NCBI GenBank assembly: GCA_017474485.1
Contig: JAFVHO010000033.1
Location: 1 to 40,094, forward strand
Reading direction: 5' to 3'
From: Prevotella sp.
GTDB lineage: Bacteria; Bacteroidota; Bacteroidia; Bacteroidales; Bacteroidaceae
Length of the DNA: 40,094 nucleotides
Shown: positions 1 through 40,094 of the stretch, one piece after another
How the letters are laid out: every line of letters begins with the position of its first letter
Position numbering within the stretch: the stretch's first letter is position 1
Made by a program: the position numbers and the translations under genes
Notes under the pieces: model-generated
What the model was told of the DNA's origin: nothing
What the model saw: only the letters and a program-made list of their open reading frames with translations
Databases searched by the model: none

Positions 1-138
1 CATGACATAGTCGTGATAGACGGTGCTGTCACCAAGGGAGAAGTCCCAAGGACCGGCGAGGGAAATCGTTTGAGCAGCTATGCTGTTTAAAGAGAAATGA
101 CAAATGAGAAATGATAAAGCTATCAGCAGTCGTTTCAT
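1..138 (-). CDS. GH2-like glycoside hydrolase, N-terminal fragment (runs off window)
   Basis: The ATG at 138 on the minus strand opens a frame that stays open to the window edge (46 codons seen). It begins with a signal peptide of about 22 residues ending Ala-Ala-Gln. The mature start reads ISLAGPWDFSLGD, the usual opening of the sugar-binding N-domain of Bacteroidota GH2-type beta-galactosidases and related enzymes. Only three bases separate it from the stop of the GH35 gene, so it is the next gene of the same operon. A GH2-like role in rhamnogalacturonan breakdown fits the context. The catalytic domain is outside the window, so the activity is inferred. Confidence 0.6.
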   Translation of the reverse strand, partial: MKRLLIALSFLICHFSLNSIAAQTISLAGPWDFSLGDSTVYHDYVM

Positions 139-141
139 GGG

Positions 142-2160
142 CTATTGCATGTTGATGATTTCAATATTAGTGACGGCTTCGCCAGCTGTGCGGTCGGCTT
201 CGCGAGGCAGATATATGGGCGCTTCAGGTTGTAGGGGCAGGATGCGCAACTCCAGTTCAGTGCAGTGCTTGGGCAGTCGCCACAAGCCATAGAGGAACGG
301 GCGACCGTAATAGAAGTTATCGGCCACCAGCTTACCATCGGCATAGAGACGGGCGCAGTCGCCACGATAGCAAATGCGCAAGAGGGAAGTTGGTTGAAGG
401 TGGGTAAGAGGAATCCTATAGACGGCAGCATGATTCCAATCCTGCTCCGCAGGAGCCTCGGCTACCTTAGCCTTGCCCTTCTTGACGATGCGCAGCGGAC
501 CGGCATCCTTTACCTTCTCACTCTTCACGATTAATTGTTCACTGTTCACTGTTTCCTTTTCCCTCAAAAACAGCCGTTCAGCCTGTTGACGGGTCAGCAG
601 ATAGATATTGGCATATACAGGCGTTTCTGTGCCCTTGGCCTTGACATGCTTCAGCGTTTTGCCACTCTGAAGAGCTATAGTCGTGGTAATGCCCGGAATC
701 TGCATCATGTAGAGTTTGCCGTCACGACGCGCCACCAACTGAGCCGTAGCATAGCGGATGCCTGCAATATTGACGGGGAAAAAAGCCATGCAACCAGAAG
801 GGACTGTCAGACGCGGCAAAGTAATGCCACAGGCTGTCAGCTGTTGGTGCTTGGCTGTCAGCTGCTGAAAGCGCTCGTAGTTATTGATAAAGATGAAGCC
901 GCTGTCACCCTGGCTGCGGACTGCCCAGCGAAGTGCCTCGTCCTGACCGCGTTTCAAGTCCTGCGGTGCAGGGAATGAAGCCTCCATCGGAGCAAGCGTC
1001 TCACCAAAGTCCTGCATGAAGAGGTGGAGCGGACGAAGCATGTAATATTGCGGATAGGTCTGTCCGAATTCACCAAGCGGTGCCTGGAAGTCATAGGTGC
1101 AAACGGGCAGGTCGTTATTAGCCGTACCAGGCGACGTTTGTACCTCGTTCAGGGTATGGAGCACGCCCTCAGGATTGGTGCCACCATGATACATGTAATA
1201 GCCAAGCAGATTGCTGCCGGAACCGAGTTTGACAAGTGCCATTGAGTAAGCATCCTCTGGATAGACGTAAGGACGACGGTGGTAGGCCGTGACCATACCG
1301 CCACCCAGTTCGCAGGTGAAGTACGGATAGCTGTCATCGCCCTTCGACGTCTTAGCCTCCTGTTTACCAAGGAGGTCGGTGCCGATGGCTGTCGACGAGC
1401 GGAAAGCCTTGAAGTTGAAGGCCTTGTAGTACTGGCCACAGCCCTCTGTCACTTCTTTGTCCCAGAAGCCGTCGGCATAGTCACCATAGAGTGGCAGCAT
1501 CTCGCCATAAGGTACGGGGGTGCGCAGTTCTGGCCATCCGGTACGGGTGTAGAAAGGCAGGTCGAAGCCAATCTTCTGGGCAATCTGCTTGAGAGCCATG
1601 AGGTAAGCACCGTGTCCGCGATATTCATTGTCAAACTGGGCGGCTATGACGGGACCTCCGTCCTTCCATTGCAAGCCTTGTACCTGTGTAAAGATCTGGC
1701 GATACAATTTCTCAGCCAAACTAAGAAACACAGGGTTCTGCTCACGCAGGCGACAGCCCTTCGTGAAGACCCAGTCAGGAATACCACCATTGCGCACTTC
1801 ACCATGACAGAACGGGCCCAGACGCAGGACGACAGGCATCTGCTCCTGTTTGCATACCTCCAAGAAACGGCGTAGGTCACGTTGTCCGTCCCAGCGGAAT
1901 ATGCCCTCCTGTTCCTCGATATGACTCCAGAAAACATAGGTGGCAATCATCGTCACCCCACCCTCGCGCATCTTCCGCACCTCTTGTTGCCACTCGTCTG
2001 CAGGCACACGTGAATAGTGTATCTCGCCCATCACGGGACAGACGCGATGCCCGTCGATGATAAGACTCTGAGCGTCCCACGTCACAGGTTTCCCAAAATC
2101 GGCAGCCTGCATCATGAGCACGCCCATGACCATACAGGCCAACAGCATTGTTTTTCTCAT
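142..2160 (-). CDS. GH35 beta-galactosidase, secreted
   Basis: A 672-residue protein with an N-terminal signal peptide (about residues 1-20). The GH35 signature GGPVIAAQFDNEY lies at residues 168-180, with Glu179 as the expected acid/base. Glu284 in FTCELGGGM is the expected nucleophile. GH35 enzymes remove terminal beta-galactose; here the likely substrate is galactan or arabinogalactan side chains of rhamnogalacturonan-I. It lies 4 nt after rhaM and 3 nt before the next enzyme, so it is part of one operon. Residues around 536-550 contain a low-complexity stretch (VNSEQLIVKSEK) encoded by a word repeat that looks inserted between domains. Family assignment is firm; the exact substrate is inferred. 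Confidence 0.92.
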   Translation of the reverse strand: MRKTMLLACMVMGVLMMQAADFGKPVTWDAQSLIIDGHRVCPVMGEIHYSRVPADEWQQEVRKMREGGVTMIATYVFWSHIEEQEGIFRWDGQRDLRRFLEVCKQEQMPVVLRLGPFCHGEVRNGGIPDWVFTKGCRLREQNPVFLSLAEKLYRQIFTQVQGLQWKDGGPVIAAQFDNEYRGHGAYLMALKQIAQKIGFDLPFYTRTGWPELRTPVPYGEMLPLYGDYADGFWDKEVTEGCGQYYKAFNFKAFRSSTAIGTDLLGKQEAKTSKGDDSYPYFTCELGGGMVTAYHRRPYVYPEDAYSMALVKLGSGSNLLGYYMYHGGTNPEGVLHTLNEVQTSPGTANNDLPVCTYDFQAPLGEFGQTYPQYYMLRPLHLFMQDFGETLAPMEASFPAPQDLKRGQDEALRWAVRSQGDSGFIFINNYERFQQLTAKHQQLTACGITLPRLTVPSGCMAFFPVNIAGIRYATAQLVARRDGKLYMMQIPGITTTIALQSGKTLKHVKAKGTETPVYANIYLLTRQQAERLFLREKETVNSEQLIVKSEKVKDAGPLRIVKKGKAKVAEAPAEQDWNHAAVYRIPLTHLQPTSLLRICYRGDCARLYADGKLVADNFYYGRPFLYGLWRLPKHCTELELRILPLQPEAPIYLPREADRTAGEAVTNIEIINMQ
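514..556. repeat. Word repeat inside the GH35 gene (cttctcactcttcac / gttcactgttcactg)
   Basis: Short units related to ttcact/ttcac follow one another in the plus-strand reading. They encode a polar low-complexity segment in the C-terminal half of the GH35 protein without breaking its frame. The same vocabulary occurs at 10123-10153, 15541-15563 and 30020-30047. Confidence 0.6.
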
Positions 2161-2164
2161 GGTC

Positions 2165-2482
2165 TCAATCCAAATGGAATACTTCTTGAATAGGAATAGT
2201 GACAGGTGAGTTATCAGGATTCACCTCCATGATGTCAGCCATCATGTCCCACCAGCGCTGCGTGATAGGGTCTACATCGGTTGTGTCTTGTGAGTTGCCT
2301 TCACCCTCGCACTCCTGATAGGCAAAGAGCAGATTGGTGTCCTTGTCCCAGAAAATGCTATAGTTCTTGACGCCAGCCTCGTGAATCATCTCCACCAGTT
2401 CAGGCCAGATAGCTGCATGGCGACGCTGATACTCCTCTTCGCAGCCAGGCTTCAAATACATTTTAAATCCGAATCGCTTCAT
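2165..2482 (-). CDS. rhaM: L-rhamnose mutarotase
   Basis: A 105-residue protein that matches the RhaM family over its whole length: N-terminal RFGFKMYLKPG, the central EYQRRHAAIWPEL block with the conserved His, YSIFWD, and QRWWDMM near the C-terminus. RhaM interconverts the alpha and beta anomers of L-rhamnose in the cytoplasm, so that rhamnose freed by alpha-rhamnosidases can be isomerised. No signal peptide is present, as expected. It sits between the acetylesterase gene (28 nt upstream) and the GH35 gene (4 nt downstream). This ties the operon to rhamnose-containing pectin (RG-I). Length is typical of the family. Confidence 0.95.
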   Translation of the reverse strand: MKRFGFKMYLKPGCEEEYQRRHAAIWPELVEMIHEAGVKNYSIFWDKDTNLLFAYQECEGEGNSQDTTDVDPITQRWWDMMADIMEVNPDNSPVTIPIQEVFHLD

Positions 2483-2510
2483 ACCTTATTATATATTGCC
2501 TATTAAACAT

Positions 2511-3686
2511 TCAATTACCGTCGGGCTTGATGAGTACGGCACCGGCACTGGTGTACCATGTAAACGCGTCAGGATCGTCGGGCTGAACAGGGTTAAAGTC
2601 CTGCCAATCGGCACGCAGATGCTGTACCAAGGGCGACTCCATCTGTTTCAGTCCCATCACTATCATCTTGGCAATCTCCCACGCACCATAGGGGTTGAAA
2701 TGCGTATTGTCAGCCAAGGCTTTGTCCTGACCAGGGAATGTATTGGCAGGATAGTGTACCAAAGCTTTCTTGGAACCCTCCTCGCCCAATGTCTCGTAGA
2801 AAGTCGTCGACATGGCTGTGAGGTCGATAACAGGCACATGTTCGCGACGAGCCACCGTCTTCATTGCCTCAGGATAGTCACCATGGGTATTGCTATTACG
2901 ACCGTTCTTAAAGGCACGGCGTGCCGTTGGCGTGCAGAAAATGATGTGTCCGCCAGCAGCCTTCACACGGTCGGCAAAGATTTTCAGGTTGCGCGAATAC
3001 GAGTACCATGCACCGTCGCCTGCTTTCTTCTCTTTCTCGTCGTTATGTCCGAACTCCACGATAACGTAGTCACCTTTCTTTAACTGCGTCAGAATCTTAT
3101 CCAATCGCAGTTGTGCCAAGAATGTGGTACACGTCAAACCACTCTCAGCATAATTCGCAAAGACGACACCTTCACCAAACCAGCGCGTAATCATCTGTCC
3201 CCATGAAGCCCAAGGTTCGTTCTCTTGGTCGACAACAGTAGAATTGCCACAAAGGAATACTGTCGTCACCTCCTTCACAGGTTCTATCTGAATGCGTTGC
3301 ACAGCAGGCATCGGACCACAGAACGACAGGTTCAGCGAGTCGTCCCAATTCTTATAATCGAGTTCGCGCGGCTTTAGTTTCACACGGGTCTTCGCGTCAA
3401 TCACCGGGTTGTGCTTGTTGACTACGAACGAAACAGTTTCATACTTACCCTTTTTTGTTGAAATCATGTCAAAATAGTGTCGACGGCTCTCCGCACGCAC
3501 CACCGTCTGTCCGGCTTTTTTCTTATTACCAAGAGTCACCGTCACACGGTAGTTGCCGTCAGGAACCTGAGCCGAGAACGTAAAAGGTTGAGTACTTACC
3601 TTATTTAATAAAGTGTCAATGGTTTGTGCCTGTGCAGCCATCATGCTGCAAGCGACCAAACAAAGTGTAAAAATCAGTTTTTTCAT
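2511..3686 (-). CDS. CE12-type rhamnogalacturonan acetylesterase (SGNH hydrolase), secreted
   Basis: A 391-residue protein when started at the ATG at 3686, which gives a clean signal peptide (MKKLIFTLCL...AAQAQ) just downstream of a -7 box. An open frame runs further upstream but has no signal peptide. Residues 25-135 look like a beta-sandwich accessory domain. The SGNH catalytic domain follows: GNS with Ser149, Gly183 in YAESG, Asn215 in FGHND, and Asp326/His329 in DNTHFNPYG. CE12 enzymes remove acetyl groups from rhamnogalacturonan and so open it to lyases and rhamnosidases. It is the first gene of the minus operon and is divergent from the GH2 gene. Confidence 0.88.
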   Translation of the reverse strand: MKKLIFTLCLVACSMMAAQAQTIDTLLNKVSTQPFTFSAQVPDGNYRVTVTLGNKKKAGQTVVRAESRRHYFDMISTKKGKYETVSFVVNKHNPVIDAKTRVKLKPRELDYKNWDDSLNLSFCGPMPAVQRIQIEPVKEVTTVFLCGNSTVVDQENEPWASWGQMITRWFGEGVVFANYAESGLTCTTFLAQLRLDKILTQLKKGDYVIVEFGHNDEKEKKAGDGAWYSYSRNLKIFADRVKAAGGHIIFCTPTARRAFKNGRNSNTHGDYPEAMKTVARREHVPVIDLTAMSTTFYETLGEEGSKKALVHYPANTFPGQDKALADNTHFNPYGAWEIAKMIVMGLKQMESPLVQHLRADWQDFNPVQPDDPDAFTWYTSAGAVLIKPDGN

Positions 3687-3708
3687 TGTAGTTTGAATGT
3701 TTATGCGT

Positions 3709-3717
3709 GCAAAGTTA
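3709..3717 (-). promoter_or_regulatory. -7 promoter box for the acetylesterase-rhaM-GH35 operon
   Basis: On the minus strand this reads TAACTTTGC, an exact match to the Bacteroidetes TAnnTTTGC element, about 22 nt upstream of the chosen start codon. Confidence 0.75.
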
Positions 3718-3724
3718 CGAAAAA

Positions 3725-3781
3725 AATCATAATTCGTCATTCTTTTTTAAGAAAAAGTGTGGCGTTGCAATCATAATTCGT
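3725..3781. promoter_or_regulatory. Paired 13-bp direct repeat in the divergent promoter region (candidate operator)
   Basis: The 13-mer aatcataattcgt occurs at 3725-3737 and again at 3769-3781, with start points 44 bp apart (about four helical turns). Each copy lies just upstream of one of the two divergent -7 boxes, which suits a regulator controlling both pectin operons. No regulator gene is in the window. Confidence 0.5.
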
Positions 3782-3791
3782 ATTTTTTTCG

Positions 3792-3800
3792 TACCTTTGC
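3792..3800 (+). promoter_or_regulatory. -7 promoter box for the GH2-GH105-GH106 operon
   Basis: TACCTTTGC matches the Bacteroidetes -7 consensus and lies 23 nt before the ATG at 3824. The -33 element is weak; only a TTG at 3765-3767 is near. Confidence 0.75.
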
Positions 3801-3823
3801 CCAACAAACAAACTCACAACTCT

Positions 3824-6190
3824 ATGAAACGAATTTTTTCACTACTTTCTGTAGTCCTGCTCACTGCCACTTCTGCAATGGCACAGCGCCAAGTGGAGAC
3901 GTTGAATTTCGGCTGGCAGTTCAGCCGTGACTCACAGTTCAAGAACGCAGTGACGGTCGAAGTACCCCACGATTTTCAGATTTCACAACCATGGGTGGCA
4001 CCGTCGTCGGGCGAGAAGGCCGACAACTCGGATGCTGCTGCCAACATCAAAAGCCGTCTGTCAGCACGCGGTTTTAAAGAAATAGGTACAGGTTGGTATA
4101 AAAAGACCATCACGCCAGATGCTTCGAAAAGAGGTAAACGCATTCTGCTCGATTTCGAAGGTATCATGCTGACTGCCGACGTCTTTCTGAATGGACAGCG
4201 CATTGGTGGTACCGACTACGGCTATGTTGGTTTCGAAATTGACATTACCAACCAGTTGAAGTATGGTCAGCCCAATGAGCTGCTCGTGAAAGCCGAGACT
4301 CAGGACGAAAAGGCTTCGCGATGGTACACAGGCGGTGGTCTGTTCCGTGATGTTAACCTCATCACGACCTCTGCCGATCTGTATCTGGAACGTCACCCGC
4401 TGTATATTACCACACGGCAGAACCGCTACGTCACCGTGGGCGTCGAGTTCACCAATCGCAGTCGACAGAAGGACGTCGCGATTGGCTTGAAGCTCTATGC
4501 CCCCGATGGCACATGTGTCTATGAAAGCAAGGAAAACTTTACCCGTCGGGCAGCCTCACGTACACAAGAGGTACGCATGAAGGAAGTGGAGATATCAGAC
4601 CCGAAACTATGGGATATCGACCATCCGAACCTCTATCGGGCCGAGGTGACACTGATGACGAAGGACGGCAAGCCGACGGACTCGTATTCCGAACACTTCG
4701 GCATACGCACCATTGAGTACGGTCCTGCATTCGGACTGAAACTGAATGGCAAGAAGGTGTTGCTACAGGGTTATGCCAACCACCACACACTTGGTGCCTT
4801 GGGTGCCGCAGCCTATCCGCGTGCCATCGAGAAACGATTGCAGCTGATGAAGGAGTTCGGTATTAATCATATCCGCACCTCGCACAATCCCTACTCGCGC
4901 CAGTTCATTGAACTCTGCGACAAATACGGCATTCTGGTGGTCGACGAACTGTACGACAAGTGGACCGACCAACACTCCGGCCAGCGTACGCCGTTCATGC
5001 ACCACTGGGCTTACGACGTCAGCGAATGGGTCAAGCGCGACCGCAATTCGCCCTGCGTCGTCATGTGGAGTCTGGGCAACGAGTTGCAGCAAGACCCCAA
5101 CCAGCCATTCAACGACTGGGGTGTGACATGCTACAGGATGATGAAACCCGTTCTGGAGCGTTATGATTCGACACGCAAGGTCACAGTAGCCATGCATCCG
5201 CGCTATCGCAATTGGGATACTGATTCGTTGCCTGCCAACCTGGCCATGGAGACCGATATTCAGGCCTATAATTATAGGTATATGTATTTTCCTGGTGACG
5301 GACGCCGTTTCCCATGGATGACATTCTACCAGAGCGAAGCCTCCACACAGGCTATGGGACAGAACTTCTTCGAGATGGACCTGAAGAAGGTGATTGGATT
5401 GGCTTACTGGGGCGCTATTGACTATCTGGGCGAGAGCATGGGATGGCCCCAAAAGGGTTGGTCGCAAGGTGTATTCTATATCTCGCTCGACCCCAAGCCC
5501 AAAGCCTACTATATGCGTTCGTTCTTCAAACCCGATGAGCCTGTAGTCCATCTGGCCGTACTGGAAAGTGAGAAGGCAGAAATGTGGAACGGTGTGAAGA
5601 TGGGCAACGACAGAATGACTGGCAATTGGAACCGTGCTGATGGCTCTAAAGCAAACATCATTGTCTATACCAACGGAGATGAGGTAGAATTGCTACTGAA
5701 CGGTAAGAGCCTTGGACGCAAAGCCAATCCCAAGGAAGCCAAGCTGCGCAACCAGATTCGCTGGGGCGAAATCGAGTATAAGAGCGGCAAACTGGAAGCA
5801 GTGGCCTATAAGAACGGTAAGGCCGTCGCCCGTCATGCCCTTGAGACAACTGGTAAGCCCGTCAAGATTATTGCTGAGCCCGATAACACGAATTGGCAGG
5901 CAGACGGTTTAGATTTGCAACACGTCCGCCTGACTGCTGTCGACAACAAGGGACGCCGCTGTCTCTCTTACGACGACGAACTGGAGTTCAGCATCACAGG
6001 CGACGCCAGCATTGTAGCTGTAACGAATGGCGACATCACTACTGATGAGATAGCCACCCAGCCACACGTCCGACTCTGGCAAGGACAGGCCATGGTCATC
6101 CTGCGCAGTGGTCGTCAGGCTTCGAAAATAACGCTGACAACGAAGCCCAAAACCTTTAAGGACATCATCACTAAATTAGAAACGAAATAA
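3824..6190 (+). CDS. GH2 beta-galactosidase, secreted
   Basis: A 788-residue protein. The start at 3824 is chosen because it begins the signal peptide MKRIFSLLSVVLL...AMAQ and follows the promoter; an in-frame extension upstream runs through the promoter itself. Domain order: sugar-binding beta-sandwich, immunoglobulin-like domain, TIM barrel, then C-terminal beta domains. The barrel contains RTSHNPYS, Glu420 in WSLGNEL (acid/base) and Glu505 in YQSEAST (expected nucleophile). GH2 members of this shape are usually beta-galactosidases. It heads a plus-strand operon with a GH105 and a GH106 enzyme, consistent with trimming galactose from rhamnogalacturonan-I oligosaccharides. Beta-glucuronidase or another GH2 specificity cannot be excluded. 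Confidence 0.9.
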   Translation: MKRIFSLLSVVLLTATSAMAQRQVETLNFGWQFSRDSQFKNAVTVEVPHDFQISQPWVAPSSGEKADNSDAAANIKSRLSARGFKEIGTGWYKKTITPDASKRGKRILLDFEGIMLTADVFLNGQRIGGTDYGYVGFEIDITNQLKYGQPNELLVKAETQDEKASRWYTGGGLFRDVNLITTSADLYLERHPLYITTRQNRYVTVGVEFTNRSRQKDVAIGLKLYAPDGTCVYESKENFTRRAASRTQEVRMKEVEISDPKLWDIDHPNLYRAEVTLMTKDGKPTDSYSEHFGIRTIEYGPAFGLKLNGKKVLLQGYANHHTLGALGAAAYPRAIEKRLQLMKEFGINHIRTSHNPYSRQFIELCDKYGILVVDELYDKWTDQHSGQRTPFMHHWAYDVSEWVKRDRNSPCVVMWSLGNELQQDPNQPFNDWGVTCYRMMKPVLERYDSTRKVTVAMHPRYRNWDTDSLPANLAMETDIQAYNYRYMYFPGDGRRFPWMTFYQSEASTQAMGQNFFEMDLKKVIGLAYWGAIDYLGESMGWPQKGWSQGVFYISLDPKPKAYYMRSFFKPDEPVVHLAVLESEKAEMWNGVKMGNDRMTGNWNRADGSKANIIVYTNGDEVELLLNGKSLGRKANPKEAKLRNQIRWGEIEYKSGKLEAVAYKNGKAVARHALETTGKPVKIIAEPDNTNWQADGLDLQHVRLTAVDNKGRRCLSYDDELEFSITGDASIVAVTNGDITTDEIATQPHVRLWQGQAMVILRSGRQASKITLTTKPKTFKDIITKLETK

Positions 6191-6231
6191 CGTAATCCCG
6201 TCATAACGTCATAACAAAACAACGAAATAAC
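6180..6231 (+). repeat. Word repeat between the GH2 and GH105 genes (gtcataac / aaataac)
   Basis: The 41-nt gap and the end of the GH2 gene are almost wholly short related units: gaaataacg, gtcataac twice, aaaacaac, gaaataac. No promoter or hairpin is visible. Confidence 0.55.
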
Positions 6232-7401
6232 ATGAAACGAATCCTCATTGCTTGTTTAGTCTGTTGCTGTGTCACAGCAACAGCCCTCGCCCAGCCCGCC
6301 GCCGTCCTCGACGCCGCCCGCTGCACCAACGACTACTTCATGCAGAAGTATGCCGACCCCACCCTACCCACTAATGTCAAAAAGGTACGTCCTTCGTCGC
6401 TGTGGACACGTGCCGTCTATTACGAAGGACTGATGGCACTCAATGCCATTGACCCTCAGCAGCGCTATATCGACTACGCCATGAAGTGGGCCGACTTCCA
6501 TAAGTGGACGCCACGCAACGGTGTGAACACCTGCGACGCTGACGACCAGTGCTGCGGACAGACCTATGTCGAGTTATTGCCTTTTACAGGTAAAGACTAC
6601 AAAGAACTGTTGGGCAACGTCATTGCCAATCTGGACCATCAGATGGTGACACCCAACGACAAGAAGAACGCCACTGCCAAGACCAAGGGTACACAGCCTT
6701 CGCTCTATGGTTGGTGGACATGGATTGATGCCATTCAGATGGCCATGCCCCTCTATATGCAGGTGGCCAAGCTCACTGGCGAGCAGAAATATCGCGACCA
6801 CGCCATGAAGATGTATCGCTGGACGCGCAACGAGTGTGGCGGAGGCTTGCTGAACACGAAAGGAGAAGGTCTGTGGTGGCGCGATGCTGACTACGTACCA
6901 CCCTACAAGGAGAAGGACGGCCAGAACTGCTACTGGAGTCGTGGCAACGGTTGGGTCTATGCAGCCCTCGTACGCTGCATGAACCAGCTCTCACCCAAGA
7001 GCAAGGAGTATAAGGAACTGAAGAAGGACTTCCTGCTGATGTCGAAAGGTCTGAAGAATTGTCAGCACGAAGATGGTTTCTGGCATGTCAGCCTAGTCAG
7101 CGATGCCGTCTATCCCAATCCGGAGATGACGGGTACGGCCCTCTTCCTCTACGGTATGGCTTGGGGCATCCAACAGGGCATTCTCAAGGATAAGGACTAT
7201 CGTCCTGCCTGCGACAAAGCATGGAAAGCTCTGGAGTCATGTCTCCATAAGGATGGTTTCTTAGGTTGGAACCAAGGCACCGGCAAGGATCCTTCTGCCG
7301 GTCAGCCCGTCACCTTCACTTCGATGCCCGACTTCGAGGACTATGGCACAGGCTGCTATCTGTTAGGTCTTTCTGAATACTACAAATTATTGAAGCCATG
7401 A
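6232..7401 (+). CDS. GH105 unsaturated rhamnogalacturonyl hydrolase, secreted
   Basis: A 389-residue protein with a signal peptide ending near residue 20 (ATALAQ). It is an (alpha/alpha)6-barrel type protein of YteR/YesR length. Asp166 in WTWIDAIQMA matches the catalytic Asp region of GH105, and WSRGNGW at 235-241 is the other family hallmark. GH105 enzymes hydrate the unsaturated galacturonate left by rhamnogalacturonan lyases and release it from rhamnose. It follows the GH2 gene by 41 nt and overlaps the GH106 gene by 4 nt (ATGA), so translation is probably coupled. Confidence in the family is high. Confidence 0.92.
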   Translation: MKRILIACLVCCCVTATALAQPAAVLDAARCTNDYFMQKYADPTLPTNVKKVRPSSLWTRAVYYEGLMALNAIDPQQRYIDYAMKWADFHKWTPRNGVNTCDADDQCCGQTYVELLPFTGKDYKELLGNVIANLDHQMVTPNDKKNATAKTKGTQPSLYGWWTWIDAIQMAMPLYMQVAKLTGEQKYRDHAMKMYRWTRNECGGGLLNTKGEGLWWRDADYVPPYKEKDGQNCYWSRGNGWVYAALVRCMNQLSPKSKEYKELKKDFLLMSKGLKNCQHEDGFWHVSLVSDAVYPNPEMTGTALFLYGMAWGIQQGILKDKDYRPACDKAWKALESCLHKDGFLGWNQGTGKDPSAGQPVTFTSMPDFEDYGTGCYLLGLSEYYKLLKP

Positions 7402-10088
7402 AGCGTTTCTTTATCTTTCTAGCGTGTTGCGGTTTTGCCGCAACAATGGGGGCGCAGTCGTGGCCCGATGTCAATAACGAAGCCAGGGCTGGTGCCCGTT
7501 GGTGGTGGCTGGGCTCGGCCGTCGACAAGGAAAACCTGCAATGGAATCTGAAGCAGTATGCTGACCACGGCATTGGCTCACTGGAAATCACGCCCATTTA
7601 TGGTGTACAGGGCAATCAGCGGAACAACATCCCCTATCTTTCCGACAAGTGGATGTCTATGTTACGTGAGACTCAGGTATACGGCAAGACCTTAGGTATC
7701 GAGATAGATATGGCAACAGGTACAGGTTGGCCGTTTGGTGGTCCTTGGGTACCATTGGAGGAGAGTGCCAATAAGGTCATCTTCGTGGACACCGTCTGTA
7801 CTGGTGGCACTCTGACAGACGTATCTCTCAACGTTCCTGCCAAGGACAAGAAGAACAGTCGCCTGCAGAAGGTCATGGTCTATGGTCGAGTAAATGGCAA
7901 ATCTGTTGCCATGGACATCACGGAAAATGTTACTGACGGAAAGCTCTCGTGGTCGCCTCTCGCCATGCTTACCACCATGCGCAAGGCCTCTACTGACAAG
8001 GTGGAGAAGAAGACGCTGAAACAGGAAATCAAGGATATCGAGCAAGCCCAATGGCGCATCATCGCCGTTTACATCCGCTATGGTGTGATGAAGGTAAAGC
8101 GTGCTGCCCCTGGTGGCGAAGGGCTGGTCATCGACCACTTCGACAAGCAGGCTGTGGCCAACTATCTGAAACATATCGAGGCTGCCTTCGAACGCACTGG
8201 TACGCCCTACCCACGTACTTTCTTTAATGACAGCTACGAGGTAAGCGAGGCAACATGGACCCCTACTCTCTTCCAGGAGTTTGAGAAGCGTCGTGGCTAT
8301 AAACTGGAGGAACATCTGCCCGAACTCATCGCAGCAGACGTGAAGACGGTGACAGACTATCGCGAGACACTTGGCGACCTGCTCTTGGAGAACTTCACAC
8401 AACAGTGGACGGCATGGGCACACAAGCATGGTGCTACCACACGTAACCAGGCTCATGGTTCACCAGCCAACCTCATCGACTGCTATGCCGCTGTCGATAT
8501 TCCGGAAATTGAAGGCTTCGGGCTCTCAGAGTTCGGCATCAAAGGTCTGCGAACCGACCCAGGTAAGACGCGCAAGAACGACAGCGACTACTCGATGTTC
8601 AAGTACGCCCCTTCTGCTGCCCATGTCTGCGGAAAACCCTATACGTCGAGCGAGACCTTTACCTGGCTCACTGAACATTTCCGTACCAGTCTCTCACAGT
8701 TGAAGCCCGACCTCGACCTGATGTTCTGTGCCGGTGTCAATCACATGTTCTTCCACGGCACATCCTACTCGCCGCAGAATGACCCCTGGCCTGGTTGGAA
8801 GTTCTATGCCTCCATCGATATGAGTCCCACTAACAGCATCTGGCGTGATGCTCCTTACTTTATGAAATATGTAGAGCGTTGCCAGAGTTTCCTGCAGTGG
8901 GGTCATCCCGACAACAATTTCCTCGTTTTCCTGCCTGTTCGCGACATGTGGCAAAAGAACCCTAGGAAGCTGCTCATGCAGTTTTCTATCCATGCCATGG
9001 GCCAACTGGCACCAGAATTCATCAAGACCATCCTTGATATCGACAAGGCTGGATTCGACTGCGACTACATCTCTGAACGCCTACTCATGGGTGTGACGTA
9101 TAAGAACGGTATGCTTGAAACTGCTGCTGGCACACGCTATCGCGGACTGATTATCCCTGGTAGTGGCAACATGGCCGAAACGGTCAAGGCACATATTGCT
9201 GAATTGAAGGCGCAGGGTGCCAAGATATTCTACAATGTCGATGCCAAGCAACTGGCACAGGCTGCCAGTCCTGAACCCATGAAGACGCAGCATGGTCTGA
9301 AAGCCATTCGACGTAAGAACCCCACAGGCTATCACTACTTCATCGCCAACCTCACCCCCGATGACCTTGAGGCTGACATACCCCTTGCGGTAGCTTTCCA
9401 GAGCGCCACACTTTTCAATCCACTCAATGGCGACATCACCCCTGCCACCGTCACTGACGGTAAGGTACACCTTGTCCTGCGCTCAGGTCAGAGCATCATC
9501 CTCCAGACCTTCAACGAAGTGCAAGCCCCTGTTGAGCCCGTTGCTGTGCCACAGCGACAAACAGAAAAGGAGTACCCCCTCAACGGCCCTTGGCAGCTCA
9601 CGTTCACCGAGGAAGCCCCCCGTGTGGTCAAGAGTTTCCCTCTTGACAAGCTCCAGACCTGGGAAACGCTGGATGATGACTCTGTGAAGGTGACGATGGG
9701 TACGGGTATCTATGCCACCCGTCTGAAACTGATGCAGCGCGACCTTAAGGGAGCCCAGTCATGGCAGATTGACCTTGGCGACGTGCGCGAATCAGCTCGC
9801 GTCTACATCAACGGTCAATTCGTAGGTTGTGCCTGGAGTGTACCGTATGTACTTGACTTCAAAGGCAACATCCTGAAGCCTGGCATGAATGATATCCGCA
9901 TCGAGGTTACCAATCTGCCTGCCAACCGTATTGCCGATTTGGATCGTCGAGGTGTGAAGTGGCGCAAGATGGAGGAGATTAACGTAGTGGACATCAACTA
10001 CAAGAAGACCACCTACGACCAGTGGGAACCAGTCAAGAGCGGACTCAATTCAGAAGTCAAACTAAAGCGCTTTGCTAGTGAAAAGTGA
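7398..10088 (+). CDS. GH106 alpha-L-rhamnosidase, secreted
   Basis: An 896-residue protein with a signal peptide (about residues 1-19, ending MGAQ). The N-terminal part carries the GH106 block ARWWWLGSAVDKENL followed by GIGSLEITPIYGVQG and ATGTGWPFGGPWV. The C-terminus has a GH2-type sugar-binding beta-sandwich (PLNGPWQLTF, then VYINGQFVG). GH106 enzymes remove alpha-L-rhamnose from rhamnogalacturonan fragments in Bacteroidota. It begins inside the stop of the GH105 gene, so the two are coupled. Its own stop codon lies inside a 20-bp sequence that is repeated, inverted, upstream of the operon's first gene. Confidence 0.92.
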   Translation: MKRFFIFLACCGFAATMGAQSWPDVNNEARAGARWWWLGSAVDKENLQWNLKQYADHGIGSLEITPIYGVQGNQRNNIPYLSDKWMSMLRETQVYGKTLGIEIDMATGTGWPFGGPWVPLEESANKVIFVDTVCTGGTLTDVSLNVPAKDKKNSRLQKVMVYGRVNGKSVAMDITENVTDGKLSWSPLAMLTTMRKASTDKVEKKTLKQEIKDIEQAQWRIIAVYIRYGVMKVKRAAPGGEGLVIDHFDKQAVANYLKHIEAAFERTGTPYPRTFFNDSYEVSEATWTPTLFQEFEKRRGYKLEEHLPELIAADVKTVTDYRETLGDLLLENFTQQWTAWAHKHGATTRNQAHGSPANLIDCYAAVDIPEIEGFGLSEFGIKGLRTDPGKTRKNDSDYSMFKYAPSAAHVCGKPYTSSETFTWLTEHFRTSLSQLKPDLDLMFCAGVNHMFFHGTSYSPQNDPWPGWKFYASIDMSPTNSIWRDAPYFMKYVERCQSFLQWGHPDNNFLVFLPVRDMWQKNPRKLLMQFSIHAMGQLAPEFIKTILDIDKAGFDCDYISERLLMGVTYKNGMLETAAGTRYRGLIIPGSGNMAETVKAHIAELKAQGAKIFYNVDAKQLAQAASPEPMKTQHGLKAIRRKNPTGYHYFIANLTPDDLEADIPLAVAFQSATLFNPLNGDITPATVTDGKVHLVLRSGQSIILQTFNEVQAPVEPVAVPQRQTEKEYPLNGPWQLTFTEEAPRVVKSFPLDKLQTWETLDDDSVKVTMGTGIYATRLKLMQRDLKGAQSWQIDLGDVRESARVYINGQFVGCAWSVPYVLDFKGNILKPGMNDIRIEVTNLPANRIADLDRRGVKWRKMEEINVVDINYKKTTYDQWEPVKSGLNSEVKLKRFASEK

Positions 10089-10105
10089 TTGCAACGCCAC
10101 ACTTT
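10086..10105 (-). repeat. 20-bp inverted copy of the sequence at 3754-3773
   Basis: The plus strand at 3754-3773 (aaagtgtggcgttgcaatca) recurs exactly as its reverse complement at 10086-10105. The two copies bracket the three-gene plus operon. An exact 20-bp match is unlikely by chance in 40 kb. Confidence 0.7.
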
Positions 10106-10122
10106 ATACCTTTAGGTTAAAG

Positions 10123-10153
10123 AACAGTGAATTGTGAAAAATGAATAGTGATC
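10123..10153 (+). repeat. Word repeat before the aldo/keto reductase (acagtga / tagtga / gtgaaaa)
   Basis: The gap between the GH106 and reductase genes contains acagtga, ttgtgaaaa, atgaatagtga in succession. It is the reverse-strand form of the vocabulary seen in the GH35 gene. Confidence 0.5.
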
Positions 10154-10156
10154 ATT

Positions 10157-11113
10157 ATGGAAAAATACATTGCTGACCCAAAACGCTATGAGAAGAGCGA
10201 CGTGCTGTACCAACGCTGCGGACGCTCGGGCGTACTGTTGTCCAAGGTAAGCCTTGGCTTGTGGCATAACTTCGGAGGTGTCGACGACTACCAGCGTTCG
10301 AAAGAGATACTGCGCTATGCCTTCGACCACGGTATCACCCACCTCGACTTAGCCAACAACTACGGTCCTCCCTACGGTTCTGCCGAGGAGACCTTTGGAC
10401 GCGTGATGGACGAAGACTTCCGTCCTTATCGCGACGAGTTATTCATCTCTACAAAGGCCGGCTACGACATGTGGGACGGCCCTTACGGCAACTGGGGTTC
10501 ACGCAAGTACCTGATGGCCTCGCTCGACCAATCTTTAAAGCGTATGCGCCTTGACTATGTCGACCTCTTTTATTCGCATCGCTACGACCCTGATACACCA
10601 CTGGAGGAAACCCTTCAGGCGTTGGTTGACATCGTCCGCGCTGGCAAGGCCCTCTACGTGGGTATTTCGCGTTGGCCTTTGGAGGCAACGCGCTTCGCCA
10701 TCAATTACCTGAAGCAACGCGACGTGCCCCTGCTCATCTATCAGGGACGACTCAACATGCTCGACCACGAACCTATCGACGAGGGCATTCTCCAACTCTG
10801 CCATCAGGAAGGCGTTGGCTTCATATCCTTCTCGCCCTTGGCACAGGGACTGCTGACAGACCGCTATCTGAACGGTATTCCTGAGGGGTCACGCATGACG
10901 CGCGAACACTTCCTGAAACACGAGATGCTCACGCCAGAATTGCTCCAGCAATTACAGACTTGGAATGCAGAGGCACAGGCTGAAGGTCGTACACTGGCCG
11001 AACTTGCCCTACGCTGGATTCTGGAACAGCAAGGTGTTACCAGCGTCCTCGTAGGCGCCAGCAGTACAGCACAGCTCGACAAGAATATGCGAGCTATCTA
11101 CGACGACGTTTGA
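10157..11113 (+). CDS. Aldo/keto reductase, YghZ/Gpr-like, short C-terminus
   Basis: A 318-residue protein from the ATG at 10157 (a GTG nine bases earlier is less likely). Catalytic residues of the AKR fold are visible: Asp and Tyr in LDLANNYGPP, Lys in ISTKAGYDMW, His in FYSHR. The closest family I recognise is E. coli YghZ (L-glyceraldehyde 3-phosphate / methylglyoxal reductase), from the SLGLWHNFG, SRKYL and SFSPLAQGLLTDRYLNG blocks. It ends at NMRAIYDDV, about 30 residues earlier than that family. Its 3' end overlaps the convergent RND gene by 20 nt. Lying after the pectin operon, it may reduce L-lactaldehyde or a related product of rhamnose catabolism, but this is inference. Confidence 0.88.
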   Translation: MEKYIADPKRYEKSDVLYQRCGRSGVLLSKVSLGLWHNFGGVDDYQRSKEILRYAFDHGITHLDLANNYGPPYGSAEETFGRVMDEDFRPYRDELFISTKAGYDMWDGPYGNWGSRKYLMASLDQSLKRMRLDYVDLFYSHRYDPDTPLEETLQALVDIVRAGKALYVGISRWPLEATRFAINYLKQRDVPLLIYQGRLNMLDHEPIDEGILQLCHQEGVGFISFSPLAQGLLTDRYLNGIPEGSRMTREHFLKHEMLTPELLQQLQTWNAEAQAEGRTLAELALRWILEQQGVTSVLVGASSTAQLDKNMRAIYDDV

Positions 11114-14100
11114 ATACCCGTTCCTCGATAGCCTGGAACACCACAAAGAGAATAGGAACAATAAACAACAGTGCGATGGTGCCAATGAGCATGCCGCCAA
11201 TAGCTCCCACACCGAGCGAGCGGTTGCCATTGGCACCAACGCCTGTAGCAATAGCCAAAGGCAACAATCCGAACACCATCGTTAGCGACGTCATCAGAAT
11301 AGGACGCAAGCGCACGGCAGCAGCATCGAGTGCAGCGGCAAGAATACTCATTCCCTGGCGACGGCGTGCCGAGGCATATTCCGTCAACAGGATAGCCGTC
11401 TTCGACAACAAACCTATCAACATGATAAGTCCCGTCTGCATGTAGATATTATTCTCCAGTCCCCACATCCATGCAAAAATAAAGCTGCCTGCCAGTCCGA
11501 AAGGTACACTCAGGATAACGGCCATCGGAATGAAGACACTCTCATAAAGGGCACATAGGATGAGGTAAATAAAGATGATACAAATGACAAACACCAATGC
11601 TGTCGTGTTCTGCGACGATGCCTCCTCACGACTCATACCACCGAACTCATAGCCGTAGCCCTCAGGCAACACCTCCGCTGCCGTTTCGCGAATGGCGTTG
11701 ATGGCCTGTCCGCTACTGTAGCCTTCAGCTGCCGTTCCATTGACCATGATGCTGGGGAACAGGTTGAAGCGCGACAATGTCTCACTACCATAGATACGTG
11801 TCAGCGTCAAATACTGTCCGATGGGCGACATCTCGCCTGATGATGTGCGCACAAAGATGTTATTCAGCGACTCCGCATCCAGACGGTATTCAGGCGAGGC
11901 CTGCACCATGACACGATAGAGTTTGGTGAAGCGCACGAAGTTTGAGGCATACGAACCGCCCACATAACCCGACAGTGCCTGCAACACCTCCGTTGGCGAT
12001 ACACCACGACGTTTACACAAAGCAGCATCCACCTCCACACGGTATTGTGGATATTTTAGCGAGAAGTTCGTAATGGCACGACTGATTTCCGGACGCTCGT
12101 TCAGGGCGGCAATGAGCTTGTTAGTCTGCATCAGCAGGTCATTAATCGTACCACCGTGCTTGTCCTGGATATGCAGTTCGAAACCATTGATACGTCCGAA
12201 GCCAGGCAACATATTTTGCGTATTCACCTGTATCTTTGCATTGGCAATATCTGCCGTTCTGCGGTATATCTCGTCCACCACGCTCTGCACGTCGTCACCA
12301 TCGCCCTTTCGCTCGTCCCATTTTTTCAGTTTCAGCGTAAAGTTACCGTTCGACGACGATTGCTCAAAGTTATTCGAGTTACCCGCAATGAGCGAGTAGA
12401 TACGCAACTGGGGCAGGTCCTTGATACGCTCTTCCACCTCTTTTAATATATGGTAGGTCTGTTGCAGACTACTACCTGGCGACGCTTGCACATTGATGAA
12501 TACCGTACCCATATCCTCGTTGGGCACCAGTCCCGTCTTCGTGGTACGCATCATCCAATACAATCCGCTAATGGCTACGACAACCAATCCGAATGCCAGC
12601 CACTGCTTGCGCAGTATCTTCGACAGCCCCTGCTTATAGCCACGGACAAACGAATCGTACGACGGCAGGCGACGCAAGACACGCAAAGGCTGCGGATTCT
12701 GCTTTTTCATGATGAGTGCACAGAGGGCAGGCGACAGCGTCAAAGCATTGAACAGCGAAATAGCCACAGCAATGGCCATCGTCAGTCCGAACTGGGTATA
12801 GAAGGTTCCTGTCACACCACCGATAAAACAGACGGGCACGAACACTGCCATGAACACCAGTGTTGTGGTGACCAGTGCCGACGTGATGCCATGCATGGCC
12901 TCAACAGTAGAATGATAGGAGGATGTGTCGACGGGAGAGCCGTCGACCACTGTGGGGGCTTCGTCCAGCTTGGCCTGTACGGCTTCCACCACCACGATGG
13001 CATCATCGACCACCGTACCGATAACCAGCACCAGTGCAAACAGCGTCAACATGTTCAGCGAGAAGCCGATGGCATAAATAACGGCCAGCGTGGCTATCAG
13101 CGACACCATGATGGCAACGCCTGGAATAATCGTGGCACGCCAACTGCGCAGGAAAAGGAACACCACGAGTATCACTAGTGCCAAGGCTTCCAACAGCGTT
13201 TCTACCACGCTGGCAATAGATGCATCGAGGAAGTCCTTCTTCGACTCCAGATCCTCGATAACGATACCGGGCGGCAGCGACTGTCTGATGTCCTCTACCT
13301 CGGCGTCTATCTGCTTGATAATCTCATTGGCATTCGAGCCAGCCACCTGGTTAATCGAGATGTTCACACTCGGACTACCGTTGGTCTCACCAATAATATT
13401 ATAGTTCTGTGAACCCAGTTCCACACGGGCTATGTCGCCAATGCGCAGCACGTCGCCATTGGGCAGCGAGCGAATCACCAGATTCTCGTAGTCTTTCTCC
13501 TCCTCATAGCGACCGCGGTACTTCAACACATACTGGAACGTGTTCTGGCTCTCGGCACCCAACGTACCCGTCGCCACCTCGACGTTCTGCTCATCCAGTA
13601 CCTTCGTGACGTCACTGGGCACGAGTCCGTACTGTGCCATCTTCAGCGGGTCCAACCAGATGCGCATCGAGTAGTCGGCACCCATCACGTTTACCTCGCC
13701 TACGCCACCGATACGGCTCAGACGCGGTTCAATGTTAATCTTGGTATAGTTAGCTAAGAATGAACGGTCGAAAGTCGAGTCAGGACTATACACCGCCAAC
13801 TGCTTGATGTTCGACGTCTGGCGCTTTCTTACCGTGATACCGCCTTTCACCACGTCACTTGGCAGTCGTCCCTGCACCGTAGCGGCACGGTTTTGCACGT
13901 TCACCATAGCCATGTTGGGGTCAGTGCCCTGACGGAAGAAGATACCAATAGAGGCTGTACCGTTGTTTGAGGCCGACGAGGTCATATACATCATGCCCTC
14001 CACACCGTTGATGGCTTCCTCCAAAGGCACCACCACGCTCTTCTGCACCGTCTCGGCATTGGCACCAGTATAGCTGGCCATGATGCGCACCGTGGGTGGT

Positions 14101-14219
14101 GCAATCTCAGGGAATTGTTCCAATGGCAGACTGGTCAGTCCGATGATACCTACCAGTACCATCAACACTGATATGACGCATGCCAGAATCGGTCTGTCTA
14201 TAAATGTCCTAACGTTCAT
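11094..14219 (-). CDS. RND efflux transporter, HAE1 (AcrB/MexB) type
   Basis: A 1041-residue inner-membrane protein beginning MNVRTFIDRPILACVISV, the standard first transmembrane segment of HAE1 pumps. Two large periplasmic loops and 12 membrane segments are evident. The proton-relay Asp pair is visible around residue 400 in GTVVDDAIVVVEAV. Such pumps export drugs, bile acids or other amphiphiles with a periplasmic adaptor and a TolC-like channel. The start overlaps the stop of the adaptor gene by 4 nt. No outer-membrane channel gene follows; the next gene is convergent. The 3' end overlaps the reductase gene by 20 nt. Confidence 0.96.
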   Translation of the reverse strand: MNVRTFIDRPILACVISVLMVLVGIIGLTSLPLEQFPEIAPPTVRIMASYTGANAETVQKSVVVPLEEAINGVEGMMYMTSSASNNGTASIGIFFRQGTDPNMAMVNVQNRAATVQGRLPSDVVKGGITVRKRQTSNIKQLAVYSPDSTFDRSFLANYTKINIEPRLSRIGGVGEVNVMGADYSMRIWLDPLKMAQYGLVPSDVTKVLDEQNVEVATGTLGAESQNTFQYVLKYRGRYEEEKDYENLVIRSLPNGDVLRIGDIARVELGSQNYNIIGETNGSPSVNISINQVAGSNANEIIKQIDAEVEDIRQSLPPGIVIEDLESKKDFLDASIASVVETLLEALALVILVVFLFLRSWRATIIPGVAIMVSLIATLAVIYAIGFSLNMLTLFALVLVIGTVVDDAIVVVEAVQAKLDEAPTVVDGSPVDTSSYHSTVEAMHGITSALVTTTLVFMAVFVPVCFIGGVTGTFYTQFGLTMAIAVAISLFNALTLSPALCALIMKKQNPQPLRVLRRLPSYDSFVRGYKQGLSKILRKQWLAFGLVVVAISGLYWMMRTTKTGLVPNEDMGTVFINVQASPGSSLQQTYHILKEVEERIKDLPQLRIYSLIAGNSNNFEQSSSNGNFTLKLKKWDERKGDGDDVQSVVDEIYRRTADIANAKIQVNTQNMLPGFGRINGFELHIQDKHGGTINDLLMQTNKLIAALNERPEISRAITNFSLKYPQYRVEVDAALCKRRGVSPTEVLQALSGYVGGSYASNFVRFTKLYRVMVQASPEYRLDAESLNNIFVRTSSGEMSPIGQYLTLTRIYGSETLSRFNLFPSIMVNGTAAEGYSSGQAINAIRETAAEVLPEGYGYEFGGMSREEASSQNTTALVFVICIIFIYLILCALYESVFIPMAVILSVPFGLAGSFIFAWMWGLENNIYMQTGLIMLIGLLSKTAILLTEYASARRRQGMSILAAALDAAAVRLRPILMTSLTMVFGLLPLAIATGVGANGNRSLGVGAIGGMLIGTIALLFIVPILFVVFQAIEERVFKRRRR

Positions 14220-15358
14220 TTCTTTTCCTTCTGACCTCTCACTTCTTTCTTCTCACCTCTCACCTCTATTCCTTCCTTCAACAGTCCGGCACCTTCAGCA
14301 ATGATGGTGTCGCCCACGTTCAGGCCTTCTTCTACAATATACTCTTTGCCATTGTTTTGCGGAAACAGCGTCACGGCAGTGGCCTTCGTCTTGCCGTCCA
14401 CCACGCGATAGACGAACACACGGTTCTGCAGTTCGTAAGTAGCCTCCTGAGGAATGACGACAACCTGATCACGCTGCGTAGGAACCATCACCGTAGCACT
14501 ACCACCGTCGCGCAACAGGTGCTGCGGATTGGGGAATACGGCACGCAAGGTAACGGCACCCGTCTGGGCATCCACCGTACCACTGACAGCATCAATGCGT
14601 CCTTCCACGGGATATTCCGTCCCACTGGCCAGTCGCAGCTTGATACTGGGGGCCTTACTGATGAAGTCGGCTGTCGAGCCATAACGGTCTATCAGATTGA
14701 TGACGGCACGCTCCGTCACCGAGAAGTAGGCATACATCTGGCTATCGTCAGCAACGGTCACCAGTGGTTCGCTGATGTTGCTACTCACCAGAGCACCCAC
14801 GTGCCAGGGAATCATCGAGGCCACACCGTCTACAGGGCTTTTCACCTCCGTACACGACAGCTGCCAGCGGGCATTCTTCTCCTGAGCCTTGGCCTGCACC
14901 AGTGCCGCCTGGGCCTCTAACAGTTCGTGGCGCGTGGTCTCCACGCTGAAGTCACTCACCACACTACCCTCCTTCAGTTTCAGCTGACTATTGTAGTTCA
15001 TCTTTGCCGTCGACAGCTTGGCCTCGGCACTCTCGCGGTTGGCAATGGCCACCTCCAGAGCAGCCTGATAGGGCGTCTGGTCGATAATGAACAGCGTCTG
15101 TCCACGTTTCACGGGCTTACCTTCACTGGTACAAATACGCGTGATGTTACCCGTCACCTGTGGACGAATCTCCACAATCTGCCGTCCCGTCAACTTGGCA
15201 CTGTATTGCTGAGTCAGGGTCATGTCCTTCTTGCCCACCACCATCGTCTGATACCGTGCCGCATCGTGAGCCTTTTTCTCCTTGCTGTCACACGCCGTTA
15301 AGCTGCACGCTAAGACGGCGCCCAGACAGTATGCCATGTATTTCTCCATTCTTATCAT
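14216..15358 (-). CDS. RND periplasmic adaptor (membrane fusion protein), lipoprotein
   Basis: A 380-residue adaptor of the AcrA/MexA kind. A lipobox (SLTAC) puts the lipidated Cys about 20-23 residues from the N-terminus, depending on whether the ATG at 15358 or 15349 is used. The order is: lipoyl half-motif (IRPQVTGNITRICTSEGKPVKRGQTLF), alpha-helical hairpin, second lipoyl half (SPVDGVASMIPWHVGALV), beta-barrel and membrane-proximal domain. It is cotranscribed with the pump (4-nt overlap). The last residues, VRGEKKEVRGQKEKK, come from a purine-rich word repeat rather than a conserved domain end. Confidence 0.93.
   Translation of the reverse strand: MIRMEKYMAYCLGAVLACSLTACDSKEKKAHDAARYQTMVVGKKDMTLTQQYSAKLTGRQIVEIRPQVTGNITRICTSEGKPVKRGQTLFIIDQTPYQAALEVAIANRESAEAKLSTAKMNYNSQLKLKEGSVVSDFSVETTRHELLEAQAALVQAKAQEKNARWQLSCTEVKSPVDGVASMIPWHVGALVSSNISEPLVTVADDSQMYAYFSVTERAVINLIDRYGSTADFISKAPSIKLRLASGTEYPVEGRIDAVSGTVDAQTGAVTLRAVFPNPQHLLRDGGSATVMVPTQRDQVVVIPQEATYELQNRVFVYRVVDGKTKATAVTLFPQNNGKEYIVEEGLNVGDTIIAEGAGLLKEGIEVRGEKKEVRGQKEKK
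14221..14275. repeat. Pyrimidine-rich word repeat at the 3' end of the adaptor gene
   Basis: Units of the form ctcact, tctcac and cctctcac follow each other and encode the charged C-terminal tail of the adaptor. A related block lies inside the MATE gene at 16139-16172. Confidence 0.5.
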
Positions 15359-15392
15359 ATTGGCTTCATGTCTTGTTTAGTTAGAAACACCT

Positions 15393-15401
15393 GCAAAGGT
15401 A
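15393..15401 (-). promoter_or_regulatory. -7 promoter box for the RND operon
   Basis: The minus strand reads TACCTTTGC, 34 nt before the adaptor start. A second similar box (TACCTTTGA, 15468-15476) lies further upstream. Confidence 0.65.
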
Positions 15402-15431
15402 CGAATAAGTGAGCAAAATACCAAATTTATT

Positions 15432-15460
15432 TGAGTATTTTCGAACGTGAGTACTTTCGA
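15432..15460. promoter_or_regulatory. 13-bp direct repeat upstream of the RND promoter (candidate operator)
   Basis: tgagtattttcga (15432-15444) and tgagtactttcga (15448-15460) differ at one base and are 16 bp apart. They lie between the two -7-like boxes and are a plausible regulator site for the pump operon. Confidence 0.4.
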
Positions 15461-15482
15461 GCAACGCTCAAAGGTACGAAAA

Positions 15483-15515
15483 AAACATTAAACATTAAGC
15501 ATTAAACAATAAAAA
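15483..15515. repeat. Word repeat between the MATE and adaptor genes (cattaaa)
   Basis: cattaaacattaagcattaa and a further aacaat form a short tandem array in the intergenic region, followed by an A-run. Confidence 0.5.
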
Positions 15516-15544
15516 AAAGACGGCGGTAGCAAATTTTGCACTCT

Positions 15545-16831
15545 TCACTTCTCACTTTTCACGATAATCGTCTGTACGATGCCGCGAACAGCGAGGAAGA
15601 GAATCATGGCGAGCCACAGGCCGTGATTGCCCATGATGCCAATGGCAATAGTGGCGGTGCCGAAGAATACAAGTGCGGCAATGGCTGAAGAAACAAGCAT
15701 GCCGCGTGTCTGCGTCGTGCCAATGAACAGACCGTCCCAAATAAAAGCTGCCACGCCTGCTACAGGTATCAGGTAGGCCCACCATACGTAAGCCTGCGAG
15801 GCCTCAACCACCTGTGGCTCGTCAGTCAGCAGACGGAGGAAGAGCGTTCCGCCCACGACATAGGTGATGGTAAAGATGATGGTCATCAGCGCACCCCAAC
15901 CAAACAGACGGCGAACAACATCATGATAGGCATCCATATCCTTTGCGCCCCAATACTTGCCTCCCAAGGCCTCGCCGGCAAAGGCAAAGCCGTCGAGAAT
16001 GTAGGAGAACAGCAGGTAGAGTTGCATCAACAGCGTGTTGACGGCCAGAATGGTTGCTCCCTGACGGGCTCCCGCAGAGGTAAAGTAGAGGTTGACTGCC
16101 ACGAGACAAAGTGTTCGTAAAAAAATGTCGCGATTTGAGGAGAAGTAAGAGGTCAGAGGTGAGAGGTGTGAGGATGGTCTCCACGATCGTAAGACCTTCC
16201 GATAATACCGCCATAGGAACCATAGCGCCATCAAGCATCCGGCATACTGCGCCACGACGGTACCCAGTGCCACACCCTCGACCTTCATGCCCAAGCCGTA
16301 GACAAAGGTCAGCGAAGCCAGAATGTTGACCACGTTCTGTATAATGGAGACAAACATGGGGATGCGCGTGTTCTGCATGCCAATAAACCAACCGCTAAGG
16401 CTATACAAACTCAACATGGCGGGTGCGCCCCAGACGACGATATTGAAATAGGTAACGGCCAAAGGGCGTACGTCATCTGAAGGGCCGATAAACCATAGCA
16501 TGCACTCGCGGACAGGCCATTGCAGCACGACAATTAGCAAGGCAATAGTCAGCGACACCCAGCCCGAACGTACTAACAGGCGTGAGACTTCGCTGAAGTC
16601 ACGGCGTCCGCGGGCCTGTGCCGTCATGCCACTGGTTCCCATCCGCAGGAAACCGAATACCCAGTAGATGAGATTAAAAATCATGGAACCCACAGCAACG
16701 GCACCGATATAGGCTGCCGATCCCATGTGTCCCACGATGGCCGTATCCACCAGTCCCAACAGCGGCACCGTGATGTTCGTCACGATGGCAGGCAGTGCAA
16801 TTTTCAGTATCTGATGGTCTCTCTTATTCAT
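15545..16831 (-). CDS. MATE family efflux transporter (DinF-like)
   Basis: A 428-residue protein with about 12 hydrophobic segments. It starts ILKIALPAIVTNITVPLLGLVDTAIVGH, the hallmark of MATE exporters, with PAMLSLYSLSGWFIGMQNTR in the middle of the N-lobe. MATE proteins exchange Na+ or H+ for organic cations or drugs. The start is 24 nt after the pectate lyase stop, so the two may be cotranscribed. The cytoplasmic loop joining the two lobes (about residues 214-232) contains a word-encoded segment (HLSPLTSYFSS). The last residues, IVKSEK, come from a second word and match a segment in the GH35 protein. Confidence 0.94.
   Translation of the reverse strand: MNKRDHQILKIALPAIVTNITVPLLGLVDTAIVGHMGSAAYIGAVAVGSMIFNLIYWVFGFLRMGTSGMTAQARGRRDFSEVSRLLVRSGWVSLTIALLIVVLQWPVRECMLWFIGPSDDVRPLAVTYFNIVVWGAPAMLSLYSLSGWFIGMQNTRIPMFVSIIQNVVNILASLTFVYGLGMKVEGVALGTVVAQYAGCLMALWFLWRYYRKVLRSWRPSSHLSPLTSYFSSNRDIFLRTLCLVAVNLYFTSAGARQGATILAVNTLLMQLYLLFSYILDGFAFAGEALGGKYWGAKDMDAYHDVVRRLFGWGALMTIIFTITYVVGGTLFLRLLTDEPQVVEASQAYVWWAYLIPVAGVAAFIWDGLFIGTTQTRGMLVSSAIAALVFFGTATIAIGIMGNHGLWLAMILFLAVRGIVQTIIVKSEK
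16139..16175. repeat. Word repeat inside the MATE gene (agaggt(g/c)aga)
   Basis: Plus-strand units gaggagaagtaagaggtc and agaggtgagaggtgtgagg follow each other without disturbing the MATE frame. They encode a non-conserved part of the central loop. Confidence 0.6.
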
Positions 16832-16855
16832 GTCCTAATTTAAGGACGGTTATAA

Positions 16856-18634
16856 CTAAAACTTCATTATAACCCTTTTACCGTTCACGATGTATAATCC
16901 CTGCGTGGAGTTAGCAACCTTGCGCCCATCCAGAGTGTACCAACTTTTGTCTTTAACTTCCTTAACTTCTCTAACTTCTTTAACTTCTGTCACATCATTT
17001 TCACCAAAGAAGCCGACGAGGGATGACTGGTAGTTGTCGAGCAGGCTGCCCAAAGTGGTGTCATAGGCAGAATCGGCATCGTCGTTACCCACATTATCAC
17101 GGAAAGTATAGGTAAAGTCGCCATGATTCATGCGGCCTGCACCGTAGTAACCTGTCACGAGGGCAGGAACATCATCAGCAGCAACAGGGGTATAGGTGTA
17201 CATCAGCGAGGCATTGGTGTCGAAATTGTTGTAGGGTGTGCCTCCTTTCTTGGTCACTTCCGTCTCAGGCACCTGCTCGTCGCGTGTGGCTGTTTCATAA
17301 GCATCATAGCCCGTAGAAGCAGGGGCGTTCTGGTTGTAATACTTGAAGTTGGCAATGGTCTTGTCGAAGTAGTTGCCATAGGCCTTAATCATTCCACCGT
17401 CCTCACCAGAGAAGGTGCCACTGCCTAGGGCATCGGTGCCCTGTCCAGATGAGAGGATGGGCTTCTTGGTCTTCAGAAAGTAGTTGTTCTCGACAAACAC
17501 GCTGGCGCCCGAGGTGGCTCCCACACCGTACTTGGCACAGTTGTCGAAGTAGTTGTTCCAGACGTGGACACTCATGGTGCGCACACGTGGATGGCGTGAG
17601 TCAGAGTGGTCGAACCAGTTGTGGTCGTACGAGATGTAGTTGGGGCCACTCTCCGACTTCATGCCAAACATATTAGACTTACCTGTATCCCAGAAGCGGT
17701 TATAGCTGACGGTGACATACTTCGAGTCGCTCTTCACGTCAGTTGCACCGTCGCCCTTGGCATGGTCACCACTACCGTGCTTGCCATAGAACTGATCGGT
17801 ATGGTGAATCCAAATATTGGAATTATCAGTATCAAGCGAGATGGCATCGTCCATGCAACGCATGATGGCGAAGTTGCGGAACTCGACACTCTTGGCATTA
17901 CGTACCAAGAAGCCGAAACCGAACAGAGTTGCATCGTCGCCAATGCCCTCGAAGGTGATGTTCAGCTCGCTATCAGCTTTCTTACCCTTGACCTGCAAGC
18001 CCTCTGCCGAACTGCTGATGTGGTCGAGGTCGTCTACGGTAATCAATCCGATGAAACGGAAGGCAATAGGTGTGGTGTCGTAACCCTTCTGATAGGCGTC
18101 GACAATGGTCTGAATGCCTGCACATGTAGTGATATTGGAATCCTTGGAGCCCGTCTTAACGGTGGTAGTAATGGTCTTGGCTGTGTTCTTCGTTACATAG
18201 AACACCTTGGCACCTGACTTCAGCGTACCGTCGCTATTATAAGCACCAGGAGCAGGCCATCCATTTATAAAGGCAAAGCCCTCGCGACTGTAGTTTAGCA
18301 CTTCCAGATCGGAGGTTGTGTTTTCATGCGCAGTGATTTCCGTGCCCTCAGCACTAACGGGCACAATCTTCATCACGTACGTACCTGCCTGCAACCCTAC
18401 CACATCGGCACGTCCATAGGTACCGTAGTTGCGCACCAGCTGAGCGTCAATCTTGGTAAAGTCAGCGTACTGTCCACCCTTAACATAGACGTTATAGGTC
18501 TTGGCATCATCCTCCAGCGAAAACTTCACGTAGGCCGACTCCAACCAACCACGGGCCTCGATAATCTGGACAACGCCAGCATGGGCAAGCAATGTCAGAC
18601 AAAATAACAATCCTAGCAGTATAATCTTTCTCAT
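16856..18634 (-). CDS. PL1 pectate lyase, secreted, with short C-terminal tail
   Basis: A 592-residue protein with a signal peptide ending near residue 19 (LLAHA). A fibronectin-like N-domain (residues about 20-115) precedes a parallel beta-helix. Helix motifs typical of PL1 are present: SNIWIHHTDQF, DGATDVKSDSKYVTVSYNRF with the Ca2+-binding Asp, and DSRHPRVR with the catalytic Arg. It cleaves polygalacturonate by beta-elimination, complementing the rhamnogalacturonan operons. The C-terminal 27 residues (YTLDGRKV...GLYIVNGKRVIMK) resemble the short tail found on many secreted Prevotella proteins. A repeat-encoded linker (TEVKEVREVKEVKDK) joins it to the enzyme. Whether the tail is a T9SS signal is inference. 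Confidence 0.92.
   Translation of the reverse strand: MRKIILLGLLFCLTLLAHAGVVQIIEARGWLESAYVKFSLEDDAKTYNVYVKGGQYADFTKIDAQLVRNYGTYGRADVVGLQAGTYVMKIVPVSAEGTEITAHENTTSDLEVLNYSREGFAFINGWPAPGAYNSDGTLKSGAKVFYVTKNTAKTITTTVKTGSKDSNITTCAGIQTIVDAYQKGYDTTPIAFRFIGLITVDDLDHISSSAEGLQVKGKKADSELNITFEGIGDDATLFGFGFLVRNAKSVEFRNFAIMRCMDDAISLDTDNSNIWIHHTDQFYGKHGSGDHAKGDGATDVKSDSKYVTVSYNRFWDTGKSNMFGMKSESGPNYISYDHNWFDHSDSRHPRVRTMSVHVWNNYFDNCAKYGVGATSGASVFVENNYFLKTKKPILSSGQGTDALGSGTFSGEDGGMIKAYGNYFDKTIANFKYYNQNAPASTGYDAYETATRDEQVPETEVTKKGGTPYNNFDTNASLMYTYTPVAADDVPALVTGYYGAGRMNHGDFTYTFRDNVGNDDADSAYDTTLGSLLDNYQSSLVGFFGENDVTEVKEVREVKEVKDKSWYTLDGRKVANSTQGLYIVNGKRVIMKF
16943..16993. repeat. Word repeat encoding the pectate lyase linker (ttaacttc)
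   Basis: Plus-strand units ctttaacttcc, ttaacttctc, taacttcttt, aacttctgtc repeat with a period near 9 bp. On the coding strand this gives alternating Val-Lys/Arg-Glu. Confidence 0.65.
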
Positions 18635-18670
18635 TTTTGATTTAATAGATTAGCTGTTTGTAATTTCATA

Positions 18671-18704
18671 AAAAGGCTGAAAATCAGATGATTTTCAGCC
18701 TTTT
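18671..18704 (-). terminator. Strong hairpin terminator after tRNA-Pro
   Basis: aaaaggctgaaaat (18671-18684) pairs perfectly with attttcagcctttt (18691-18704) across a 6-nt loop, giving a 14-bp stem with an A/T-rich base on both sides. It lies just downstream of the tRNA on the minus strand and upstream of the pectate lyase start. It should insulate the two and could work in both directions. Confidence 0.85.
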
Positions 18705-18712
18705 CCTTTCAG

Positions 18713-18785
18713 TCGGGATTACTGGACTCGAACCAGCGACCTCGCGCCCCCCAGACGTGTGCGCTACCAACTGCGCTAAATCCCG
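18713..18785 (-). tRNA. tRNA-Pro (anticodon GGG)
   Basis: The minus strand folds as a 73-nt tRNA. The acceptor CGGGATT pairs with AATCCCG, the D-arm is GCGC/GCGC, the anticodon loop is CTGGGGG (anticodon GGG), and the T-arm has loop TTCGAGT. The 3' CCA is not encoded, as is usual in Bacteroidota. The anticodon stem CACGT/GCGCG has an A28-C42 mismatch and a T-G closing wobble. Confidence 0.93.
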
Positions 18786-18794
18786 AAAGCGGGT

Positions 18795-18803
18795 GCAAAG
18801 GTA
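18795..18803 (-). promoter_or_regulatory. -7 promoter box for tRNA-Pro
   Basis: The minus strand reads TACCTTTGC, ending 9 nt before the tRNA 5' end. A TTTGG about 20 nt further upstream can serve as the -33 element. Confidence 0.7.
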
Positions 18804-18917
18804 CAACGTTTTTTTGAATTGGCCAAATTTATTGCGATGTTTTTTTGATTTTATAGTCATTTTTGCAGAAATCTTTTATAAAGTGTGATTTTCTTTGGTA
18901 TTTCATCAAATAATTCG

Positions 18918-18926
18918 TAACTTTGC
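18918..18926 (+). promoter_or_regulatory. -7 promoter box for aroA
   Basis: TAACTTTGC at 18918-18926 with TTTG at 18894-18897 (20-nt spacer) is a full Bacteroidetes -33/-7 pair, 34 nt before the aroA ATG. Confidence 0.75.
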
Positions 18927-18960
18927 GTGTTATATATATAAATAAGGTATCTCACGAAAT

Positions 18961-20211
18961 ATGCAATACAAGATAAAAGCACCAAATGTGCTACGCCACA
19001 CTGCTAAGCTGCCTGCTTCGAAAAGCATCAGTAACAGAGTGTTGGTGATTCATGCACTGACAGGAGGACACACGTTACCCAGCAATCTGTCGGACTGTGA
19101 CGACACGGAAGTGATTGTGGAGGCACTGAATCATAATCCCTATGAGATTAACATCAAGGCTGCCGGCACCGCCATGCGTTTCATGACAGCCTATCTGGCT
19201 GTGAAGGAAGGTGAGGAGCACGTGCTGACGGGTACAGAACGCATGCGCCACCGCCCGATAGCTGTGTTGGTGGACGCCCTGCGACGCTTAGGTGCCAACA
19301 TTGAATATGCGGGTGAGGAGGGCTATCCCCCACTCCGTATCAAGGGACATGTGCTGGAGGGCGGTCTACTAGAGGTGGCAGGCAACATCAGTTCGCAATT
19401 CATCTCAGCACTATTACTGATTGGTCCGTGCCTGAAGAACGGCCTGACATTACACATGACGGGCGACGTCATATCACGCCCATATATCGACCTGACACTG
19501 TGGACGATGCGCGAGTTTGGCGCTGATGCTGAATGGAGCGACTACGACACCATCGTGGTAAAGCCACAAACCTACAAGGACAGGGCCTACCTGACGGAGA
19601 ACGACTGGAGTGCAGCATCATACTGGTATGAAATGATAGCACTCTCGAAGAATATAGACGACGAAATTAAATTGGAGGGATTGATGGACGGTTCGAAGCA
19701 AGGCGACTCGCAGGTGCGCTACATCTTCAGTCTGCTGGGCGTGAAGACCACCTTTGCCTCGAAGCGTCCGGGCAAACCGACCACCGTGACACTCAAGCAT
19801 TCAGGACGCTGCGTGCCACGTTTGGAGTACAACTTCGTCAACTCACCCGATCTGGCACAGACCTTTGTAGTATGTTGTGCGCTGATGAACGTGCCCTTCC
19901 ATTTCACAGGCCTCTCTACTCTGAAAATCAAGGAGACTGACCGCATTGAAGCTTTAAAGACAGAGATGCGGAAACTGGGCTACGTTATTCGCAGTGCCAA
20001 CGACAGCGAACTGATATGGGACGGAGAACTCTGCGCACCAACGATGGAAGCAGGCATCGACACCTATGAAGACCACCGCATGGCACTGGCTTTTGCACCT
20101 GCAGCCCTACGGTTTGAAGGACTGATAATCAATAATCCACAAGTGGTGACGAAGTCATATCCACAATTCTGGGAAGACCTGACTCAATGCGGGTTCCGCA
20201 TTGAGAATTAA
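18961..20211 (+). CDS. aroA: 3-phosphoshikimate 1-carboxyvinyltransferase (EPSP synthase)
   Basis: A 416-residue cytoplasmic enzyme of the shikimate pathway. It joins phosphoenolpyruvate to shikimate 3-phosphate. Family motifs are in order: LPASKSISNR near the N-terminus, GTAMRFMTAYLA, NISSQFISALLL, KETDRIEALKTE and the C-terminal DHRMALAFAPAAL. The length is slightly short for AroA but typical of the Bacteroidota form. It has its own promoter. The last codons and the stop (GAG AAT TAA) fall in a word repeat that also fills the gap to the next gene. Confidence 0.96.
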   Translation: MQYKIKAPNVLRHTAKLPASKSISNRVLVIHALTGGHTLPSNLSDCDDTEVIVEALNHNPYEINIKAAGTAMRFMTAYLAVKEGEEHVLTGTERMRHRPIAVLVDALRRLGANIEYAGEEGYPPLRIKGHVLEGGLLEVAGNISSQFISALLLIGPCLKNGLTLHMTGDVISRPYIDLTLWTMREFGADAEWSDYDTIVVKPQTYKDRAYLTENDWSAASYWYEMIALSKNIDDEIKLEGLMDGSKQGDSQVRYIFSLLGVKTTFASKRPGKPTTVTLKHSGRCVPRLEYNFVNSPDLAQTFVVCCALMNVPFHFTGLSTLKIKETDRIEALKTEMRKLGYVIRSANDSELIWDGELCAPTMEAGIDTYEDHRMALAFAPAALRFEGLIINNPQVVTKSYPQFWEDLTQCGFRIEN

Positions 20212-20239
20212 GAATTAGGAATTACGAATTAGGAATTAT
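20202..20239 (+). repeat. Word repeat across the aroA stop and the porW start (aattaggaatta)
   Basis: gagaattaagaattagg, aattacgaattaggaattat run from inside aroA to the start codon of the next gene. The same word, in the other orientation, fills the birA/tadA intergenic region at 33524-33561. Confidence 0.6.
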
Positions 20240-23200
20240 GCAATTTCTGCTGATAGTCATTATATCGTTGGTGGTGCTTGGCGCCATTGCTGCCTTATTC
20301 TCTATAGGGGGTAAGGACGAGCCTATCGTGACGAAAGAAGGTGATTGTGCGTCGTGCACCAGCAGGAGTGAGTGTAAATTGGCGGATGTCATTGACAAGA
20401 GCAAAAAAGCATGCCATTTGTTGTTAATGCTTTTGGTATTAACAGCCTGTTCGACTAAGAAGAACACACCACAGAACCGCTGGTGGCATTCGTTCAACGC
20501 CCGTTATAATACCTATTTCAATGGTCAGCAGGCCTTTATTGACGGTACTGTCGAGAAAGAGAACGGCAACAAGGACAACTACACGGAACTGATTCCGCTG
20601 TATGCCGTTGGCAACAAACAAAGTCGCGACTTGGGCAAGGGCAACTTTTCACGTGCAATTGAGAAGTCGGAGAAGGCTATCAAGCAACATAGCATCAAGG
20701 CACGACCTGAGTGGAACAAAAGCCGACGGAAGACGCAGAAAGACATCGAGTGGCTCTCGCGCAGAGAGTACAACCCCTTTATTTGGCGTGCCTGGCTTCT
20801 GCTGGGTAAGTCGCAATTCCAGCAGGGTGAGTTTGAAGAAGCTGCTGCCACTTTCTCGTACATGACACGCCTCTATGCCACGCAACCTGCCATTCTGGGT
20901 ATAGCCCGTGCCTGGCAGGCCAAGAGCTATGTGGAACTGGATTGGATATACGATGCCGAGGACATCATCGTGAAGCAACGTCGTGACACGATGCACTTCA
21001 AGGCACGCAAAGACTGGGACTTCACGTTGGCAGACTATTATTTGCGTAGCGAGCAATATGACCAAGCCATACCCTATCTGCGCCAAGTCATCAAGCACGA
21101 GAAACGACGCAAACAGAAGGCACGCGAATGGTTCTTGATGGGACAGTTGCAGGCCAGACAGGGCAATCGTGAGGAGGCCTACAAGGCGTTCCGTCACGTG
21201 ACACGTCTGAACCCTCCCTACGAAATGGAATTCAATGCCCGCATAGCCCAGACGGAAGTAATGGCCGAGGGTAATGCCAAACGCATGATAAGTCGCTTGA
21301 AGCGTATGGCTGCGTCGGACAACAACAAAGACTATCTGGACCAGGTGTACTATGCCATTGGCAATATATACATGGCACAGAAAGACACCTTGCAAGCCAT
21401 CGAGGCTTACGAGCAAGGGGTGAAAAAAGGTACACGCAATGGCATCGAGAAAGGTGTGCTGTTACTGACTTTGGGTAACATCTACTGGGAACGAGAAAAA
21501 TATGCCGATGCACAACGCTGCTATGGTGAGGCCATCGGACTGTTGGACAAGGATCGTACCGACTACAACGAGTTGTCTTACCGTTCGAAGGTACTCGACG
21601 AGTTGGCCCCCCATACCAGTGCCGTCGAATTGCAGGACTCACTGCAACGATTAGCTAAGATGAGTGAGGAAAAACGTCTGAAGGTAATAGATAAGCTGAT
21701 AGAAGACCTGAAAAAGAAAGAAAAGGAAGAGCGACGCGCCCAAGAAGAGGCAGAGGCCGAGAAGGAACTGGCCAAACAGTCGGCAGTGGGTAATCGCAAT
21801 CAGCCTAACCGTCAACAACAGACAACGACACCTACGCCAACTACTGGCGGCAACGGACTATGGTACTTCTATAATCCGCAGAGTGTAAACCAAGGTAAAC
21901 GCACATTCGAACAGCAGTGGGGCAAGCGTGAGAATGCTGACGACTGGCAACGCATGAATAAGACGGTAGTAGCGATGACAACAGATAATCCGGAAATGCC
22001 GGATAGTCTGGAGAATGTAGAGAACCTGGCTGATGATGCTACTGTTGCCAGTGATTCTGTCGCAGGTCAAAAGTGGGAGGTTCCTGACACCCTTGCCAAC
22101 GACCCACACAACCGCGAATACTATCTGGCACAGATTCCCTTCACTGAGGAGCAGATAGAGGCGAGCAACCTACTGATTATGGATGGTTTGTTCCATTCGG
22201 GCATCATCTTTAAGGACAAACTAGACAACCTGACACTGAGCGAGAAGACACTCAGTCGTCTCTTGACGCAATATCCGACCTTCGAACATAACGACGAAGC
22301 CCTGTACCACCTTTTCCTGCTCTACTCACGACAGCAACGTCAGGAACAGGCTGATTCGTCGTTGGCACGCCTGCAAAGCGATTATCCGGAGAGCCAGTGG
22401 ACCATCCTGCTAAGCGACTCGAACTTCGTTGAGAACCAGCGTTTTGGCGTACACATAGAAGACTCGATATATGCGGCTACCTACGACGCATTCAAGGGTG
22501 ACCGTTACGACGAGGTAAGTGCTAACGCAAGACTATCCGAGACCCGTTTCCCGCTTGGCGCACACCGTCCGAAATTCCTCTTTGTCGAAGGTATGGCCCT
22601 ATTGAACCAAGGCGACGCCAAAGGCTGTACAGAACGTATGCAGCAGGTAGTGGAAAAGTACCCGCAGAGCGAGGTCAGCGAGTTGGCAGGCATGATTATC
22701 AAAGGCGTACAACAAGGACGACAACTGCATGGCGGTAAGTTTGACATGGGCGATGTCTGGTCGCGACGAGCCATCGATATGGCTAGCGACTCGACTCGTA
22801 CCGATACGCTACGCTTTGAGCGCGATACCAAGTATGTATTCCTGTTGGCCTACCAGCTAGACTCTGTGAACCAGAACCAGCTGTTGTTCGAGATGGCAAA
22901 GCATAACTTCTCGAACTACTTGGTACGCAACTTCGATATCGTGACCGATCAGGATGCCAACGGACTGTGTCGTATGCTGATTAGCGGATTCCTGAACTAC
23001 GACGAAGCACGCCAGTATGCACGCGGACTGCACAACGCTAATGGACAGTTGTCAACGTTGTTACGTGCCTGTCGCCATCTGATTGTAAGTGAAGACAACC
23101 TGCGTCTGTTAGGCACATCATACAGCTATCGTGACTACGAGTTGTTCTTCGAGAAGCAGATAGAACCTGTCGAGATATCCACCCGTTCACTGCTCGAAGA

Positions 23201-23354
23201 GATTATCATTCAGCCAGAGGATGAGGACAGCGAGGACGACAAGAGTCAAGAGCCAAAAGCTGAAAGCCAAGAGCCAACAGACGACCCGATCTTCAACAAC
23301 GGACCCGTGCAGCAACAGAACAACTTCCCAGACTTTGACGAAGATTTCTGGTGA
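20238..23354 (+). CDS. porW: PorW/SprE-like TPR lipoprotein of the type IX secretion system, with an unusual N-terminal extension
   Basis: An open frame of 1038 codons. From about residue 61 it matches PorW/SprE: a lipobox-like LLLMLLVLTACS (Cys71), RWWHSFNARYNTYFNG, then many TPR-type helices, a coiled coil (about 460-510), and a second TPR half. PorW/SprE is an outer-membrane-associated lipoprotein needed for T9SS. Residues 1-60 are odd: a transmembrane helix (3-22) and a small Cys motif (CASCTSRSEC). This looks like a separate short membrane protein joined in frame. A TTG at 20379 would give a normal lipoprotein signal peptide. Near the C-terminus a word repeat encodes SQEPKAESQEP. PorX follows at 111 nt. 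Confidence 0.85.
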   Translation: MQFLLIVIISLVVLGAIAALFSIGGKDEPIVTKEGDCASCTSRSECKLADVIDKSKKACHLLLMLLVLTACSTKKNTPQNRWWHSFNARYNTYFNGQQAFIDGTVEKENGNKDNYTELIPLYAVGNKQSRDLGKGNFSRAIEKSEKAIKQHSIKARPEWNKSRRKTQKDIEWLSRREYNPFIWRAWLLLGKSQFQQGEFEEAAATFSYMTRLYATQPAILGIARAWQAKSYVELDWIYDAEDIIVKQRRDTMHFKARKDWDFTLADYYLRSEQYDQAIPYLRQVIKHEKRRKQKAREWFLMGQLQARQGNREEAYKAFRHVTRLNPPYEMEFNARIAQTEVMAEGNAKRMISRLKRMAASDNNKDYLDQVYYAIGNIYMAQKDTLQAIEAYEQGVKKGTRNGIEKGVLLLTLGNIYWEREKYADAQRCYGEAIGLLDKDRTDYNELSYRSKVLDELAPHTSAVELQDSLQRLAKMSEEKRLKVIDKLIEDLKKKEKEERRAQEEAEAEKELAKQSAVGNRNQPNRQQQTTTPTPTTGGNGLWYFYNPQSVNQGKRTFEQQWGKRENADDWQRMNKTVVAMTTDNPEMPDSLENVENLADDATVASDSVAGQKWEVPDTLANDPHNREYYLAQIPFTEEQIEASNLLIMDGLFHSGIIFKDKLDNLTLSEKTLSRLLTQYPTFEHNDEALYHLFLLYSRQQRQEQADSSLARLQSDYPESQWTILLSDSNFVENQRFGVHIEDSIYAATYDAFKGDRYDEVSANARLSETRFPLGAHRPKFLFVEGMALLNQGDAKGCTERMQQVVEKYPQSEVSELAGMIIKGVQQGRQLHGGKFDMGDVWSRRAIDMASDSTRTDTLRFERDTKYVFLLAYQLDSVNQNQLLFEMAKHNFSNYLVRNFDIVTDQDANGLCRMLISGFLNYDEARQYARGLHNANGQLSTLLRACRHLIVSEDNLRLLGTSYSYRDYELFFEKQIEPVEISTRSLLEEIIIQPEDEDSEDDKSQEPKAESQEPTDDPIFNNGPVQQQNNFPDFDEDFW
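23244..23281 (+). repeat. Word repeat in the porW C-terminus (agccaa(a/g)agc)
   Basis: Units gtcaagagcc, aaaagctgaa, agccaagagcc, aacag encode a polar segment before the conserved acidic end. The same vocabulary makes the insertion in tsaE (25262-25320). Confidence 0.55.
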
Positions 23355-23370
23355 TATTAATATTTAGCAG

Positions 23371-23427
23371 CGGACTACAGGACAAACAGGACTCTCCGCA
23401 TCAAAAGTCCTTAAGTCCTGTAGTCCT
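23371..23427 (+). repeat. Inverted and direct word repeat in the porX leader
   Basis: ggactacaggac (23372-23383) pairs exactly with gtcctgtagtcc (23415-23426). The 24 bases 23403-23426 are identical to 30807-30830, directly before pssA. Confidence 0.75.
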
Positions 23428-23465
23428 TGCAAAAAATAAAGAATAGTAAAGTAAAACGAAAAGAT

Positions 23466-25013
23466 ATGACCAACGGACTATTACTTTGGGCTGACGACGA
23501 GATGGAACTACTACGTGCCCATCTGCTGTTTCTGGAAAAGAAAGGTTACGAAGTGGTGACGGTGACCAATGGCACCGATGCCATTGAGGAGTGTAAGAAC
23601 CGTACCTTCGACCTGGTATTGCTCGACGAGATGATGCCAGGACTCTCAGGACTGGAGACGCTACAACGCATCAAGGAGCAGTCGCCACAAACCCCTGTGG
23701 TGATGGTAACCAAGAGCGAGGAGGAGGACATCATGAATCAAGCCATCGGGCAGCAGATAGCCGACTACCTCATTAAGCCCGTCAATCCCAACCAGATACT
23801 GCTGACACTGAAGAAGAACATCCATCGTCGCGAAATTGTAACAGAGACGGTACAAACCAACTATCAGCAACAGTTCCAACAGCTGTCGATGCAGATTATG
23901 AATTGTAGCAGTTGGCAGGACTGGGCCGACATCTACCGTAAGCTGGTACGCTGGGAACTGGAACTGAGTCAGACCGACTCGCAGATGACCGAGATGCTGG
24001 AAATGCAGAAGCAGGAGGCCAATCGCGGTTTTGCCAAATACATCAAGAAGAACTATCTGGACTGGGTGCAAGGCAATCCGCATCCCATGATGTCAAACGA
24101 AATATTCAAGAGCAAAGTATTCCCTGCGTTGAACGAGGGCGAAAAGGTGTTCTTAGTGGTGTTAGACAACTTCCGCTACGACCAGTGGAAGATGCTGGAA
24201 CAGGAACTGGCTTCAGACTTCGTCATTGACGAGGATCTGTATTGCAGTATTCTGCCCACCGCCACACAATATGCCCGCAACGCCATCTTCTCAGGTCTGA
24301 TGCCCGACCAAATAGCCAAGATGTTTCCTGACCTATGGGTTGACGAGGACGAAGAGGAAGGCAAGAACCTGAATGAGGAGCCACTGATACAGACACAGTT
24401 GGAACGCTATCGCAGGAAGAACACGTTCTCGTACCATAAAATCAATACGTCGCAGGATGCCGACCGTTTCATGCAGCAGTTGAACTCGTTGAAAAAGAAC
24501 GACCTGAATGTGGTGGTATTCAACTTCATCGATATGCTCAGTCACGCCCGAACGGAGTCGAAGATGGTACGTGAACTGGCCAACAACGAGTCAGCCTACC
24601 GTTCTATCACCCTATCGTGGTTCCGCCACTCCGTCATTGCCGACTTGTTCCGTCAGTTGTCACAAACGGACTATCGCGTCATCATCACGACCGATCATGG
24701 TTCAATACGTGCCAACAATCCCGTGAAGATTGTAGGCGACCGTAATACCAACACCAACCTACGCTATAAGTTGGGTAAGAATCTGGCTTACGACTCGAAG
24801 GACCTCTTTGTCATCAAGGAACCTCGCAAGGCTATGTTACCAGCACCCAACATATCAACCAGCTACGTGTTTGCTACAGGTGATAATTTCTTCGCCTACC
24901 CCAACAACTACAACTATTACGTCAGCTACTATCGCAATACCTTCCAACACGGAGGAATTTCGATGGAGGAGATGCTGATACCGATTATAACATTAAAAGG
25001 AAAGAAAAGATGA
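23466..25013 (+). CDS. porX: PorX, response regulator with PglZ-type phosphatase domain (T9SS regulator)
   Basis: A 516-residue protein from the ATG at 23466, chosen because the receiver fold starts immediately (GLLLWADDEMELL). Receiver domain about 1-120 with acidic pair Asp10/Asp11, phospho-acceptor Asp54 in LLDEMMPG, Thr-Lys in VVMVTKSEEE and Lys-Pro in YLIKPVN. A helical linker follows. The C-terminal PglZ/alkaline-phosphatase-like domain has VVLDNFRYDQW, FNFIDMLSHAR and IITTDHGS as metal-binding blocks. PorX works with PorY to control T9SS gene expression. Being next to porW strengthens both calls. The leader holds an inverted word repeat and no recognisable -7 box, so it is probably cotranscribed with porW. 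Confidence 0.95.
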   Translation: MTNGLLLWADDEMELLRAHLLFLEKKGYEVVTVTNGTDAIEECKNRTFDLVLLDEMMPGLSGLETLQRIKEQSPQTPVVMVTKSEEEDIMNQAIGQQIADYLIKPVNPNQILLTLKKNIHRREIVTETVQTNYQQQFQQLSMQIMNCSSWQDWADIYRKLVRWELELSQTDSQMTEMLEMQKQEANRGFAKYIKKNYLDWVQGNPHPMMSNEIFKSKVFPALNEGEKVFLVVLDNFRYDQWKMLEQELASDFVIDEDLYCSILPTATQYARNAIFSGLMPDQIAKMFPDLWVDEDEEEGKNLNEEPLIQTQLERYRRKNTFSYHKINTSQDADRFMQQLNSLKKNDLNVVVFNFIDMLSHARTESKMVRELANNESAYRSITLSWFRHSVIADLFRQLSQTDYRVIITTDHGSIRANNPVKIVGDRNTNTNLRYKLGKNLAYDSKDLFVIKEPRKAMLPAPNISTSYVFATGDNFFAYPNNYNYYVSYYRNTFQHGGISMEEMLIPIITLKGKKR

Positions 25014-25057
25014 GGTAAAGGTAAAAAAGTAAAAAGGTAAAAAAGTAAAAGGAAAAA
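25013..25057 (+). repeat. Word repeat between porX and tsaE (aaaaagtaaaaaggta)
   Basis: The whole gap is gaggtaaagg, taaaaaagta, aaaaggtaaa, aaagtaaaagg and similar, a purine-rich array of about 8-bp units ending at the tsaE start. Confidence 0.6.
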
Positions 25058-25059
25058 AT

Positions 25060-25515
25060 ATGGAAATCAAGATTAAGGATATAGAACATATTCGTGAGGC
25101 TGCTCGCGAATTTATCGATTACATTGGCGACCACCGCGTGTTTGCTTTCTACGGCAAGATGGGTGCGGGTAAGACCACTTTTGTTAAGGCCATCTGCGAA
25201 GAGTTAGGCGTCGAGGATGTCATCACCTCCCCTACCTTTGCGATTATCAATGAGTATGCTTTTAGCTCTTGGCCTTTAGCTATTAGCACAGAGCCAACAG
25301 CCAATAGCCAACAGCCAACAACCATATACCACTTCGACTTTTACCGTATCAAGAAATTGGAAGAGGTGTACGACATGGGCTACGAGGACTATTTTTATAG
25401 CGGTGCACTCTGCTTTATTGAGTGGCCAGAACTGATAGAAGAAATCCTGCCCGATGATGCCGTACGAGTTAGCATCAGCGAGCAGGAAGACGGTAGTCGC
25501 CTCGTAACGTTCTAA
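25060..25515 (+). CDS. tsaE: tRNA threonylcarbamoyladenosine biosynthesis ATPase TsaE
   Basis: A 151-residue protein with the P-loop GKMGAGKTT at residues 32-40, [10 protein letters not shown] at 57-66, HFDFYRI at 91-97 and [12 protein letters not shown]. TsaE binds ATP and works with TsaB and TsaD to make t6A37 in tRNA. Between NEY and YHFDFYRI, where the family usually has only a few residues, there are about 22 residues ([20 protein letters not shown] and two Thr). They are encoded by tandem agccaacag words and keep the frame. The gene is the third of a porW-porX-tsaE run. The enzyme is expected to be functional because the insertion falls in a loop. Confidence 0.94.
25262..25320 (+). repeat. 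Word repeat inserted in tsaE (agccaacag / tagcc)
   Basis: tagctcttggcctttagc and agccaacagccaatagcc are followed by aacagccaac. The array encodes an extra loop in TsaE. Confidence 0.7.
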
Positions 25516-25531
25516 GCGACAAAAGGCTTAG
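25512..25531. terminator. Small hairpin between convergent tsaE and the acidic protein gene
   Basis: ctaagc (25512-25517) pairs with gcttag (25526-25531) over an 8-nt A-rich loop. It is weak and overlaps both stop codons. Confidence 0.3.
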
Positions 25532-25848
25532 TCGAGTGACTGTTCCTGATAGTCAAGATCGGCCTGCACGATAAAGAACACATCGGCAGGGTCGTATGTA
25601 CCAGCACCACTGTCCTTCGCTTTTTTGCAGACGGCCTCAGCCACCTGCTCAAGGTCTATTTCCACCTCGTCGTCGCCATCAAGAATACCGCTCTCATAAT
25701 AATGGTCGACGATGAGATTCATCAGCATGATAATCTCGTCAGTGCTAAAACGTTCTTTCAACTCCGACGACAGCTGGTTGAAGATGTATTCCGCCTCGCG
25801 GGCATCCTCTTGAGCATCGAGCATCAGCTCATCATCAATACTGGCCAT
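25528..25848 (-). CDS. Small acidic protein of unknown function
   Basis: I do not recognise a named family. The 106-residue product is very acidic and predicted largely helical (DAREAEYIFNQLSSELKERF, then IIMLMNLIVDHYYESG). It has no signal peptide or membrane segment. It lies 21 nt after trxA on the same strand and so probably ends a dnaE-trxA operon. Similar short acidic cytoplasmic proteins in this position are common in Bacteroidota genomes as far as I recall. The start at 25848 is the only good ATG. Confidence 0.7.
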   Translation of the reverse strand: MASIDDELMLDAQEDAREAEYIFNQLSSELKERFSTDEIIMLMNLIVDHYYESGILDGDDEVEIDLEQVAEAVCKKAKDSGAGTYDPADVFFIVQADLDYQEQSLD

Positions 25849-25869
25849 ACCCTTCTTTTTGATTATCTT

Positions 25870-26184
25870 TTACAGCAAGGCGTCAAACTTCTCCTGAATG
25901 CGGGCCTTAGCCTGAGCACCCACAATCTTGTCGACCAACTGGCCCCCCTTGAAGAAGAGGATGGTGGGGATATTGCGAATACCGAACTCCATAGCCAGAT
26001 CCTCGTTCTCTTCTACATCGCACTTACCAACAACGATACGACCGTCGAACTCCTCTGCAAGTTCAGAGATGATTGGACCTACCATACGGCAAGGACCACA
26101 CCATGTTGCCCAGAAATCAACTACTAATGGCTGTTCGCCATTCTTCAGGCTCTCGAAATTCTCACTTGAAATTGTTACTTCCAT
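25870..26184 (-). CDS. trxA: Thioredoxin
   Basis: A 104-residue cytoplasmic thioredoxin with the active site WCGPC (Cys29, Cys32) preceded by VVDFWA. The conserved cis-Pro is in IRNIPTILFFKGG, followed by Gly-Ala near the end. It reduces disulfides in target proteins with thioredoxin reductase. It starts 25 nt after dnaE, so the two are likely cotranscribed. No signal peptide is present, which separates it from the envelope TlpA-like proteins common in this phylum. Confidence 0.96.
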   Translation of the reverse strand: MEVTISSENFESLKNGEQPLVVDFWATWCGPCRMVGPIISELAEEFDGRIVVGKCDVEENEDLAMEFGIRNIPTILFFKGGQLVDKIVGAQAKARIQEKFDALL

Positions 26185-26209
26185 AATCTTTTTGTTTTTA
26201 GGATGAATA

Positions 26210-29200
26210 CTAATTTATCTTGTAATCTAACGCAGGTGTCTGCTCAATAAAGTGTATCAGACTGCTTTTCACGTCAATATTCTTTGTTGTGCTGCGTAAT
26301 AGTACATGTTTCTTACCAGGAGCATCATGCAGTTGCACAAACAGGCTGGTATTGCCAGGATTCTCAGCTATCAACTCAGCCAAATCTGCTACTATCTGGT
26401 CGTCGAGCATATCAGCTGACATTGAAATAGTGATACGGTCGATAGCCTTATCCTTCACCGTCTGAAGGAACTCCACACCAGTGATCTTCAAGTCCTTAGG
26501 ACCATCAGGATTATAGCTGAAACGTGGTTTTAACTTAGCAGTAACATAGACAGAGGCACCAATAGTAAAGAAACCCGACTTGTCGCCCCAATCCTCGCCA
26601 AACAGCGCCATCTCGCCAGAGCCCTCAAAGTCTTCAAGGGTCACGATACCATACGGTTTACCATTCTTGGTAAAACCTGTACGCACGGCTGTCACGATGC
26701 CACCCAAGATGATATCCTCACGATCAGATAGTTTAGAGGCATCAGCTAATTCCTGACAACGCGTGTTACAAAGGTTGTCGAGCACAATCTTATACTCGTC
26801 CAACGGATGAGCCGACAGGTAGATACCTACCAATTCGCGTTCCTTATTCAGTCGCTCAATGTCACTCCAACGGTCATCTGTCTTGGGAACCGCAGGACGT
26901 TGAATCTCTATGTCGCCATCACCAAATAGTGAGAAACGTGCCTCCTGCTTCTCCGCCTGATAGTTCTGACCATAGCGCATGACTATATCAATAAACGTCT
27001 CACCTTTGGCATTCTGGGCAAAGAAGTCCTCACGACGAATGCCAAACGAGTCGAAACCACCACTGAGAGCCAAAGCTTCAAAGGCCTTGCGATTGACTTG
27101 TGCGAAATTGATGCGTTCCACGAAATCAAACATATCCTTATAGGGGCCATTCTTCTCGCGTTCATCAATAATAGCCTGAGCCACACCGTCACCCATACCT
27201 TTAATGGCAGCCAGACCGAAGCGTATCTCACCCTTCTTATTGACACCAAACTTCTGGTACGACTCATTGACATCAGGACCCAACGTGTCGATTCCCATCT
27301 GCTTACACTCGTCCATCAGCTTGGTGATTTCCGTAATCTGGTCGCGTCGTCTTGACATGATAGCTGCCATGAACTCTGCAGGATAGTTGGCTTTTAGGTA
27401 GGCTGTCTGATAGGCCACCCACGAATAGCAAGCTGCATGCGACTTGTTGAAGGCATAGGAAGCGAACTTCTCCCAGTCAGCCCAAATCTTTTCCAGTATT
27501 TTCGGGTCGTGGCCATTCTTCTTACCACCTTCCACGAACTTGGGCTTCATGGCATCAACGATATCCTTTTTCTTTTTACCCATCGCCTTTCGCAGAGCGT
27601 CGCTCTCACCACGGGTGAAGTCGGCCAGCTGACGCGACAGCAACATGACCTGCTCCTGATAAACGGTAATACCATAAGTATCCTTCAGGTATTTCTCCAT
27701 ACAGGGAATATCATACTTGATCTCTTCCTTGCCGTTCTTACGCGCAATAAACGAAGGGATGTAATCCATAGGTCCTGGGCGATACAAGGCATTCATAGCT
27801 ATCAGGTCTTCGAACACAGTGGGGTGCAGTTCACGCAGATATTTCTGCATACCAGCCGACTCAAACTGGAACGTACCAATCGTGCGGCCCTGCTGATAGA
27901 GTTCGAAGGTCTTGGGGTCATCAATGGGAATGGTGTCCAAGTCAACATCGATGCCGCGCGTCTGTTTGATGACAGCACAGGCTTCCTTCATCTCGGACAG
28001 CGTCTTCAATCCCAAGAAATCCATCTTGATGAGACCCGTCGACTCAATGACGTGACCATCGTATTGCGTACAGTTGGTCTTGGTATCCTTGAAGTCCGGG
28101 TCATCGGCTGTCGACACGGGTACCCAGTCACTAATCGGGTCGCGACAGATAATGAAGCCGCAGGCGTGAATGCCCGTGCCACGTACCGTTCCCTCCAGCA
28201 TTTTGGCATACTTGATAGAGTTGCGCAGAGCAAGGTCTGTCGAGGCCTCAGCATCACGAAGTTCCGGCGTACACTTGATGGCGTTGGGCAGGTTCATCTT
28301 CATGCCATCAGGCAAACGGTCAGGAATCGCCTTGCACAAGGCATTGACGATACTCAACGGCACCTTCTCCACACGCGCCACATCCTTGATTGAGTTCTTG
28401 GTGGCCATGGTGGCGTAGGTGATGATATGCGCACAGTTCTCGTGACCATACTTATCTTCCACCCATTTCAACACCTTGCCTCGTCCGTCGTCATCGAAGT
28501 CGGTATCGATATCAGGCAGCGAGATACGGTCAGGATTCAGGAAACGCTCAAACAGCAAGTCGTATTTCAACGGGTCAATCTTCGTGATACCCAAGCAATA
28601 GGCTACCACGGAACCGGCAGCAGAACCACGTCCAGGACCGACCATCACGCCCAACTCGTCGCGAGCACTGTTGATAAAGTCCTGCACAATCAGGAAGTAG
28701 CCAGGGAAACCCATCGTCTTCATAATGTGCAACTCAAACCTCACGCGGTCATCGACTTCCTGAGGCAATGGCGTACCATAACGGCGGGCAGCACCTTCGT
28801 AAGCCAATTTGGCCAGATAGTCGGCCTCGAACTTGATGCGATACAGTTTGTCGTAACCACCCAACTTTTTGATTTTCTTCTCGCCTTCCTCCTGTGATAA
28901 TGGGTTTTCCCCATTTTCATCAGAGGTAAACTCACGGAAAAGGTCATCCTCTGTGAACTTCTGGCGCCACTGTTCTTCCGTTCCGAAATCCTCTGGAATG
29001 GGGAAGAAAGGCATGATGGGATCGTGGTCGATGCTGTATATCTCTACCTTATCTAATATTTCGAGGGTATTTGACAAGGCTTCAGGCACATCGGCAAAGA
29101 CCTCGTTCATCTCCTCACGGGTTTTGAACCATTCCTGCTTAGAGTAAAGCATACGCGTAGGATCATCCAAATCCTTTGACGTTGCCAGACACAGCAGGTG

Positions 29201-29923
29201 GTCATGGGCCTCGGCATTCTCCTGATCTACAAAGTGGGCATCGTTGGTACAAACCAGTTTAATGCCATATTCACGGGCCAGTTCTATCAGCACTTTGTTG
29301 GCCTGCTCCTGCATCGGGAAGGTCTCGCGATTAGCACGGATACTCGGGTCTTTTACCTCATGGCGCTGCAACTCCAGATAGTAGTCATCGCCAAACACAC
29401 GCTTATGCCATTCGATAGCCTCACGAGCACCGGCGATATCACCATTCAATATCTTCTTAGGCACCTCGCCGGCAATACAAGCCGAGCAGACTATCAGGCC
29501 CTCATGGTATTTCTCCAAATCCTCGCGGTCGGTACGTGGACGCATGTAGAAGCCGTCCACCCAGGAACGACTAACCAGCTTGATTAGGTTCTTGTAACCC
29601 TTATAGTTCTTGGCCAGCACAATGAGGTGATAACCGCCCTGGTGTTTCTTGTCGTCCTTCAGCGACTTCGATCCATAGCGCGACACGTACATCTCACAAC
29701 CGAAGATTGGCTTGAAGGGTTCCAGACCCTCCTTCTTTCGTCCTTTGTTGATGCCGCCAACATAGTCGTGAAATTCTTTAATACCGAACATATCGCCGTG
29801 ATCGGTAATGGCCATGCCTCGCATACCATTACCGACGGCTTTGTCTACAAGCCGTTTGATGCTCGACTGTCCATCCAGTATTGAGTAATATGTATGTACA
29901 TGTAAATGTATGAAATCTTCCAT
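26210..29923 (-). CDS. dnaE: DNA polymerase III alpha subunit
   Basis: A 1237-residue replicative polymerase. The PHP domain is at the N-terminus (FIHLHVHTYYSILDG, ITDHGDMFG). The palm follows, with PGRGSAAGSVVAYCLGIT and the catalytic PDIDTDFDDDGRG. Then come the fingers (YQEQVMLLSRQLADFTRGESDALRKAMGKKK), a helix-hairpin-helix region and a C-terminal OB domain (ILGGIVTAVRTGFTKNGKPYG). It copies the chromosome as part of the holoenzyme. It is the first gene of the minus operon with trxA and diverges from psd. No word insertion was seen inside it. Confidence 0.97.
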   Translation of the reverse strand: MEDFIHLHVHTYYSILDGQSSIKRLVDKAVGNGMRGMAITDHGDMFGIKEFHDYVGGINKGRKKEGLEPFKPIFGCEMYVSRYGSKSLKDDKKHQGGYHLIVLAKNYKGYKNLIKLVSRSWVDGFYMRPRTDREDLEKYHEGLIVCSACIAGEVPKKILNGDIAGAREAIEWHKRVFGDDYYLELQRHEVKDPSIRANRETFPMQEQANKVLIELAREYGIKLVCTNDAHFVDQENAEAHDHLLCLATSKDLDDPTRMLYSKQEWFKTREEMNEVFADVPEALSNTLEILDKVEIYSIDHDPIMPFFPIPEDFGTEEQWRQKFTEDDLFREFTSDENGENPLSQEEGEKKIKKLGGYDKLYRIKFEADYLAKLAYEGAARRYGTPLPQEVDDRVRFELHIMKTMGFPGYFLIVQDFINSARDELGVMVGPGRGSAAGSVVAYCLGITKIDPLKYDLLFERFLNPDRISLPDIDTDFDDDGRGKVLKWVEDKYGHENCAHIITYATMATKNSIKDVARVEKVPLSIVNALCKAIPDRLPDGMKMNLPNAIKCTPELRDAEASTDLALRNSIKYAKMLEGTVRGTGIHACGFIICRDPISDWVPVSTADDPDFKDTKTNCTQYDGHVIESTGLIKMDFLGLKTLSEMKEACAVIKQTRGIDVDLDTIPIDDPKTFELYQQGRTIGTFQFESAGMQKYLRELHPTVFEDLIAMNALYRPGPMDYIPSFIARKNGKEEIKYDIPCMEKYLKDTYGITVYQEQVMLLSRQLADFTRGESDALRKAMGKKKKDIVDAMKPKFVEGGKKNGHDPKILEKIWADWEKFASYAFNKSHAACYSWVAYQTAYLKANYPAEFMAAIMSRRRDQITEITKLMDECKQMGIDTLGPDVNESYQKFGVNKKGEIRFGLAAIKGMGDGVAQAIIDEREKNGPYKDMFDFVERINFAQVNRKAFEALALSGGFDSFGIRREDFFAQNAKGETFIDIVMRYGQNYQAEKQEARFSLFGDGDIEIQRPAVPKTDDRWSDIERLNKERELVGIYLSAHPLDEYKIVLDNLCNTRCQELADASKLSDREDIILGGIVTAVRTGFTKNGKPYGIVTLEDFEGSGEMALFGEDWGDKSGFFTIGASVYVTAKLKPRFSYNPDGPKDLKITGVEFLQTVKDKAIDRITISMSADMLDDQIVADLAELIAENPGNTSLFVQLHDAPGKKHVLLRSTTKNIDVKSSLIHFIEQTPALDYKIN

Positions 29924-29952
29924 ATAAATGCTTCTTCTTTTCGTTTTTGAGG

Positions 29953-29961
29953 TGTAAAGAT
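29953..29961 (-). promoter_or_regulatory. Candidate -7 box for dnaE
   Basis: The minus strand reads TATCTTTAC, a near match to TAnnTTTGC, about 29 nt upstream of the dnaE start. Confidence 0.45.
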
Positions 29962-30019
29962 ACTATGAAAAGCCGAAATAACCAAAAAATTTCATAATAA
30001 TTAAGGGCATTTCCAAAAT

Positions 30020-30047
30020 TCTTCACTTTTCACTTTTCACTTTTTTT
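30020..30047. repeat. Word repeat upstream of psd (cttttcac)
   Basis: cttcacttttcacttttcac and a T-run lie directly before the psd -7 box, so the array supplies the -33 side of that promoter. Confidence 0.55.
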
Positions 30048-30049
30048 TG

Positions 30050-30058
30050 TACCTTTGC
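30050..30058 (+). promoter_or_regulatory. -7 promoter box for psd-pssA
   Basis: TACCTTTGC, 31 nt before the psd ATG, directly after a cttttcac array. Confidence 0.75.
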
Positions 30059-30089
30059 AGTCTGAAAACATAAAACGACATCACCTCTT

Positions 30090-30806
30090 ATGGGAGAGAA
30101 AATACAACGTATCAAGAAACTCAAGAAAATCAGAATACACCGCGAGGGCACTTCCGAACTAATTTATAGTGCTGTAGCCATTTTTGTGATTTGTTCAGGA
30201 CTATGGTATCTGCTCTATGCTTTAAGTCCTTTGACGTGCCATGTCGTCATGCCATTCGTTTGTGGAATATTCGTCTTCCTTTGGCTCAGTGCGCTCAATT
30301 TCTACCGCTGTCCTATCCGCTATTTCAATGGGGATACGGAAAAATTGGTAGTAGCACCTGCCGATGGCAAGATTGTAGTTGTTGAGGAGGTTGAGGAACA
30401 TACCTATTTTCACGACAAGCGACTCATGATATCTATCTTTATGAGTCCGCTCAATGTGCATGCCAATTGGTTTCCTGTCGATGGCAAGGTGAAGTTTGTG
30501 AAGCACTTCAATGGCAACTACCACAAGGCCTGGTTGCCTAAGGCTAGCGAGGAAAATGAGCATGCTGACATCATGATTGAGACGCCAGACGGACAAGAGA
30601 TACTATGTCGTCAGATTGCTGGTGCTGTGGCACGGCGTATCGTCACTTATGCAAAAGAGGGCGAGGAATGCTATATTGACGAACACTTAGGCTTTATTAA
30701 GTTAGGTTCGCGTGTTGACGTGTATCTGCCTCTGACGGCTCGTGCCTGCGTCACGATGGATCAGCCAACTACTGGTGACCAAACAGTGATTGCGAAATTA
30801 GCATAA
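30090..30806 (+). CDS. psd: Phosphatidylserine decarboxylase proenzyme
   Basis: A 238-residue protein of the short (archaeal/PSD-A type) form. Two hydrophobic segments near the N-terminus (about 27-65) anchor it. VAPADGKIV and [14 protein letters not shown] are family blocks. [14 protein letters not shown] contains the Gly206-Ser207 self-cleavage site that yields the pyruvoyl cofactor. It makes phosphatidylethanolamine from phosphatidylserine. The next gene, pssA, makes its substrate, and the two are 34 nt apart. Confidence 0.95.
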
Positions 30807-30830
30807 AAAAGTCCTTAAGTCCTGTAGTCC
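30807..30830 (+). repeat. 24-bp exact copy of the porX leader word
   Basis: aaaagtccttaagtcctgta plus gtcc is identical to 23403-23426. In both places it ends about 10-40 nt before a start codon. Confidence 0.8.
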
Positions 30831-30840
30831 GTTGCAAAAT

Positions 30841-31539
30841 ATGAAGAAGCATATACCAAACACGATTACTTGTCTGAATCTCATTTCAGGTTGCATAGCC
30901 ACCTATTGGGCTTTTCAGAGCAACTATGAGCTGGCACTGCTATTCATTGTTATCGGTGCTGTGTTCGATTTCTTCGACGGCATGAGCGCACGTTTACTGC
31001 ACGTTAGTTCACCCATCGGAAAAGAACTCGACTCGCTGGCTGATGACATTACCTTTGGATTTGCTCCCTCAGCCATCGTCTTCAGCTACCTTAATTCTCA
31101 ATTGTCAATTGTCAATTGTCAATTTGTGCCATACTTGGCCTTCATCATGGCAGCTTTTTCGGCCCTGCGACTGGCCAAGTTCAACCTCGACGAACGTCAA
31201 GCCTTAGGGTTTATCGGACTGCCCACGCCAGCCAATGCCCTGTTTTGGGGATCGTTGATTTGGAGTCTCGACTGGCAGAGATGGTTTGAGCCTTATTTGC
31301 TTCCCGATTTTTGGCTTTACATCGTCTTAGTGCTCATTCCTATCAGCAGCTACCTGCTGGTAAGCGAGATACCGATGTTCGCCCTGAAGTTCAAAACGTG
31401 GGGCTGGAAGGGCAACGAGGTAAAATACATTTTCCTGATTACCTGCATCCCCATGCTGTTATTGCTAGGTGTAAGTGGACTGGCAGCCATCATTGCGTGG
31501 TACGTCATCCTATCGGCGATTCATGACAAATTCTATTAG
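30841..31539 (+). CDS. pssA: CDP-diacylglycerol-serine O-phosphatidyltransferase
   Basis: A 232-residue integral membrane enzyme from the ATG at 30841. The CDP-alcohol phosphotransferase motif is complete: Asp43, Asp46-Gly47, Ala50-Arg51, Gly60, Asp64 and Asp68. It makes phosphatidylserine for psd. Residues about 84-95 (LNSQLSIVNCQF) lie in the loop after the active-site helix and are encoded by three copies of a tcaattg word, so this loop appears enlarged. Six to eight membrane segments are evident. Confidence 0.95.
   Translation: MKKHIPNTITCLNLISGCIATYWAFQSNYELALLFIVIGAVFDFFDGMSARLLHVSSPIGKELDSLADDITFGFAPSAIVFSYLNSQLSIVNCQFVPYLAFIMAAFSALRLAKFNLDERQALGFIGLPTPANALFWGSLIWSLDWQRWFEPYLLPDFWLYIVLVLIPISSYLLVSEIPMFALKFKTWGWKGNEVKYIFLITCIPMLLLLGVSGLAAIIAWYVILSAIHDKFY
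31093..31125 (+). repeat. Word repeat inserted in pssA (attgtca)
   Basis: attctca followed by attgtca three times (period 7-8 bp) in frame within pssA. Confidence 0.7.
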
Positions 31540-31573
31540 GGGAATATGTAACTACTAATCATAAAAGATAACT

Positions 31574-31948
31574 ATGTTAAAAGGAATACTAGGTTTTGTG
31601 CTATTTATTTTTTGTGTGTTCATATTTATCGGCATCCTCATAGGAGGTCGTATCTATAGTGCACTCCAAAAAGCAAAGAAAGCTGCTCAACAAGCTGCTG
31701 AGCAACAAGAACAACAACGACGTGCTGAGACAGGACGCCAACGTCAGCAGTACAGCCAGCGTGCCCAAAACACCCATTCATCCCAGAACACTTATTCATC
31801 TCAAAGAGAAGAAGAATACCAGCCGCAGGCACGTCGCACACAGACGGCTACAGGCGAAACAATCATAGACCATCGCCATCATGAGCGCGAAAACAAGAAG
31901 ATTTTCGACGACTCCGATGGCGAATACGTAGAGTTTGAAGAGGCTTAA
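31574..31948 (+). CDS. DUF4834 family membrane protein
   Basis: A 124-residue protein with one N-terminal membrane helix (about 4-26, LGFVLFIFCVFIFIGILIGG) and a long Gln/Arg-rich polar tail ending in an acidic patch (DDSDGEYVEFEEA). The pattern matches the Bacteroidota DUF4834 family; its function is unknown. It follows pssA by 34 nt. Its stop codon overlaps the stop of the convergent pyrH gene in a shared TTAA. Confidence 0.8.
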   Translation: MLKGILGFVLFIFCVFIFIGILIGGRIYSALQKAKKAAQQAAEQQEQQRRAETGRQRQQYSQRAQNTHSSQNTYSSQREEEYQPQARRTQTATGETIIDHRHHERENKKIFDDSDGEYVEFEEA

Positions 31949-32655
31949 TTATGTACTAACGTACCAATTTCCTCACCATCCATCACTTTCTTCAAGTTAC
32001 CGACTACGTCCATATTGAATACGTAGATGGGCAAATTGTTATCCTGACACATGCAGATAGCTGTCAAGTCCATTACCTTCAAACCTCGCGCGAGTACCTC
32101 TTTATAAGTAATAGCATCAAACTTAGTGGCTGTGGGATCTTTCTCCGGATCAGCCGTATAGACACCGTCCACACGCGTGCCCTTCAGCATCACGTCGGCT
32201 TCAATCTCGATACCACGCAGACTTGAACCCGTATCGGTTGTAAAGTAAGGTGAACCCGTACCTGCCGAGAAGATGCAAACGTAACCAGCCTCCATAGCCT
32301 CGATGGCCTTCCACTTGGTGTAGAACTCGCCAATTGGCTCCATGCGGAGAGCCGTCAGCACCTTGTTCTTGACGCCAATGGCACCTAATGCTGACGATAA
32401 TGCCAGCGAGTTGATGACCGTGGCACACATGCCCATCTGGTCGCCCTTCACACGGTCGAAGCCTTTCTGCGAACCCGACAGACCACGGAAGATATTTCCA
32501 CCTCCGATGACGATACCAATCTGCACACCCATCTCACTCACTTCCTTAATCTGGCGAGCATAGTCGCTCAAACGCTCAGGGTCGATACCGTAACCCTGCT
32601 TGCCCATCAGACTCTCACCTGAGAGCTTCAATAGAATCCTTTTAAATCTTGCCAT
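31945..32655 (-). CDS. pyrH: Uridylate kinase
   Basis: A 236-residue protein from the ATG at 32655 (MARFKRILLKLSGE), the standard PyrH start. A longer frame upstream runs through word repeats and is not conserved. Family blocks: KLSGESLMG, IVIGGGNIFRG, TALRMEPIGEFY, FSAGTGSPYFTTDT and GVYTADPEKD. It phosphorylates UMP to UDP in the cytoplasm. It follows birA by 78 nt of repeat sequence, so the two may be cotranscribed. Confidence 0.96.
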   Translation of the reverse strand: MARFKRILLKLSGESLMGKQGYGIDPERLSDYARQIKEVSEMGVQIGIVIGGGNIFRGLSGSQKGFDRVKGDQMGMCATVINSLALSSALGAIGVKNKVLTALRMEPIGEFYTKWKAIEAMEAGYVCIFSAGTGSPYFTTDTGSSLRGIEIEADVMLKGTRVDGVYTADPEKDPTATKFDAITYKEVLARGLKVMDLTAICMCQDNNLPIYVFNMDVVGNLKKVMDGEEIGTLVHN

Positions 32656-32670
32656 AATCTTTTTTCTTTT

Positions 32671-32733
32671 TAGCAACGGACTTACACGGACTAATACGGA
32701 CAATCCGAAAAAATCCGCTGTCGTCCGCTGCAA
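32671..32733. repeat. Word repeat between birA and pyrH (cggac / gtccgctg)
   Basis: acggacttacacggacta, atacggacaatccg and ccgctgtcgtccgctgc follow each other. The last 17 bases recur inside birA at 33428-33444. Confidence 0.65.
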
Positions 32734-33510
32734 TTATATAATAAATTGTATTTCTTTGAATGCGTAAAGTTGTTCCTGACCGTCCTTGTCCACCAACAAA
32801 AGCCTGCCATCAGGCAAAACGTCCATGAGCCTTGCAGTAAAACAAGTTGTTTTGGTGGCGTAAGTGGCATACTTTTGACGTCTATAGAGCCTTTCTCTGT
32901 ATGTAAAATAAGTTGTTTTACTATTAAAAGCCTCATCGAATGTTGCTAGGAATGCCTTGAGTAACGCCTCAAGGTCCGTTTCCTTGCCTATTAACTGATA
33001 GAGGGAAACAGGGTTAGGGGCATCACTCTTAAACTCACGTTGGTTGACATTCAGACCAATACCGATAATACTGTTTTTAATCATACTGCCCTGTAGACGG
33101 TTCTCAATCAGTATGCCGCAAATCTTTCGGTCACCCACATAGATGTCGTTAGGCCATTTGATTTCAACCCTCTGAGTGATATAGCTCTGCAACGTCTGGC
33201 ATATAGCTACAGAAACAGCCTCCGTAATCCGAAACTGCTCATTAGCAGAAATATCCGTAGGATGAATCAGCAACGAGAACAGCAGGTTCTTGCCCCGCTC
33301 CGACTCCCACGTATTCGTACCACAGCCACGACCCGCTGTCTGGTAATCGGCAACCACAGCAATATTGATGGCAGCGGACGACAGCAGACTTTTTCGGACA
33401 CCAACATTAACTATCGTCTGTGTAAGTCCGCTGTCGTCCGCTGCTAAACCTTCTTTCAGCCAGCGATTCGTCGAGTCTGTCTCGTCAATATGAATGATTT
33501 TCCATTCCAC
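32734..33510 (-). CDS. birA: Biotin-[acetyl-CoA-carboxylase] ligase, with in-frame repeat insertions
   Basis: A 258-residue biotin-protein ligase without an N-terminal HTH domain. Family blocks: IDETDSTNRWLKE, VVADYQTAGRGCGTNTWES (residues 52-70, biotin-AMP loop), KWPNDIYV and GILIENRL. It attaches biotin to carboxylase subunits. Residues 22-48 (LAADDSGLTQTIVNVGVRK and LLSSAAI) replace a short connector and are encoded by an inverted word repeat. Near the C-terminus, KTTYFT and KTTCFT are also word-encoded. The start is a GTG only 3 nt after a -7 box, so the mRNA may be leaderless. Confidence 0.92.
   Translation of the reverse strand: MEWKIIHIDETDSTNRWLKEGLAADDSGLTQTIVNVGVRKSLLSSAAINIAVVADYQTAGRGCGTNTWESERGKNLLFSLLIHPTDISANEQFRITEAVSVAICQTLQSYITQRVEIKWPNDIYVGDRKICGILIENRLQGSMIKNSIIGIGLNVNQREFKSDAPNPVSLYQLIGKETDLEALLKAFLATFDEAFNSKTTYFTYRERLYRRQKYATYATKTTCFTARLMDVLPDGRLLLVDKDGQEQLYAFKEIQFII
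33366..33444. repeat. Inverted word repeat inserted in birA
   Basis: gcagcggacgacag at one end is the exact reverse complement of ctgtcgtccgctgc at the other (14 bp). Between them lie related cggac and gtccg units. The whole 79 bp is in frame in birA. Confidence 0.8.
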
Positions 33511-33513
33511 GAT

Positions 33514-33522
33514 GCAAAGATA
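33514..33522 (-). promoter_or_regulatory. -7 promoter box for birA
   Basis: The minus strand reads TATCTTTGC, only 3 nt before the GTG start codon. Confidence 0.65.
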
Positions 33523-33523
33523 A

Positions 33524-33561
33524 CAAATAATTCCTAAATCCTAATTCCTAATTCCTAATTT
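33524..33561. repeat. Word repeat between birA and tadA (ctaattc)
   Basis: aattcctaaatcctaattcc and taattcctaatt run between the two divergent -7 boxes and make up most of the intergenic region. Confidence 0.65.
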
Positions 33562-33567
33562 TTTTCG

Positions 33568-33576
33568 TAACTTTGC
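33568..33576 (+). promoter_or_regulatory. -7 promoter box for tadA
   Basis: TAACTTTGC, only 3 nt before the first ATG at 33580. Confidence 0.7.
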
Positions 33577-33579
33577 AAC

Positions 33580-34023
33580 ATGGAACAACAAAATAAAGAC
33601 GAAATGTACATGCGCCGTGCCTTGCAGGAGGCACAGGCCGCTTACGACGATGGCGAAATACCCATTGGAGCCGTTGTTGTATGCCAAGACCATATCATAG
33701 CCCGTGCCCACAACCTGACGGAGACACTGAACGACGTGACAGCCCATGCCGAAATGCAAGCTATCACAATGGCTGCCAATGAGTTAGGCGGTAAATACCT
33801 GACCGACTGCACACTCTACGTCACTGTTGAGCCCTGTGCCATGTGCGCTGGAGCTTTAGGCTGGAGCCAGATACCTCGCGTTGTCTATGGCTGTCCTGAT
33901 GACAAGCGGGGCTATACCCTACTCGCCCCCAACGCCCTGCATCCCCGTTGCACAGTCACCGCTGGCGTTCTTGAAGACGAATGCCGCCAACTGATGCAGC
34001 AGTTCTTCAAGGATAAACGATAA
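33580..34023 (+). CDS. tadA: tRNA-specific adenosine deaminase
   Basis: A 147-residue zinc deaminase. His56-Ala57-Glu58 and PCAMC (Cys86, Cys89) give the complete metal and catalytic site. GEIPIGAVVV and AHNLTE are further TadA blocks. It converts the wobble adenosine of tRNA-Arg(ACG) to inosine. The first ATG lies 3 nt after the -7 box. The ATG at 33604 (MYMRRAL) would give a normal leader and still keep the conserved fold, so the start is uncertain. Confidence 0.93.
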   Translation: MEQQNKDEMYMRRALQEAQAAYDDGEIPIGAVVVCQDHIIARAHNLTETLNDVTAHAEMQAITMAANELGGKYLTDCTLYVTVEPCAMCAGALGWSQIPRVVYGCPDDKRGYTLLAPNALHPRCTVTAGVLEDECRQLMQQFFKDKR

Positions 34024-34218
34024 CATTATTTTCTCTTAAAGCTAAAAGTTACCAACACGTGAGGAAAATAATGTTTCAGGCCCTGAAACTAATATTCCAA
34101 GTCCTGAAATTTATATTCCAAGACCTGAAACATAAAAAACACTTCGACAGAAACAATACTTTCGGAGTACGCGTTTTTTCTCTTGGAGTAATTTTTATTT
34201 CTTTCGGAGTAAGCGGAA
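34024..34218. other. Intergenic region of word repeats between tadA and the HEPN gene
   Basis: No credible gene. The left half repeats ccaag(t/a)cctgaaa and related units (34072-34130). The right half repeats ctttcggagta or cttggagtaa three times (34157-34213). Confidence 0.55.
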
Positions 34219-34623
34219 TTAGTCGTTCTCCCTTATATAATTAGAAACCTTTGAAATAAGAAGCCTCGCAGGTTCAATCATTGGCTCTATTTCCTGTTGA
34301 GTGGCATCATAAGAACAATTGTAATCGCTATTGTTCCGCATCGTTTGTAAATCAGAGTACAGCCTACCATCTTCCGATGCAAAGATTCCAGTACGTATAT
34401 AATAGTTTCCAAACATAGCAATAACCCCTCTATGCGTATTTACAGGGTGACCATCATTAATCAACAAAGCATTCACAGCATGAAATACTGCATAATAGAG
34501 TCTGTTAGCAATATTATCCCAATACCCTAGTTTTTGCAATTCGGAAATTTGCGCCATCGTATTGGTAGCTTTTTCAAGTTCTAGATTAACAATAATCCGA
34601 CGTTCCTCGTCATTTAAGCTCAT
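34219..34623 (-). CDS. HEPN domain protein, partner of an MNT nucleotidyltransferase
   Basis: A 134-residue all-helical protein. ANRLYYAVFHAVNALL at residues 39-54 is the typical second helix of HEPN proteins. The candidate active-site block is RNNSDY (Arg96-Tyr101), in which the usual His of Rx4-6H is absent and an Asp-Tyr pair stands instead. Its ATG overlaps the stop of the nucleotidyltransferase gene by 4 nt (34620-34623). MNT-HEPN pairs are known as toxin-antitoxin systems in which the HEPN part is usually the RNase toxin. That role is inferred here. Confidence 0.82.
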   Translation of the reverse strand: MSLNDEERRIIVNLELEKATNTMAQISELQKLGYWDNIANRLYYAVFHAVNALLINDGHPVNTHRGVIAMFGNYYIRTGIFASEDGRLYSDLQTMRNNSDYNCSYDATQQEIEPMIEPARLLISKVSNYIREND

Positions 34624-34934
34624 ACTATAACTATTTTGTCACGTTCTACATTTTTATAATATGGTAAGTAAGACCACGAGTTCCATTGTTTCTTCGTATA
34701 TAAAGACGGATTCAATTCCTCTCCAATCTCCCAACCAAGTTCACGAAAAGGATATGCGACTCCATAATCAGAAGCCTCCAAAGACTGCTTGTCAAGAAGA
34801 ATCAACAGATCCCAGTCTGAATCAGTATGAGCATCACCACGAGCCCTTGATCCATATAGAATCAATGTGCTACGAGGAGGCAATGTTTGCATTGCCACAG
34901 TTTTGATTTTACTAATGACTTCTTCTTGCTCCAT
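34620..34934 (-). CDS. MNT-type minimal nucleotidyltransferase (candidate antitoxin)
   Basis: A 104-residue protein with the complete minimal nucleotidyltransferase motif: Gly28-Ser29 in YGSRARGD and Asp40/Asp42 in SDWDLLILL. In the characterised MntA-HepT systems the MNT protein adenylylates and silences the HEPN RNase. The gene is first in a two-gene operon with its own promoter 18 nt upstream. It ends DKIVIV, with the stop inside the HEPN start. AT content is visibly higher than in the neighbouring housekeeping genes, which fits an acquired unit. Confidence 0.85.
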   Translation of the reverse strand: MEQEEVISKIKTVAMQTLPPRSTLILYGSRARGDAHTDSDWDLLILLDKQSLEASDYGVAYPFRELGWEIGEELNPSLYTKKQWNSWSYLPYYKNVERDKIVIV

Positions 34935-34951
34935 ATTCCATTACATATTCG

Positions 34952-34960
34952 TTGCAAAGA
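34952..34960 (-). promoter_or_regulatory. -7 promoter box for the MNT-HEPN pair
   Basis: The minus strand reads TATCTTTGC, 17 nt before the MNT start codon. Confidence 0.65.
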
Positions 34961-35339
34961 TAAACATAATATTTCAAACTTCCAAAGAAAAAACGAAAAA
35001 ACGCCGAAACAATAACCATGTGAGGGCTCGAAGAGAAAAAAGTGAGGGAGACGTGAGGGAGAACGAATATCCCTCACGTGCTCTCAGCCCTTTATACATC
35101 GGCATTTGAGAAGGGTCATGTGAGTATGTGAGGGACATTTCGATGTTTCTCGATTTTTCGCGTCTGATTGATCGAATATTAGCGTTTGATTCATTGAAGG
35201 ATTGCAATTGCTTCATCTAAGACTCGCGTTCAGTCCGATTAATGAAAAATTCTAGTCCGACGGGCACGGACTCGCAATCCGTAAGGAGCAAACTGGCAGT
35301 CCGTCGGGACGGACTAAGACACAGTAACAAAAAAGTAAT
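34961..35339. other. Gene-free region with gtgaggga and agtccg repeats
   Basis: No credible gene. gtgaggg units occur at about 35019, 35042, 35053 and 35128. acgtgaggga (35051-35060) pairs perfectly with tccctcacgt (35070-35079). Two related palindromes follow: agtccg...cggact at 35254-35272, and agtccgtcgggacggact at 35298-35315 (8-bp arms). Confidence 0.5.
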
Positions 35340-35370
35340 CGGGAGGTTATGCCCTGTAGCATACCTCCCG
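35340..35370 (-). terminator. Terminator of the truncated lipoprotein copy
   Basis: cgggaggt (35340-35347) pairs with acctcccg (35363-35370), with an inner atgc/gcat. On the minus strand a T-run (complement of 35331-35336) follows a few bases later. It corresponds to the terminator at 37938-37969 after the intact copy. Confidence 0.75.
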
Positions 35371-35396
35371 AACAAATTATAACATTCTTATTCTAA

Positions 35397-35735
35397 TTAT
35401 TCATAGAATCCAGAGTAGCGCGTTCCTGATACGAGGTGCTTTGCATAACCAAATCTTGCACCATAGGAATCGTCAGTAAATGTAATGTAGAACGAAATAC
35501 TGTCGGTTGGCATACCGTGAATGTTATGACCCTGACCATACAGGATCTTACCATCTGTGATAGTTGCTGTCTCAGCAGCAAGAGGATTGCCATCCTTGTC
35601 TTTAGGTGTCTGACCTGCAGCAATAGCATCAGCTATCTCCTGATTGGAAGCATCGTAAGGAATATTTTCTGCTGAGAAGGTACCAGCACCATAGTTGATG
35701 GGCATCTTAAACTTAAAAGACCAGAAATAACCTCT
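35397..35735 (-). pseudogene. 5'-truncated duplicate of the lipid-binding lipoprotein gene
   Basis: The reading frame matches the last 110 or so residues of the intact lipoprotein encoded at 37998-38594. Examples are NQEIADAIAAGQTPKDKDGN and GHNIHGMPTDSISFYITFTD, with only scattered changes. Similarity stops near 35730, at the codons for FWSFKFK. Signal peptide, lipobox and N-terminal half are missing and no proper start is present. The 3' flank and terminator were duplicated as well. The high identity suggests a recent event or gene conversion. It is probably not expressed. Confidence 0.8.
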
Positions 35736-35777
35736 GCCGTATCTCAAACAGCGTATCTGTTAATATCATAAACATGA

Positions 35778-35813
35778 TTATCAAACTTTTGATAATTATA
35801 ATTTTGATAATTG
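35778..35813 (+). promoter_or_regulatory. Inverted plus direct repeat overlapping the ATPase promoter (candidate operator)
   Basis: attatcaaa (35778-35786) and tttgataat (35789-35797) form a palindrome. ttttgataatt occurs at 35788-35798 and again at 35803-35813, the second covering the TTTG -33 box at 35804-35807. Confidence 0.5.
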
Positions 35814-35825
35814 CAGGAAAATGTT

Positions 35826-35834
35826 TAACTTTGC
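35826..35834 (+). promoter_or_regulatory. -7 promoter box for the ATPase gene
   Basis: TAACTTTGC with TTTG at 35804-35807 (18-nt spacer), 27 nt before the ATG at 35862. Confidence 0.75.
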
Positions 35835-35861
35835 AGGCAATAAGTATGTAAATATCAGTAT

Positions 35862-36995
35862 ATGAAAAATCCGTTTGTAACAAAAGGTTATGCAGGCCCG
35901 GAATATTTCTGTGATCGTGTCAAGGAAACCGAAGACTTGCTGAAGATGCTTACCAATGAGAACAACATGGCACTTATCTCACCGAGAAGACTGGGTAAGA
36001 CAGACCTGATTAAACATTGTTTTTCACAACAAGAAATCAAAGACACATATTACACCTTTATAATTGACATATATGCAACGAACTCCCTAACGGATTTCGT
36101 GGAGGTATTTGGCAGGGCTATCTTTGAGGAACTGAAACCGTTGGGAAGAAAGGTTTGGGAACGGTTCTTTAATAGCATCAAGTCGGTTCAGCAGCAGATT
36201 TCTTTTGACATCAACGGAAATCCTGTTTGGGGAATCGGTCTCGGGAACTATATCAATCCTGCTACGACTCTTGAAGAGATATTCAAGTATTTGTGTACTG
36301 CAGACAAACCCTGTCTGGTTGCCATTGATGAGTTTCAAAAGATTACAGAATATCCTAATGGACAGAATGTCGAGGCGGCATTAAGAACTCACATACAACA
36401 ATGTCCCAATGCCACTTTCCTCTTTTGCGGTTCAAAGCGTCACCTAATGACAGAGATTTTCCTTTCACCCTCACGTCCGTTCTACCAGTCGGTGGTAACT
36501 ATGGGCCTGGATGTCATTTCGGAAGATAAATACTCCGCTTTTGCCATTAATCTGTTCGAAACGTACGGCAAATCACTTGATGCAGATGTTGTCCAACAAG
36601 TGTACCAGCGATTTAACGGTGTTACTGCCTATCTGCAAAGAGTGATGAATGTTTTGTTTATGAATACGCCAAAAGGGGAACACTGTACAGCTGATATGAT
36701 AGATGATGCCATTGAGTTCATCATCAATCTAAACACAGAGCATTATGAAATGCTCTTTAGCCAGATGTCAGAAAAGCAACGTATCACTTTCTTAGCGATA
36801 GCACAGGAGGGACGGGCAAGAAACATATCCAGTGGTCAGTTTGTACGTAAACATCGCCTTGTATCTTCAAGTTCTGCAGTCTCAGCCGTCAGGGGATTGA
36901 TAGAAAAAGATTTCATTACATGCGAACATAACGAGTATTATGTTTACGACTACTTCTTTCCTATTTGGATGAAGAAGAAGGGATATATTGTCTAA
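35862..36995 (+). CDS. AAA/STAND-like ATPase with C-terminal winged-helix domain
   Basis: A 377-residue protein of the archaeal-ATPase-like (PF01637-type) group common in Bacteroidota. Walker A is SPRRLGKT at residues 40-47, Walker B is LVAIDE at 152-157, and FLFCGS provides the sensor. The C-terminal 90 residues (QRITFLAIAQEG, then SSSSAVSAVRGLIEKDFI) look like a winged helix that reads out state, ending VYDYFFPIWMKKK. Function is unknown; related proteins are suspected in defence or regulation. It has its own promoter with an operator-like repeat. It sits between a truncated and an intact copy of the same lipoprotein gene, and about 0.9 kb of repeats follows it. Confidence 0.85.
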   Translation: MKNPFVTKGYAGPEYFCDRVKETEDLLKMLTNENNMALISPRRLGKTDLIKHCFSQQEIKDTYYTFIIDIYATNSLTDFVEVFGRAIFEELKPLGRKVWERFFNSIKSVQQQISFDINGNPVWGIGLGNYINPATTLEEIFKYLCTADKPCLVAIDEFQKITEYPNGQNVEAALRTHIQQCPNATFLFCGSKRHLMTEIFLSPSRPFYQSVVTMGLDVISEDKYSAFAINLFETYGKSLDADVVQQVYQRFNGVTAYLQRVMNVLFMNTPKGEHCTADMIDDAIEFIINLNTEHYEMLFSQMSEKQRITFLAIAQEGRARNISSGQFVRKHRLVSSSSAVSAVRGLIEKDFITCEHNEYYVYDYFFPIWMKKKGYIV

Positions 36996-37050
36996 TAATG
37001 CCGAAGTATTTGGAATTAATGCAGAAGTATTTAGAAATAAATGTGACGTC

Positions 37051-37583
37051 AACAAAAACATGGTGCACCTTCTGCACCCTGTGCACCTGAAAGAATTTCA
37101 ACAAATAGACGCATTATACTTGTTTACAGCTTGTTATATAGATGTCATGCGCTTTTCAGAGCACGAATTATCATTCAAAAATGCGCACACCCTATCCTAC
37201 ATAAAAGCGCCGCTGTTACTTCGCATAATGGTGCGACATACCAACATAAAGGCTACTGGTTGTAGTAAAACAACTTGTTTTGCAAAATTTAGAGGCACTT
37301 TACGAAAAAATAGAGCCGCTATTTTTCCAAACGGAGCCGCTATTTTTCCAAACGGAGCCGCTATTTTTTCAAACGGGGCCACCGTTTGGTTGAATTTTCT
37401 CGAGAATTCAGAGCCGTAGTGGCAGCAGAAAATTGTATGGCAGTTGCGCATTTTCGAGTAGCTATTCCGTTTGTGAAAATGGAGTCTTTAGAAATGTAAA
37501 CCTCAGTCATGTAGGATTTTATAAGATGTTTGTTGAAACATTTTCAGGTGCATAGGGTGCAGAAGGTGCAGCATGTTTTTGTT
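37051..37583. repeat. Pair of 55-bp imperfect inverted repeats bounding about 0.5 kb
   Basis: 37051-37105 and the reverse complement of 37529-37583 differ at 5 of 55 positions by my count. Both contain tgcaccttctgcaccct. No transposase lies between them. Confidence 0.7.
37315..37377 (+). repeat. 21-bp tandem repeat, three copies
   Basis: The unit gccgctatttttccaaacgg plus a is exact at 37315-37335 and 37336-37356, and has two changes at 37357-37377. Confidence 0.9.
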
Positions 37584-37815
37584 ATCCTTATTAATGTAGC
37601 GCCAGCTTTCTGCGTCACCCATGTCTCATGCAGAATTCCCTATTTATCAGGGGTTCAAGTTTGTTTTATCCATGGTAGTGTTAAAACCGCCAAAGTCAGG
37701 AGCCGCGCGTTTTTGGGGCAGGTCTTCTGCTTATGGAAAAGAGCCGACGTTCGATCCCAATGATTTGCGTCATGCGATAAGCAAGCAGCCCACCCGCTTA
37801 TCGCTCGAAGGCGAC

Positions 37816-37912
37816 GAGCGATAAGCAGAAGAGCCACGAGGAGTTCACTCGCGGGCCACGAGCGATAAGCAAGCAAGGCGCGAGCGATAAGCAAGCAAGG
37901 CACGAGCGATAA
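37816..37912 (+). repeat. 22-bp repeat array (gagcgataagcaagcaagg)
   Basis: Units start at 37816, 37838 (divergent), 37860 and 37882, with a partial one at 37904. The first also forms a 10-bp inverted repeat with cttatcgctc at 37797-37806. Confidence 0.8.
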
Positions 37913-37937
37913 CCTAAAATGACAGGGCAAAAAAAAT

Positions 37938-37969
37938 CGGGAAGTGACACCTGCGAGGTGCACTTCCCG
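37938..37969 (-). terminator. Terminator of the SusD-lipoprotein operon
   Basis: cgggaagtg (37938-37946) pairs with cacttcccg (37961-37969) and cacct with aggtg inside, leaving a 3-nt loop and one bulged A. On the minus strand a run of eight T follows directly. Confidence 0.88.
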
Positions 37970-37997
37970 AATATTGTTTATAACATTCTAATTCTAT

Positions 37998-38594
37998 TTA
38001 CTCATAGAATCCAGAGTAGCGTGTTCCTGTGACGAGATGCTTGGCATAGCCAAATCTTGCACCATAGGAATCGTCAGTAAATGTAATGTAGAACGAAATA
38101 CTGTCGGTTGGCATACCATGAATGTTATGGCCTGCACCATACATAATCTTTCCATCGCTAATAGTTGCTGTCTCCGCAACGAGATCATTTCCGTCTTTGT
38201 CCTTTGGAGTCTGACCTGCGGCAATAGCATCAGCTATCTCCTGATTAGCAGCATCATAAGGAACATTTGTGACTGAGAAGGTACCAGCTACGTAATCAAC
38301 GAGCATCTTGAACTTAAAAGCCCAGAATTTACCATCATCGTCAATCCACATTTCAGTAGAAGAGTTGGCAGCTGTATTGAATGTAAAGAGGTCTATGTCC
38401 ATTATTCCAAACAAATCCTCTGGCTGATATTTCACATTGCCATTCTCGTCAACCTGACTAACACTGACAACCCAACGGCCTGCCATATTCTGCACATTTG
38501 TTCCACCAGGCTCCTCATTGGTCTCCACATCGCAACTGGCAAAGCCAAACGAGAGAGCAATGGTCATCAATGCAAAAGAAATATACTTTTTCAT
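37998..38594 (-). CDS. Lipid-binding-type surface lipoprotein of a Sus-like operon
   Basis: A 198-residue lipoprotein: signal peptide with lipobox FASC (Cys21), a short Asn/Gly linker, then a compact beta-rich domain starting AGRWVVSVSQVD. I recognise it as the small lipocalin-like 'lipid-binding hydrolase' family that accompanies SusD genes in Bacteroidota; the molecular role is unknown. It is the last gene of a SusD-DUF5012-lipoprotein operon (15 nt after the DUF5012 gene) and is followed by a strong terminator. A truncated near-identical copy of its 3' part lies 2.6 kb away at 35397-35735. Confidence 0.8.
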   Translation of the reverse strand: MKKYISFALMTIALSFGFASCDVETNEEPGGTNVQNMAGRWVVSVSQVDENGNVKYQPEDLFGIMDIDLFTFNTAANSSTEMWIDDDGKFWAFKFKMLVDYVAGTFSVTNVPYDAANQEIADAIAAGQTPKDKDGNDLVAETATISDGKIMYGAGHNIHGMPTDSISFYITFTDDSYGARFGYAKHLVTGTRYSGFYE

Positions 38595-38609
38595 AATTAT
38601 TACTATCTT

Positions 38610-39353
38610 TTAGTCCTTATTCAATACAATGTCCATGAAAATCTGTCCAGCATACGACAGACTGTACTTAATCGTACCAGCAGCAGGATCACACTGGCTA
38701 TCCTTAATATAATCAAGACCATCACCCCAACCAGCAATTAAGCTCGACTGAAGGGTCAGCGTATTGTCAGGATTCAGGGATACATAACCCGTCATACAAT
38801 ACTTTGTACCATAGGCACGAATTTGATTATACCAACCACCAAGCAGGTCATTGACATAATAGATACCAGGAGCTACTTCCGTGAATGTGATACCTACGCA
38901 CTGAGTTGTATTGCCATATGCTGGAGCATAGTCGGCAAAGGTCTTTCCTGCAGTGCCATACTTGGTAGCAGCCATGTCTGTAGAATAGGTACCAGCAATT
39001 GAAGCTGTCACACTTGGGTCATAGACAACGACAGTGCGGCTGACTGATGCAGAATAGCCATCAGGATTAACAGCAGTATAGGTAATATCATAGAAGCCAA
39101 CCTTGTTGACGTCAACATTCTGAATACCTTCAGCCACAACTTTGGGCGTATAGTCCTCACCATTGAGTTCTGCCTTACAGCCTGCATCGTTGTAGGGAGT
39201 TCCTAGAGCTACCAAGGTTAATTCATCACCCTGCAAATCCATGTTGACATAGTATGTAACACGGGTATCGGTCGACTGGTCATCTTTATTGCACGACGTT
39301 AAGCCTAAGGCCATCATGCAAAGCAGCAGTCCAAATAAATATATCTTTTTCAT
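38610..39353 (-). CDS. DUF5012-type surface lipoprotein
   Basis: A 247-residue lipoprotein with lipobox LTSC (Cys21). An Ig-like DUF5011-style domain comes first (GTPYNDAGCKAELNGEDY, then VGFYDITYTAVNPDGYSASVSRTVVVYD). A C-terminal beta domain follows (SIAGTYSTDMAATKYG, YYVNDLLGGWYNQIRAYGTKY). Proteins of this layout lie after SusD in glycan-uptake operons and are thought to sit on the outer cell surface and help bind the ligand. It starts 23 nt after the SusD stop. The substrate cannot be told from this part of the operon. Confidence 0.82.
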   Translation of the reverse strand: MKKIYLFGLLLCMMALGLTSCNKDDQSTDTRVTYYVNMDLQGDELTLVALGTPYNDAGCKAELNGEDYTPKVVAEGIQNVDVNKVGFYDITYTAVNPDGYSASVSRTVVVYDPSVTASIAGTYSTDMAATKYGTAGKTFADYAPAYGNTTQCVGITFTEVAPGIYYVNDLLGGWYNQIRAYGTKYCMTGYVSLNPDNTLTLQSSLIAGWGDGLDYIKDSQCDPAAGTIKYSLSYAGQIFMDIVLNKD

Positions 39354-39376
39354 ATTTAATTCTCAATTATACGTTT

Positions 39377-40094
39377 TTATTTCACATCCCAGAACACCTT
39401 GTCAGTAACCTGACGAGCTTTCGAAGGCGTATTAACATTGTATTTACGAGAGTCACTGGAGTAAGGAATACTCATAGCGATGTTGTTGTTACCCTTCTTA
39501 TTGACTGCAGGAGCAATCAGTTCACCAGGAGTATAAAGCGTACCATCAGCCAATATCTCGAAAGCGCTATGACTTGACAGAGCAGGTACATCAGTACGGC
39601 GAATCTCCGACCAAGCCTCCATATGGTCATGCATGAAGAGAGCGACCCACTTCTGCATATAAATCAGGTTCAGCTTGTTGGCTGCATTAGCCCAACTACC
39701 AGCAGAAGCTAAGAAAGCATCAGCCCCTGCAATACCACGCAGTGAGAAATCAGCGGCAACGCCAGCCTCATAAGCAGCCTGTGCAGCAACTGCGTTATTG
39801 CTAAAGCGGTAATAAACCTCAGCAATCAGGAACTGCAGTTCACTCTGAGTGAAAAGGTAAATAGGCATACTATGTGTTACATCATAGTTAATGGTGCTCA
39901 CGTCTTGATTCTTATAAGAAGTGCCTACAATCTTAGGCTCTTGCTTCGAACCTGGGAACTGACCTACATAGGTATTATCGCTAGAACGTGGCTTGATGGC
40001 ATAACCAATACGGGGATCAGCAGTAGCCTCCATATAGCTCACGATAGGATAAGCAGCACAATGGTTGTTAGTCAGGCGGAATACTGACTGATAC
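39377..40094 (-). CDS. SusD/RagB-like outer-membrane lipoprotein, C-terminal part (runs off window)
   Basis: The frame is open to the window edge, so the N-terminus is missing; about 238 C-terminal residues are seen. SusD features: RLTNNHCAAYPIVSYMEATADPR, a TPR-like helix pair (FTQSELQFLIAEVYYRF), WANAANKLNLIYMQKWVALFMHDHMEAWSEIRRTDVPAL, and a C-terminal IPYSSDSRKYN...KVFWD. SusD-like proteins cap SusC-type transporters and bind glycans or other nutrients at the cell surface. A SusC gene is expected just outside the window. Two lipoprotein genes follow in the operon. Confidence 0.88.
   Translation of the reverse strand, partial: YQSVFRLTNNHCAAYPIVSYMEATADPRIGYAIKPRSSDNTYVGQFPGSKQEPKIVGTSYKNQDVSTINYDVTHSMPIYLFTQSELQFLIAEVYYRFSNNAVAAQAAYEAGVAADFSLRGIAGADAFLASAGSWANAANKLNLIYMQKWVALFMHDHMEAWSEIRRTDVPALSSHSAFEILADGTLYTPGELIAPAVNKKGNNNIAMSIPYSSDSRKYNVNTPSKARQVTDKVFWDVK

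Follow-up and report, generated by a model that had tools for sequence, protein, structure and literature searches.

Short tandem-word arrays in a Prevotella genome as probable arms of small IVS-like elements carrying an S23p/IVP gene

The short word arrays scattered over the analysed stretch of a Prevotella sp. genome (the window: 40,094 nt, contig JAFVHO010000033.1) are most probably the arms of small IVS-like elements that carry an S23p/IVP gene, a reading to which we assign a probability of about 0.78. Such arms lie on either side of IVP genes across many phyla, their words follow the IVP lineage, syntenic junctions either have a whole unit or lack it, and identical arm copies are dispersed. 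The initial annotation had stated that no known mobile element explains such words. This was not supported as stated, since inverted arrays of them form the ends of PF05635 (S23p/IVP) units.

According to the proposed model, a complete unit of about 480 bp would begin with several tandem 7-, 8- or 9-base words as its upstream arm, continue with a short inner motif and the PF05635/TIGR02436 four-helix gene (S23p/IVP), and carry the same words inverted downstream; its transcript could fold into a long stem via its arms. Units, IVP-less hairpins and single arms would land in intergenic gaps, in tolerant loops of proteins and at stop or start codons. Arms surviving in frame would become protein sequence, and slippage would afterwards alter the word copy number. 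We infer that IVP is required for movement and that catalysis is supplied by a host polymerase or reverse transcriptase. In principle the direction could also be the opposite, with IVP genes captured between older arrays.

Results

In the window, TRF gave 39 rows, some of them overlapping. Exact runs (≥9) occurred six times with period 7, five times with period 14 and eight times with period 21, compared to about 0.2 each in 12 dinucleotide shuffles; other periods never exceeded two in this spectrum. The enrichment scan against shuffles, initially proposed for the whole genome, was performed on a 265 kb sample, made up of the window plus 19 further stretches of this genome that could be read; a 20th stretch (L005) consisted only of N. 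It revealed 32 tandem arrays of period 7 (mean of two shuffles 0.5) and 12 of period 8 (mean 0), both far above expectation. The repeats are thus real, and tandem 7-base units exceed chance in this genome, which marks them as heptanucleotide repeats. As claimed before, they occupy both gaps and genes: nine of the 20 placed window arrays are intergenic, eight lie inside genes and three across a gene end, with gene bounds and names taken from a reading of the ORFs. Gene names for the window and for the surroundings of the units (tsaE, pssA, birA, ddl, gyrB/parE-like, nuoC/nuoD, GMD/GFS) are presumed from the translations. The exact recurrence of words at distant loci could be verified as well. 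The 100 array sites of the sampled genomes are covered by 51 classes of 7-base word (1172 are possible), with 34 within-genome pairs of identical words compared to 2.2 for letter-shuffled words. Near array pairs are predominantly inverted (47 versus 16 direct), far pairs direct (53 versus 25 inverted).

A single family of words, as initially assumed, was not found. The cggac/gtccg words are part of a different dispersed family, a palindrome about 85 bp long (Table 1). The copy at 23356..23445 has 14 own-genome matches of at least 82 bp at 74–86%, and that at 33371..33450 has 24, counting the query itself and overlaps on the reverse strand. The 21/22-base arrays at 34.0, 37.0, 37.3 and 37.8 kb could likewise not be tied to the word-arm family.

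Table 1. Word arrays and palindromes of the window. Scores give the best IVP arm versus shuffled copies of the stretch; L numbers denote the locus of the best arm.
Position	Strand	Feature	Arm match
514..560	.	TCACTNT word array, inside glycoside-hydrolase-like gene	16 vs 15.2
6187..6225	.	GTCATAAC words, period 8, gene junction	12 vs 11.6
14219..14267	-	TCACCTC-word array forming C-terminal tail of HlyD-like gene, operon junction	L268, 25 vs 18.4
15483..15562	.	CATTAAA words, GACGGCGGTAGCAAATT core, TCTTCAC words	19 vs 15.2; 18 vs 12.6
16141..16173	-	TCACCTC words, in frame in MATE-like transporter	L268, 25/33 vs 13.6
16946..16988	-	GAAGTTAAA words, period 9, in frame in pectate-lyase-like gene	L279, 30/43 vs 16
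20200..20238	+	AATTAAG/AATTAGG/AATTACG array across aroA stop and next start	L302, 24/39 vs 13.4
23240..23277	+	AGCCAA(G/A) words, in frame near C-terminus of TPR-like gene	weak, 16 vs 13.4
23356..23445	.	AGGACT/cggac palindrome, ~85 bp	weak, 14 vs 11.2
25017..25058	+	AAAGGTAAAAAAGTAA candidate solo arm between two co-directional genes	34/42 vs 23.2
25258..25325	+	AGCCAAN-word hairpin, in frame inside tsaE	19 vs 14.8
30022..30044	.	TTCACTT array just 5′ of promoter-like region before psd	17 vs 13
31090..31127	+	AATTGTC array, loop of PssA-like protein	L310, 29/38 vs 13.8
32670..32736	.	cggac/gtccg words, separate palindromic family	10 vs 10.6 (32676-32701)
33371..33450	.	cggac palindrome inside birA-like gene	–
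33528..33560	.	AATTCCT array between divergent promoter-like sequences	L302, 21/33 vs 13.4

For comparison with IVP arms, 19 window stretches and five shuffles of each were scored. At least eight match IVP arms clearly, and six (514, 6187, 10118, 23395, 30805 and 32676) barely exceed the scores of their own shuffles or do not exceed them at all. The window itself holds no IVP gene. The arrays with these eight clear matches, and probably further window arrays, would be solo arms instead of local slippage products. For the candidate at 25017..25058 the best arm belongs to an IVP unit of the same genome (G000:C13, L317), and at least 20 matches were found elsewhere in the genome, one of them being the C13 unit's own arm (40 of 342 candidates scored). 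Copies of the array at 16946..16988 occur on C181 (97%) and C85 (88%). The stretch 15469-15562 is resembled by C13:10033-10126 (84% over 94 bp), and cores like that of 15483..15562 sit between inverted AGTGAAG-type arms, for example at L152, L157 and L204.

At syntenic sites in relatives, the segments are often present, absent or swapped for another word. At 31090..31127, G007 carries AATTGTC and G033 TCACCTC words, and G031 and G025 have no such words; at 33528..33560, G007 shows AATTCCT, G033 TTTCATC, and G035, G031 and G025 are clean. Other words or none were found in relatives at 20200..20238 and at the tsaE hairpin. An 84% copy of this hairpin over 61 bp lies in frame in another, unrelated protein (C31). 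The presence, absence and replacement at the same site, together with discrete arms as dispersed copies, supports the insertion suggested in the initial annotation. In the alignment with orthologues that had been recommended there, relatives lacked the segments or had other words, though G007 has several segments in common with the window.

Inverted arms, mostly of 7–9-base words, were found at 57 of 69 IVP loci compared to none of 28 tsaE control loci. For this test, 69 of 70 loci were measured (one had too short a flank), with an arm cut-off of z>4, at which 12 of the 69 loci lack arms. Periodic arrays on both sides occurred at 51 of 69 IVP loci versus one of 28 tsaE loci. After re-orientation (67 loci oriented, 66 tested, three lacking an open frame where the match had been placed), inverted arms were present at 56 of 66 IVP loci versus four of 400 random ORFs, and the 56 arm-bearing units had a median length of 481 bp (range 398–709 bp). 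Array-bearing genomes mainly from other phyla gave arms at 21 of 29 IVP loci, with eight lacking them at this cut-off, compared to three of 241 controls. A smaller initial test, in which four clipped loci were misplaced, had shown arrays on both sides at 10 of 30 IVP loci and the same word inverted at 6 of 30, and neither at 29 tsaE loci.

Of 30 array-bearing genomes that were chosen, 29 contain PF05635, compared to 11 of 41 from a single class and none of 14 controls. Array density is correlated with PF05635 count (rho 0.48, n=48, uncorrected for kinship). G018 has dense arrays yet no PF05635 match, and in the 20 kb of G028, a genome with 15 matches, there is no period-7 array and a single one of period 14. 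Among 87 solo arrays, 12 share a 10-mer with IVP arms of their own genome compared to 6.4 after permutation; with p=0.10, this match was dropped as evidence.

Arm words follow the IVP lineage, also without vertical descent. Arm similarity tracks IVP protein identity (rho 0.202, permutation maximum 0.088, n=56), and this persists when same-genome and flank-homologous pairs are removed (rho 0.187, permutation maximum 0.097). In the remaining pairs mean arm similarity is 0.49 at ≥65% identity (n=15) and 0.21 below 50%. Vertical descent accounts for part of the likeness because 10 of 25 close pairs have common flanks. For ten orthologous unit pairs, the mean similarity was 0.62 between the arms within a unit and 0.56 between orthologous arms, the mean favoring concerted evolution in five. 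In only three of the ten did both within-unit arm pairs exceed the orthologous arms in similarity. Concerted evolution as a general rule was discarded on these grounds, and the idea of self-templated insertion put forward initially is not supported as stated.

The own genome contains IVP units on C191 (arms identical over 38 bp), C13 and C62. TIGR02436 matches were obtained for C191 (E 7.8e-29) and C13 (E 4.4e-26), and C62 is above the PF05635 cut-off. All three sit among protein ORFs, not in a 23S/16S rRNA gene. A fold of −137.7 kcal/mol with paired arms is predicted for the RNA of the C191 unit (z −6.6, 100 shuffles). This unit is absent in seven relatives with aligned junction, the C13 unit in five; no target duplication can be defined because the unit junctions themselves turn over. 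The C191 arm recurs 100% identical over 41–43 bp, including an internal variant, at C234 and C187. Inverted AAAGGTAA-word arms within about 90–200 bp and without an IVP match were found at C120, C110, C13:15058, C94, C166 and C85. With respect to their ends, which are common with the larger unit, these hairpins resemble MITEs.

Discussion

We take the ORF of the Coxiella IVS to be a PF05635 member. The units resemble the IVS/S23p element of Coxiella, Leptospira and others in the S23p ORF, the stem-forming complementary ends and the sporadic distribution. Excerpts of the Coxiella report describe an IVS of 428–444 nt, similar in size to the units here (median 481 bp), with an S23p ORF, complementary ends and a 28 bp stem, which is excised from RNA by RNase III (PMC4990558). 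Its tandem heptamers stand 5′ of the S23p start codon in a strain-dependent number, whereas 7-, 8- or 9-base arrays occur on both sides here. Unlike rRNA IVS, those of the own genome are situated between protein genes. There are several units per genome with differing words, and both solo arms and hairpins without IVP occur dispersed. The units work like IVS; they are not filed as rRNA IVS because they are located among protein ORFs. Since this is a unit of the IVS type and Coxiella heptamers beside S23p are in print, the element cannot be called previously undescribed as a whole. No paper connecting S23p/IVP genes with dispersed word arrays was found in titles and abstract starts of the openly licensed literature, nor were six repeat strings found in papers there, both being weak absences.

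STRR sequences are heptamer repeats of cyanobacteria, described as simple or regulatory repeats. The same description has been given of TAACTGA heptamers (PMC4679880) and GGGNATC heptamers (PMC4692102). All three share with the present arrays the tandem 7-base words, the mostly intergenic position and the occurrence in several phyla. Unlike here, the available excerpts of the TAACTGA and GGGNATC descriptions name no carrier gene or inverted unit. In Scytonema, TAACTGA words flank one IVP gene, the single one examined among six PF05635 matches and chosen for its adjoining TAACTGA match.

Among the alternatives, in-place polymerase slippage fares best, although we regard it as unlikely. Heptanucleotide simple repeats would be retained where harmless, and IVP genes would merely occupy tolerant gaps. 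Period 7 is predominant in many groups, 9 of 28 control loci likewise have periodic arrays on at least one side, the heptamer number of the Coxiella IVS differs among strains (PMC4990558, excerpts), and an origin of long simple repeats by slippage has already been proposed (Mrazek 2007, as quoted in excerpts of PMC4679880). However, slippage makes neither inverted same-word pairs around one gene family nor words common to loci and species, and it does not produce arms of 41–43 bp with an internal variant identical at several loci or one in-frame insert in two unrelated proteins. Dispersed identical arms thus speak against in-place slippage for some arrays, and it may still account for single-sided arrays and for changes of copy number inside an arm.

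Regulatory or insulating sites that selection keeps close to start and stop codons, an idea put forward for the TAACTGA repeats, are considerably less probable. Many arrays at gene junctions do provide stop or start codons by our reading, and a stop triplet is present on some strand in 93% of words, yet neither the words nor their presence are conserved at a given site in relatives, and 82.5% of letter-shuffled words contain a stop triplet as well. TGA/TCA is enriched (60 of 100 versus 29.7) and TAG/CTA depleted (16 versus 28.3). An interpretation as stop-codon cassettes was rejected on the basis of the shuffled words and the TAG/CTA depletion; the TGA excess remains.

MITEs are short dispersed elements with the ends of a larger gene-bearing unit, and REP/BIME repeats are moved by the Y1 transposase RAYT (PF01797). 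The short dispersed hairpins share the former trait, having the same ends as the gene-bearing unit, and the gaps as targets recall REP/BIME; unlike both, the arms consist of tandem words and the unit has no known transposase. A RAYT origin of these short dispersed repeats in gaps is the least probable explanation: PF01797 occurs in 26 of 36 genomes including the own one and 8 of 29 PF01797 loci have inverted flanks (ORF taken as the longest across the locus middle), but none of the 29 shows the periodic word arrays on both sides seen at most IVP loci. For the cggac palindromes it may fit.

Significance

The cause of short tandem words, above all heptamers, is unsettled despite reports in many bacteria, and S23p proteins have been reported before without a function. 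The association of word arms with IVP genes joins both puzzles, with the words forming the unit's arms at most of the IVP loci tested. Excerpts on an Arthrospira strain list two four-helix-bundle genes among its 24 unique genes (PMC8700078), which fits mobility and proves nothing. PF05635 is described, again in excerpts, as resembling Avd of diversity-generating retroelements in sequence and structure (PMC10053308), and one of the present IVPs gives a weak match to the Avd model (E 0.0039). Neither a reverse transcriptase nor template/variable repeats were noticed in the units. Tentatively, S23p/IVP units could be widespread mobile elements in which the Avd-like protein would bind the word arms of its own unit and write new ones with a host polymerase or reverse transcriptase. 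They might then be a common source of the heptamer repeats in Bacteroidota, cyanobacteria, Beggiatoaceae and others, the 23S rRNA IVS being one niche. If this is true, a single kind of element would account for scattered repeat families across phyla, and new sequence would be placed in frame into conserved proteins, apparently also into putative signal peptides. What an Avd-like protein does outside diversity-generating retroelements could then be tested directly.

Results and Discussion

Arrays of short words form inverted arms on either side of most of the examined genes for the four-helix protein IVP (S23p, PF05635/TIGR02436). The words are linked to lineage, whole units of gene and arms are present or absent at the same site in relatives, and arms also occur dispersed in the genome.

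The word repeats that the initial annotation had picked out in the window are enriched over shuffled sequence. TRF gave 39 rows there, and exact runs peak at periods 7, 14 and 21 (6, 5 and 8 runs vs. about 0.2 each in shuffles). In 265 kb of our genome, period 7 accounts for 32 arrays and period 8 for 12, compared to 0.5 and 0 in shuffles. The genome is probably Prevotella-like; its assembly comprises 2.98 Mb in 236 contigs, is 72.7 % complete, and contains the window as the entire contig C79. Period 22 is also common among relatives, with 30 arrays. Array density amounts to 12 per 100 kb in our genome, 52 in the relative G033 and 28 in the relative G007; of 34 other congeneric genomes (17–40 kb sampled each) 17 had no array, as did 11 of 13 genomes of the order (15–20 kb each). 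Within the sampled genomes, 51 of 1172 word classes cover 100 sites. With orthologous sites counted in, there are 34 identical-word pairs within genomes (2.2 when the letters of the words are shuffled) and 83 across genomes (12 after such shuffling). TGA/TCA occurs in the words of 60 of 100 array sites, twofold over the 29.7 of letter-shuffled words, and TAG and TA steps are rarer.

A scan with (GTGAANA)x4 matched at least 119 contigs, which span many phyla by title among the matches listed; 80 loci were used. Array pairs in these loci and the sampled stretches, where one locus can contribute several pairs, comprised 47 inverted same-word, 16 direct and 76 different-word pairs at distances up to 400 bp, and 25, 53 and 370, respectively, beyond 1 kb. 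At loci L138 and L197 the core of the inverted pair encodes a four-helix protein identified as TIGR02436. PF05635 was detected in 48 of 60 genomes including our own, 44 of them above the cut-off, and in none of 14 control genomes.

The surroundings of this gene were investigated at 70 PF05635 loci (the 30 returned first and 40 more picked down the match list), 69 of which had enough flank. By the same method, an inverted repeat between the two sides (z>4) was present at 57 of 69 IVP loci vs. 0 of 28 tsaE loci, periodic arrays on both sides at 51 vs. 1, and on at least one side at 58 vs. 9. With random ORFs as second control, inverted arms were found at 56 of 66 oriented IVP loci vs. 4 of 400. 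The arm words have periods of 7, 8 or 9; both arms of one unit match, and separate units of one genome use different words. A second set consisted of 30 array-bearing genomes from the 80 loci, 28 outside and 2 inside Bacteroidota by title, including those of L138 and L197, whose IVP gene was already known. PF05635 occurred in 29 of the 30, with arms at 21 of 29 IVP loci vs. 3 of 241 control ORFs and periodicity on both sides at 13 of 29. In the Petroclostridium class sample, 11 of 41 genomes carry PF05635, centre genome counted. On contig C62 of our genome (locus L449), a GyrB/ParE-like protein has part of its N-terminus encoded in the downstream arm of an IVP unit.

Between genomes, arm similarity rises with IVP protein identity, from 0.21 below 50 % over 0.27 at 50–60 % (n=165), 0.36 at 60–70 % (n=45) and 0.58 at 70–80 % (n=10) to 0.71 above 80 % (n=3). 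The Mantel rho is 0.202, the permutation maximum being 0.088. Flanks are common in 10 of 25 close IVP pairs and not in the other 15. After removal of same-genome and flank-homologous pairs, rho was 0.187 vs. 0.097, and the 15 remaining pairs with at least 65 % identity had a mean arm similarity of 0.49.

Presence and absence of word segments at orthologous sites, as expected in the initial annotation for insertions, was indeed seen in relatives. On contig C191 the unit starts where a ddl-like gene ends (stop codon), and its flanks are only 23–168 bp apart in all 7 relatives whose junctions were fetched. For the C13 unit this distance is 57–134 bp in 5 of 7 relatives; G009 aligned poorly (169 bp) and G002 gave no match to the right flank. 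The relatives' junctions at both sites hold other solo arms in several cases and plain sequence in others. Among 12 window sites tried in syntenic relatives, five besides tsaE show the same word, another one, or none. In the TsaE set (30 loci including our own, the best 30 of 60 genomes) the loop is short in 20 and longer in 10, and the words differ between the window (AGCCAAC) and the nearest relatives G007 (ACTCAAC) and G033 (TCACCTC). Since our genome and G007 have the same words at several sites, part of the array sharing is due to vertical descent. In the relatives G031 and G022 the corresponding birA loop bears a different word, which is hairpin-like and reads about GGGGGACGGTTCTTTTG.

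The C191 arm, including an internal variant unit and the inner end, has 100 % identical copies on contigs C234 (43 bp) and C187 (41 bp); a second arm was not found in the 120–130 bp examined there. For arms with the word AAAGGTAA, as in the C13 unit and at window 25017, at least 20 matches were obtained in our genome when 40 of 342 candidates were scored, and some are inverted pairs without IVP match.

Window stretches were further compared with the arms of 56 units, each against its own shuffles (see table). Window arrays other than the matching ones may be decayed arms, arms of unsampled lineages, or other things. A palindrome of about 85 bp forms a dispersed family of its own, with many copies, some of them within genes. 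Another repeat (about 85–110 bp) recurs on contig C112, where it is 93 % identical over 87 bp, and on further contigs; together with the adjoining word arrays it may make up a composite.

Location of word arrays, arms and separate repeats
Feature	Location	Remark
Same, other or missing word in relatives	window 20200, 25017, 30809, 31090, 33520	syntenic comparison
Arm match well above shuffles	window 14219, 15541, 16141, 16946, 20200, 25017, 31090, 33528	vs. 56 units
Moderate arm match	window 92, 15483, 23240, 25258, 30022	vs. 56 units
Hardly or no better than shuffles	window 514, 6187, 10118, 23395, 30805, 32676	vs. 56 units
tsaE hairpin	window 25258-25325	in frame; second in-frame copy (84 %) within a pectinesterase-like ORF (L398, C31:12600-13100)
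Arms coding signal-peptide-like hydrophobic core	L334, L406-L410 (C120, C110, C13, C94, C166, C85); L400 (C181)	read from translations
Inverted TAACTGA arms around IVP gene	Scytonema L448, reverse strand 414-446 and 810-835	one of six IVP matches there
cggac/AGGACT palindrome	window 23356-23445, 32670-32736, 33371-33450	
Composite repeat (possible)	window 15392-15504	
21/22-base tandem repeats	window 34064-34135, 36996-37040, 37313-37380, 37807-37912	region of hypothetical ORFs

According to literature, the Coxiella IVS carries tandem GACAGAT heptamers before the S23p start, three or two by strain, has a 28-bp terminal stem and is cleaved by RNase III; older proposals of IVS mobility are cited in the same paper (PMC4990558). 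TAACTGA heptamers appear without a carrier in the part of PMC4679880 considered here; in Scytonema we found them as inverted arms around one IVP gene. According to PMC10053308, PF05635 is similar to Avd both in its sequence and in its structure. Among solved structures, the uncharacterized protein 2rld is the nearest in sequence (E 5.8e-35).

The moving form could be an RNA or a single-strand hairpin, with IVP as its putative binder. Catalysis would be supplied by the host, and slippage would set the word copy number. RT or transposase genes were not noticed in the units, the family search covering PF01797 only, genome-wide.

In 6 of 8 translated loci a signal-peptide-like hydrophobic part is coded by AAAGGTAA-type arms, and in a seventh by another word. 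Some arm-coded N-termini of this kind precede a lipobox-like or AxA-like end. Judged from the translations, word arms have apparently been exapted as signal-peptide-like N-termini.
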